From positions 1,256,501-1,320,500 of the forward strand of contig JARUPZ010000026.1 in assembly GCA_031213475.1 (NCBI GenBank): a stretch of 64,000 bases of DNA, written 5' to 3'. The notes under the pieces are model-generated. The model was not told where the DNA came from. It saw only the letters and a list, made by a program, of their open reading frames with translations, and made no database searches. Shown here piece after piece: positions 1 to 64,000 of the stretch. The stretch comes from Nereocystis luetkeana (lineage: Eukaryota > Sar > Phaeophyceae > Laminariales > Laminariaceae). The position numbers and the translations under genes are program-made. The first letter of the stretch is position 1; each line of letters opens with the position of its first letter.

Positions 1-511
1 AAAAAATGTCAATCAATCTGATTCACCTCCACATACATTGTACAATACAGAAATTGATCGCGTGTTTGTTTCCCGATCTTCTCGAGAAAACCAAACAACT
101 CCGCAATAATAGCGAATACATAACCACTCTCCACCAGAATTCACAAACACTCTTTCCTGGTGGCTGTGTTCCCGCGTGCATGCGGCCACGTGGATGTTTT
201 TACAGTCGCGTAGTCCGAGTTTTCGTTGTGTGAGAGCCAGGGGGGGAACTTTTACGGATCTTGCATTCATCTCTTCGTACGTGGATCGTGTGCCGTTCAA
301 GATGGGATCTTTTCAGCAACACCATCCACGTTTGCTTTCATACATTTCTTGCTTGGTACGTCGACCTTCCGATAATTTTAGTGCGGTCTTCGTTTAGGCC
401 CTCGCTTGCCGAGGTCAGGGAGCCCAGCCCCCGAGCTTTCGCTCGCCGACTACTATTTTCGTGGTACCGCAAGAGGAAGGCTGCTCCGTGAGGCGTCGAG
501 CGCCAACATTT
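1..511. other. No supportable gene
   Basis: Only short overlapping frames are open on both strands. None has a convincing start context, splice signal or protein-like composition. I see no repeat here before the microsatellite block that follows. Confidence 0.5.
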
Positions 512-716
512 TTATATTTACAGCAGCTATACATAGTTCAGAAATAATAGTAGCAGTTACTGTAGCAGTAGTAGTAGTGGTAGTAGTAGTTAGTTGTAGT
601 AGTAGTAGAGAGAGTAAAAAAATAGCGATATATTTATATTGTGCAGTTCACGCAGTACGTACGTATTTTTTATGAGTACATCATAATATTTACAGCAGCT
701 ATACATAGTTCAGAAA

Positions 717-755
<39 letters not shown>

Positions 756-855
756 TAGTAGTTGTAGTAGTAGTAGAGAGAGTAGAAAAATAGCGATATA
801 TTTATATTGTGCAGTTCACGCAGTACGTACGTATTTTTTTTTAGTACATCATAAC
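512..855. repeat. Tandem duplication of a 172-bp unit containing a TAG microsatellite
   Basis: Two head-to-tail copies of about 172 bp (512-683 and 684-855). Each starts with an atatttacagcagctatac stretch, runs into a GTA/TAG triplet array (about 542-611 and 715-776), then a GAGAGAGTA segment, and ends with cacgcagtacgtacg followed by a T-run. The copies differ mainly in the length and purity of the TAG tract, as expected if a whole microsatellite-bearing unit was duplicated and the triplets then slipped. No coding role is visible. Confidence 0.9.
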
Positions 856-1289
856 ACACTACTTACTTGACAAACTATCCCACTCTACTACAATACGTAC
901 TTTATGCCTTTCTGAACTCCGGTACGCATGCTACCAGCGCAATGCGTAGAACCGTGGCGCACAGTACTACATTCAAAATCTACAACCAACATGAACATGG
1001 TACGAGACGGGCCTGGGTGACAATTAATTCTAGAGCTATGGGTCGAGTTGGCAACCTCGAAACAATATCTTCTTTAACGTGAACCCTTGCTTACGCCTCT
1101 TTCTGTGGGCTGTTATTAATAGTTCAAAATATTCAAGACACAGACAACACTCGAGCGACGAAGAGGGTTTCTCTCGCGCACTCTCGAGCATATAACACCA
1201 ACAGGTTGTCTACACACCCAGCGAAAACTAACTAGCGATCCAACGCGTTGGGAAAGACCGGCACCGTCAACGTACTGGCAGCCGCTCTT
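856..1289. other. No supportable gene
   Basis: Unique-looking sequence with short chance frames only. I see no motif that supports a gene, RNA or mobile element. Confidence 0.4.
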
Positions 1290-1692
1290 AACAGACAAAT
1301 CTGAAAAATGGGAACGAAACAAAAAACAAATGAGAACGGACGTTTTTTTTTAGAAAGCACACCAATTGTGTAAAACTCCAAGAAAAAAAGTTGACAGTCC
1401 TGTGGGGCTGTACAGCAGCCTTCGAATGAGCTGTCGCTAAGGCTGGAAGTCCTCGGCATCGCCGCGGTAGCCAGCATCTATCTAGAGAAATCACAATAGA
1501 GCCAGCGTATATCGCTTTTTGCGCCCACCCGAAGGCACGAGATGGAGCATGACCGTTCTGACGAGCTCCTCTCACAGGGCTGGCCAAGGGGTTTCGCAGG
1601 ATCATTTTGGTTATCTGATACACCACATGGTTCTGGAGATACGGCTTGGTTCTCATTTTAGGCTTCGTTCCCATTTTTCCGATTTGTCTGTT
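1290..1692. mobile_element. Possible foldback (inverted-repeat) element, about 0.4 kb
   Basis: The first 50 bases (1290-1339) reappear as a diverged inverted copy at 1648-1692. Both arms read AACAGACAAATC, then GAAAAATGGGAACGAA, then a segment ending AAATGAGAAC. The right arm has lost about five bases relative to the left. This is the structure of a nonautonomous DNA transposon or foldback element. I cannot define a target-site duplication, and no second copy was found. A minus-strand frame that spans the element (1288-1767) is probably a by-product. Confidence 0.5.
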
Positions 1693-1969
1693 TCTTGCGT
1701 AGCTTTGCCGCAAACCGAAGACGGCCCACGACCCAGCTAATTCGGGCAGAAAACGCAACAACACCATGTTATACCCTTCCTTATATATTGGAAAACCACA
1801 CCCGAATCAGCCATATATTCTAAGTTGGGGATAGGAACACAATAACAACAACAACTCAGGGATAGCTCCGGTTCCAACAGACTGACACGAGACTGTATAG
1901 ATAGGAGCGAATATACACCGTATGTTGTCCCTTCTTCAACTCGGTATCGTTTGTCGCCTGACAAGCCCA

Positions 1970-2992
1970 TCAGCTATTATACGTGACTGCTAGGAAAAAA
2001 ATCAACACAAACGAAAAAATCACCCACAGAAGGAAGAAATCACGAAAGACGGTGGCCATGACCCAGTACCACGCCTTACGCTTATCGTTCAGGGCGACGA
2101 TGACAGGCCTGAAGATGGCTTCAAGTTTCTCGCCCATCAAATTTGTCTTGGTCGTCATCAAAATTCCCGTGACCAAGAAACACGGCACTATCACGTAGCC
2201 AGCAATTGTGACGCCAACCGGGGCGTCAGTCCATCCTCCTCCATGCCAAGCGCCACCCAGAACGTACAGCAGTGAGGTGACCCAGTACCCAACACCCCAC
2301 CCCACCAGCATCGAAGAGATTCGAGCATCTGCGCAGCTCCCGCACCCCTGTCCAACCGCGGCTCGGTCGGAGGAAGAGGGCTCATCTAGAAGAACGGCAG
2401 AGCGTTCGTTCCTTCGGAATAGACACCCGCATGATTTCAAGACAAGGCCAGTCACCAGAACAACAACTGAAAACATCAACATCCCCAGATTTTGCGTCAA
2501 CGTAATCTTATCAAAATCCTCTCCTTCGTCAAACTGGAAAGGAGGGACATCAAAAGCCACAGGCAGCCCAAAGGCCCAGAATAAAATCGACCAACTGATG
2601 ATCCCCTGAGCAAGCCACAAGGAGCGAACCGCGTAGAAACAACGATCGTCTCCGAAACGCTCTTTCGCTCCCTTGATGACCTCACAGAAACGGGTACACC
2701 CCCGCGAAACGACAAAACGGACCGTGACTTCATGAACGCCCCCGCTTGCTTCGCTGCAAGATTCGAGGAAATTATGCAGGGCGTTGCCCAATACAAAAGA
2801 GCACAGCGCCGTGGCCGCTGGAGATACCGCTAGATAGAACCAGCTGGGCAAAACGTCCAGAGCCTCCGAGGAATCTCCAACATACACCACTGCCACCACC
2901 GCCAGCACGAAGCTGATCCAGACGGCGAATATCGCCCAAACCAGACGCTGTCCCTTCTTAACCGTGATGAGAAACGCGTAGGCCTTCGCGTC
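1970..2992 (-). CDS. Gene A exon 3: C-terminal membrane domain
   Basis: This exon encodes 340 residues ending at a stop at 1970-1972. The acceptor is TTTCTTCAG before a GAC (Asp) codon. Hydrophobic stretches lie at about local residues 17-38, 51-73, 118-147, 168-189, 226-248, 259-280 and 314-337, giving seven likely membrane helices. Landmarks shared with gene B are YVGDSS after the first helix, a LWLAQ/VWLAQ motif in the third, LVGWG(V/I)GYWV in the fifth, and an APVGVTI/APIAVTI segment leading to VIPCFL in the sixth. The loop around residues 190-222 is Ser/Cys-rich and varies between the copies. No catalytic motif is visible. The frame also runs four codons upstream into a chance ATG, but conservation with gene B starts exactly at the acceptor. 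Confidence 0.8.
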   Translation of the reverse strand, partial: DAKAYAFLITVKKGQRLVWAIFAVWISFVLAVVAVVYVGDSSEALDVLPSWFYLAVSPAATALCSFVLGNALHNFLESCSEASGGVHEVTVRFVVSRGCTRFCEVIKGAKERFGDDRCFYAVRSLWLAQGIISWSILFWAFGLPVAFDVPPFQFDEGEDFDKITLTQNLGMLMFSVVVLVTGLVLKSCGCLFRRNERSAVLLDEPSSSDRAAVGQGCGSCADARISSMLVGWGVGYWVTSLLYVLGGAWHGGGWTDAPVGVTIAGYVIVPCFLVTGILMTTKTNLMGEKLEAIFRPVIVALNDKRKAWYWVMATVFRDFFLLWVIFSFVLIFFLAVTYNS

Positions 2993-3986
2993 CTGAAGAA
3001 ACACAGGGACGAACGGGTCGGGGAAGAAGCACGTTAGTCGACGTATGTTCGCGCCTAGTCTTCAATGTACACTATACTGGCTCCCCAGCACGAAACGAGT
3101 AATTTGAGCAGGCGTAGAAACCTGGTTCGACACGATCCTTGAATGATCTTAAGCGTGGGCTAGTTTCCGCGGAATAAAAATAGAGTCGAGCTTCCGCTGT
3201 TTGCGTGTTTTCTGAATCGAACAGCAATATTAGCCTTAAATCGTGCGTTAGCCTTGCGTTTGTTTTGGGCCTCTCCTTATCCGTTAACCTTTACGCACCT
3301 CTCGACAACCAATTAACATCTATCTATCTATCTATCTATCTATGTAGTGCGTACCGTAGGGGACCCCTGGGTATGTATGCGCGCGGCGTTTGTTTGTGAA
3401 TCAATCTCTTTAAGGTTACAATTATTATTATAGCTGCGCACGGAGTCTCTTGCTGGTGTTGAGTGAAGATAAACCACCTTTAACTTTCACGAACACCATC
3501 CCGACTCCTGGTCTATCCTTGGGTCTGACAATCACGTCGGTTTTGGTATGTGTTTTCGGACGTGCCCTACCTCCTCACACGTATCGCGTGTTGCCGCCAA
3601 TACTGGTGTGATCAAACATAACAGGTGTGCATTATATTCATAGTTATGGCAATCTAAACGTTCGGTATATATATGATGTGTAGGAGGACACGAATACCAC
3701 GGGTGACCAGAATAAATAGAACCAAATATTGTGAGTAAAAGTAGGGAAACATGTAGTTTTTTTTTTGTACCGTAGGTTCCACAGTGCTTCATGTGGTCCG
3801 CCATAATAGTACTCTATTCGGGAAGCGAATGGGCTGAACTGTCAATTTCGAAAACTCGTACAACGACGCACCGTAGGACAGGAGGCAGGCGCAAAACAAA
3901 GGCAGAAACGAAAAAGTCACCATCTCGTTCAGTTCTTCTCCTTAATAACCTGGGGTATATACCAGGAAAGATAATATGTATATATA

Positions 3987-4017
<31 letters not shown>

Positions 4018-6187
4018 GATGATGTTGTTGCTGTTGTTCTCACATTAACTCACAATACAATGCAATCCGCGGTCGCAGGACAGGCTCTAATAACTCTGGA
4101 GTGGAAGAAATACCTCAAGTAAAACAGAGGCAGAAAACAAAAAAACAAGCATACGCACTCCACCACTGCGGACACCAGGGAAGCAAAATACATATATATA
4201 TATATACCTGGTATATATTTTACATTCGGATGAGCTAGGCATGGGTAGGAGGTTTGTGCCTATCTTTGGTTTGTGCGGTGGACGCATCTGGCCGGTCTCC
4301 TTCTAGTCGCGAACGTATTTGCTGCACGGTTTGCGCGTGCATCCTCGTTGGCGAGAAAGCTCATTTCAGACACATGCACCGCTTTCTGACTGCACCCCCA
4401 CTTTGAGGACAGCTTACTCGGGAGTGGACCCGTTTACGTGTCTATGGGCAGTCGACTACGTAAGCAAGAAGAGTATAACGTAGAAGACTTGCGGTCATAC
4501 AGGATGAACGCCGAATCTATGCAGGTATAGGTGGATCAATTTTTCGAAGCAAACTAAATCGGCGCGACGACAAAACGTCGACACATGGACTCGATACGGC
4601 GTGTGGTGATGGGCAGACACACCAGCTGGGGGGAACGCACTGTACCACCGTTAACACCCAAAAATAGGCAGCTACACATATCTTCCTGCAAAACATAGTA
4701 CGCTTTCACTTCGTTATGTTAGAGCACACGATGTGTGGAGATAAGTGATGAGCACCAAGGAAGCGCGGAAGCATCGTGTAGAAGAAAATGTATCGCTTTC
4801 GTATACCACTTACCAGGTCCGCGACGAATAGCACGAGCATCGCGTTAATCACCACCGTCGCATCCTCGTTTTCCGTCGACATCAAGACCTTCATCGCCGT
4901 GCTTATCATGATCCCATACACCACGAGAAGGCCAACGCCGAAAACGCGGTGAGCAGTACTTACGCTATTGGTCGTCAGAGAGAACCCAGCGCGGAGATCA
5001 AAAAGAGTTGTGGCAACAAGCAGGTACATCGCTGGGAATATCGCCGCCAGTCGGTAGCCACGTCGCCCACCACTGCTGCTGCTGCCGTCGCCGCCGTCGT
5101 TCCCCGCGTGGGACGAGGAGTCGTTCTCCGCTAGGTAGAGCAACGCGACATAAAGAAGCCCTTGTATCTGGGAACGCGAGGCGAAAGGTGGGCGTGTGTC
5201 CCGTTTTTACATACGCGGTTCAAAATACACAATAGAGGTTGAGCCATCCCACAGTAGGGGTGGACCAGACGTTCCTGAACCCCTCACATTAGGAGCTCAA
5301 TATCTCGCCAAAAACTAAACCTGGGAGAACTTTGTTCGTGCCACCTGACCGGCACGTGTATGCGCTAGTAGTCCTAACACGAATATACGTGAAAAAAATG
5401 CATCCTAGCTGGTAGTTACTCAATTGGTCAGAGACCTTTGGCCCAAAACGTGCTATCCCTACCGTGGGGTGGCTCGGTTGTGTTTTTTAGTCTTGAGGTG
5501 TTTTTGCACGGTATTTTCAAGAACTCCCCTGTCGCGAAACATTTTCTCACGAATGAAGACGCGGGCCGCTTGCAGACGGACTAGTTGTAGCCCATGGGCC
5601 GCAGTATTCCATGTGTATCGCCGTCTCAACATGCTTGATCATTGAGTTGCGCGTACACCATTCGTTGGTCGAGATGAAAATGATGGTTGCAGGGCGCCTA
5701 CACTCTTCGATGCTCCTCACACAAAAAGCTCTACAGTATGCCCCTCACCAGATCCTTCCCCATTGGGTGCAAATCTATGAGCAATCTCCATGGCCTACCA
5801 GGTACCAGGTATGCACTTTCGATATATAGGTTATGATGATTTTTGTACATCACAAGCAAAGCAAAGGGTATTTTGTTGCTCTATGTCGGGGTACTACTGT
5901 GGTTTCAGAGTTGTGGACAAAACCGCACATCGGTCCGACAGATAATGAAGCATGGTGTACATCATGGGCCAACCCACCAAGAGTACAAGCCAACCGATGA
6001 GCTTGTCGGACAACTGGAGGTCGCCGTCGTCGTTTCCAGCTGTTTCTCCGCACGCCCACAGATAGACGGAATCGGAGAGGCGACGGCGAACCCAAGCAGC
6101 CCGTCCCTTCGCTGTGGCCGCCATCATTTCTTGGGTTGCATCTTCTTGTACTTCGCAGGTCAACAAAAATTCAAGCGGTGGAGAATG
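1970..6187 (-). CDS. Gene A: polytopic membrane protein, three visible exons
   Basis: Joined exons on the minus strand are 6187(or less)..5978, 5167..4814 and 2992..1970, with introns of 810 and 1821 nt. Donors are GTGGGT and GTAAGT, both acceptors end in CAG, and both introns lie between codons (phase 0). The joined product has at most 70 + 118 + 340 residues and about ten or eleven hydrophobic segments, which suggests an integral membrane protein. The paralogue at 28-32 kb has identical exon borders, which strongly supports the model. The true 5' end is unresolved: exon 1 is open from a stop at 6188-6190, and earlier exons may exist. I do not recognise the family and propose no substrate. 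Intron 2 carries an ATCT microsatellite, a GTT microsatellite and a dispersed repeat. Confidence 0.75.
3318..3343. repeat. ATCT tetranucleotide microsatellite
   Basis: About six uninterrupted units of the tetranucleotide, inside intron 2 of gene A. Confidence 0.9.
3988..4037. repeat. GTT trinucleotide microsatellite
   Basis: About ten pure GTT units, then a degraded continuation (GAT, GCT interruptions), immediately before a dispersed repeat. The second copy of that repeat at 11.38 kb is also preceded by a GTT run, so the microsatellite appears to belong to the repeat. Confidence 0.9.
4034..4188 (+). repeat. Dispersed repeat R155, copy 1 (in intron 2 of gene A)
   Basis: About 155 bp matching 11381-11540 at high identity. 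It begins gttctcacattaactcac, passes through ggtcgcaggacaggctc and ggaagaaatacctcaagta, and ends ccactgcggacaccaggga. It follows a GTT tract and is followed by an AT-rich palindromic stretch. The shared 5' GTT run and A-rich downstream sequence suggest a short retroposed element, but no tRNA-like promoter boxes are seen. Confidence 0.8.
4814..5167 (-). CDS. Gene A exon 2: helices 1b-4
   Basis: This exon has 118 codons, between acceptor TTCCCAG and donor GTAAGT, both phase 0. It starts IQGLLYVALLYLAEN, which completes the helix begun by the LIGWLVLL end of exon 1. A Ser/Gly-rich acidic linker follows, then helices containing MYLLVATTLFDLRAGFSL and FGVGLLVVYGIMIS, and a last helix ending LVLFVADL at the donor. 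Gene B shows the same layout with DLRAGFSL, LLVVYGIMI and LFIADL conserved and a different linker. The first in-frame Met is well inside the exon, so it cannot be the gene's start if exon 1 is joined as proposed. Confidence 0.8.
5978..6187 (-). CDS. Gene A exon 1 (5' border uncertain)
   Basis: The frame is open from just inside a stop at 6188-6190 down to the donor GTGGGT at 5977. The conserved part reads RRRLSDSVYLWACGE, then an acidic stretch, then LSDKLIGWLVLL, where the first membrane helix begins. Gene B (HRHLPDSIYIWACGE) and the orphan exon at 60.3 kb (HRHLPDSIYLWTCGE) match it and use donors at the same codon. A Met at 6164-6166 is the first possible start in the frame. A splice acceptor within 6100-6187 is equally possible, because the three copies lose similarity upstream of the RRRL/HRHL motif. 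Confidence 0.65.
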
Positions 6188-6856
6188 TCAGGGCATCATT
6201 GGTGGAATCGCCAGACGCGGCAAATTAAATCTCGTCGAGTGGGGGGGTCACAACTCACAACAGTATTTATTTGAAGGTACGTGATCCGGATAGGCACGCA
6301 CTAGAAATAATCATCCTGTCAAGGTGGCAAGGTGGTAAAAAAAAACGATTGGTTCAAACAACTTGTAACGCGAGACAGACCATTAAGACCAATTCCTTTA
6401 CTACTATCATAGGGCAAATTTATTGTTGTTGTAATTTATATTTGTTTCGCACCTTGGTTGGGTGCCATTCAAGCCAATTTCTTAGTATATATAGAGCAAA
6501 CGTTTCTGCAATAATATGTACTAGCTGGGCCGGGGAAGAAACTCATGTTCGTTCGTCACGCCAAAACTTTTGAATGGCGAAGAATTGAACAGAGTTGCGC
6601 ATATCGTCGTAATCAACATATCACAGCGGGTTTGGACATTCCGATATCGGTGTTACTGGTTACAGGACACCATTTCCTTAAACTATACATACCTTCCGCA
6701 TGTCATACAGGTTTTGAGATTGGCAAGATAAAAACCAAACACATTTGTTACGGCGGAATTAATTACAGCAAAGTGAAAATAAAAAAACTCAGCAGGCACG
6801 CACACACACGATCACAGCTCGCACACAACAGAGCAGCTCGTACACAGAGCGCCAGC
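6188..6856. other. No clear gene; upstream flank of gene A
   Basis: Any further 5' exon or promoter of gene A would lie here. I see no convincing exon. Short frames on both strands are open but lack supporting signals. Confidence 0.35.
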
Positions 6857-7185
6857 ATGGCTCTCAGCCGCCCTCGCGCAGCCACGCACAAGCGGGACAA
6901 GTTTTCCAGCCCGTCTGCAATCAAGACAAGCGCAGCGGCAAGTAAGTGCCGGCTGTTCCTCAACTCTGCATAATAATAACGTAAAGGAGAGAATAATATC
7001 CAGAAAACGCCATGGCCGCTGTGTGCAGCCGGGGGCAAGCGCTTGCGGACATGTTAGCCTTTGGGCCAAGCTGGGGGTATGAAGCAGTGTTTGTAATTTT
7101 TTTAGCAGGTGTCTGGGTGTGTGCAACACATAATTTGACGCAACTGCGCGGCACAGACGGCGCAGTTTTGTTTTTCTTTCTTTGA
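6857..7185 (+). CDS. Possible small split gene (weak)
   Basis: An ATG in good context (gccagcATGGC) at 6857 opens 28 codons rich in Ala, Ser, Arg and Lys, ending at a consensus donor (A then GTAAGT at 6942), phase 1. A T-rich stretch ending in TTTAG at 7105 could be the acceptor. Reading on from 7106 gives a short Thr/Val-rich tail to a stop at 7183-7185, about 54 residues in all. The basic, Ser/Ala-rich N-terminus could be a targeting peptide, but that is a guess. Other acceptors further downstream are possible. No family is recognised. Confidence 0.25.
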
Positions 7186-9216
7186 ACATGTTAGTAGAAA
7201 ATATTTTGCCCTCGTGAGCTTTGAATACGAACCTTTTTTTGTGTCACCACCTTATTATAGATCATGTTATGGAATGTATGTTTGCACCCCTCTTAGGCAA
7301 CCAGCGCCTCTCCCACAAAGACATTGCATAATTCGGTCTGACTCCTGGTCTGACACACGTGAGGGCACGTTAAAAATTTCTGATATATACATATTTTAAA
7401 GTACCTTTCTTAAGACATGGTCTGAGGCTAAAATTTCAAACTTCGATTTCCGAGTGAGTGGGTTTTTGCGAATCATAATCTGTTTTTGTTACACATACTG
7501 TTAGAAAAAGAACATTTTGTTTATGACGAGAGAAAAAGTTTGCTTTATGAATTATTCCAGAACTTTTTCGGAAACACATATTCCCAATTATGCTTACATC
7601 GGGCTACCTACCTAAAATAAAAATAAAGTATATATAAAAACGTACTGTCGTAAACAAATTGTTTCGGTATTATTATTGTACAGCATGTATGTGTGAAAAT
7701 TTCAGATTATGATAATATGCAAAAACCGGCTCCGAAATGCAGTCCAGCAATTTTGGTTCCGTCTTGCCCGCCCCAGCTCGTACATGTTTCGCACCTTGTT
7801 CTGCCGACAATGCAGCTGAAAACGTGTCAGATACACCTCGCCGAAAAAATGCGATTAGCGATCACGTGTTTGACCCGTGCAATGGTACACCTCTGACCAG
7901 CACATACATGACGGCAGTGCCAGGCGATGTATGACCGCTCGATATGGTAGATATGAACCTTCCACACGGAGTCCAGCGCTTCCGGCATGTTCGCACTGTC
8001 TGTGTATTATGTCTTACTTCGTTCGAAATTCCTATCTTCCTTTTGAGGGTTCAGATGCTGGGTGCCGTTTTTTCGGGATATATATATAATATATATAGTT
8101 TAACGCCTGTTGTACTCAAACTTTCTCTGTTCAGGGCAAGTTTCGAGCTCGCTTTAGAGTTGGGCCTAGATAAAGTGGGTAACGCGTTGCATTCATGAGA
8201 TTCGGAATGCGTGGGGCATTCAATCGCCCAAGTTCGGAACGTCTACAACTGGGGCGCGTGTCATGGGTTCGTTTGTAAGGTATATTAGGGCAATGAGATC
8301 GTAGCGGTGCTGACACGAACAAGACCCGGAGGGTAATGCGGCCTCTCTAACGGATATTAGTACTGCTGTGGGCGCGTATTCTCGTTTCGGTTATATGCCA
8401 ATTTTTAACGCCACTGCCGTTTTCTTCAGCCGGGTTGAAGTCACACTGTGCATGCCTGTAATCTAGTGCGAACCTTAACCGGCCGGTGTCAACGGAATAT
8501 TGCACACACATATGTCATCCTATGGGTTACATAGGATCCTGTCACGTACGCCCGACTCTACACGGTATGAATTACCTGTACCTGGTACCTGTCTCCAGAG
8601 TCATTCGTTTTTTTCGGGGTGGGTTTATGTTGATTTCGGACCTTGTACAATCGGTCTAATCTGTGAACTATTTGACATGATTTGTAGGCTACCTAGTATG
8701 CAGTACGTCTAGGTACAGATTTCTGATGCCTCAGACAATGGATCTTCGCCGTTTGGGTCGACCAACAAAAAACCTGTTCCACGTAATTTTGTGCTAAAAC
8801 GAAACGCAACGAAATGTCGGATAGCAAATACAAAACATACTGTTTGTTTGTGTCGCCCTGCTATGCTCTTCTTCTGCATAATATATATCTGCATATTATA
8901 TATGAAGGGAAAACCGCGAGCAATGATGCGGACGTAAGGACAGCCTGAATTTCAATAATAATACCCGACGCTTATCTTTACGTGTTTTCTGTCGTCCTCG
9001 TTACCAGTGACGACTGAGCAAGCCGACATCGATATTATACCTTCATTAATCCATTCCGTGCAGTTCAGGATAAAAATGCCGCTCGAAACCACTACCCTTC
9101 CCTTGCTCTGCGATCTGATCGTATGTGGGGAGGGGATTTATTTTTAGTGTTCCTCGAAACACTCCACTCATTCCGTAGGCGTCACACAGACAACCCACCG
9201 CTGCGCAATAACATAC
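7186..9216. other. No firm gene; isolated protein-like frames
   Basis: AT-rich sequence. The plus-strand frame 7737-7934 (65 residues with balanced composition and several Cys) and the minus-strand end of frame 8709-8894 (containing LLVDPNGEDPL) look somewhat protein-like and might be exons. Neither has splice borders I can pair. A run of short TACCTGGTA-type palindromes occurs near 8580. Confidence 0.3.
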
Positions 9217-9352
9217 CTTCAAATAAATGCCCCCCCATTTCCCTATTGGGAGCCCGGCATGCCCCAACTCTCAAAAATCGAGCACGTAGAAATAATGCAG
9301 TGTTCTGTTGACGCTCACCTTGAGCTCCGATGTAAACATTACCGTCCGCCAT
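9217..9352 (-). CDS. Possible 5' exons of a small split gene (weak)
   Basis: ATG at 9352 lies in a strong context (cagaagATGGCGG) and opens 11 codons (MADGNVYIGAQ) plus one base before a GTGAGC donor at 9318. A micro-exon of 26 nt (9242-9217), between CCCAATAG and GTATGT, continues in phase to give GKWGGIYLK. The two together read smoothly, which is why I list them. The rest of the gene was not found: candidate acceptors near 9135 and 9125 lead to short frames. The unspliced frame continues to 9182 and is an alternative. No family is recognised. Confidence 0.25.
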
Positions 9353-10539
9353 CTTCTGACTCTCGCTCTGTCGAAGTCGAGTAGGCCGGATACAGTATAT
9401 AAAATGCCAGCCACTCACTGCTGCTGCTTCTGCTGCCGGACAGGGCCGCTGTCAAGCACAGAAAATGCGTGTAAAACAAAAAACATAGTAAAGTTGGGTC
9501 TGTACTTTGGAATCGTGGATACCGCGCCTTTCGATACGAGATATATATTAGGAGAAACGCTCTGCCGACATCGAGAAAGAAAGGAGGACCACATTTCGGG
9601 AGACAGTAATGGAATGGGACTAGTCGGGAACAGGCCGACAGTTGGAACATCAACCGTCGAGCCTGAGTAGACAGTCGGAACGGGAATAGTCGGGACTGGG
9701 CACAGACGGGGAGGCGGGAATAATCGGGGACGGGAACACAAGACCTTCGACCGGAGTGGTCAAAATCGGCAACAGACTGAGACGATACGAGTCGGGACAT
9801 CTGAGTCGTAAAAGTACCTCCTCACGGTTTCCGGTTCTCGTCTCGTACCGTTACCATCCCGACAATATTTTCCCATCGCGACTTTTACGGCGCTTACCCA
9901 TGATGTTTCCCTGTTTGTTGGAGTTTCCGCTGCAATCCCAGTCTAGCCGCAAACTTCGGCATTCATTCATTCGTACAATATTTGGCAACGCAAATATAAG
10001 GTCCTCTCCGCCCATATATATCCAAATTTTCTAGAGTGTGGCGAAGCGGCAGCAGGTTCTGTGCTATCCTTGAAAGGGTTGGGGTCATTGTTGTCGTAAA
10101 GTTTATTTTCCAGATTTTCAAAAATAGTTTCCAGAATTGGATATTTATGTGAATCACGAAACGCAGGCGTATTGTCACTATTCGTGAAATTCTCCAAAAT
10201 TTTAAAGCGAAAAAAAGTTTTTTTGTATGTGAAATTTCACAAACAAATGGGACTTGCGTGAAAAATACACGAAGGTTGCGGGGGAAAAACTCTCTCCCAT
10301 AATAATAAGAATGAGCCTTATTCACGGAAGTATTTTATGCGCGATTCCAGGTTGTTGTATTTGCGTCTTTTGCGGGCTGTAGCCAACTACCTGGTATATA
10401 TCATCCCTGCCTATGTGGCGAGCGAGGAAACAGAGTACCTATCAAAACATGCACTAAACAGATGTCGTGCTACATAGCTGGCGTCGAGAGTCGAAACGCA
10501 TCAAATGCCCACGATTTATCTGCCGACGCCGATGCTGTT
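9353..10539. other. No supportable gene; degenerate GTCGGAACGGGAATA repeat near 9620-9760
   Basis: Between about 9620 and 9760 a motif like gtcgggaacggga recurs with imperfect spacing, a decayed simple repeat that produces a minus-strand Pro/Arg-rich frame. The remainder is AT-rich with no recognised feature. Confidence 0.4.
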
Positions 10540-10684
10540 TTTTTTGTTTTTTTTTGTTTTTTGTTTGCTCATTCATCCCATTTATTGTCTTCGCACATCT
10601 TCTTCTCTCTCTCTCCTTCCGACTCGTACCTCAGATCCGGGGTCACATAGCAGGCTCTTCTTCCCCCTTCCCGCTACAGTATAC
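10540..10684 (-). mobile_element. 5'-truncated copy of the tRNA-derived SINE
   Basis: On the minus strand this matches only the 3' half of the SINE seen complete at 23.68 and 37.26 kb: a crippled acc/tagcggg start, then gaagagcctgctatgtgacc, ccggatctgagtt-like sequence, GA-rich stretch, gtgcgaaga and a gatgaatgagc end running into a CAAAAAA-rich tail. The tRNA-like head is missing, as expected for incomplete reverse transcription. Confidence 0.8.
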
Positions 10685-11380
10685 ATACTGACAATACGCC
10701 GCGACCTTGCTAATGCATCAGCGAGGGAAGAACAAACTACGTGTTTTAAAATTAGTCCGGCCGACGACGCCAAATGTGATGGTGTTACCTACTGAGCTAT
10801 ATATGGGGGCAAAATATGGATCTATTACCCCCAGCCCAAGGTAATCTTTATAACATGGTGGTATAGTTTCAATGACAAAATTCGACCGCTTGCTGTGACA
10901 TCGACGATGTCGTCCACACGCATATTTGAAAGATGTGTGTGATACACCGATCGCGCCCACTACGGGTTGTTATCGTATTTTTTTGCATGACACACGGTAA
11001 AACACTTTTAGAAGTTCCTCCTGCTGCTGCAGTGAAAAACATTCTGGGCTGTGGCAGAAACGCAGTAACGGTAATCCAACTTACCTGCTGAAAACGACAT
11101 CTTGCCCCTTCAGCGACAAGCAAGCTCTTACAGCGGTGTCCGCCCTCTTCTAGTAATAAATCGGTAATTTGTCCCTAAACTCGGCGCCTATTCTCGAAGA
11201 AGAGGGATACTTGATGATATTTTTCTCACCTTTTTTGGTACCTAGTCCTGTTATTATAGCGCCGAGGAACGGTAGCCAACATGGTTTTCTCTTTAATATT
11301 CAATACTTTCGGATGGTTTTTGTTACTTCCTTACTGTGGTTTCTATCGAAGAGACTGATCCGGTTTGTTGTTGTTGTTTG
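10685..11380. other. No firm gene; one weak minus-strand first exon
   Basis: A minus-strand ATG at 11100 begins five codons (MSFSA) that end at a GTAAGT donor at 11084. Possible acceptors at about 11050 and 11030 would give only 15 to 56 residues. This may be a chance match. Nothing else is recognised. Confidence 0.25.
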
Positions 11381-11540
11381 TTGTTCTCACGTTAACTCAC
11401 AATTCAATGCAGTCCGTGGTCGCAGGACAGGCTCCAATAACTCTGGAGTGAGTGGAAGAAATACCTCAAGTAAAAACAGAGGCAAGAACAAAAAACAAGC
11501 ATACGCACTCCACCACTGCGGACACCAGGGATGCAAAAAG
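11381..11540 (+). repeat. Dispersed repeat R155, copy 2
   Basis: Second copy of the repeat at 4034-4188, same orientation, preceded by a GTT/GTTT run. It is followed by about 200 bp of A-rich sequence with A-runs of 14 or more (11560-11760), consistent with a retroposon tail or its expansion. The long plus-strand frame 11169-11837 runs through this A-rich stretch as a Lys-rich artefact and is not annotated as a gene. Confidence 0.8.
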
Positions 11541-11837
11541 GAGAATATTAATAGCAGACAAAAACCTAAAAAAGATGAAGCTAAGCAAAAAAACGAAACA
11601 AAACAAAAACAGACGCAGATAGCAAAAGGCAAAAAAAAAAAAAAAAACGCAAAAAAAAAAAAAAGGCAAAACGGACCATACTATTTAATAACAAAGACAC
11701 AAAGAGGTACAAACGGGAAAAAAAGAAAAATGAAAAAAAGGGACAAAAAAGCGATAGTCACGGGCGGGCGGGAAAGAAAATACGAAAGACAGGCACTGGA
11801 GCATACATACACGCAAAGTTGCCCAGATGTGGTATAG

Positions 11838-12333
11838 ATGGACGAGGGTGCAACTCTCTTTCCCACTCTCCCGGGAGTGCACCAAGTACATAATATCTGC
11901 CTAATCAACTAATGGACGAATAGAAACATCGAAGCTATAAGAATGTAACTCGAATTCCACAAGAACAAAACGCAAGGGTTGTTCCAGTTGTTGGTTAGAT
12001 AACCTCACAAGGTATATATATATACCTTTTGGGGGCAATGCTGTGTCTAGGTGCCGTGGGATAAAAAGTCCCTTATTTTGGCAAACCCCGCTACCACGTC
12101 GTTCAAATATTCTTGTAACATTTTTAGTTTTGAGTAAACGCGTCATGCCAGCCCTGAAACGCGCTTCCGGCCCTCCCTAATCTCTAATAACGCTGTACCT
12201 GATATCTAAGTAGGTCCAGCTCCTTCTTTTGTTAGATATATATGCGTTTCACGACTGACTCTGCCAGTGGCACTCCAACTCTCTCGCCCTATCGGCAACT
12301 GGGATAAAAGTACTTGATCATTCAGATCAATGC
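11838..12333. other. No supportable gene
   Basis: Short frames only. AT palindromes of the TATATATACC type occur near 12015. Confidence 0.4.
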
Positions 12334-12645
12334 CGGTCGTCCCGGTGGTTCAAGTGGTTTACCTCGAATTCTACATGTGTTTGAGTCCTGGGTTCGAGCC
12401 CCAGGTGGGTCGGATATTTGACTATATTTGCAAAAACAAAAAATAAAAATATTCAATTGTTGAGAGCGCCTTGCAGCGTGGGTAGGCACAATTCAATGCG
12501 AGTCGACGAGGGAGAAAAGGCTGAAATATTCTCGCGATAAAAATGAAGGCACGTACCGTAGCGGGAAGGGGGTAGAAGAGCCTGCTATGTGACCCCGGAT
12601 ATGAGTTTCGAGTTGGAAGGAGAAAGATAAGATGTGCAAATATAA
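12334..12645 (+). mobile_element. tRNA-derived SINE, copy 1
   Basis: The head reads ccggtggttcaagtggtt (A-box like) and gggttcgagccccag (B-box match to GGTTCGANTCC), spaced as in a tRNA gene. The body follows with ttgagagcgccttgc, aggcacaattcaatgcgagt, ctcgcgataaaaatgaagg and gaagagcctgctatgtgacc. The 3' end is cut after gatgtgcaaa, without the A-rich tail found in copies 2 and 3. It lies directly 5' of the decayed LINE. Confidence 0.9.
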
Positions 12646-13095
12646 ACATCGGACAGTCACACGAACAACAAGCTTCGGACTAGCTAGGGGGGGAACCTTG
12701 GGCGATCCGGCTGGTGGCCTGCTCGCTTTAAAGACCGCGTGGGGTGGTGGTGATGTTTTTTCTTATTAACCCCGATGCCGAGGAGTTCATCCCTCAGGCG
12801 GGGCGGGTACATCACCACAGCAGAGAGCGCTACGTGGGCAGCCCGTGGAGTGGAGAGGCTGGCAACAGCGTGAGTATGCATGCACGATAGGAAGGAAGGG
12901 AGTGTCGGCGTGGGTTGGGACGGCTGCACCCAGCCAACGGAAACCATGGCGCGTACCGGGCTACGAAACGGAGGGCCACTTTCGCCATAGAGAAGAAAAA
13001 GAAGCAATAGAAGAAACAAAGGAGGCGGGGACGAGCCTCACGTCGGCTGGCGAAGAAAACATCAGGCGAGGCTCGTAAGAGACAGAAGGAGGCAC

Positions 13096-13510
13096 TTGTG
13101 GCGGTAGCGACCTGCAATGTGCGCACCCTGGCTGTAAGGGCGAAGGACGGGTACGGGCGTGACGAGCGCGTACTGGCGAAGGGACGGCAACTCGGCTGTG
13201 ACTTCATTGGCCTGTAGGAAACTCGGAGGTCCGGCAGCACGGCGTTCCGTGCGGCAGGGTATCGTGTTTTATGTTTAGGACAGGAAACAACAGCCACCAG
13301 GCAAGGGCTGTACGGAGTAGGCCTAGCTGTCAAGGAATCGTTGCGCAGTAAGTCTGTGTATACTCATCAGTTCGTAAACGAGCGGCTAGTGCCTATGCGC
13401 TTTGAGCTGGTTGGCAAATGCGAGGCAGTCCATTTCGTCGTGGCGTATGCCCCAACTGATTGTACCAAGGACGCCGAACTTAAACGTATTTTCGGGCAGA
13501 AGCTGTAGTA
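13096..13510 (+). pseudogene. Degenerate apurinic-type endonuclease domain of LINE copy 1
   Basis: Translation gives VAVATCNVRTL, then QLGCDFIGL followed by a stop and ETR (the usual QETR position holding the catalytic Glu), then VAYAPTD and a damaged ARTG segment where GDFNARTG is expected. In-frame stops are at 13215-13217 (TAG, one transition from CAG) and 13506-13508 (TAG). These motifs identify the endonuclease of APE-type LINEs, which nicks target DNA for target-primed reverse transcription. It cannot be translated intact here. Confidence 0.8.
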
Positions 13511-14184
13511 CTTGGTGGGAAAAATACCGACGAAAGAGTGTCTGTTCGTACTAATAATGGGTGTCATCGCGCGAACTGGACAGCGGAAGGAAGGGTGCGG
13601 TGACGATGGAAGTAGAGTGCTGGGAGCGTAAGGACGTGATGTTTGTATCGATAATGGCAGACGGCTCCTGTCGTTCGCCATCAATTGAAAGCTTGATCTC
13701 ACCAACACGTTTTTCAGCACGCGTAAGGGTGGGATATCGCATACTCACAACGGCACCGGCCCGAATGACCGTAAGTGGATCGACTTCATCCTAACCCGTC
13801 AAGTCCATCGACGTAGAGTAAAAGATGCTAAAGTCGTCTCACAGCCTGCTGCCCCAGCTAAGGCTGACTCAGACCACACCATCTTGTATATCAATGTCCG
13901 ACTCGGTGGTCACTTTGCGCCCAACAGACAAACACGTAGACCGACAAAAGGCCGAGAGTGAGACAGGCAACTTTTTATGTCCGATGGAAAGTCTCGTGAA
14001 CGAGTAATCGCGAGGGTCAGTTCCACTCTCAACCAGCCTATCCAACCCCGTAATACGTCTGGTATGGTTGAGTGTTTCACCTCGGCTGTTATTGATGCAG
14101 TCGAAAAAGAGGTACTACCCCCTGCACGTCGCCACCGCAGACATGGATGGTGAGAGTCTGCCGAAACCTTGGCCGCATTCATAC

Positions 14185-16442
14185 CAGCATGGACAGCGAG
14201 GGAGGATGCACGACAATTCTTGCGTGCCCACCCCCGGGATATACCCCCGTGGAAGACCCTGAGATCTGCGTGTTGTGCGAACCTGCAGAAGGTGATTACC
14301 GCAGGACTTCATGCGTACTACGAAGCGTACCTTGCCGAAACCGAACGACTCCTATCGAACAACGACCAGGGAGGCTTTTACAAGCACCTTAAGAGTACGG
14401 TAGGATTGAAAGGGACTAAAGCGAGGAGCGAACAGTTCATTACGGACGAGGATGGCACGATCTTACGTGCGTGATAAGGTGCGAATTCGTGAACGATGAG
14501 CGGGGTTTTACCACAAACTCTTGAACACGAAGTCGCTGAAACTCGATTCCACGATAGTCGACCTTTTGCCACCGCGACCGCCTAAACTGTCGCTTGAAGA
14601 TGAACCATCCATAGACGAGATGGCAGAAGCACTTAAGGGGATGTCGAATTGGAAAGCTGTCGGGCCAGATGGTCTCCCGGTCGAACACCTAAAAATCGAC
14701 CACCCGGCATTCGCTAAGTGCCTTCACAACATCCTTGTCAATATTTGGTTAACAGGAGAAGTCCCTCAGCAATGAAAAGATACGATCATCAAGGTCCTTC
14801 ACAAAACGAAGGATCGAACTGACTGCAACAACAACAGAAATATTTCGCTTGTTGCCCACGCAGGCGAAGTGTTGTTGAAAATCGTCGCGTCCCGCCTCAG
14901 CAACTACTACGAGACCGAAGAACTACTCCCTGAAAAACAGTGCGGCTTCCGCCTCGCACGATCAACGATTGATATGTTGATCGTCGTGAGCCGGTTGCAA
15001 GAGCTCAGACGACAGAGGGAAATCCCCTTATACGTGTGCTTCATCGATCTGCAGAACGCGTACGACTCTGTCGACCGAGAGCTGTTATGGAAGGTACTCA
15101 CACGCTTTGGCGTACCAACCAAGATGCTGAGAATTATTCGTAATTTCCACGATTGCATGCGGGCTCGCGTGCGTACTGAGGACGGCGAGCACTCGGAATG
15201 ATTTGATGTCACGCAGGGGCTGCGGCAAGGCTGTGTACTATCACCGTTACTGTTCAGCGGGTTCTTCGCTGCTGCGTTACACGTCGTACTAGTACGCTTC
15301 AGCCAAGACGAAGCCATCGTAAGGGATTTGGTCCAACTCAGTGATGCTGGAGTAGTTCGAACATGGAAGCAGAGCCATTGGCGTGCGTGCGAAGGTCTGT
15401 ATGGGGCATGTTGTACGCCGATGATGCAGGAATTGTCTCGAAGTCGGCTGAAGGAATCGCGAAAACGATGACAGTCGTCGTGACTGTCTTCGAAACAGCA
15501 GGCCTCACGGTGTCGGAAAAGAAGACAAAGACAACATTCCTACAAATACCAGACCAGACAACCCTCACACCACCGCATGTCATCGAAGCGGCAGGCCAGA
15601 GGTATAAGCAGGCGACCCAGTTATTATACCTAGGCGCCATTATCCACGAAGACGCTGCCGTCTCGCTCAAAATCGACCGACGGATCCGCCTCATGCGAGC
15701 ATGCCTCAAACGGTTCGACCCGGAGTTGTATGATAGGACGACCGCCCCCCTTAGCCTTGAAGTGCGAATGATGAAGGCCGAGATGATTGAGACCCTGCTG
15801 TACGGGTGGGTGATGTGGATCCTCAGAGCGGAACACTTTGCCAAGCTTCGAACGGCTCACCACCAAGTCCTGTTGCGAGTCATTGGCTTCCAGCGCCGAC
15901 TTCGTACTGACAATGCCACCCTCACGTACGCGAAGGCCCTCAAGATGACACGTTGCGAGAGCATCGAAACGAACATTCGTAAACGGCGGCTCTTCCTTGC
16001 GGGGGGCGTGGCACGGCAAAGCAAGGAGCGATTACCCAGTCGGGTAATGTTCGGGACGATAACTGGTGGGGAGAACCCGAGACCAGGCGGGCAGTGTAAT
16101 ACTTGGCATAGATGCATAGTCGAAGACCTTAGGGACTTCCGAGCCACCGAAGGGTCAACGGAAGTTGCCCCCTTGGTGTTTGGAGTTGATACCGCGTTGT
16201 GGTCCACTGCAGCCAAAAAGGCGGGGAAGTGGTACCGGGGGATCCTTGAAGCAGCCGAACGGGTCATGGTGAGGTGGCACGAGGCTGAGGCTGAGATGAG
16301 TAGGGAGCGCCGCACATCCGCCGTAGATGGTGTCCAAGGGAACGGGGGGGGAGGGGGCAACAGGAGAAGTGGCAGAAAGCCCGACCAAGGGAATGCGGAA
16401 GGGGGGGGGGGGACAGGAGGGGTAGAAGGGAAACTGCGGTAG
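14185..16442 (+). pseudogene. Degenerate reverse transcriptase of LINE copy 1
   Basis: This aligns along its length with the open frame of LINE copy 2. Recognisable blocks are [34 protein letters not shown] and the catalytic YADDAG. It is inactivated by a small insertion near 14468-14473 (ILRA then stop), TGG-to-TGA changes at 14773-14775 and 15199-15201, and other frame shifts. The last 359 codons (15363-16442) are still open, from just before YADD to a Gly-rich C-terminus ending next to a run of G residues. Open frames inside it are remnants, not genes. Confidence 0.85.
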
Positions 16443-17188
16443 ACGAAAGTAGGAAGGAGATGGCAGACAGGGTAGCAAGGCACCAGGCCGACTAGGAAGT
16501 AGAACATGACCATACTACTAGTGCCACCAACTGGTGCAGGCTGGTTCGAACGTGGTCTTCCCTTGTCTTTTTTTTTTGTTTTGTTTTTTTCTTTTCTTTC
16601 TGGCGCTGACGCTCCGTGATTTTTATTTTATTGTGTTTCTCTTCCCTTTCTGATTAATACCTGGTACGCCGTACTGAAAAGAGCCGTGTGGCGTGGTTGG
16701 ATGACGAACCTGTTCTGCTCGTTTCGTATTGTCTGGCGCCTAGGGGCTGGGCATAGTTGACGAACGCAGGGCGGAGACGGCAGTCTGGGTAGCAAGGTAC
16801 CAGGTGGATTAGCAGGGGGAACCTGGCTATACTACTCATACCACAAACTGCTGCCGCCACCAGGAGGGTGCTTTGGGCTTAGGTCTGCCTCTTATTTCCC
16901 CTTTATTATTATTTCTTCCTTGATTCTATGTCTTACTCTGTTTACAAGCAGTGGTGTAACACTGTTTCTGTTTTTTGTTTCTTTTTTCCAGCTCGTTCTT
17001 TTCCAAATGTTGGCCACCTCGCCTGCGGGGGGGGTGGCACAACAGATTGTTTCTTGTAGTTTTTGCTTTTATTGTTTTCTGTATTTTTTTTCTCTTTCGA
17101 TTTGTCTACTTTGTTTCTGTTTTCTCTTTGATTGTTCCCTTTCGTTTCCCTATTTCATAGATTGTGTATGTCGTGCCAGTCGTATCTA

Positions 17189-17293
17189 TTACGGGGGGCC
17201 ATAGTTAACGAGACCAAATATTTTTAGTAAAAAAGGTCAAACATATAGTTTATTATGTGTACCGTAGACCCTGTTAACTATGCCCCCACGTAA
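17189..17293 (+). mobile_element. TA-flanked MITE, copy 1 (inside LINE copy 1)
   Basis: This 105-bp element has terminal inverted repeats starting TTACGGGGGGCCATAGTTAA and ending in the near-complement (GTTAACTATGCCCCCACGTAA), flanked by TA at 17187-17188 and 17294-17295. LINE copy 2 keeps the unoccupied site (one TA, near 18737-18742 on the opposite strand), so the ends and the 2-bp TA duplication are directly visible. TA duplication is typical of the Tc1/mariner superfamily. The element encodes nothing and would need a transposase from elsewhere. Confidence 0.92.
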
Positions 17294-17480
17294 TAGTATG
17301 ATGACATGGCTTTGCATTGCCCACTGCAGTGCTCACTGCATACGGGGCAACGTAGTATCTCTGTGGCGTAGCTTTGTGACCACAGAACTTGTATCTCTTC
17401 TAGGACTGAAGAATCGGCACGGACACTGGTTGTGCTGGGTGTCGACGGGTAGAAATAACGGTTTATTGTAAAGAACACAC

Positions 17481-18540
17481 ACACCAAATTTAAATGCCAT
17501 TATTGCCAATATTTCCTCTGAAAAAACAATCTGATAAAGTTCCCTTCGTTACCAGAAGCGGTATGTACCACGGAAGTCAACCCATTCCCGCGGTACGTAT
17601 CCAGTTCGAGGGTGGTCTTCTCCAAGAAGAGGGCGACACAACCTAATGAGCTGAACTGGACGTATCACATCTATATACGAATATGTACTATATTCCTCCT
17701 ATCTATGGAAGCATCGTGCGTTCGGTTCTTCGATACTTATTCGGTGTTTACGCTCTTGTTGTTCGTGGTGTCGAGAGTTTCCTCCTCGAAATTCGTCGGA
17801 GGGTATGTACGAGGTGTTATGTGACGTCATAGAGTACCCGTATGCGCTGTATACTACTGCTATTAAGAGTTTAATTACAAACCTTATGACATACCACAAA
17901 GTATACTTCTCCTGCTACCTTTGTTTGCAAACCTTATTATGGCATACCAACTCAAAGTGAGCTTCCTAAAGCATGGTGAATGTACTCCTCCTGTAATGTA
18001 GTTAGTCCTGTTGCTCCTTGTCAAAGGCAGGATGTGGGCCATCGCCCACCCACAGCAAGCAGTCTTCGAGATCGACCAGCGCCCCGTTTTTGTTTACCTG
18101 GTAGGTCACTCTACTGCAGGCTCCAAAAAATATTCTTCCACAAAAGCGTAAGCGCCGTCTTCAACTGCATTTTTTCTAAACCGAACAGCTAGACTAGTAT
18201 AAATAGTATGATCTAGCATACCAACTATATCATAGTCGTCAATTTTTGTTCAACGTTGTTCCAATGTCCCAAAGTGCTGGAGTAACATCCGAAATAAGAG
18301 TAGAGTACTACCGTAGTCGTACTACTGGTGTATACCATCATGTTCCGCACCTTACTATCCAGCGTTATACCCCTGTGATCGTCCCTCTCACGCAGTTGGC
18401 AGCTTCTCTTGGAAGACGTTCCAGTTGTGCGCGGTGTAGAACTAGGGCAGACCGTGAGACAGAGCTGGCAGTGTGAATGTCGGGCGCGAGAAGATTTCAC
18501 AATTATGGTGTGGTTGTTTGGTAGCCCGAGAGTCGACCTG
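17481..18540. other. Spacer between the two inverted LINE copies; no supportable gene
   Basis: About 1 kb separating the converging LINE 3' ends. It holds a short AC run at its left edge, AT-rich unique sequence, and partially repeated accttat(g)acataccac-like segments near 17880-17955. I see no gene. Confidence 0.5.
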
Positions 18541-21500
18541 TGTGTGTGTGTGTGTGTTCTTCACATTAAACCGTTCTTTCTACCCGTCGACATCCAGCAC
18601 AACCAGTGTCCGTGCCGATTCTTCCATCCTAGAAGAGATACAAGTTCTGTGGTCACAAAGCTACGCCACAGAGATACTACGTTGCCACGTGTGCAGTGTG
18701 AACTGCAGTGGGCAATGCAAAGCCATGTCATCATACTAGATACGACAGGCACGACATACGCAATCTATGAAATAGTGAAACGAAAAGAAACAATCAAAGA
18801 GAAAACAAAAACAAGGTAGACAAGTCGAAAAAGAAAAAGAAGAAAAATGAAAGCAAAATCTAAGAGAAACAATCTGTCGTGCCCCCCCCCCCGCAGGCGA
18901 GGTGGCCTACACTTGAAAAAGAACGAGCTGGAAAAAAGAAGAAATAACAAAAGACACCACTGCTTGTGAACAGAGTAAGACAAAGAACCAAGGAGAAAGT
19001 AACAAGGAAAAATAACAAAGGGGAAATAACAGGCAGACCAAAGCCCAAAGCACCTTCTAGGTGGCGGCAGCAGCTTGTGGTACGAGTAGTATAGCCAGGT
19101 TCTCCCTGCTAATCCGCCTGGTACCTTGCTACCCAGACTGCCGTCTCCGCCCTGCGTTCGTCAACTATGCCCAGCCCCTTGGCGTCAGACAATACGAGCC
19201 GAGCAGAGCAGGTTCGTCTTCCAACCACGCCACACGGCTCCTTGAGTACGGCTTATCAATCAGAAAAGGAAGAGGAAGAGAAAAAATGAAATGAAAATCA
19301 CGGAGAGTCAGCGCAAGAAAGAAAAAAAAAAAAGAAAAAAAAAAAAAACAAAAAAAAACAAAAAAAAACAAAAAAAAAAAAAAACAAAACAAAACTAAAA
19401 GAGAAGACAAGGGAAGACCACGTTCGAGCCAGCTGCACCAGTTGGTAGCACTAGTAGTATGGTCATATTCTACTTCCTAGTCGACTTGGTGCCTTGCTAC
19501 CCTGTCTGCCATCTCCTTCCTACTTTCGTCTACCGCCGTTTCCCTTCTACCCCTCCTGTTCCCCCCCCTCTCCGCATTCACTCGGTCGGGCTTTATGCCA
19601 CTTCTCCTGTTGCCCCCTCCCCCCCCGTTCCTTTGGGCACCATCCACGGCGGATGCGCGGCGCTGTCTACTCATCTCAGCCTCAGCCTCGTGCCACCTCA
19701 CCATGAACCGTTCGGCTGCTTCAAGGATCCCCCGGTACCACTTCCCCACCTTTTTGGCTGCAGTGGACCACAACGCGGTCTCAACTCCAAACACCAAGGG
19801 GGCAACTTCCGTTGACCCTTCGGTGGCTCGGAACTCCCTAAGGTCTTCGACTATGCATCTATGCCAAGTCTTACACTGTCCGCCTGGTCTCGGGTTCTCC
19901 CCACCAGCTATCGTCCCGAGCATTACCCGATTGGGTAATCGCTCCTTGCTTTGCCGTGCCACGCCCCCCGCAAAGAAGAGCCGCCGTTTGCGAATGGTCG
20001 TTTCGATGCTCTCGCAGCGTGTCATCTTGAGGGCCTTCGCGTACGAGAGGGTGGCATGGTCAGTACGAAGTCGGCGCTGGAAGCCAATGACTCGCAACAG
20101 GACTTGGTGGTGAGCCGTTCGAAGCTTGGCAAAGTGTTCCGCTCTGAGGGTCCACGTCACACACCCGTACAGCAGGGTCTCAATCACCTCGGCCTTCAGC
20201 ATTCGGACTTTAAGGCTAAGGGGGGCGGTCGTCCTATCATACAACTCCGGGCCGAACCGTTTGAAGCATGCTCGCATGAGGCGGATCCGTCGGTCGATTT
20301 CGAGCGAGAGGTCAGCGTTTTCGTGGATAACGCCGCCTAGGTATAAGAACTGGGTCGTCTGCTTATACCTCTGACCTGCCGCTTCGATGACGAGCGGTGG
20401 TGCGAGGGTTGTCCGGTCTGGTGTTTGTAGGACCATTGTCTCAGTCTTCTTTTCCGACACCGTGAGGCCTGCTGCTTCGAAGACAGTCACGATGACTGTC
20501 ATCATTTTTGCGAGCCCTTCAGCCGACTTCGAGACAATTCCTGCATCGTCGGCGTACAACATGCCCCATACAGACCTTCGCACGCACGCCAATGGCTCCT
20601 CCTTCCCTGTTCGAACTACTCCAGCTTCCAAGAGTTGGACCAAATCCCTTACAATGGCTTCGTCTTGGCTGAAGCGTACTAGTACGACGTGTAACGCAGC
20701 AGCGAAGAACACGTTGAACAGTAACGGTGACAGTACACAGCCTTGCCGCAGCCCCTGCGTGACATCAAACCATTCCGAGAGCTCGCCGTCATCAGTACGC
20801 ACGCGAGCCCGCATGCCATCGTGGAAATTACGGATAATTCTCAGCATCTTGGTTGGTACGCCAAAGCGTGTGAGTACCTTCCATAACAGCTCTCGGTCGA
20901 CAGAGTCGTACGCTTTCTGCAGATCGATGAAGCACACGTATAAGGGGATTTTCCTCTGTCGTCCGAGCTCTTGCAGCCGGCGCACGACGAACAACATATC
21001 AATCGTTGAACGTGCGGGGCGGAAGCCGCACTGTTCCTCGGGGAGTAGTTCCTCGGTCTCGCAGTAGTTGCTGAGGCGGGACGCGACGATTTTCAACAAC
21101 ACTTTGCCTGCGTGGGCAACAAGCGAAATCCCTCTATAGTTGTTGCAGTCAGTTCGATCCTTCTTTTTGTGAAGGACCTTGATGATCGCATCTTTCCATT
21201 GCTGAGGGACTTCTCCTGTTAACCAAACATTGACAAGGATGTTGTGAAAGCGCTGGGCGAATGCCGGGTGGTCGATTTTTAGGAGTTCGACCGGGAGACC
21301 ATCTGGCCCGACAGCTTTCCAATTCGACATCCCCTTCAGTGCTTCGGTCATCTCGTCTATGGATGGTTCATCTTCAAGCGACAGTTTAGGCGGTCGCGGT
21401 GGCAAGAGGTCGATGATCGTGGGATCGAGTTTCAGCGACTTCGTGTTCAAGAGTTTGTGATAAAACCCCGCCCATCGTTCACGAATTCGCACCTTATCCC

Positions 21501-21785
21501 GTAGGATCGTGCCATCCTCGTCCCTAATGAACTGTTCGCTCCTCGCTTTAGTCCCTTCCAATCCTACCGTACTCTTAAGGTGCTTGTAAAAGCCTCTTTG
21601 GTCGTTGTTCGCTAGGAGTCGTTCGGTTTCGGCAAGGTACGCTTCGAAGTACGCATGCAGTCCTGCGGCAATCACCTTCTGCAGGTTCGCACACGCAGAT
21701 CTCAGGGTCTTCCACGCGGTTCTGTCCCGGGGGTGGGCACGCAAGAATTGTCGTGCATCCTCCCTCGCTGTCCATGCTGGCATGT
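18541..21785 (-). mobile_element. LINE copy 2: 5'-truncated, with open reverse transcriptase frame
   Basis: On the minus strand, similarity to LINE copy 1 begins abruptly at about 21785 (ccagcatggacagcgaggga) and runs through the reverse transcriptase frame and a 0.9-kb 3' untranslated region to a tail of (AC)n at 18541-18556. The endonuclease half is missing, the usual result of incomplete reverse transcription at insertion. The 3' untranslated region contains long A/T-runs (near 19320-19385) and internal duplications. The copy cannot move on its own because it lacks the endonuclease and any 5' promoter. Confidence 0.88.
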
Positions 21786-21801
21786 CGGTCTGTGTGACCA
21801 C
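19477..21801 (-). CDS. Reverse transcriptase of LINE copy 2 (774 codons, open)
   Basis: RNA-directed DNA polymerase of a non-LTR retrotransposon. Approximate residues: WKAVGPDG 161-168, the [12 protein letters not shown] block with a catalytic Asp 289-300, [14 protein letters not shown] about 348-362, the YADDAG active site about 415-420, and the LYLGGVI and [13 protein letters not shown] blocks typical of LINE polymerases after it. The C-terminus is Gly/Arg-rich. The frame is open from a GTG at 21801. The first ATG is at 21783, where LINE similarity starts, so the first few codons are flanking DNA and the protein lacks its N-terminal endonuclease. There is no internal stop, unlike copy 1, implying younger age. 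The many plus-strand frames across it are antisense shadows. Confidence 0.9.
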
Positions 21802-22091
21802 ACACCGCTCGTGGAAGTAAAATACCCTATGTTGAACTGAATATGTTTACAAAATTCATCCGGCTCTATTTCCGTGTAGAGGGGTATATCGCATATTCTT
21901 CAATCCTCTACCACCATACCCGGTAGTTGATATGTACCACTATGGCTTTAGATATAGGAACGCGGTTATATTGAATATTGATCCAGAAACGGTCCTTATG
22001 TAACGAGACAGAGTGGTGCAGCATTTTCAAAATATTCGAAATATATACAGATATAATATTCCCGGCCTTATTGGTGCATCTGGTATACACG
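21802..22091. other. No supportable gene
   Basis: AT-rich flank of LINE copy 2. A gagacagagtggt motif near 22004 resembles the ends of the small inverted repeat that follows. Confidence 0.4.
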
Positions 22092-22176
22092 ACTCTGTCC
22101 CAAAAGAAAGGAACCTACTAGTAACTGACTCTAATTTCAATATTTAACAAGTGTTCCCTATATTCCGGGACAGAGT
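22092..22176. repeat. Small inverted repeat with ACTCTGTCCC ends
   Basis: ACTCTGTCCC at 22092 is matched by its exact complement GGGACAGAGT ending at 22176. Partial complementarity continues inward to GGAAC/GTTCC. It could be an 85-bp MITE remnant, but flanking duplications and a second copy were not found. Confidence 0.35.
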
Positions 22177-22181
22177 GGTCA

Positions 22182-22250
22182 GTGTGTGTGTTCTTCACAT
22201 GAAACCGTTCTTTCTACCCACCGACATCCAGCACAACCAGTGTCAGTACG
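22182..22250 (-). mobile_element. LINE 3'-end fragment (about 70 bp)
   Basis: On the minus strand this matches the last 70 bases of the LINE (cactggttgtgctggatgtc-like, then cgggtagaaagaacggttt, then gaagaacacacaca), a very short 5'-truncated insertion ending in the same AC tail. Confidence 0.85.
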
Positions 22251-23677
22251 AGGTATCGATTAAAAAACTACTGAATGAAGCAGTGTTCGTGTCGTCCTGA
22301 ACACTTTGCCGTGCGACTCCGAGAAGGCCAGAGAAAATGCACGGAATATGTAGCATACTGTATACCTGGTACCTGGTAAATCTTATTCGTAGTTCACAGA
22401 TACCCTTGTACTGCTATATTACTATACTCCGTATGAGTTTAAGCGCGTACAGTACCACGTATAATACGTGCCAGGCTCTACGACTACAGTAGTACTATTA
22501 TTGTTGAATGCAAACAACACCAATCACGAAAAGGCCCATCTTGACGGGGAACGCTAAGCGTTGGTACAGCTAAATTATTTTTAATTACACTGAATTTTAA
22601 TAATATTTCGAAAGAAATAGTTGTTTGTTTCCTACAATTATTATTTTTTCCCTCGCCTTCCGACAATGTGCAGCAAGATCATATCGGGACACGACGTATA
22701 TGTCCTATCGTTTTGTTTATTTCTATAACCTGGAATAACGAGCGTCACACAACGAACACCCAGCCGACAAACACCGACGAGCGTGAAGACGACAGCGAAG
22801 GTGTGTGTTGTCGCGTGCGCGCCGCCGCCAGCATCATATTCGTTTGGGTGTCGCAGGAAGGGAAGCTATCACTCTCAGGGTGTCTTGGGTGGGCGGAGGG
22901 GGCCCTCTAACGCCACGTGCGCAATCGCAACGAAACGATGATGCTGATATCGAGGGATCCAACGTATCCTCGGTTGTTTTGCTTCTTTGCTCCGTTTTTC
23001 TGATGGTTGGCCGATCCAGTAGGCCGACGAATTGGGCTAGCGCCCGCCAGCTGTTTTATAGGTGCCACCGCCGGGGTACGATGCCCTATATTGTCTGTGG
23101 GCGTGGATGCGCGGTCGCCTGTCGTAGGGCATCGCGTTTTATCGCCTCGATCGTGATCACCGAAGCGGGCAAGAATCACGTCTCCGACTCCACCGGACTC
23201 CATGGGGGGTGTTGACCCACCATCGACAAGCTATGATACGTCAGTGCTGATCAACTCGCAAATTAAAAACCCTAAAAATATAGACGGGACATAAAACGCA
23301 GATTGCAAAGCAGATTGTCAAGGTAAACTATTATATAATCAGTCGAACTCACAGCTGATGCTACACTGTGATTTAAAAATGAAATGCAACATTCACACCA
23401 AAAAAGACCCAAAAGACTTTTCACTCTCTTTGTCTCCTTTCAATGTGCCTCGATATTGCCTGCTTGATTATTCACTCTTCCTGGCGCAATCAGATGCAAC
23501 TTAGATTGATTACTATCAATAGATTAAACAAATCGAATCAAAACGGAAAACATTGGAGGCCCTGAATGCGATGGGCCCTTGCCCATATTGACCGTTCTTC
23601 AATTATTTCATCGTTCTTGACTATAATAATATAATACTATTAATTCGGAGGACAAGAAAGAGTGAATAGAACCTACC
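22251..23677. other. GC-rich patch with overlapping frames (22.72-23.22 kb), otherwise empty
   Basis: From about 22720 to 23215 GC content is visibly higher than in the flanks and frames are open on both strands together (plus 22805-23215, minus 23203-22907). This could be an exon, a remnant of an element, or chance in a GC-rich tract; no motif decides it. The rest is AT-rich and unremarkable. Confidence 0.3.
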
Positions 23678-24022
23678 GGTCGCCCCGGTGGTTCAAGTGG
23701 TTAACCTCGAATTCTACTTGTTCGAGTCCTGGGTTCGAGCCCCAGGTGGGTCGGACTTTGACTTTATTTGCAAAAATACAATTAAAAAGGATTCAATTGT
23801 TGAGAGCGCCTTGCTGCGTGGGTAGGCACAATTCGATGCGAGTCGACGAGGGAAGAAAATACTAAAATCTTCTCGCGATAAAAATGAAGGCACGTACCGT
23901 AGCGGGAAGGGGGGAGAAGAGCCTGCTATGTGACCCTGGATCTGAGTTACAAGTTGGAAGGAGAGAGAGAAGAAGATGTGCGAAGATAATGAATGGGATG
24001 AGCAAAAAAGAACAGAAAAAAA
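23678..24022 (+). mobile_element. tRNA-derived SINE, copy 2 (complete)
   Basis: About 345 bp. The tRNA-like head (A box tggttcaagtggttaacc, B box gggttcgagcccc) is followed by the body shared with the other copies and a 3' end gaatgggatgagc running into an A-rich tail. An AGTGAA near the 5' side (23661) and at the end of the tail (24022) may be the target duplication, but the match is short. RNA polymerase III would transcribe such an element from the internal boxes; movement needs a LINE reverse transcriptase. Confidence 0.92.
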
Positions 24023-24764
24023 AGTGAAGCCCGTGGTATTTACACTCTGACGATAACTAAACGATACAGGTTTTGGAGGCCATGTGGCACGCTACATTTT
24101 TTTCCCGACTTTCATGTGCACAACACCACTCGTGGTGCGCGTTTTCCACTTGTTCTCGATTTTTACCTGATTTTGGCTCAAATGGATCAGGTATATTAAC
24201 TGATTTTGGCATTTGCCCATTCTTTTTAGATAAGACTTAGTGCAGTAGCATCATATTATAGGAGTTACATTCAGTTAGCCCTTTGCATCGACTGCTTCAA
24301 AGGGGCGATGCCGGTGTATACCGCAGGAAATTTTCACGGTGTGGGTGCACCATGCATTTCAGCAGTGCTGCTGTGGCAAGAGTATCACTTGGCCGCCCCT
24401 CCCCCGTGAACCGTGAATAAAGCGGGTTGGATTCAAGCATTTTTTTTACATTTATTCGCCGCTCCCGAAAGGGGAGGCTGCTGGGATGTTGAATTTACGT
24501 TGTGAGATAAACCCCAATAAAAAATAATAATTCAGATTGAAAGTATGGATGAACGAGCAGAGGTCGGTACCAGTGCTTCGCACGAGTATGGATGACTATT
24601 TAAAGTATTTGCGCTGAAACCCATGCCAAATAATAATTATTAGAAAAACCGCCATCCACCAGCATACATATAGATTTTGATACGTACGCTGACACTCACC
24701 TAAAATAAGTGGGGAATATATGTGAACCATATGGTGGTGCACAAACAGCAGCTAGCTGTACGTA
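24023..24764. other. No supportable gene
   Basis: AT-rich sequence without long frames; no recognised repeat. Confidence 0.4.
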
Positions 24765-24879
24765 GTAGTCGTGGTAGTAGTAGTAGTAGTAGAAGTAGTA
24801 GTATTAATAGTATTAGTAGGAGTAGTTGTGGTAGTAGTAGTCGTAGCTGTAGTAGTAGTATACTGTAGTAGTCGTAGCT

Positions 24880-24946
<67 letters not shown>

Positions 24947-25045
24947 GAGTAAGTAGTAGTAGTAGTAGTAGGAGTAAGTAGTAGGAGTAGGAGTAGTAGG
25001 AGGAGTAGGACTAAGTAGTAGTAGGAGGAGGAGGAGGAGGAGGAG

Positions 25046-25080
<35 letters not shown>

Positions 25081-25095
25081 ATAATAGTAGTAGTT

Positions 25096-25134
<39 letters not shown>

Positions 25135-25186
25135 TTAATAGTAGTAGGAGTAGTAGCAGTTACTAGTAGTAGCAGTAGTAGTAGTA
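24765..25186. repeat. Long TAG/GTA triplet array
   Basis: About 420 bp of (TAG)n with interruptions (TCG, TTG, GAG and GGA blocks), including a pure stretch of over 20 units and an AGG-rich block near 25020-25050. It is the longest of three TAG tracts in the window. Frames through it give Ser, Val or stop runs and are artefacts. Confidence 0.95.
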
Positions 25187-26700
25187 CGAATATATATACT
25201 GGTACCAGTATACTTTTTGTCGTATATTTTAAAAGTAGATTTCTGGCTATTAATAGGTGTTTTTACAGGCAAGGGTGATGCTGAAACGTCGCCTAGTGCT
25301 ACAGCAGTAGAGTTTCGGAAACTCTATCGGAAATATGTGACAAGGTTCGGTTCGGTAGGGATGCGACAGAACCATACCCCCCGGGGTATTTACCCGCGAA
25401 ATACTCTACCCGGAACTTCCGTAAGTTCTAGACGACCTTCATACCCGTACCTGTAACGTCTGCAAGTTCGGTACGCCCCGTTTTACAATAATACCCGGGG
25501 CACCGGTACAACGTATTTATGTCCGTGATTAGGGTGTATCCCTGGTTCGACGACCTGTTGCTTCGCTCGTTAGGTTTCAGCCCTTCTACAGGGAATCCAC
25601 AGCCTGGGCCAGTCTGACCTGTTGGGGTCAGGTCGGCGTGTAGCCAGTGTGACCCTGAATCCTGCTTCGCAGACTCTATATTGTACCTACCTGGTACGCC
25701 ATACCTATGTATACCCGAGTACCCGGTGTTTGGTCGAAAAATGGCCGTTCGAAGAGAAAAGTTGGCAAAAGTACGAAAATTTGACAAATTAAATATACGT
25801 ATACATATATACCAACAAACATAGATGTACGGGTTGGTTCCTTCGGACGGCGGAACATTCGGCTAACTCTGCGCTACGTTTCCGAGTGTCGAGTGCAACA
25901 ATGTATCGAGTACAGTAGCAACCTTGTGCCAAAAATGACCCTTAGCCTTGCGGTATGTTTTCAGAGCCAGGGGTTTTCAGACTTACAAGTCTTGGGATAT
26001 TAATTATGATGGCAATGTGCGAAAACTGACTTCTGGCCATTTTGAGTTTGATATAATCCCGTTCTCAATGCTACTGTAAAATATTTTCGGTATTCATCGG
26101 CAACTCAGGCCGCAGCTTATGGTACCAAAGAAAATAACGTAGAACAAATAAGGCCAGGCCTCACTTCTAATAATATTATAAATAAATAGTCATTCTCCCA
26201 TCAACAGCAAAAATACATACCAGTACCATTTTTGCTTTCCCTACTAATTAATGAAAAAACACACTTTATTTTTTTTATTTTTTTATTTGAATAATTTCTT
26301 CGTTTCTGAGGCTGTAAATTTTGACATTGGTAAATATATTGACCTAAATACTTGTACTTCGGAGTGTATTTCTCATCAGAGCCTTTAGATATCACCGAAA
26401 CAAAAGTCGAATGCACACTTCTCCTTTACGTTGCCGATGCTATCATGTCAATCGATTAGTTCATGGCGTCTGAAAGAATAATGCATGTAATGTGTCGACG
26501 TTTTGTCACTGGGAAGAGAGATGGCAGAGGTGGCACCGAAGTATCCATGATGAGCCCTTACTTGTAACAAGAAAGAAGATTGTTTGAAAAAAGGAAACAA
26601 AGAGAAGAAGAGGAGAAAGAGACGGGAGAATGAGGGGAGGAGTTGGGGAGGGAGGAGTGGTCGAGGTAGCGCCGACCTTCGCCTGATCATCCGGTACAAT
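25187..26700. other. No supportable gene
   Basis: Between 25330 and 25720 the sequence is richer in GC and in short CCCGGGG-type palindromes. The rest is AT-rich. No frame stands out. Confidence 0.4.
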
Positions 26701-26897
26701 CATGGAACGATGCCAACTCTACGGGCTGTCCAAGTTGACCTGGCATAGAACAATGCCCACTCTACGCGCAGTTGAGTTGACCTAATGTCATACAACAATG
26801 CCTATTCTACGGGCAGACGATGTTGACCGTATCATCACATACATGGAACAACATTGAACAATGCCCACTCTACGGGCAGTAAACGATGAGTTGATCC
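26701..26897. repeat. Minisatellite, about 45-bp unit, four copies
   Basis: The unit reads approximately (g)aacaatgcccactctacggg, then cagt...agttgacc and a variable part with cat. Four diverged copies follow in tandem, the third and fourth being longer. Confidence 0.8.
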
Positions 26898-28262
26898 ACT
26901 ACTAGTTAGTGTGCTGGCGATGCCCTATATGTAGCACGACGAGACGGTAACACCTTTCTGCAAAAGCAAAACATTGTCTTATTCAGCACAGGATTTCTCC
27001 TACCCTTCAAACTTACCGTCTCGTACCTCTGAAGAAACGACCCCGCTGACCTTTAGGATCACCGTCCGGTCGACAAACCCTGACTCTCCTGTCCCGCCCC
27101 GAGGTTACAACAGACCTCTACCTTCCCATCTCGCCACTACTGCCGTTGCTCTCTCCCGTCGAGACTGAACGAATATCTATACACTTGTTTTCCTGTGCAT
27201 GTGGTTGGGAGACGGCGGCTGTGACTGACACCGTTTGAACATAATTTATCATGATATTAAAATGGTTTTGCTGCAAAAACAAAATACTAGAATTTCGAGA
27301 ATTCCGGTCTTTAAGAAATAAATCAGGAAACGAAGTTTCCGGAAACGACCACTCCAACCACTAAAACACATCCATATTGCATCGACCTCGCACATACTAC
27401 CCACGTGAAAACACATCAAACATCGAACAACCACCAGGACAGCAGGAGCACCGCCATGCTTGACGACGGCACATACATTCGATGAGTACCTCAGGAGTGT
27501 TGCCGATCAACCAACACCACCAACACCACCATCTCCAGCCGCACACGCACGCAGCCCCAGCTCAAAACGACACCGAGCACATCCACCAGAAGATCATCAA
27601 TAAATGCCGCCCCGTCAAGTGGAGGTCAACAAAGTTTCCCCTCCTGTCCCGCCAGGGAATTATCTATGTACCGTCCCGTCCCGTTGTCAACAAACGTGCT
27701 TACAACCCCATCCCCTCAGCGTAGACAATCGTGACTCCTGTACTGTGCAGTCCCGTAGTTAAACTTCGCAATCACCACTATCTCCCGTCACGAATATCCA
27801 ACATCATTGCACTGTACCGCCTCATACCCATGGAAAATATTTACACAAAACCTTTGTCCCATCCCGCTCAGTCCAGCCTATCTACATATTGTATTTTGTG
27901 GGTCCCCGTCTTCAAAGGTTTACCCACTAAACACGACAAACCGATCCCCTCTCGTCTCGAATAGCCAGACACCAAGGGCCGTCAATTGTTTGCCCTGGTG
28001 ACATTGCGCCTTGTGCACTGGGTGAACTGCACAGGGTCACCGAGAAGGCGTTATCATCGAAACTCCACACTCTGGGTTCCTTTTTTTGTGAACGGCTTCA
28101 TGGCAGGATAAAATATCCCAACAGCAAGGCAATAGTCTCGCAAGGTCGGGAGACACCCCATCAACAGATGAGTTTGTGTTTATCGTTCTGCTATTCGAGG
28201 GTATACGCCTGCACTCACATACATCCAATTAGTCGTCGTTGGCCTCGAAACCACGGGGAAGA
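26898..28262. other. No supportable gene; downstream flank of gene B
   Basis: C-rich plus-strand sequence (27.0-27.2 and 27.5-28.0 kb) with several short frames, none with splice borders or recognised motifs. The 3' untranslated region of gene B should lie just left of 28263. Confidence 0.4.
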
Positions 28263-29294
28263 TCATGAAAAACTTCTGCTCAAAAACGTACAATATCCTA
28301 TCCAACAGACAATGAAATCACGAAACACAGACGCCATTGCCCAGTATTCGGCCCTACGCCGGTTTTGCAGTATTTCAGCTGCAGGCCTGATGAAAGCTCC
28401 AAACCTTGCCCCAAGAAAGTTTGTGTCGGCCACCATGAAAACACAACTGAGTAAGAAACACGGTATTACTGTAAAAGATATAATTGTTACAGCAATTGGA
28501 GCATTGTTCCATCCACAGTCATTTTCACGCCAAGAACAGGCCAGCAAATAGAGTAGAGAGATAACCCAATAGCCAATTCCCCACCCGACCAACAGCGAGG
28601 GCAAACGAGAACTTGCACAGCCGCTCCACACCTCTCTCACCCCTCGCCATTGCGACGAATCGGGTAATAATGCCGGAGCACCTGCAACACGATCATGCCT
28701 GGCCCGATAGACGCCCACCGCCTTTGATGCGAGCCCAATGGCGAGTATCGCGCTTGAACCCAGCATAACTAGTTTTTTTTCGTTTAGGACTAGGTGACCG
28801 TTCCTGTTTCCAGTTGAACCAACGTCCGCATCAAATGCAACAGGGAATCCATCATACCTCATGAAGACGAACCAACTACGGACTGCCTGAGCGAGCCATA
28901 CCGAAAGAGTAGCGTAGAAAAAAAACTCTTCTTTTATGCGTGCTTTAGTCTCCTTGATGGCTACGCTGAATGTCACGAAGGTCCTTGCACCTGTGGCCCC
29001 AACCGCTGCATCATCTACGCTCACGTGTGGTTTGCTTAAAAATTCACCGATAGCTTGGAATGCTGAACACATTAGTACTGAGCATAGCGTCACCGCCACA
29101 GGATTAAATGCCCAAACGAACCAGCTAGGCCATTCTTTGAGGGCGTCGTTGTTTTTTTGTAGAAATGGCGACGAATCTCCGACGTAGCCAATTGCGATCA
29201 GCGCTAGCACGAAGCTCATCCCGATAGACTCTAGCGCCCAAAACAGGCGCCATTGTTGAGGAACTGTAGAAAGGAATTTGAGTGCCTTCTCGTC
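28263..29294 (-). CDS. Gene B exon 3: C-terminal membrane domain
   Basis: This exon has 343 residues after acceptor GTGAACAG, starting DEKALKFL (gene A: DAKAYAFL). About seven hydrophobic helices match those of gene A one for one. Conserved landmarks are YVGDSS, VWLAQ, LLVGWGIGYWV, NNAPIAVTI, VIPCFLLS and the RRAEYWAMASVFRDF segment before the last helix (gene A: KAWYWVMATVFRDF). The C-terminal tail is short and ends at a TGA at 28263. Confidence 0.8.
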   Translation of the reverse strand, partial: DEKALKFLSTVPQQWRLFWALESIGMSFVLALIAIGYVGDSSPFLQKNNDALKEWPSWFVWAFNPVAVTLCSVLMCSAFQAIGEFLSKPHVSVDDAAVGATGARTFVTFSVAIKETKARIKEEFFFYATLSVWLAQAVRSWFVFMRYDGFPVAFDADVGSTGNRNGHLVLNEKKLVMLGSSAILAIGLASKAVGVYRARHDRVAGAPALLPDSSQWRGVREVWSGCASSRLPSLLVGWGIGYWVISLLYLLACSWRENDCGWNNAPIAVTIISFTVIPCFLLSCVFMVADTNFLGARFGAFIRPAAEILQNRRRAEYWAMASVFRDFIVCWIGYCTFLSRSFS

Positions 29295-32100
29295 CTGTTC
29301 ACGCAACGATCAAATGGAGGGGGGGGGGGGAGTCACTCGTCGCAAGGTCATTAAAATGTAATTGCATGTGTTCTGCGGGCACCGAAGTGAACAAACAGGA
29401 ATTTGTGCTTCCCCCGTAGGTGCCCGATAGGGAACAATCGATATTTTCGATGCAGTAGTCATCTATAGGTGGCGTCCGGCGTCACCTCGATGTCACCACT
29501 CTTTTACTTTGACGACGCGGCTCGGTTCTACCCGCCTCGACGTAGTTCCCTCTCATCGTCGTTTGACGGCTGCGGGCTCGGCCTACCTTTCCACATCATC
29601 CATCGTATCCCGTGCACGAGGCCCCTCTTAGGCCGCAGATTATGTGGACACGTCTAAAGCAGGTCGCCTCGAGCAACGTGTAAAACACACACATGAAACC
29701 ACACGCATTGTGACTTAGTTACAAACATTAAATCATCTCAAAGATACTTGAAAGAACTGTGTGTTAGCTATGCCCCGTTACCGTGCGGGATGGCTCTCAA
29801 CTGGCATTGACATATATATATATATGCGGTAGATTGAAATTTCCACCGGAATAGACGCGTACTCCAATCTTGGTCTGATGTATTGGATGTTATTTCGTCT
29901 TCTTCGCTCGGTACAGGTGGCTGTTTCCAAATTGTTGATGTTACGATATTTGTGCTGAACGTAAGAGCTGGGTGCATATGTCTTTCGTGACCATTGGTAC
30001 TGGGGGGGAGAATATCGAGTAGCAACCTGTAAAGCTGCCGTTCGAGTTCAATAGGGTGATATGAAAGTCATAAATCTTCATATCAGTCGACGAGGTGGCT
30101 ATGACGCCGTCTCAGACCGATCTCTATTATCCAACCGTCCTTGAGATTGACACAACGCCCGCGGGGGTTGCCAAAATACACGTTCCGACCGTCACAATGA
30201 AGTATGTGTTGTAGCGTGCGCACGCCATACATTCATGCAAAAGAGGTAGGATCCTGCGATCGAATGTTGAACGATCCTCTTTAGAGAGAGAACGACTGAA
30301 TTGTCCTCGTGACAGGTCGTCGTGTCCTTTTTTACTTTTGGTTTTACTCGTTGGTGACAAATTAGTGTTTTGAGCTGATACATGAGGGTTCCTGCTGGAA
30401 ATTACGATAACATCAGCAACCACGTTAAAGTTGATATAACATATGCTCTCGTAGACTCATGGCTACACCGAAGTAAATTACCAGACATTCCACAATCCTC
30501 TTGCGAGACCGAGAGAGGGTGGGGGTTGTCCGGCCACTCACACTATGTGGAACCAAGTATGAGACCGCCTCGCCTTTTGGGTTTTCGGTCATCACTCTCT
30601 CCGCACTGATTTGTTATTCGCTTTGACCTCGAGAAGGAGTGCGCAGTTAGGTGACCGTCCAATCGTGGTGTTTAGCACGCCGGGTGGGTTTGCAAACATG
30701 TAACCGTGCGCTGAAGCACAACGCGTAGGGGTTGCCTTCCTCCTACACTCACCAGGTCAGCAATGAAGAGGACGGTCACTGAATTTAACACCAAGGAGGC
30801 GTTATCGTACGAGGTTGACACCAGCACCGTCATCGACGCGTCGATCATTATCCCGTACACGACAAGCAGGGCAATGCCGAATGCTCGATGACCAGCACAT
30901 GACCCATCCACTAGTAACGAGAAGCCAGCTCGTAAATCGTGGGCGGTAGAAGCGATGAGGAGATACATTGCACCCGTTACTGATGGCAGTAGCAAGCCGG
31001 ACTCCTCGCCGGCGTTGGTATCGGGGTTTGGCACCTTTTCAGCCAAGACGATGAGCGTAGTATAGGCGAATCCTTGCATCTGAACACGACATGAGATCCG
31101 CGGTGAGCGTGCACGGCAATAATACATAAACGACAAACAACAACGTGCGCCGTCAAGTTGAGTATCAACATCGCTTTAGTCTGCGCGTAGACCGATGGCG
31201 ACGCCCCGATGCAAACAAACACAATATCCCTGCGCAACCCGCACTTCTTGGTGCGACTTGTGCGATGGGCATCAAACCGTAAAGCTCGATTTTGGGCGAG
31301 TTATTCAGCGTTGACATTTATATATTGACGGTCTCTCTCCTTCGTGAGCGATAAGGACCACATATCGACCCAAACGCCATTCACTCAAAAAAGGAATTCA
31401 AATACCGTCACAAAACCCTTAGCGACATCTACCCCGGCTAAGCGTTTGCAAGGGGTTCGACCGCATTATTATCGAACTTACTCAAGATTCAGCAGTGAAT
31501 CGAAGATAGGCACGGGTCAGATTCAAGCAGGATTGTCGCACCTCCTGCACAGCTATGAGCACATTGACCCCCTCACTTTTTTATCTTTCCTATTGCACCA
31601 TTCAACAACGAATGGTGGTGCGGAACCACTGGATTTTGAATTTTTCATGAAGTATATGGCTGGTCCAAGCTCTCGGTTGTTTAGTACAGGCTGCTGTGTT
31701 GGCTTCGTACGCCTTATTACAGCAAGGTGAAAACACTCTAAAGGATTAGTCATCCTGACAGACTCACAACGAGAATAAGCCAGCCGACAAGCCTATCGGA
31801 CAAGCTGGGCTCTTTGTCTCTGCCGTCGGCCTTCTCGCCGCACGCCCAAATGTAGATGGAATCGGGAAGATGTCGATGAATCAGGGCAGAACTGGATTCA
31901 GCACTGTTCGTCCCCACTTCGACTTTTATGCCGACGCGGAGAGAATGTATGTGCGGAAATATGGTTTCAATCTCGGCGAGGGCACAGAGGACAGCTCGAA
32001 GGTCAATAGACGTAAAATAATCGAAATATAGATCTACACAGATCCGTATAGTTGCCGGCACCCCTGTCCGACAAGCCTTGTCGGACAGGGGTGCCGGCAA
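28263..32100 (-). CDS. Gene B: polytopic membrane protein, paralogue of gene A
   Basis: Joined exons on the minus strand are 32100(or less)..31768, 31079..30753 and 29294..28263, with introns of 688 and 1458 nt. Both donors are GTGAGT and both acceptors end in CAG, all phase 0 and at exactly the codons used in gene A. The product has at most 111 + 109 + 343 residues with the same array of hydrophobic segments. All three exons are intact, with conserved protein motifs but diverged nucleotides, linkers and introns, which suggests selection on the protein since duplication. The start is unresolved: the exon 1 frame continues upstream into a 47-bp palindrome. The function is unknown. Confidence 0.75.
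29295..30752 (-). other. Intron 2 of gene B
   Basis: Between donor GTGAGT and acceptor CAG. It contains a G-run near 29322, AT palindromes near 29811-29826 and only short chance frames. It shares no evident sequence with intron 2 of gene A. Confidence 0.6.
30753..31079 (-). CDS. Gene B exon 2
   Basis: This exon has 109 codons between acceptor GTTCAG and donor GTGAGT, starting MQGFAYTTLIVLAEK. The linker is acidic and shorter than in gene A. DLRAGFSL, HRAFGIALLVVYGIMI and VTVLFIADL align with the gene A exon and end at the same codon. The Met at the first codon is coincidental to the splice site, since gene A has Ile there. Confidence 0.8.
31768..32100 (-). CDS. Gene B exon 1 (5' border uncertain)
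   Basis: This frame is open and ends LSDRLVGWLILV at a GTGAGT donor. HRHLPDSIYIWACGE is shared with gene A and the orphan exon at 60.3 kb. Upstream of about 31910 the sequence is not similar to the other copies. It reads protein-like (containing SIDLRAVLCALAEIETIF) but may be intron or untranslated, and its outermost part is one arm of a perfect palindrome. Confidence 0.6.
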
Positions 32101-32123
32101 CTATACGGATCTGTGTAGATCTA
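32029..32123. repeat. Perfect palindrome, 47-bp arms, 1-nt spacer
   Basis: Bases 32029-32075 are followed by a single C and then their exact reverse complement at 32077-32123. The arms begin tagatctacacagatcc and end ctgtccgacaag. There are no mismatches, and similarity stops sharply at both ends. It abuts and overlaps the 5' side of the exon 1 frame of gene B. Confidence 0.95.
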
Positions 32124-35100
32124 AGGGGGGAATCGTGTAAGTGGAGGCATGCCAGTATATCCATTTCAAATCGAATGCTAGCAATTTGTAGACAGTGTCA
32201 AAGTTTGGAACGTTGACGTACGTCTTTATTTATTGGAGGTACAGACTGCTTGGGTTTCACCCGTATAGTCATCACACTCGACCTTTACCTGAAGTGTACC
32301 ACAAAATGTTCTATTCGCCATCCTTGGTGACTGAGTTCACAGATCGCCGATCGATGGACCATGTTTGCGGATGCAGCTGGAACCATATTTGAATTATCAT
32401 GAAGCGCGGAACGCCTACTGCTTGGAACAAATGTCTACTGGACTTAGCCAAGATACACCTGTAGTGTGTGGGATTAAGCATGGATAACGACTCAAACCAA
32501 CGTTTCTTCCCCCAAAAAAAAACAAGATGGAAGGGAAATGAGCCAAATATTCTTACGATGGGTACCGCAAAGGTCAGCGCCCTTCCCGTCGTACAGTGTC
32601 AAACGACTAGTCGTAAAGCTTGCCCTGTCTATGCGGCTACTTATGTATTTGCTGCGCTATCACGGTAGGAATACAAAAAAAGTCCTATTTATTCTGCTCC
32701 ATTCGTTACCACATCACCCCATCAACCACCAGTCAAGCACAAGCTTCAATCAAGATTGTTGCTGTAATGTCCGAGCCCATCCTACCTGGACCCCTCACGT
32801 TTACTCCCCAATCAAACGCCCCGCGCGATGTCCACTCGACGATCGAGCCTCACGCACAGCAGCAGGAGGCGCGGATGAAACCGTCTGCTTTCTATTTAAA
32901 AATACACGAACCTCATAGAAATGGTCCATTATGTTATCAAACCGCGATTATATTCGTGTCGGTATTCGACCTATCTATAGGGTAGATATGTCTTTGGAGC
33001 GACCTCCTGCATGAAAGGCGACGAGCGGAAAATGACCCGACGTCCCATGCAAGCTAGTGGGTCAAACACAATTATGAATACCAGAAAGTACTATTAAATA
33101 ATAAAATCACTAATAATGACAAAGCTTACGATGCGGACCCGATACTCTCGGTAGTTCCACTTACTTCCGAGCCACACGCAGACCAATAATAATGCTAAAA
33201 GTGTGACGGCGACAAACGAAAAAGGGACGAATTCGCACTCGTTAGCGACATCCTATCAACACATCTATCTAAAATATTGTGAAAGGTGTGAAGTTCAAGC
33301 ACTCAGTAGAGTAGTAGTCTTCGAGACCGCCCACCTTGCGGATCTTGCTCAATTTGGCGCCTGCTCTCCTCGTCCATATTACGACCCAGCTCCGTAAGGC
33401 CCGAGTTGTATTGTGGACGCCGCACCAGGGATAATCTGATAGGAGAACGATAGGAGACAATGGACAATCCTATTATTATTGTTGGAAGTAGTACGGATAG
33501 TAGACGACCCCGCACGAAACAGTCAATGCTGAGAAGATTTCCTGAGCTCACGTCGGACAAGACACCTCGCAGATAGATACAACAACAAAAACGTCGTGCG
33601 CTTGCCATCATAACATCGACTACTTCAACATGTATGTGCCGCGTACGTACATATTCTTCTACAGAATGCAGCCGTTGAAGGGAAGCACCCCGTTATACAA
33701 AACAAGCGAACTTTACTGCACGTCACCCATATTATCAAGCGAAACATAGAAAATGTACGGTTTTCCGTGGTCGTTGAGCGGTAATACTCAGACGATGATC
33801 CTGGTTACTAAGCACTCCTCTACATGGAAGATCTGGACCGTGGAATTGTTGTATTTTCTTACTTACCCACACGGCTGTTAAAATACGTAATAAATGAGTG
33901 CAAGTGTTTATAAACTCGAAGCTGTGCCCTCATCAGAGGGAAACATCGGTGTTCAAGCACACAGACTAATTCACTGGTGATTTCGAATACTAATATCGTC
34001 TGTAACTGGTGGGAATACTCGCTTTGTATAGATGCTCGTGCCCCGAATTGCCGGCGTTCGCCACATCGAACGTTTCCGTTATCCCATAACAAGACAGGTT
34101 CAACTCCCACTAAACTACGCTTACGCACAACATTATATATGCCCTGGCAGCCCGCGTGTTTGATCTTAGCCCGACTCTGGCGATGTGGCACGACGGGCTA
34201 TCTCTGATGCCACGGTAAGCTGGTTGTCCTACTACTACTGCTGTAGTTCCACCGTAGCCATCGACTATATATATGTGGGGCATGGGATCGCGATAAATGT
34301 GATGTCGTGCCGGCGGTTTGTGATTACTTCGTGCAATATGAATATTTTTGTTAGGACGATAAATAATCGCTCTGCAGAGTACCAGGCGTAAACGTTTGGA
34401 CTCTGAATATAATCAACGAGTGCGCAAGCTGACAACGGCCGTAAACTTACAGGATGACAGTCAACGAGAGGACGTTCGCCGCGCACCTCGACACCTGCAA
34501 GTTTCGATGACCGATCACAAGGTCATCCAGGTGACCAGTGTTCAGTTGTTTAAACGTTACTTGCAAGTTGACCGGGGATGGGGGGAGAAACAGCTGAAGA
34601 GGTGCACTCGCGCAGCTTGATGCATCACACGTCGTAATTATTTGGACGAGAGATCGACGTAATGTACGAGTAATTCATATTTCAGAAGTATACATCTGGC
34701 ATCGAGCATTTAACAACAATGTATGTATACGATACAATGCACCTAGTACGTGTATGAAATATCTTGTGCGTGGATGCACCTAACGGCCCCTTTGTGTGTG
34801 CTCAACGGAGTGTGACGTGAATTCCAGAGACTGCGCTTTCTCAAGCAGTTACTTGTCATTTTGTCCTACTCACAAAAGTAAAAATGTCCGCTAGTGAGGT
34901 CTCAACACCGTGTAGATGTTCCTGCCGACACGAGCTAAACACCCACTGTACGCATGCCGAATCTCCTTTCGCGGATAAGTTGCAGTTGAATGCGGGCAGT
35001 GCAACATACCTTGTATCAAGCATGCCTCGCGCTTTATGATGTAAATATGATCGTGAGTTGCTTGGTATACACAGTCGTCTCCGTGCAAACACTCTGTAAG

Positions 35101-36869
35101 CCACGCACTTAGCCAAAAATGCCACAAGGCCCCGATGACCTATCATCTGTACGTGCGAGGTCATCGGGATTCAGACTTAAAGCCTAAACAATGATGTTTG
35201 TGCCGCAAAAAGTGTCAACACGTCCACCCGAATAGGACTACGCTACCAACACGGGTATAGAAAATGTAGGATTAAATGTCGGTGTTTGCTTTATGAACAG
35301 TAACAACTAACTGTAGAGAGGGTTAGGACGGCACCGAAATTGAAATACCCCGAAAAACATACTGGACAGTTTTTGTGCCGGTTGATGAAGCACTATGGCA
35401 CGGCCGGAATTTCTTCTCTGTAACGATACCAGGCGGACATTTGTTTTGGCGGCTAATTGTAGCACAAAGGGGGCTTCAGATTAGGCGCCACCTGCAGTTC
35501 GGAAATATAATGTGCTGATTAAACTTTATATATATATAATATGACACATTACATCAACCCGTATTGTTCCCACCCCGGGAGTGCAGTCATCAATGCGTCG
35601 ACGTATCGACACCATTTAAAAATTTTACCGAACGAGGTGAATTGTATAGGCGGTAGGTCACAATCCCGATCCTCCTTTTTATACCGAGAAGGACCATCGG
35701 GAAACTTCTGCTTGATTGAACTAGGTAGGTGGTATACAGGACGTTTGAACGCGGCAGATTTTGTGTACCAAATACATGAAGACCCTACGTAAATTGTTCT
35801 CGTGTACCATGTGCTTAGTTCAGGGCATACTGCGCTGCTGACGTACTACGACATACTATGCGCAACGGAAAATGTTACAGGCACAGAGTAGGTATTACCC
35901 GTTGGCGGTTGAACTACTCAAATCCCAAGGTGTTGAAAGTACAACAGGGGCAATGTTGTAGTAATGTAAACAGGACAACAAACCTCGGTAACTATGTGAT
36001 GCAAAATAATTTCCAGACCAAAACAAAATTACTCTTTTTTTTGCACTCTCAATACATACGGTGTTACGATCAGCCACGCGCAACCTGTTCAAACACGTTG
36101 TTATCGGGCATAATGTATCGTGTAAACTGTTGCTCTATATTCGATACGCGGTACAAATTAACATTCGGAAATGATTATCGCTCTGCATCACGAAGACCCC
36201 TCGTACACCAACTTAGAAGGGGGTTCGGTCAGCGAGACGTGCGCTTCTTTCTCATGTATTACATATATTCCTCATGAACCGTGCTCCCCACCTACCCCGT
36301 CCCTGCACACAAGTCGGCAACGGTTGAAAACTGAAAACTCATGACCTCGAAAGATTTGTTATTGATACTGGAAACAACTGTAAAATTGAACGTAAACGCC
36401 CCATCGTTTTTTTTTTATTAACAAGTTCTCGGTGATTGGCACCTTCTCCACTACTGGTTTATCATAAATATGTGCATGCAAAAGTTCCACGCCTGTTATC
36501 GTTCAGAGCGATTCCTCGAAACAAAAAGTGTTTGATTTATTTCAGGAAGTAAGTGTTTAAACGCCGGAGAATCGATTAAAAAACGCCATCCGGTATTCTA
36601 AGTATCATCGCCGATGACTGCGGAATTAGAGCAATGGCGTTCGGTTGTCGGGCTGTCCATCGGGGTAAATATCAACCGCGGTACTCCACAGCATATATAT
36701 CACAGACGAGGTGCGTATATTGCCGTAGGGCGTTGGTCTTGCTTTTCCGCAATAATATCCGGTACGCCGGCAACCGCGACACGATCAACAACACAGAGAA
36801 AACTGTATCCGTTTAAAACCGTTACAAGTACATACATGGCGACATTCGTACTTGTTACGAAAGGTCCTA
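32124..36869. other. No supportable gene over 4.7 kb
   Basis: Frames here stay at or below about 140 codons and are scattered on both strands. None has recognised motifs or paired splice sites. Small hairpins occur, e.g. cccgatgacct/aggtcatcggg at 35131-35168. Regulatory sequence for gene B, if transcribed from here, is not identifiable by eye. Confidence 0.4.
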
Positions 36870-36974
36870 TTACGGGGGGCCATAGTTAACAGGACCTATG
36901 GTGTACATAAAAACCTATATGTTCAACAATTTTTACCAGCAATATTTGGTCCTGTTAACTATGGCCCCCCGTAA
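36870..36974 (+). mobile_element. TA-flanked MITE, copy 2
   Basis: 105 bp with almost perfect terminal inverted repeats (TTACGGGGGGCCATAGTTAA at the left, its complement at the right) and TA on both sides (36868-36869, 36975-36976). The interior is AT-rich (tacataaaaacctatat). It is the best-preserved copy in the window. Confidence 0.93.
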
Positions 36975-37258
36975 TATTGGAAATCCCTTGGGTAGTATTG
37001 ATAGATTTTCGCCTCACCCTTGCGTTTGCTGCTCAACAGCCAAGGCATGCACTATATACTACACCACACTGTCCCGAAACAGATGAGCAGTATTCTTCAA
37101 AAATCAACTAGTTAGTTATTATTTTATTCGGTCCAATGTTTCCGATAGAGAGTGGTATCTGATACCTCGTAGAGGAACCGTTCGCAACACGTAGGCAAAG
37201 ATTGCTACAATAAATAATCGGGGCTCTCCGTCACCCCTCCTCACTCGATGGACAGACA
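36975..37258. other. No supportable gene
   Basis: Short gap between a MITE and a SINE; nothing recognised. Confidence 0.4.
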
Positions 37259-37611
37259 AATATCTATTTTTATTTTTATTTTTATTTTTTCATCCCATTC
37301 ATTATCTTCGCACATCTTCTTCTCTCTCTCCTTCCAACTCGTAACTCAGATCCGGGGTCACATAGCAGGCTCTTCTCCCCCCTTCCCGCTACGGTACGTG
37401 CCTTCATTTTTTATCGCGAAAATATTTCAGCCTTTTCTTCCCTCGTCGACTCGCATCGAATTGTGCCTACCCACGCTGCAAGGCGCTCTCAACAATTGAA
37501 TCCCTTTTTATATTTTTGCAAATAAAGTCAAACCCCGACCCTCCTGGGGCTCGAACCCAGGGCTCAAACAAGTAGAATTCGAGGTTAACCACTTGAACCA
37601 CCGGGGCGACC
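37259..37611 (-). mobile_element. tRNA-derived SINE, copy 3 (complete)
   Basis: On the minus strand the head begins ggtcgccccggtggttcaag at 37611, the B box (gggctcgagcc-like, one change from copy 2) follows, and the body ends gaatgggatg before a tail of four AAAAAT units (37264-37290). The complete structure confirms the tRNA head as the true 5' end. Confidence 0.92.
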
Positions 37612-40600
37612 GGCCTGCAATCAGGTGGCTCTAGATGCAGTACGCCACCCCTCGCGCCACGGATTGAAACGTCAACTTGGACAGCTCTACCAATCATATC
37701 TAACCCGCAACGTTCTGAGCAAGTGCGCAGGTGTGAGATGTTGGTTCCGCGTTTGTGTCTCCGCAAAAAAAACACCTAACGCTTTGCTGCCATGCCGGGA
37801 ACGAGCACTGTGTTTGAACAAGGAAGTCAAATATGTTATCAGTGCCACCAAGCCCTCTTTGTTCACGCAGCCACAATCTCAGTCATCGCAGACGACCATT
37901 TAAATTATATCGCTAACCATTAGCCAGGGACACGCATTCAGTACCTACCTACTGTAATATAGAAACACACCCAAAACGGGAGACAAAAAGCACTGTCCTC
38001 TGGAGCTACTGTTTCCCGCCTTGACCAAGTTGGTAACTCGACCACGTGCGTCTGATGGATGAAACGCAGATTCCTAGATTGTGGGCATCATGTGAAATAT
38101 CGAATCCGCTCAGCGTGTAGCTCACACGGCAGTATTGAGCACACTCCACAGACGCCCATGGTATACCCCCCCCCTACCATGGCATGAATCAATAATACCG
38201 CAACAAACGAGGAAATAGGCAAATAAATGTAGGTATGGCCGCCACTTTACATCGGCAGTCTCGACCCCGTTGAAGTGGGGATTTGGACATCAAACGGACG
38301 CTACAAGAATAGTAAATTCTCGCAAGAAGAGTAGCTGGCCCGTCAGCACGAAGGTTTATTTTTAGTCGGCATGACTCACGTCGAACATGTGATGCATCGT
38401 ATGTGTACATGTCCATCGATGCGTATCCGGGCACAGGCGGAATAGACGTGGCGATTTGACTACGGTTCGTGCATGTGCACAAAAAGGGGTGTCGGCATCG
38501 CGTAGCTCAAGCTCTCGGTTCGACGTTGTGTTTTTTGTGGAACCAAAAGTCACGCATTCGAACTTGGTATTTAACGCGTCGCGTCGTGGCAGCCATTGAA
38601 AATCAAAATAAGCATCTTGTCGAAAGGCATGGTATTTCATTATGCCGTGTACCGTCTAAATAAAACCTGCAGTGTATGCCATGTACGCCGTTACATCACA
38701 TAACACCAGTTTGAAATGTACTTCAGAAGACACCAGCCCTAACGTACGAGGTATTGTGCTGCCCGTCACAGTACACCAAGGAAACAACCCCGACGTACGG
38801 GTATGGGAAAAAACAAATCAGTACCCTTAAAGCAAAATACATGTACGATGATGGTATCGCTGTGTTGTCGAGACGCAATATTGACAGGCAATTTTGCTCA
38901 CCAGACAGATAGGTGTCGCGGGAATGATATAGCGAGATGAAGGCGATTATTCGCCCACCAGTAGTACACGAATGCCCCACAATGTCCAGGAAGGGTGGCG
39001 CCCAACTCGGACTAAACAATATAGAATGATTTCCCCTGCGCATGTTAGGAATCAACTATCGACCATAACGACGGTGCAATATCTAGATGTCCGCTGGTGT
39101 CCTTAACCATAGCACGCATGGGTTTAACTGCACAAAAATATAAGCAAACTCTTATAGACCATTACGATCCTTGCGGCCATTTCTCGGAGGTCTATCGTCT
39201 TCCAAACTGTTTTTCGGAAATACCGCCGAAAATCTTATATATATGCGCTCTCTCTCGAACCGCATCACCGGTGAGCCATTGGTATTTATTTGTTAGAATC
39301 TAAGATTCTGGCGCGTTTCGTGTGTTGTAGTAATAACTCTACTAAATGATATGGCGGTTGTTTGTGTGGTAATTGGTTTGCTATTGCTGTGTTTGTGACT
39401 TGCGCAGTGGGTTTTCATTTGACGGATATTTACACGCATCAATACTCTGCGTTTCAGGCGTTCTGTAGAAAACAATTTTTCGTTCAGGAGTCACGTTAGA
39501 TACCATGCTTCTGCGTTTTCGTCGATTTCTGGACTAGAAACGGCTGGGTAATTTGTTTTAATATGATCAGAAAACGCTATACCCGTGCTGAAGTCCGGTG
39601 TTCATTGAAGAGGTAGGAAGTGCGACTCGCGGATAACATCATACTTCGTACACCCCTATCCGAGTATGGTATGCCCATAGTAGGACAGATATTTGAAGAA
39701 AGAGAGCTCCCGTAGAAATAACAAGGCAACGCGTATAGCCGCGAGGTGAGCCAGGGGCCGATACCCCGCACCACCTGCAAGGAAGACACATGGCAAAAAG
39801 CACACCGGCGACACTTGTCTCCATGGCCGCCCAATCGCGAGTAACAACGTTGTACTGGGAGGGCGCCAAACACGAGATGTATTGGTTTATGAATGTCCGA
39901 AGCAACAGGTGTGTGGGCAGCGGCTTGGATCACCACAACATCTTAGACGTTGTTGGTATTTTCCTCATATCCGATATATATATATGACACATTTAAGCTA
40001 TAATAGCGCTTCGAACGTTGAAGATGATCATACATCCACGAATGTCGTACGAAACATCTAATCGGAGTCGGCCGCCGTAGTTCACACCACACCACCTGAG
40101 TGGCAACTAACAATATCATCTCCCTCGGCCCTGAATTTTGCTAGATGCTGGCGAATCAGCAGACAAACAACCTTAACATCGTGAACTGATTTTTTTTGTT
40201 GAACTTGCGCGCAGGCACCTTGCACAGTGTACCATATTATATGCCAGACAACGAAATGTCCACAGCCGCAGTGTCGAGGACCTAAATTTCCCAGTGACAC
40301 ATGGTTTGACAACTAAAATATACCGATTCAATAATGGTAGGGAATCTACGATGTACAGGATGACCCTCAGCTTGCGAGGTATGGTACTCAAACATGCGAC
40401 AGTTCTGAGGGAGTGGCTTCAAAGGTACGAGCACCTTCCCCTCTTGAAACCATTACACCTGATTCGATGCGTGGGGGACACACCTGGTAGTTTGGTGGCT
40501 GATTCTAGAGCGTTACGAAATCGTTTTTCTTTGCCCCCACTCTGACTCCAAATATACGAATGTAGAACCACAGCGGGCGAAAGATGACGGGCAGGTTGAT

Positions 40601-41231
40601 GTAGAAGATATATATATATATATACATAAGCTTCGCATGGCCTCCCTGTAACCATCAACGTGTGAAACTTCGAAACCTCAAACGGCACGGAAGATGTTTT
40701 TTCAGTACGCTTCCGTATTGTACGTTGTGAACCCTGGTGCCGCAAGACGTGCAGCGTACACCCCTGTCGTGTCAATGCTTATTGACTTCTACCAGAAGGT
40801 ATTCAGGTCGTTCGGCCGAGCTGCTCTTTTTCTCATGTTTGGTATGGACGATCCACGCCTACCCGTGATTGCACCATGCTGGAGTAGTAGACGCATTATA
40901 TCTGGTCTGTGTATATGGTTAATCCTGTCGCAAGTAGGGATGGAAGAATACCGTAGACGTGTGCAAACAACTTGCAAAAAACAAAAATCAACCGTACAGC
41001 CGACCACCACTACGGTCGGTGACGCCTTTCATCACTCTTTGCTTTGACATGAAACCGACATTGCGCGGATATCCTCTCATGCACAGTGTCCGCACAAATT
41101 AAATGTCTAGTTCTCTGGAATTTGCTTTGACGGGTGTTGACGGTACCATTCACTGAGTACGGCAGGTATGTCTTTGAAGGTGTCCTTGTGCACTCGACGA
41201 TGGGAAGTTCGGAAATATTACCAAGGTCCCA
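37612..41231. other. No supportable gene over 3.6 kb
   Basis: Short frames on both strands only (largest about 119 codons). A TA palindrome lies at 40611-40625. No recognised repeat or motif. Confidence 0.4.
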
Positions 41232-41774
41232 TTGGTGGGGTTGGTATCGTTGTTGCGTAATCACCTGTACGTCAACAGCTCTGGACGCGGACGACGCCAG
41301 GTTGTACGGTACTCAACCAGCATATATATGTCGCGGGCCTGTACGACTCCTCTGTCTTTCTCAGTCAGAACCACTATATATGGTTTGAGTAGGAGTATGT
41401 GGGTGACAGTAAAAAATACCAATGAAAGATCCCAACCCTTTCACCTGGCCACCAGTGCAGATCAAATCACAGCTAACACCTTGGAATTTGCCTATAAACA
41501 ATGCAAACCAAACTCCTCACCACTATCCCCGAGGACCTCAAATATGCCTGGTAGTACGGACATCCCTTATAAACAACTTCGTGCGCCGGGCGTTATTTCC
41601 CCTATAAAGTGTGGAAATCATACGGGTATGGGATCACGAATCTATGATGCAGTTGCATCGTATATTAGCAACGTCTGTCCTAGTGCTCCCGGTTCAAACG
41701 TGCTGAGCAATACCCTTGGATCCTACTACACCGTAATTGAAGGTGCGGACTGGCCATATGTCGACAATTTGTGA
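41232..41774 (+). CDS. Unsupported 180-codon frame (possible hypothetical protein)
   Basis: This is the longest non-repeat frame outside the A/B genes and the A-rich artefact at 11.2-11.8 kb. Composition is balanced, with many Ser, Thr and Asn and an NTNERSQPF and GNHTGMGSRIYD segment, but it has no recognised domain, no signal peptide and no obvious splice sites. A frame this long can arise by chance in 64 kb, so I give it little weight. Confidence 0.18.
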   Translation: MVGLVSLLRNHLYVNSSGRGRRQVVRYSTSIYMSRACTTPLSFSVRTTIYGLSRSMWVTVKNTNERSQPFHLATSADQITANTLEFAYKQCKPNSSPLSPRTSNMPGSTDIPYKQLRAPGVISPIKCGNHTGMGSRIYDAVASYISNVCPSAPGSNVLSNTLGSYYTVIEGADWPYVDNL

Positions 41775-44700
41775 CGCATGCTACACTGCTGATCGGCACT
41801 CAACTGTATATTCTTCCTCACACGCACCAGGAGCTCTCCCGACTTCACTCCTGTAATTTGAGTTGTGTGCAACGTCGACGACCCCTCAACGACTATTGTA
41901 GTTCCTAGGTCAGGTCGGAATGTTCCCACAATCATGAAATATTTAGTGGAACCCCTGTACTACAACGCTAAACTTTGTGTGTTTAGTTAAACTCGTCCTA
42001 ATGGCTAGATATGCCAATACCATTGCATCGTTACTAGACGGTGAGAGAGAAACACAGGTGTTGATTTTACGTTATAGACTCATTCATGTCAAACCCCTAC
42101 CAGACTGTGTCGTGCCTGAGGTTCGGTTCGTCTCGCCGGGAGAAGTATGATGCCTCGGCGTCGAACGCTGTAGAACGAGAAAGGCGTGCACTAAGAAACA
42201 CGGGTATTATCACGAGCTGACAGAGAAAGAACAAATTCGAAGAATGGAACACACAGCACAGGGCGTAGAGAGATCGATGTGGACGTGTCATTGCCGCTCA
42301 ACCTGAGCGCGGTGGTAATAGTTGATTGACATGTAGGGCATTCAAACCCTCCTTCTTTCTTCTCAAAACACCGAAATATTCCTAGCAGGGTTACTCTTAC
42401 ACATACAACACAAATCACACTGATGCCTCATTCACCAAAACACTGCGTGAGCGTCCTAGGCGTACAGAAAAATCCCACGGATAGTTTCGTCTATGACAAC
42501 GGTTAACCTCCTCCTCCCTGACTATGCATTTCCGTCAATATTATACCATATGTTTATGACGGCTAGACGAATCGGGTTATTGGGCGACGGTGGTACAGTG
42601 GCATGTCTCAAGTTGTTGGCAAGTTCAAACTTATCCGAACGAAACGTAGCCCCCGATCACGTGCAGGTTGATATTCATCCTTTCAGAGAATTGCCGTCCC
42701 GTTTCATGGATTAAACAGTCAAATTCCAAGTAATTGGTCCCCAAGACGGAACTACGGTCCTGAAAGCTACACCTGCCCTATGCACCAGTAGGATTCGCAT
42801 AAGTTGCGTCTCTCTATATTATTCAGATGCGCGCCATCCTTGGATTGGCTATAGGTCCTCCAGTCTTCGGATGTGTTGTCGATGAACTATATATAGTGCC
42901 CACGCTAATCTTGGTCTAACCACCCAAAACCAGATCATAAATTTATATTTTGCCGAAAAAATGGAAACAACCTTTTGGCACGTGTCATGGTGGACCCATA
43001 AGATTTCTCAACGGAATTTACTAACGACCATTTCCATACTCTAACAACTACCAGGTATGTAGTAGTGTCAACACAAAAAAAAGTCGGTGTTGACAAAAAA
43101 AAGGAAACTCAAGAAATTCAGTTGTATCCATGCGATATGGTGTCGTGACTTGATATATACTCTATGCATACCCCTATAGTCGTACAGCAACAGACTCCCG
43201 ACTTTTCCGTCAGCATCGGTTTACACATACAGTTCAATGAGCACTTCTTGGTATTATAATGATTTTGCCATTCACCGAATCACCCTCGGTTTCTTTAGCG
43301 AATCGTGCATGGCCCAGCTTTCGAAACTGCCGATCCCATATTCCTCGAAACAAAACGTCATCCGTTATTGTGGCGAAACAGGGAAGCAGCATGGCGGATT
43401 CTTAGAGAAGAAGTTAGTGGTTTGGGTAGGAAAATCCACTCGTGAAAACTGCGGCAAAGGTGGGTCTGGTCACTTTTGTAGTACCTCTGAATGTGTATAT
43501 TTTCCACCTCGAAGTGTCTGTTTTCCGGGTTCAGTTAGTAGTGATGTTGTGCGCTAAGAGTCGAGTGCTTGTTGATGGTGTGTTTCGCATGTACCTGTCT
43601 GTCTGGTGTCGTTGGAGACTGTTCTTAGGATATGAGGTGCCGATCCTTGATAGCGTTGTTAGAGTACACGCAAACAGATTCATCGGTACGATTGGTGAGA
43701 CCCCGGCCTCGGGTTGTACCCGAGCTGCATCGTTTAGCGTGATGAAGTGTGTTTGCAGTAAAATTTGTTGGGTGTTGCTACATGAGTCGCGCTTGAGCTA
43801 AATCTAATACGCGAATGAGAAGGTCAACACGCGAGTTCATTGTCACTTATTTTAGTCTCCGAAAAGCTCATGACGTCTGAGTTAACCTCCGGACGCTTTT
43901 CAATTTTGAGGGAGTTGTCAAGATTCCTCGACGTGCCCGTGGGGGAACTTTATGACGTGGTGCCAACAGTTGTGATTTCCAGATTATTAGCAGATCACGA
44001 GATGTTGTTGAAGACGTTTGACATCTTCAAAAATGCATGCCGCACAATATTATAATTTTCCGCAGCCTACTCGGGGGCGACTACCTTTGCCCTTCTGCGG
44101 TTCGAAATATATATGCATGGGTTTCGTCAGCGCCTGTCTCCTTCCCGCTTACAGCTGTAGGAAACAATATTTTCATGTGTACTCGCGGTGCCAATAGGTT
44201 GGTTATGAGTTTTCTAGGAGGAAGGTGGTTACAGCCCCGACTTGTTTTCGCAAGATGCACACGTGTTAAATAGTAATTGACATGCGTTGGATTTCTGACG
44301 ACTTGCTTTAACAATTATTTTTATTTCTCTTGCCATCCGACAATGTGCAGCATGATCTTCAACATGGATCACTCATAACTTTCACGAAAGAAGAAAACCT
44401 CGGAAACAAAAGGAAACCCATGCACCACGTCTTCCTCCCTTCCGTGCCAACTCTATTGTTTGCAACACCTGCCATTCGCAAAGTTGGTGCTGAAACAGAA
44501 ACCAGTAGAGGCTCGATCGGCCTCCGGACGACGCAAACGGGTTCAACGCACAACAGGGCAGTGTTGCACTAGTTAGCTCCACTCTTGGTAAAAAGAAAAT
44601 ATAAACGGAATAATTGCAGTGCCGAAACCCCTACACAAACAGCCCGCGAATCCCCCCCGCTACAAAGGTCGGAGGGCATGCGTTCAGTCGCAGGGCCTTT

Positions 44701-46368
44701 GTAATCTGTCTACGCAGACTTCTGTTAGGGGTCCGGGCTAGCTTCGATTCTCACCCTCCCATCTCTGGGTTACATTTGTATTTGAGATGGACCCATGTTC
44801 GTGGCTAGATTGGTTTGCGTTGATATACAAATACAAATTGACGGCGTGCCCGGGTACCAATTCATTATGTTTTCCCGGCCGTACGTATATATATGCCAAA
44901 ACGCACGGAGCGGGAATGGTGCCGCTCTATACCCGGGTCGATGAAATACTCCGTTCGAGCTGGGAAAACAGTGTCTGGTAAGTTTGGGAAGGGGGTTAGA
45001 AATTTGTTGTCAGGCGAATGTCCTTCGATCATGGTATAGAGATACAGCCTCACAAGCCAGGTTTGGAGGCTGCTCATGTCGTAGAGTAAAGATGCTGGAG
45101 GTACCGCCTTACAGATGTTTTAGGCATTTCAACACCTTCGAAGCCGGCTCACCAAGTGACGAGCGGGGAGGGATGGGTCGTACACAAACGTGCGGGAAAA
45201 CCTCCAACGAAACCGAGCGTCAAGACCCGAACCATTGGTTAAGGTCTGGTTTCTGGACGAAGAGTTTTGGAGCGTCAAGGCGAGCCAAATATATATGATT
45301 ATTGTTTCTACGTGATGCGGAATCTGCCTGAGCACGGACATTCCAATGAATTTCGTGATATTGCCCACTTTTCGGGAAAATCTTCCAAATCGTTTTGTGC
45401 GTTATCTGCTTCGAACGAAACATTGCCGATATTCGCGCGTTGCTGTTGATGCTGTAGGTATTGACCGAATATGTTTTGTATGGGGAAACCACAGGAGTCC
45501 GGGGGGTAATTATACCAGTTGCCTTCCTCCATTGCTATTCGGGGATAACTGCGACCGGCATAATTGAGCAAATACTATTGTTTCTCAAAAGCGTGTATAA
45601 ACTTGAGTAGTAGCTTGAGACAATAATAGCGTTTGCACCCCAAACCAAGAATCCACCGGTAATTGGGTTGAATGAGACCGTTGGGTACTCAACGAAACCT
45701 GTGTGGTGAAACTAGGGAAGGAAGCTTCTTGCAAAGCGTTTTCAAAACCTACCGTGTGGGGTTGACGAAAACGGCACGCATTCTACGCGCGCCCTTCCTC
45801 TGTCGTCTATGCCCCTCTGTGCGTTCGGTACAACTCAGTGGGGACCAGGCGTGCGTGCTTTCGGCACAGGAATGCATGAGAGCGCGTGCTTTCGACCGAG
45901 CGAAGTCGCTGTTTGATGCGACGCAAACACGTATCAAGTTGGTGTGTTCTCATATCGTTCACTCGACTACGTGAGTGCCGCGTCATTTCAAGTCGCCTGT
46001 TTTGTTTTCTTGTTGCCCACCCTCGCGTTTACGGGAGAGAGGGGTTTTGATGGGTTCTCACATTGTCACGCATAGCCGTGGACGCGTAGATATTTATGTT
46101 CGGCGGTGGTTTCGGGACAACATATAGCTGGGCATGGCTGATGCTGTTACTACTGTAGAAATTTCGTGCGGTCCCATGCAGTATTGCAGTGGCGGTTTGT
46201 AAAGGTGGGGTGGCACCAGCGGTAGTGTTATAAACGTGCAGGCATATTTTTTTACGTCTATGCTACAAGCAGCGGAACAATAATTCACCTGGCCTGGCCA
46301 GAAAGCGGATCAACTAACTCCTTGAGTCCCCGTGCGAATGCCGTCGGACGAAACGTGACATAAAGTGT
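41775..46368. other. No supportable gene over 4.6 kb
   Basis: Several 70-120 codon frames overlap each other (e.g. plus 43237-43557 and 43442-43801, plus 45672-45974). None carries recognised motifs. TA-rich palindromes are common. Confidence 0.4.
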
Positions 46369-46725
46369 TCAACGTGAGCGGTGCAGGTGCTTGTCGACAT
46401 CGTATGTCTGCGGGCGTTTAGCTTCTGTGTGTTCCACGGAAGCATCTCGGCGATGGTATCCGGGCCAAGCGACGTCAAACTTAGTCACGTTGGCTGGGAC
46501 GAGCACACCGTATAAATGAGTATTGGATCCGAACGATACCCCGCGGTTGTAAGGTGAAAGAAGGAAGAATGTATAAACTGCAACCCCTGACGTAACGGGT
46601 GAAGAAAAATACCCTGATCTATCAGCGACTGGGGGCTCAGCTCTAAAGCACGGAAACTGTGTGATATATATAGTGAACCCGTCAAAACCGCCAATCGAGA
46701 CCAAATCGAAATCAACGTTGAACAT
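46369..46725 (-). CDS. Unsupported 118-codon frame
   Basis: The translation (start MFNVDFDLVSIGGFDGFTIY) has an even, protein-like composition rich in Phe, Tyr and Val. No domain is recognised and no splice partner found. It could be an exon or chance. Confidence 0.15.
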   Translation of the reverse strand: MFNVDFDLVSIGGFDGFTIYITQFPCFRAEPPVADRSGYFSSPVTSGVAVYTFFLLSPYNRGVSFGSNTHLYGVLVPANVTKFDVAWPGYHRRDASVEHTEAKRPQTYDVDKHLHRSR

Positions 46726-46976
46726 ATGTCAGACAGACAAAGGACGAGGCACTCCAAAATGTGGCTGACGGACGCAGCTGCGCGGCGCTTTCCAACTCCG
46801 GCGTTCAGGTGGGAGATGGCGTTGGTGTAAGTAGCGCTGATGGCGATCAAGGTTCTTTTAGAAACGAGCAACCTGGGTAGAAACAGGGGGGAAAAGTGTG
46901 CGCCAATGCCCGTTCGCTGAACGATCCCTACGGAAGAAACTCTACCAGAGACGTGAACGAAACAAACGTCGTGCTA

Positions 46977-47080
46977 GTACGGGGGACCATAGTCAACAGG
47001 GATAACCATTGTTAGTAGAAATTGTTAAATATATAGGGTTTTCGTATGCGACAGGTCCTGTTTACTTTGGTTCCCCGTAT
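46977..47080 (+). mobile_element. TA-flanked MITE, copy 3 (diverged)
   Basis: About 104 bp. The left end gTACGGGGGACCATAGTCAA and right end GTTTACTTTGGTTCCCCGTAT are mutated versions of the family termini, flanked by TA at 46975-46976 and 47081-47082. More substitutions than the other copies imply an older insertion. Confidence 0.8.
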
Positions 47081-47547
47081 TATTCATTTAGCGTTAACAA
47101 TGAAGGCGTTCAGTCAGCGTATCTGCAAGGCGCGCGAAATATGTGGCCTCTCGATTGGAAGGTTTATAACCGCGATTCACCAAGCCTTTGTCTGTGACAC
47201 AAAAAGCACAGGCGCAGAGATCGTACGTCGGCGAGAGGTCATGAGTGTCACGCCCGGAGACAACGAGGTCGACTACATACAGGATATGCGGCGACAAATA
47301 CTTGCGCTGCCCCCGCGATAGCCATGACAAACATCCTAAGCTGAAGGATCACGACAGAGGTTGCCGCCGTGAAACTCAAGCCTAGAGAAATATGTCGGCT
47401 ACTGCGGTTTTCTCAGTGCATACAGCCTCGGCTGAATTGACCGACAAGTCAATAAGATGCCGGGGGGAAATCGCGGTGCCCGAGTCAGCGGTGTCTGTTA
47501 CGCTCACCCTCGACAAGGTCTAGTGGCAGACGGACAATACAAGGAAA
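47081..47547. other. No supportable gene
   Basis: Short overlapping frames only. Confidence 0.4.
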
Positions 47548-48018
47548 TCATGAAAAGCCGCCGAGGCGGCCGCAGTGCCCTACGAGCGTGTTGCGACTAA
47601 TAAGGGTGATCGTGCGTCTTGGGAATGAGGGAGAAGGGGTAGGTGGTAGCCGGGTGCGACAGAGGGAACGGGGGGGGGCGAGGTTTGTTTCTCCGTGGAT
47701 GGATGTCGTCTCTTGGTCGACCTTTTTGGGGTGGGAACGTACTTGTTCGTATACCACCGGCAGGCTTAAAACGGCGGTGCTAGGAAATTCAGCAAAGGAA
47801 AACAAGTGGCCAACTCCCTGCCCTGGCTTAAATGTTTCCGGCTGAGGAGGCAACTTATGTTCCTTCCTTGGCCTGTTCCACGAAATCGATTGGTGTTCTA
47901 TACCACGAAGCGCATTCGCGGACCGGGTGGAATCGATTTTAGCACGATATCGGCCATTGGTTTCTTCTCCGTCCAATATTACAGGGCGGAGATCATTGTT
48001 TGCATCCCTAGCTTCCAC
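47548..48018 (-). CDS. Unsupported 156-codon frame
   Basis: It starts at an ATG at 48018 (MEARDANNDLRPVILDGEE), is hydrophilic throughout, rich in Arg, Pro and Thr, and has no hydrophobic segment or recognised domain. The region is somewhat GC-richer than its surroundings. It may be an exon, an element remnant or chance. Confidence 0.2.
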   Translation of the reverse strand: MEARDANNDLRPVILDGEETNGRYRAKIDSTRSANALRGIEHQSISWNRPRKEHKLPPQPETFKPGQGVGHLFSFAEFPSTAVLSLPVVYEQVRSHPKKVDQETTSIHGETNLAPPRSLCRTRLPPTPSPSFPRRTITLISRNTLVGHCGRLGGFS

Positions 48019-51000
48019 TTCCGTTGTCTTGGTGAAGATAGCGGGGGGGGGTCGTTCCGATGGCGGTGGTGGTTCGAAAAATGCGCAACATGATGAGCTG
48101 GTGTAGTTTCTCTGTTGTTGCCTAAATCCAAAAAAGAAAATGCGATTTGTTTGGGGTCAGCCTTTCGGGCAAGCCCATCGACTCTTGCTGTTAATTAATA
48201 TACGTTCGGTGCGATAGTTGCCCGATTGTGGTGAACAGTTATAGTTATTTATATACGAATAACGACGGGGGCGGACGTAGACATAAAAACAAAACGAAAC
48301 AAAACAGAGATATGCAGCACGGGGGCCCGGGGGGGCGTGCGCTACCTCTCAGAACCCGACTAGTGAATAACTACGCGGTGTTCTTGATTCGTGTAGACTC
48401 GCTACATTGTAGGACCCGACGAGTAAATAACTACTCGTAGGTGTTCCAACATGCTGGGCGAAATGATAGTCCCATTATTATTAGTGGTATACACGCATGG
48501 CGCGGCGTGTGGCATTAGACCAATTTGGGCAGCACTTCGTCTGTGTTTGCCCAAATTGTTCAGTATGAAACGAGATCGAAACATAGATACAGTGGGGTGG
48601 TATCTTTATCTAAGAGACGAGGGATGAAGCGGGTGCTACCAACGCACTCAAAAAAAAAAAATCAAGTACTCCTGCACGTGGGAAAATAAACAATCTGCAG
48701 CGTGTGAGTACAATGTCGGGAAATGTTGAATATCTGCTATGATGCCGGTACGGTCTCAAGGTACTGTACATATATGGCCCACGAGTGAAAACAGGCAGTT
48801 TTAATATTCAAATGCCCACAAAAAAAAGAAAGGTAAAGGCATAAATGGCAGGTGACGGAATATTTTGCGACATTTGTGCAGCATACCGGCACCAAATTGT
48901 TTTCGCGCCGGAACAGACCTGTTTTGTGTGATAGCTGTTTCAACAGGAATCGTGTGTCATCGAACGTCGATGCGCTGAAATCGTTGTTGTTTGAGAAATA
49001 GGTTGTCGGCAACAGTGTTCAACGATCGTTGATTTCGTTAGGTGTACGACAGTGTTGACGATATATTTACATTAAACCCATCTGATTTATGTTTTCGGTA
49101 GTATGCCGTTCATTATAGTTGGACAGCCAGGTTCCAACCATCGGACTTCATCACCCCATTTAACGCCGCGGACGGTTAAAATTCATCAATCCCAACTATA
49201 AGTGAATATAGGGCCTGTACTGTTCTACATGATTCCACGAATGAATGCAGTAAAACAGAAGTATGTGATACGTATCAGTTCAGCAGTGGTATTCGATTGG
49301 CGAGCATGACCAATACACCTCGTCTCAATACGAATCTACTCGAACGTAAACGATTAGCGAAAACCACACACTTACTGCATTACCGGTTCGTAATTTTTCC
49401 CCCACTGCGCGCCCGTCCTCTATTACCCACACCACAAACTGAGGCTTCTCACACGACACGGCATCAAGATATACGAGAAACATGCCCTTGCCTAGACGCG
49501 AGCCCCTACGACCTGCGTAATTCAAATCACCGATGTCTAATTCGTGCATTAATACTCTTTCACTTGTTTCGGTTGACTTTCAACCGGCGGCCTCTGTCGA
49601 GGGCTGTCCGAACCTCCCTAGTGTTTTCTACAGTATGTCACTACAACCTATTCAGAGTCCGTTTAGAGTATTTACGGGGGGGATCCTGTAACCCCACAAA
49701 CCCATGGGAAATTCTCACGCGCTCATGTTCTCAAGTGTCAGCTCGTCCTATTTCCGTACCATAATCACTTGTTGACGACCCCCGTGCCCCTCTCGCCACA
49801 CTTCTCAGGTTTATTGAGCTGATGGGGCAAGGCGCGTACACTATGAAAACCGATGTAGCGTTAGTGGCGACATGGTTGGACATGGCTGCTGCCTTTGTCA
49901 ACCCATACCTGCCGCTATATCTAACCCTAAGGCGGTTCGTAGGTATACATATAGAATATATACCACCGCAGCAACATACTAGGCCGTCACCTGGATAACA
50001 AGGTGGCGATGGGCAGCGTTCACGACATTTCCCGCCGATAACACGACGACCTGAACCCCGTTCGCGCACGAGATTTCTCGTCTGACCGAGCGTAGGAACG
50101 ATCCGAACGCCGGTTCCTTTCCCGCCATAGTGTTGTAATTCACGCTAGGTTTCGTAACTTCCGACGCTATGTGGTGATATTGTCTTGCTGCGGTTGGTTC
50201 TCTTCTGAAAGTCAGGCCTTTCGTAGAAGATAAACGTCCTGTTACCACCGCCCGAGCACTTTAGCCATACAGCCCCGGGTGCAGCCTGTTGGATGCAGAA
50301 GGTTTGATACGTGGACGAAGACACGCTTCTCACTCTTTTACATGTATGTATGTACATGGATGGACGTTGTTCATGAAAGCCTTCTGCTTCTCAACACAAT
50401 ATACGACCACTCGCATACGTCGGCTACCAACCGCTTGCGACAGCGTCGGGCAATACATGGATTTCCGCGTGGAAGGAGTCCACCCACGGTATCACTTTAA
50501 CCCCAGAATACTTTTTGTTTCAAAACTTATGTTACTACTACAACATCTTCGGGACTCGGTAACCCCCGCCTGCCGGAACGGAAGCCGACAAGTTCCTGCG
50601 CTAACGTTTTTCAGGTGGGCACGTATTTCACGTGTGTTTGTCAACACCGGCTAACACGTACAAAAAGCCACGGGGATATTAGAGGAAGATTGAGGGGGTG
50701 AACACGCGTCCCACCCTGGTTCTGCGACATCCGGCCAGGTTAAACAATAAGCAATAGCAAGGACTGGACGGCCAACAGGTGGGTAGCGATTTTTGTATTT
50801 TCGCCAAACCTGCGTGGATAACAATCTGACTGGTAGTAATCAATGAGCGTGTGGAAACGATAATGGGAGTTTTTTCACCGTGCTCTTCCTGAACCTCGTG
50901 TGTATCACGTCGTGAAGCATCCAAACCGCATCGAGGATCAATCGTCTGTGGAACAAGAACGACCAACCTATTAACAGCAGGGCTGATATCGTTATTATCA

Positions 51001-51691
51001 ACGACACTCCCGCGCCCTCCGAAAACGTCCCGCGCCACCCTTGTCGTCTAGATGGTGCAGCGCTGCGAAATATATTCACGCGTCTCTACCGTTGCTGTTC
51101 GCCTCCCAACTAACTGTGTTTGATTATCTTCCATCCAGAATCCAACATAACAGAGAAAATGATTAAATATCCAGGTGGAATCATCGTCGAGGAAAAACAT
51201 TCTTCCACGAAAGTCGGAAGGGCCTACCGCGTATCTCAGTATATAATTGTCCTCGTTTGCCACTTGATGTGAAAACCGGGGTGTTGGTCGGTCAATGCCA
51301 TTTCCCCATAATAACGCAGCTTGATATTCTCCTAGTTGTCTGAAACCAGAAGCAACTCCTTCGGAATGCTATTAATGCGTAAGGTATTGAACAGCTTGCA
51401 CTAGAGCTGCGCCGTGATGATGCACTGGGTGCTAAATAATATTTCGCAGATATGAACCACAACGGTGATACAACGAGCATGCATGCCCAACCGATGTCAG
51501 CACAACCTTGTTAAGTGATCCGACATTTAGCAAAAAACATTTGTACATGATGCATGTTTACTTGCGCTAACGAGTTATGTTCCGACCTATGGATTTGACT
51601 CTATAAAGCTCAGAATCCTAGCTTGACAAATGTCGAGTTCCGAAATGGGCAGCTCCGCGGGCGGCGATGGGGAGTCTGACTACTGATGGCG
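48019..51691. other. No supportable gene over 3.7 kb
   Basis: Only scattered short frames. The plus-strand 155-codon frame at 49297-49764 has no motif. A run of A residues lies at 48649-48661. Confidence 0.4.
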
Positions 51692-51922
51692 TCTATTCCT
51701 GGAGCCCTGTAGCTGCCCGTCGCCTCCTCAGTTCATGACCTGCGCGCTGGCTTCAACGTGTAGGTGGATCGGCTATGTCTTGTTCATCGTGCGTTTGGCA
51801 TTGATCTACTTATCGTGTAAATGATTATAGTAGGCGTGGCCATGACGGCCGTGTGGTAGACGTCGGCTGACTATGCTTATGGTGTTTTTAATGCTGTCAC
51901 CGTCCTTTTCGTTGCTGACCTG
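51692..51922 (+). pseudogene. Dead exon 2 of the A/B membrane-protein family (copy C)
   Basis: The plus-strand frame aligns with most of exon 2 of genes A and B: ...SSVHDLRAGFNV, HRAFGIDLLIV, MIIVGVAMTAV and FNAVTVLFVADL, followed by an intact GTAAGT donor at 51923, at the family's conserved codon. Four in-frame stops (TAG 51710-51712, TAG 51761-51763, TAA 51818-51820, TAG 51857-51859) kill it. Similarity fades upstream of 51692. I found no matching exon 1 or exon 3 nearby, so this is a fragment or its partners have decayed beyond recognition. Confidence 0.85.
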
Positions 51923-53680
51923 GTAAGTGCAGTGTCACATGTCATGCCCCCCCTCCTCAGTCACCTAATCACGTGAATGCATTTTGTGAGATCGACAGGT
52001 ATATGATATGTCTGTCTCCCAACTTCAATGTGGAAAGACACCTGTGCATTCGCGACATGAGCTCGATCTATCGGTACCTTGTACTTGGCCGAAGAACGTG
52101 AAGGATATCGTTGATTCTTGAAGTTGTGCGTAAACCCTAGCTTAATCCTCAATATCATTAACCGGTTCACTTGCCTCTTAATCGGTTCTGGACGATGTAA
52201 TGGTGAATGCTTGGCAGGTCGTACCACAGGTTTTGCGTTGGTTGGTATTAATGTACCTGCCCGTTGTTAGATGAAAACGTTAGTCGCGCCTAAGACTGCT
52301 ACTTGCGAACCATGAATGCGATAGAGGGTTGACGAAGAGTGACACAGCTCTGTATGCCATCAACCGCCCTTACGTCGGCAAGATACATCACGCACGTTTC
52401 AAGGCAAAATGTCTCTGTGAAAAACACGTGTAGTGAATAATATATACCCCGGTATATATATGTGGAAGGCAGGGTCGGTAATATCGTAGATCTCGTATCA
52501 CCCACGTGCGAAGGACACGTCACCGGTCAAGCAATACCATAATCTCGGGTCTCGAGCGGTCTCACATCATTGATGGTGCAGATCCGTCCTCGGGAAGATA
52601 GCTACCGGGAGGTACATAATCCGTCGAAGACTCTCGCCACCAACAATGGGCCCCCACAGACTCAGTCTAGCACTAGCATCTCCTTGCGAAATATCAACGA
52701 TGAATTCTGCCCGCCTTACGTCGGCCGTAACGACGGCTACAAGGGACTCTCGCTCCACGACCTCATTACGGCGACGTCTCCGCGACTTCTACCCTACGAC
52801 CTCTCCGCGACGACCCCGGTACGAACGACCAGCGCAGGACCTAGGTGCTACATCTACATATATAGTTGAAATATATGTATATAATATCGCTCGGAAAGGT
52901 GCGGTTATGCGACAAGGAAAGAAGGATCCGATTGTGACGACCTGCCGAAGAGCATAAAATATTACCACAGGAGAGATGAGACGGGGAGTGAGTAAGTACG
53001 CGTCACCGCCACACTTGATTATACGGGGGCAATGCCCATAATAAAGTTATGTGAACTCTTCCGCAGCCAGCACTGTTTTCCTTTTGAGGTCAAGTGAATA
53101 ATTTTATGAAACGTAGTATCTACGTCCACATCGTTGGACTTGGCAATGTGTTGGACACACATGGACCGTGCTTCACGTACCACAGTCTTGCAATCTATCA
53201 GCCTATTAAATGTTCGTTATATACAAATTTAGATGCCCCTACTCTCGGGTCCATACGTCGCAGTCCCACATCAAAATATTCACGTCTGGATCTCAACGCC
53301 TGGGTGGTAACCCGCCCCGGTGATGGTGGTCAATAACGGTTGCAAGGTGGAAGCCTTAAAACAAAATAAGCTCAAAGCTCCTAATGGCACAACATAATAT
53401 ATATCCGTTCCTGCGCGATGGCAGCGGCAAAACGGAAAAGACGGAACACCATGTCAATGATGTATTCAATCCAGTGCGACAAAAGTGGCGATAGGGCTGT
53501 ACATACACATGTCTGTCACGGACCAATAGGCATCTAATACGACCAATCGAGTGGCTGTGCGTGACCATCAAGGCGTCTAATACCAAAAAAAAAACATGAA
53601 GACTTATCTGCTGGACATACAGCGCGCCCCCCCAAATATACTTCGACAGGACGTAACATCCGAGAACAGGACGTGAACTA
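51923..53680. other. No supportable gene
   Basis: Searched by eye for an exon 3 to follow the dead exon 2; none found. Other frames are short. Confidence 0.4.
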
Positions 53681-53785
53681 TTACGGGGGGCCAAAGTTAA
53701 CAGGACCTATGGTATACATAAAAACCTATATTTTTAACAAAGTTTACTAACAATATTTGGTCCTGTTAACTATGCCCCCCCGTGA
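53681..53785 (+). mobile_element. TA-flanked MITE, copy 4
   Basis: 105 bp with ends TTACGGGGGGCCAAAGTTAA and GTTAACTATGCCCCCCCGTGA, flanked by TA (53679-53680 and 53786-53787). The interior closely matches copy 2. Confidence 0.93.
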
Positions 53786-56700
53786 TAGCAGAAAATAGCA
53801 AGTCGGTGGATTTATATACCAAGACAAAACAATATGTGCACTGACACGTGCCCGTACCTATCAACGCCTTTTTTGTCAAAGCGACCGACAACGATAGTCA
53901 AAGATCGTATCTAGCAACTGATACATGTATCCGGTGTCCACAGTGTCCAGAGTGTTCGTGAGTACGTACTCTTATGAGTACTACAGAGTACCAGTTAGTG
54001 TCTAGAGTAGACAAAGACAGTTCATTAAACATACGTGGTGCTAAGAGCAGCGAGACATACCCTGAAAAATAAAGTGCCAATCCGTTTTCGGTGTGTTCAC
54101 GACGCCGCCCGGGTTCAGGTCTGGAGTGATACGCCAATACAAAAGCATTAAAGCTGTGGACGCTCGTACAATCCGGCGCAAAAAGACATGAATCCTATTT
54201 TTACTAGTAGTAGTGTATACGTACTAGAAACAAGTTCACGTAGAGCTTGGCAAAATATCACGCTAGGCGCAATTGTACAACACAATATGCTCCTTGTCCC
54301 ACTTTACTTTCTTTCCCAACCACTTGAATCTTACAAATAATAGGGAATGAGAGAGTATCTGTTGCACGCGTACTTTCCCCTCGATAAGTCTAACCACAAC
54401 CGACAAAAATGAGGGATCGACGCATATTATCTTTTGCACGTCCGTGTGCAGCCCTCACGCTATAAAGTGTATGTCGTATATATATATATGCAGCATCGTT
54501 AGTTGTCAGGTATGATCGTTACGTGTGGTACAGTTACGACCGAGAGTAAACTCAGACAATATGCAGGCGGAACCTCCATGTTTTAGACGAGGTCGCTGGC
54601 AGAGATGCGATCACACGTGCTGGCAGTATCTGCAGATAATCAGTAGTCCTGTATCCTGGTGTACAGTAGATTCCACATTTATTTTCACACGGTTAAAAGC
54701 TACCAGGTGTACTGCGAAGAATGGCGAATAAGAAAGTGGATGAAAAATATTACTTAACTAACTGCGAAAGTACGGCAGAAAACCAAGCGACAACACATTA
54801 CATACAGCTGGTGTGCTTAAGGCTTCACTGCTTCCCGTTGAGTTGCTGCGTTGTTGTTGCTGCCGATTGTAAACGTCATGATCCTCCTGTGGTGTGGAAC
54901 CTCTACGTAGAAGAAGAGCACGTCGATGCACGGGTAGACAAAGAGACATATTAAATTGGAGTGAAGCGATGTTGGTAGTCATGGTCTAAATTATGATAGT
55001 TCTAGATGCAGACACGTCGATATTAATTAACTGTTTCTCGTGGCGCGACGTCTTCGACGTGTTGCCATGATGCCTTCATGTCCGTTCGCCACATCACCTT
55101 GTATTTTATTTCCAACATGTTGCGTTTGTCCTCAAACTATTTCGCCTCCCTGAGTTGTATGCGTTTTCAAACAAGCAAATCAACCTAACAAAGTCGAACT
55201 ACCTTTCAAAGACGGCTGGGCGAGGGACAGCGAAGAAGACGTGTCTGCGTTGTTTGGTATGTGTAGCACACAATACGTAGCTCGTCTGATTTGTGCTCGG
55301 TTTTCTCGCTTCATGTAGTCATTGTTTAATGCGTGGTTGAGCTTGCTTCTGACGAGAGCGTAGGGAGTGGAGGTGTCGTTTCCGATGGTGTGTCGATTGC
55401 TTTAAAACAAAAGCAGGAAAAATATGTTGGGAGGAGTAGCTGCTGCACCCGGTCTCGCTGGAAACATAATGGGGCACGTGCCAGTATCCGTAACGTCGTC
55501 AAGAGTCTCGATAGAAATCTCCTCCGACGTCGGCTGGTAGACTAGCGGGTGTGGGTTGGACGATTAAAAGGTTGACCGTTGTAGTGTTTCAGTAGCCGGA
55601 CTTGGTACGCAAGCTAACGTATTTTTCAAGAAGGGACTCGCCGCAAATAATAGCGTGTTTGAGGATAGTGCAGTAGTAGTTGTACGGGTAGCCACAAAAC
55701 GTTTTATCCAGCGATTAACTGTGAAAGCCCTTGCCCGGTATGGAAGCAGGTACTTGAGGTTGTGGTAGTGGTCACCGGTCCTGCTGTTGTAAGTGATAGA
55801 TATTGCTTCTGAAACTGGGCCGATAAACACTTAAACAGGATTGCCCGATAGAACTCAATACAGGTATTTTCGTCTATAATGACCGAAGGAGTCAATCTCA
55901 ATCTCGATCTCAATCTATATCTTTGTCTCGCCAGATATCAAGCGGTTTTGGTGTTACATACCAGAAGATCATGCATCATACTACGTGTTCGTTATGCTGA
56001 GGGGTGTTCAAAATGCAACAATTCAGAGACGAAATGACTACCTAATCGAACAGTGTACGAGTCACCGCATGCATACTCACTATGCCATGGAAAGGTGTAC
56101 AGCAGGGCGGTAGTAGTGCGAACAAGCGTCATTTAAATTATAATGCGCTTTTACTACTACAATTATCCAGTTTGTGTCCAATCAATGCTATTCCCGAGGA
56201 GTTTACACCCCTCGTGCCGGAATGTGTTGTTGTTGCGGTCGATTAGGGCACCCATCCGTGACGGCACTTTTACGCCTCTTCTTGCCCTCGACAGCCGACT
56301 CCTCAAACCAAAAGTGGTACACTGAGTCTAAGGTAGTCTTGACCGGCAGGAATGCACATTTTTATTTGATCATGAAATACCTCTTTATTTGCGTGTGTGG
56401 TATACGTTTGTAGCTCGTTTCATGCTGCTATTGTTTTGGCGTGCAAGTTTAATGTAATACGTGTGTTCGTGTAGGATATTATTGGGAACCACGCTCTGGT
56501 CCGTTACATAAAGCGTTACAAACGCTATCGTTAGGCGATACTTTGGCGGGGAGTTGAAAATATCGCGATTGAAAATATGGTTGATCAATCTCAGTCCTTG
56601 TTCTGGATTCGAAAAAAAATGGCCGCCGAAATGATCGATTCAATCTCCAGAAGAAGAAGAAAAATATATCACTATTTTCAGAGCCCGCCGGAGATCGACT

Positions 56701-56904
56701 TATAGTTTATACAAAAAAAAGGCAACGAAGCAAGCCTCTGTATACAAGCAGAGCAACGAAGCAGGCCTCTGAGGTTGGTATTCGGAGTAGGCTTAGTGTT
56801 ACTGCTCTTCGTATGGTGATCGGGGTAATGGCCGCCGTGTACACATTGAAGCAAATAAAAGCAAGGTGGCACGCAGTTGAAAGCTCAAAACGCATCTCTG
56901 CGTC
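53786..56904. other. No supportable gene; one hexamer microsatellite
   Basis: A short imperfect CAATCT/TATCT hexamer tract lies at about 55886-55922. Frames are all under 90 codons and none is supported. Confidence 0.4.
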
Positions 56905-56964
56905 GGTTTGGCGGTCGGTTTGGCGGTCGGTGTATCGGTCGGTGTATCGGTCAGTTTCTCGGTG
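56905..56964. repeat. 12-bp tandem repeat, five units
   Basis: Two units ggtttggcggtc, two units ggtgtatcggtc and one diverged unit agtttctcggtg in a row. The period is exactly 12, so minus-strand frames read Thr/Asp/Arg or Pro/Thr/Lys repeats. Confidence 0.92.
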
Positions 56965-57689
56965 ACACCTGGTAAAAAGCCAACGTGTGGAACGATCCGG
57001 TGTGTATATGCTATCACGTGACGACACGCTGGCATGGCGTTCACGTCAGACTAGATTCGATAACAAACGGGTATCATAGAGGGAATATACAAAGCTCAAA
57101 TGGTTCCTATATAAGCATGCATGTATAACTAAATCCAAGTATTGACAAGGGACGGCGTACTATACGAGGCCTTGAAATTATATTTTCTATATATATTTCA
57201 TACACAAAATCCTCCCCAAAATTGACAAACATTTAATGTTCGCAACCCTGATCACAACCAGCTTTTCTTAAATTTGCGTATGGTTCTGCACGCCCGCTTG
57301 AACTATTGGGAATATGTCGGTACCTCGTAGATATGTTGTTGCCATCCGTTCAATGCGAACACCTCGGAAACACAGATGGAGGTTGAAATATACACAAAGT
57401 CCATAGAGGCACCAGGAACCCGTTGTCATTGTCAATGCTCCGTAACGCCAGTATCATCGCAGCTTGTCTCTAACATAGCCAATGGTCGCTATCATGTTGT
57501 AGTGTAATCGTACCCAATAAACACAAGCACAACTCTCACTTTGTGTTCCTAATTCGACGACCATATTTTTTTCAAATGGCACCCCCTCAAAATGTAGATT
57601 GCACCAGAGCTACCGGCCCATAAAGGCAATTATTGCCAATCTACTGCTTCCTGTAGTTATGACAGCAGTTATGCATTCGCCCAATTTAC
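56965..57689. other. No supportable gene
   Basis: AT-rich; nothing recognised. Confidence 0.4.
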
Positions 57690-57835
57690 ATCTAACTTTG
57701 TTTTCTTCACATCCCACCATTGTTACTAATCTTTTTGACACCCAGCACACCCAGTGTCCGTGTCGAACCTCTCATAATGGCCAGATACGAAATGTCTGGC
57801 CACAACTCCGCGACACAGGTATATCACGTATTTCA
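57690..57835 (-). mobile_element. Diverged LINE 3'-end fragment
   Basis: On the minus strand the order of blocks (gcggagttgtggccagacat, gaggttcgacacggacactggg, tgctgggtgtc, gaagaaaac) follows the last 150 bases of LINE copies 1 and 2 with many substitutions: an old 5'-truncated insertion. Confidence 0.6.
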
Positions 57836-60292
57836 TGAGAAAACGAGCACCAGCGATGGCAAATAACCTACGAAAATACCAGTCCCGTAAATAAATACTG
57901 CCCAGACTCACCTCAACTAGAGATCAAACGAGGGTAACCGGCGGGTACAGGTAGGTCGAAAAAAAACCGTGACGTGTTAAACCCAAAGGGGTTTAAGGGT
58001 GGCTAAAACACGTGTACTGGACGAGTTCGAGTACCCAGGTACCCGTATGTTGGACATATCCTCGGGTGAACACGATTTTTCCAGAAACTTTAGAAATCGA
58101 CAGAAAACTGGTGTCCATACAGATTATCTACTTTTCCTTTTTACGCGTTTATGCCCTATTATTATTGTTTTCTTCGATATTCTTGGGGTCAACATAGGCA
58201 TGCCGTTCTGTTACTCTTGCCAGGATATCTGCCGGGCAAGCACACCTACCTGGGAATGCCACCTACTATGGCGCACATCATGAGGTTAACCTGTATTTCG
58301 CTCTACACCTGAACTTGCTCGTTCGAGTGGAACCATAAACTACATACTATGCCGCACCCTGTACTGCTCGAACGCCATGCCGCCCTAAATTTGTACAGGC
58401 GTCGTCATGGTGTGCAGCTGCGCGAACCAATACAGGATACTCTGCAGATAGAAAAAACGATAAGGCAAGCTGATTGCGGTCGTTTTCAATTCCCTGATAG
58501 TCTTACGGAAGAAGACGGAACGACGCTCAGTCACAGCCGGTTGATGGTTTTTGTGCTTGTGTCGACATCGAATCGAAGTAGGTCCCGCCGTGGGCTTGTG
58601 ACAGCTCTGGATGACCGTACGGAAAAACGAGATTTTTTAGAATGCTATGTTATTCGAGTCTTCGTTAAAGTCATTTGAGTTCGTGTGAAAACCCGGGTTA
58701 CCCGCGACGTGGTCGTGTTTTATATTCAGAATAATCAGAGTACCTGTTTGTCACGGGTATTCGCCGGGGTACGCCTCTAATGTGCATATATTCACGTTAG
58801 ATAGCACGCCGTCCGCATTATTCAGTCGGCACACGACTAATACAAGCTAGCCATATATATGACGTCGTGACAACAAACCACTTGGAAGACCTTGAGCATC
58901 TAATACTGCAGCGTATACGATACCGTCTAGGGATAGGGGCACAGCCTTTTAGTTAGTTGCAGTTCTGGAGGCTTACGTTTACTTCGGCCTGTTTCGCATT
59001 CGTGGATCCATACTGTACCAGGGGTGGAAACTAACCGCCTCAATTGCTAGTGCAGTATTGCGTAAGTATGAACTCGTTACTTGAAGATAACCGTCAGGTA
59101 TATCGTTGGAAATTTTCATTGGGACGGACCAGCTGAGAAGTTTGCTCCTACTACTGGCTATGCACGAGCAACCGCCATGGAACGATAGCTTCGGCCGCTC
59201 ATTACAATGACACAGTATGCCAGGTAAGGTAAGTAAGTGTCGTGTAATAATGTAGAGCATGCAGTTCCGTTCGTCTTTGTTGCATGCAGGTTGTGTCAGA
59301 TTGTGCCACGTTGTTGTGTCAACAAATCGCCCGAACAAGCGTGCCGTCTCTGGTACCAGGTATCCGACATCAGATATGAGGTAGAACGCGCATCAGCCAC
59401 TACGCCACGTTTAGGTTTACGCTCAGTTTCCCTTGCCTTAGTCGCAAGTAATGCGCACGTCTCAACACGAAATTACTCTACAGCAGGTATTTTCACGCTC
59501 ACCAGGAACGCATGTGACACACGTTTAGCCGTTTAGCCTGCACAACGCCAAAATCCGTCCTACCACCCACCAAGGGCTTACCCACGTTACGTGGCATTCA
59601 AAAATGCGTACTACACCGTCCATCCAAACTGCTTTGACAGCATATCTACGAGGATTATACGTATCGAGGATAACACGACCGGACACTGTAAGCTTTCGCT
59701 ATCGAATAAGGGTAACCAACGCCCGAACGGCTGGCGACATCGTCTAGGGCGTGGACGCAAATGTTTTTTCCTACCCTGAAATATATGCTTGAAACACATC
59801 TATCTGGGAATGCACATAACCCATTACGAGTTCGGCCCCGGTTTGGACCTGCATTTTGCATTTTAAAAAAAATGGGATTGGCATTGTACGGCTTCGTCTC
59901 TGTCTTCGTTATGAATATCACTTTGTTTGGTTGCCCTCTAGTCCACGGTCTCCGACGCCACTACTTATCAACAACGTGCCCGATCACAAACTAAAAGGCA
60001 TTTGATTGCATCGGGGCCTTCCTCAGTGATCAGTAATAAGAGCAAAAGATGTAACGCCTAGCGTGCTACGTTTACAAAACACGACGTTGTCCGCGTCACT
60101 TCACCCTCATTATTCTTCCGCTACCCGTGGGTTGTTCGAATATTACTCGTTTACGCCATCTTGCGCTTGTAAAGAGATTTATTTTGTGAAAACAATATAT
60201 CTTCGACGGTAAGGCTTGCCATGATATAACTGTTCTGCTTCACATATAAAATAGGTATTCATTGATGGTATCCATCACGTCCTCGTACTTAC
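57836..60292. other. No supportable gene over 2.4 kb
   Basis: The region where exons 2 and 3 of the orphan family exon at 60.3 kb would be expected. I found no DLRAGFSL-like or LVGWG-like block on the minus strand. The plus-strand frame 58349-58678 (109 codons) and others are unsupported. Confidence 0.4.
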
Positions 60293-60430
60293 TAGTAGTA
60301 CGAACCAACCGACTAGCCTATCGGACAGTGCTGGATCTTCGTCTCCGTCGCTCGCTCTCTCGCCGCACGTCCAGAGGTAAATAGAATCGGGCAAATGACG
60401 ATGCATCCAGGCCCAATCGACTCCTAGGAC
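60293..60430 (-). CDS. Orphan exon 1 of the A/B membrane-protein family (copy D)
   Basis: 46 codons, exactly phase 0 from a possible CAG acceptor (60431-60433) to a consensus GTAAGT donor at 60292. It encodes HRHLPDSIYLWTCGE, an acidic stretch, then ALSDRLVGWFVLL, colinear with exon 1 of genes A and B, without stops or frameshifts. The matching frame was easy to miss because the longest minus-strand frame here is in another phase. Either it is the only surviving piece of a third gene or its other exons lie beyond large introns to the left, which I could not find. Confidence 0.75.
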
Positions 60431-61829
60431 CTGCGTCGGTGACTCCCCCTTCTAAAGCCGCGGGGTTAACATGCCCAACGTAGCTTGTGATAATAAAAAA
60501 GGTTGTATAGAAGGTGCTAGGAACTCTGGCAACAGCGTATTTGTAACTATCATCACTCTGGGGAGGTTGGCGGGTGGTAGGCGGTGGGTGAAGAGTACTT
60601 GGGGTCATTGCATCGCGGTTGTTGTGGTATGTCTCGCTGTGGTTGCCAGGTCAAAATACTGAGGGAAAACCTAATCCGAATCCGAATCATTACCAAGTTC
60701 GCCCACGGGTGGGGAGTGCCAAGTTTACTTATATTGTGCGCCGACTTCGTAGCGCCGCGCTTGAAACGGGAGTTGCCTTGGGCTTCGACAATCCCGTTGG
60801 GTTAAGGGAGCTAGTTGCGGCTGAAACCCCTCAATAATAGTGGAAGCAACACCCCTCCGTGTTCTCAGTGGAAACGTATGATGGTAACTGGGTGAGAAAA
60901 TCACCACGCGATCCACAACACTCCGACACACTACAAGCGACCACGGAACAATCTTGGCGAACGCAGCTCGACAGCATCAATGAAAATGCTTACCTCTCAA
61001 ACGCGTGTATCAGGTAGCGGAGGACTCTTATACAAGCGACTATTTAACAACAGCGATGAATCACCAGCAGCAGCCGGCAGATGTGCGGTGTTGACGCATT
61101 CTCGCCCAACCAATAATTGAACGTGACACAAAAAAAAAGACCGTTACACATCCATGCGCAAAACTTTGTAAGCCGGGTAGTAACGAAGGGATTAAATAGA
61201 ATCAAAATAGAGAAACCCAATAGAAACTCGTGTTGGAGCGAGTTCGAAACGGATATATACTTCCAAGAAAGGTCCGCGGAAGGATTCATAAAACTCATTT
61301 TTGCTAGTGATGCACCAAGAATGTGTTCGTGCTGGACAAGAAAAAACTGGGACTACATGGCGGCCAGCTTTATTTCAACAGTGGCTGCTTTCATTCAGGA
61401 CGTAGCGGGTATTTTGAGTGCTGGTGAACACTGGTACCTTGGATATCTCTTGTACGGGTTTCCATCGTACTATGAAGCTCCTTCAAGATGGGCTGAGCCT
61501 CCTGTAGCACGGATGAAGCATAAAACTAGGATATGTTGCAGATCCGCATGACACAAAGTTGCCAGAAATCTGTAAAGGCCCCGGTGTGAACTGAAGGATC
61601 GTGGTGAAGACCTTGGACGCCAAACGCTACACGCGTAACGGCACTTGTCGTGAGTTACGATGCTAACGACACTTTGTGTCGGAAACACCAAAACAAACAC
61701 ACGTTTGATCAGCTGTCGGAAATTTCGTCACACGACCAGCTGGCGTTAAGCAGATAGATATCGTCCATCGGTTCTCCTTTCGCGATGCCTGTTGCAACTA
61801 TTTCACACCTCGGACAGATCAGCTCACCG
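60431..61829. other. No supportable gene
   Basis: The plus-strand frame 61117-61551 (144 codons) is the longest; it lacks motifs. A CAG-bounded sequence upstream of the orphan exon could hold earlier exons, but nothing can be defended. Confidence 0.35.
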
Positions 61830-62110
61830 TAGCTCGAGGTAGCTCTTTTCGGGGGTAGCTCACCAGTGAACCATGTGAGCTACATGAGCTAGCTCGTCCG
61901 CCCCCGGCTTGAGCTATAAGCGGTAGCTCATCTGCACATGTTTTGAAAGCTTGGGTTCTAGGCGGTAGCTCATCTGCCCATGTTTTTAAAGCTTGAGCTA
62001 CAGGCGATAGCTCATCTATCTGTACTTGTTATAAAAGCTTGAGCTATATATAGGCGGTAGCTCAGCTGCCCATGTTTTCAAAGCTTGAGCTATAGATGAT
62101 GGATGAGCTA
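61830..62110. repeat. 42-bp minisatellite, array 1
   Basis: The unit reads approximately ggtagctcatctgcccatgt, ttt(g/t)aaagcttgagctata and ggc. Clean spacings of 42 bp occur between GGTAGCTC starts at 61922, 61964 and 62006, then an expanded unit at 62057. Degenerate units rich in AGCTC/GAGCT extend left to about 61830. Confidence 0.88.
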
Positions 62111-62323
62111 GCTCACGAGCTGTATAAAGTTGAATAATAAAGCGAATGCCATACCTTACGCGAACGACACCAACACAAACAACCATACCCGGTACTGTTT
62201 CGTACGTACCAGGTACAGTATGTATGTGATATGAGATCGGAGCTTTTTCTGTTCTGAAAGTACCCAACGAAGTATAGGTCGACGCCCGGCAGAATTGATT
62301 TCTTCGCTTTTTTTCAACAACAG
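62111..62323. other. Upstream flank of the candidate gene at 62.3 kb
   Basis: Contains a TACCAGGTA-type palindrome near 62206 and, at the right end, a strong polypyrimidine tract ending ttcaacaacag that may be a splice acceptor. Confidence 0.4.
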
Positions 62324-63289
62324 CTGTCGGCTGGCACCGCACACACAACACACAACGCACAACACAACACCGACATCAAACAGCAACACCCCTAGCATAG
62401 CGACGACGCCGGGCAGCAGCTCTAGAAGTGGCGCTTCGGCCGTAGACGAGGCTGGCGGCGGACAGCAAGGGCGTTCGTCGATTGACGTGGACCCCTCCAC
62501 GAACGCCGTCGATGTGGATAAGGACCACGATCAGACCCAGGGTGAAAACCAGGTGCGTGGTTGTGGTTCGGAGGTCGTGCGGTCATAGGGCAGTAGTTCC
62601 AGTTTGAAATTGTTTCCCGTCTTTACCATGGTGCTGCTGCACGAGCTCATAGTCCAATCTGCATGCCTCTCTGTGCTACCGCTGTAGTCGCCAGGTGGAT
62701 GCACATGTATAGGTATGTGACAAGCTGTAGCTGTGCAGGATTTAGGGTTTCATCGCTCGTGCAAGTGTTTTGTGTGTGTGTGAGTACAGCAGTAAACAAA
62801 CAACGAGAACGATCTCAGCAGTTTTTGTTTTCGTTGACAGCTGATGTTATCTTGCCGATGTGATGTGTGCACGAGATGCCTCGCTTGTTCCGCGCTCTTA
62901 TGCGTGCTTGCATCTTCCCACGCCGCTTTCACCAACAGCAGGCCAAAGAGACAGCCATGCGTGACCTACAAGCACCAAACGGGTTTCAGCGGTGTACCGT
63001 ACCAGGCAAACCGGGCACCAGGTCTATTGTGTGCGATCATGGCGTGCGATTCGAGCAAGATTGCTCGGAGCCAGACCCCACGAAGCAGCGTTGGTTATGT
63101 GCGTGTTCAAACGGAAACCAAGACTACATTCGTATTGAAGTGCCCGCCCTGTCATCTGAGCAGGCGCTTCAGGCGGTACCTCCCAGGTTATCCAACCCTA
63201 CGGCAGAGGTTGAGGCCCTTTCTGCTGGCGAAGCGACGGACGACGACTGCGACGACGAGTACAAAGGGGAAAGCTCAAGCTTCACGTAG
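62324..63289 (+). CDS. Candidate split gene with a Cys-rich exon
   Basis: Two exons are proposed: 62324(or ATG at 62295)..62552 and 62939..63289. Donor GTGCGT follows GENQ; acceptor TTTCACCAACAG precedes QAKETAMRDL; the intron is 386 nt and phase 0. Exon 1 encodes a Ser/Thr/Asn-rich region turning acidic (DVDPSTNAVDVDKDHD). Exon 2 (116 residues and stop) holds five Cys and a His in FQRC, IVCDHG, EQDC and LCAC, which could bind zinc, then an acidic tail DDDCDDEYKGESSS. The polypyrimidine tract before 62324 implies a further upstream exon. A short DNA-binding or transposon-derived protein is conceivable; I recognise no family. Confidence 0.45.
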
Positions 63290-63889
63290 TAGATGCCTTG
63301 GGGATAAAGGGCGGCACCGGCGGATCTTCTGTGTTTTGTGATGGGGTTGCTCGTTCGTCTATTTTCTGCTTGTTTTTTTTTATCGATGTAGATGGTTTTT
63401 TTGTTTCTACCTCTCTCTGTCTCTCTTCGTCCTTGCCCCGTATGGTAGGCTGTAGCCACGAAAGCCGTGTTCAAGGAACGGTGTGTACGGATTAAGATGA
63501 TGCTGATATGGTGGATGGGTTGGACGGCTTGACTTCTCGCTGGCGTTGCAGCGTACCAGTAGCAGTAGCCTCGTTAGTCATGGATTGTGTTTTCAGAAGT
63601 CAAGTATGCGAATAAATGCTAATAATAACAACATTAATAAAGATTAATGTTGAATACTGATAGCCTCTAAACTTAAACTTACGTTTAACCTCGGACATAT
63701 CCTGAGCTAGCACATCTGCATGGTTAGCTGTCCAACCGATTTGTAGATATTGTTATTGATATTCCTATACATACACAGACTCGTATACATTCGCACTTGT
63801 CCCCAAGGGCGGGATTTTTCGGCTACTCATCTTACATGCATACGTTGCCGAGAAAGGGCTACAATGAGCTGCGTACATGAGCTATGATT
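63290..63889. other. No supportable gene; 3' flank of the candidate gene
   Basis: T-rich and CTCT-rich stretch at 63360-63430, no clear gene. Degenerate minisatellite-like AGCT motifs begin near 63860. Confidence 0.4.
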
Positions 63890-64000
63890 GCAATCTTCGG
63901 GGGTGAACTATAGGCGGTAGCTCATCTGCACATGTTTCGAAACCTTGAGATATAGGCGGTAGCTCATCTGCGCATGTGTTGAAGGCTTGAGATGATAGCT
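63890..64000. repeat. 42-bp minisatellite, array 2 (runs off the window)
   Basis: The same unit as the array at 61.9 kb (ggcggtagctcatctgcaca, tgtttcgaaaccttgagata), about 2 kb away in the same orientation; at least two units and a partial third reach the right edge. Confidence 0.88.

Follow-up and report, generated by a model that had tools for sequence, protein, structure and literature searches.

The window, which is the whole stretch of 64,000 nucleotides that was analysed, carries two genes, A and B, on the minus strand, as well as several remnants of the same family. The following features were distinguished:

5978..6127, minus strand: gene A exon 1; donor GTGGGT after 5978; profile match
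4814..5167, minus strand: gene A exon 2; CAG acceptor and GTAAGT donor; aligns with exon 2 of nine other copies
1970..2992, minus strand: gene A exon 3, TGA stop included; CAG acceptor, then a 340-codon open frame; aligns with 10 other copies
31768..31905, minus strand: 3' part of gene B exon 1 (5' limit provisional); GTGAGT donor
30753..31079, minus strand: gene B exon 2; CAG acceptor and GTGAGT donor; exon 2 family alignment
28263..29294, minus strand: gene B exon 3, TGA stop included; CAG acceptor, then a 343-codon open frame; exon 3 family alignment
60290..60412, minus strand: remnant C, exon 1 only; tblastn, genome search with exon 1, profile 48 bits
51599..51922, plus strand: remnant D, exon 2; tblastn, profile 83 bits at 51674-51922
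39706..39864, minus strand: weak remnant, TM9 part of exon 3; profile 13.7 bits

All four exon joins proposed in the original prediction (5978/5167, 4814/2992, 31768/31079 and 30753/29294) have GT-AG ends at exactly these coordinates, and both introns of A and B are in phase 0 at identical codon positions, which bears out the gene pair. The two proteins are 41% identical (203 of 500 aligned columns). The conserved stretch of gene A exon 1 extends from about 6088 to 5978; the ATG at 6127, which is not conserved across the family, is a possible start of this gene, and exon 1 of gene B, scanned back to the preceding stop, contains no in-frame ATG. Copies of reverse transcriptase are located between A and B. 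The scan of the window revealed no tRNA and no Rfam families.

The window is part of a 465 Mb genome that, judging by a single marker search, most likely belongs to a brown alga. The search of this genome showed that exon 3 matches 13 places, 11 of which are free of stops, and the window thus carries two intact-looking members of a family of 11 copies with an open exon 3 (340-358 codons). Nine of the copies are clustered over about 335 kb around the window, while two are found on another contig. The fixed exon plan first noticed in A and B recurs genome-wide: exon 2 is in frame and both introns occupy the same codons in 10 of the 11 copies, and the eleventh, L015, has a frame break close to the 5' end of exon 2. 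The readable introns of the family are GT-AG, or GC-AG in two cases, and all lie in phase 0, at codon positions that agree between copies. The resolved proteins are 488-504 residues long, with 37 exon 1 codons counted. The local expansion suggested earlier is therefore real, but its size had been put at four loci in 60 kb, and it comprises 11 copies on two contigs.

Partial or decayed remnants of the family occur among and beyond the 11 copies. Fragments C and D, previously taken for additional loci, belong to this group, as C consists of exon 1 alone, with no accompanying exon 2 or 3 found in the window by tblastn or the profile scan, and D contains four in-frame stops (three TAG and one TAA). 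In the control for the profile scan, the base-reversed window, nothing rose above the 7-bit print limit. The remnant at C26:1375646 has 14 in-frame stops and that at C26:1486535 has one, and pieces of the family are also present on contigs C5 and C35. We accept C, D and the other remnants as pseudogenes or transposon cargo, and L015 may be a further case, given the frame break in its exon 2.

The comparison of A with B gave a dN of 0.48 and a dS of 1.64, and hence a dN/dS of about 0.29 (485 codons, with dS near saturation). Pairwise analysis of 10 copies, with L015 left out, yielded dN/dS values of 0.155-0.414 in the 44 of 45 pairs for which the ratio was computable; in the closest pair, L016 and L018, dS was 0.44, dN 0.10 and dN/dS 0.24. 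The ratio is far below 1 both for A and B and for the 44 pairs, in line with the protein-level selection proposed from the sequence, and the family is under purifying selection. A and B thus belong to a gene family with several intact copies, common intron positions and dN/dS below 1.

An in-frame ATG is absent from exon 1 in 5 of the 11 copies, B among them, and the gene plan therefore likely includes an upstream exon with the start codon. The three exons originally described were confirmed, but in this respect the plan is incomplete. Comparing translations of as much as 6 kb of upstream sequence did not reveal such an exon among the best 59 matches examined; some pairs of copies match there, none of them family-wide in the manner of a coding exon. 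The missing N-terminal exon could contribute another membrane segment.

The ten or eleven hydrophobic segments of the original prediction were recovered with the Kyte-Doolittle scale at a threshold of 1.2, which gave 11 segments in A and 10 in B, and the family-average hydrophobicity at a threshold of 0.9 also gave 11. The charge of the loops alternates: loops 1, 3, 5, 7 and 9 are net negative, loops 4, 6, 8 and 10 are net positive and loop 2 is neutral. From hydrophobicity and loop charge we infer that the protein crosses the membrane about 11 times, from a predicted cytosolic N terminus to a predicted outside C terminus. However, both tails run contrary to these predicted locations, the N-terminal one being net acidic (4.0 K+R, 7.7 D+E) and the C-terminal one slightly basic (0.9 vs 0.4).

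Mean pairwise identity among the 10 copies is highest in TM4 (80%), followed by TM9 (71%), and amounts to 21-26% in loops 1, 6, 7 and 8. Outside loops are not more variable than inside loops (mean identity 0.36 and 0.37, respectively). The predicted helices contain polar and charged residues that are invariant in the 10 copies compared; these would be more readily explained by a core for permeation or transport than by a mere scaffold. The motif NPAAVT is present in exon 3 of 5 of the 11 aligned copies, and NPxAVT in 8. The hhalign comparison of the N part with the C part at six cut points showed no internal repeat (probability <=0.5%).

No credible relative was found in Pfam, NCBIfam, PHROGs, PDB or the viral and prokaryotic contigs. 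The Pfam searches were performed with A and B at E<=1, with the 11 exon-3 sequences and with the family consensus at E<=10. The consensus had no match in Pfam at E values up to 10, although the filters discard most matches above about 0.1, and none in PDB up to 5. The original prediction could not place the family in a known class, and the profile searches likewise returned marginal lines only. MASE4, DUF2569, MatE, DUF7704, DUF1206, a T6SS effector, a histidine kinase and others, each matched by one or two members of the family at E 0.022-0.63, were considered chance matches, as were the PDB lines to antibody chains (E 0.076 and up) and MCM22 (E 0.25 and up). The sole transporter line was that of MatE, in 1 of the 11 members (E 0.12). 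The viral and prokaryotic contigs were scanned with exact peptide patterns and gave no relatives; scans of this kind could miss distant ones, as records close to this genome may be absent from the sets and the patterns must match exactly. Among the papers listed by the literature searches, no description of the family was recognised, judging by titles and abstract openings. The structure prediction, in which exon 3 alone was folded, gave unusable models, with a pLDDT of 36.7 with 2 sequences and 42.8 with 11, because 11 sequences are too few for this purpose; Foldseek with the poor model of pLDDT 42.8 returned nothing at E <= 0.001 (best E 0.28), a result to which we give no weight in either direction.

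We favour, with slightly less than even confidence, the explanation that A and B represent an integral membrane family whose copies have multiplied and decayed through local duplication and which acts as a putative transporter or channel. Local duplication and decay would have produced the 11 copies with an open exon 3, clustered and with common intron positions, as well as the remnants. The protein might form a pathway through the membrane. The conserved TM1-TM5 core, together with N...D.D.K in TM4 and GWG in TM9, would then be what moves or conducts in all copies, and regulation or substrate would be tuned by the loops that vary (TM1-2, 5-6, 6-7, 7-8 and 8-9). The invariant residues hint at such a transporter or channel function. 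The lack of a credible match to a transporter or channel model and of an internal repeat, which is common in many transporters, counts against transport.

It is possible, but less probable, that the family belongs to a known superfamily of multi-spanning proteins, e.g., one with an ion-channel or scramblase fold, from which it has diverged beyond profile recognition. Similarity to profiles is often lost in membrane families that are small and evolve fast, and the number of sequences was too low for a usable fold prediction; however, the consensus remained without a match even at the permissive E values applied to Pfam and PDB. We regard as rather unlikely a chemosensory-type receptor repertoire shaped by local duplication and decay and perhaps sensing pheromones or environmental molecules. 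The ageing clustered copies with remnants between them, and the conserved core with variable loops, recall the arrays of animal chemoreceptors, whereas the number of segments (about 11, not seven), the absence of a receptor family among the Pfam lines, outside loops no more variable than inside ones and the low copy number speak against it. A brown-alga-specific fold, with the clustered copies forming a repertoire of receptors or transporters that no other lineage is known to have, e.g., gamete pheromone receptors, is very improbable; to our knowledge, no receptors for brown algal gamete pheromones have been identified so far. Least probable of all is that most copies are in decay or carried by transposons and serve no function at present: the remnants within and beyond the window, the frame break of L015 and the reverse transcriptase between A and B are in its favour, but we reject the view that the family in its entirety consists of pseudogenes or transposon cargo, since the 11 stop-free exon-3 frames, dN/dS well below 1 in every computable pair, which largely refutes it, and the character of the copies as diverged intron-bearing genes rather than near-identical inserts all oppose it.

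Complex multicellularity evolved independently in brown algae, whose membrane signalling and transport are in large part poorly annotated. With exact coordinates for 11 copies, the putative transporter or channel family offers a concrete candidate set, i.e., a small, selected and clustered membrane family missed by profile libraries. Annotated brown-algal proteomes may already carry these proteins as hypothetical, which, together with the putative nature of the function, limits the interest of the set.

Among described systems, putative transmembrane gametologues are located on brown algal U/V sex chromosomes (PMC12592211); going by their description alone, they resemble the present family as brown-algal putative transmembrane proteins, but no finding here puts the gene cluster on a sex chromosome. 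MFS-like and LeuT-like transporters were rejected, as there was no internal repeat by hhalign and no MFS or LeuT-like line. Seven-helix receptors (GPCRs and the insect and plant gustatory-like families) share with the family the arrays of diverging copies with remnants; they were rejected on account of the approximately 11 segments predicted on the family average and the absence of a receptor profile match. The NPAAVT of exon 3 resembles the first NPA motif of aquaporins (MIP), but aquaporins have six helices and two NPA half-helices, whereas the family has a single such motif and about 11 segments. With no MIP line in any of the Pfam searches and the wrong number of segments, aquaporin identity was rejected, and we judge the resemblance to be chance. 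The OSCA/TMEM63, TMC and anoctamin channels and scramblases differ in that neither Pfam nor PDB sequences gave a credible match connecting them with the family, and the predicted N-inside/C-outside arrangement is opposite to that of OSCA; however, with their 10-11 segments, they are similar to the family in the count of membrane segments.

Genes A and B, two minus-strand genes of the window with three resolved exons and about eleven hydrophobic segments each, belong to a membrane protein family that is under selection and locally expanding. The search of the 465 Mb Nereocystis luetkeana assembly (1987 contigs) with exon 3 of gene B revealed at least 13 places, of which 11 had no stop codon, one carried 14 stops and one was a piece of 41 residues. 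The most divergent family member used as a query found at least 13 places, at the same loci. Exon 2 of B matched at least 15 places (E ≤ 0.1) and exon 1 at least 13 (E ≤ 1), remnants among them in both cases; all of the place counts are lower bounds. Nine open copies, including A and B, lie on the contig carrying the window (C26) between 1.2585 and 1.5929 Mb, and two are located on contig C25 at about 371 and 583 kb. The local expansion assumed in the original prediction, four loci in 60 kb, was thus correct as to the clustering, but the family extends to 11 open copies on C26 and C25, while fragments C and D, counted there as further loci, are both remnants. The following remnants and pieces were found in the window:

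60412-60290, minus strand, remnant C, exon 1
51599-51922, plus strand, remnant D, exon 2 with four stops
39864-39706, minus strand, exon 3 piece detected by the profile scan of the window

The same scan of the base-reversed window gave no match above 7 bits. Two weaker pieces of the window, 37967-37695 (10.4 bits) and 33207-33079 (8.2 bits), are candidate remnants, and further remnants or pieces were present outside it at C26:1375646, C26:1486535 and on contigs C5 and C35.

The sequence agrees with the four exon joins predicted for A (exon 1 from 5978 to a possible start at 6127, exons 2 and 3 at 4814-5167 and 1970-2992) and B (3' part of exon 1 at 31768-31905, exons 2 and 3 at 30753-31079 and 28263-29294): every intron has its GT donor and AG acceptor at the very bases predicted and is in phase 0. 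Exons 1 and 2 of nine copies outside the window were located in their 5' flanks. The donor of the first intron was GT in 11/11 copies, and the acceptor was AG before exon 2 in 10/10 and before exon 3 in 11/11. The donor of the second intron was GT in eight of ten copies and GC in two (L017 and L018), where the sequence GCAAGT occupies the same codon as the GT donors of the others; the eleventh copy, L015, has GT. In L015 (C26, about 1.568-1.572 Mb), the reading frame is broken close to the start of exon 2, and this copy may therefore be a recent pseudogene or bear an assembly error. Both introns are in phase 0 and at the same codons in the 10 copies with an in-frame exon 2, so the proposed fixed three-exon plan holds for the intron positions. 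However, the plan is incomplete: in five of the 11 copies (B, L015, L019, L021, whose exon 1 lies in L025, and L022), the frame running back from the conserved part of exon 1 reaches a stop without an ATG. The start codon is probably carried by an additional upstream exon; the translated comparison of upstream DNA revealed none.

The joined proteins of A and B are 41% identical over an alignment of 500 columns. The dN/dS ratio between them was 0.29 (dN 0.48, dS 1.64; Nei-Gojobori, 485 aligned codons), which is only a rough value because dS is near saturation. The third base differs in 51 of the 74 codons with V, P, T, A or G identical in A and B, and the copies are therefore old. Among the 10 copies with all three exons in frame, dS was finite in 44 of 45 pairs, and dN/dS ranged from 0.155 to 0.414, in agreement with the protein-level selection originally suggested. 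For the closest pair, L016 and L018, the ratio was 0.24 (dS 0.44, dN 0.10), and saturation is no problem there. These two also have about 1.5 kb of upstream sequence in common (65% identity), as expected of a local duplication. The midpoint-rooted tree of the 10 copies separates the C26 copies from a pair formed by the two C25 copies; support for this is moderate (83/87).

B, A and L018 have a repeat in common in their upstream flanks. The window also contains a dispersed repeat in both orientations, up to about 350 bases long and 81-95% identical (10550-10681, 12417-12632, 23676-24023 and 37267-37613), a GTA microsatellite (24762-25186; 141 units of 3, 83% matches), a 168-base tandem duplication with a TAG run inside (514-854) and a 42-base tandem repeat with the core GGCGGTAGCTCATCTGC at 61907-62090 and 63909-63998, about 1.8 kb apart. 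Two reverse-transcriptase elements are inverted relative to each other, at 18548-21846 (minus strand) and about 14180-17484 (plus strand). The complementarity of their arms is 82-96%, and it is 94% in the two longest, of 1038 and 903 bases. The element on the minus strand retains an open frame of 789 codons (19477-21846; PF00078, E 1e-35); that on the plus strand has a frame of 365 codons, whose match is below the threshold (E 4e-5). Expansions of mannuronan C5-epimerases are a mark of brown algae, kelps above all. A made-up peptide with motifs of these enzymes used as a query gave at least 79 epimerase-like matches in the genome, 58 of them in arrays on contigs C8 (about 8.6-10.0 Mb) and C14 (about 5.7-6.3 Mb), which points to a brown alga as the host.

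The original prediction placed the family in no known transporter or receptor class, and the searches of Pfam, NCBIfam, PHROGs, PDB sequences and viral and prokaryotic contigs likewise gave no assignment to a described one. Pfam gave no match for A and B (E up to 1) or for the family consensus (E up to 10), and only scattered marginal lines for 11 exon 3 and 10 exon 2 sequences; NCBIfam and PHROGs likewise gave marginal lines at most. PDB sequences were not matched by B or the consensus and were matched by profile queries at chance level only, and no relative was found in the scans of viral and prokaryotic contigs for exact peptide patterns. The structure predicted from 11 sequences (pLDDT 42.8) was too poor for comparing folds, and the fold search with it gave no match at E ≤ 0.001. 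No publication among the matches listed was recognised as describing the family.

The hydrophobicity averaged over 10 copies showed 11 segments (TM1-TM11). Loops 1, 3, 5, 7 and 9 are net negative, loops 4, 6, 8 and 10 net positive and loop 2 is neutral, which fits a predicted topology in which 11 helices lead from an inside N terminus to an outside C terminus. However, the N-terminal tail is acidic (4.0 K+R, 7.7 D+E) and the C-terminal tail slightly basic (0.9 versus 0.4), and both count against the predicted sides. No internal repeat was found in the protein. The mean pairwise identity was highest in TM4 (80%), followed by TM9 (71%). The lowest values, 21-26%, were those of loops 1, 6, 7 and 8, the short C-terminal tail (15%) aside; pooled outside and inside loops were alike (0.36 and 0.37). 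Residues invariant within the predicted helices of the 10 copies include N, D, D and K in TM4, P in TM6 and TM10 and W in TM1, TM5, TM7, TM9 and TM11.

Conservation lies in the membrane core with its buried polar residues, and on this ground a transporter or channel, which would move something across a membrane, is favoured, with moderate confidence at best. The main rival is a receptor repertoire. A hidden kinship to a known fold would be compatible with the transporter or channel as well as with the receptor.
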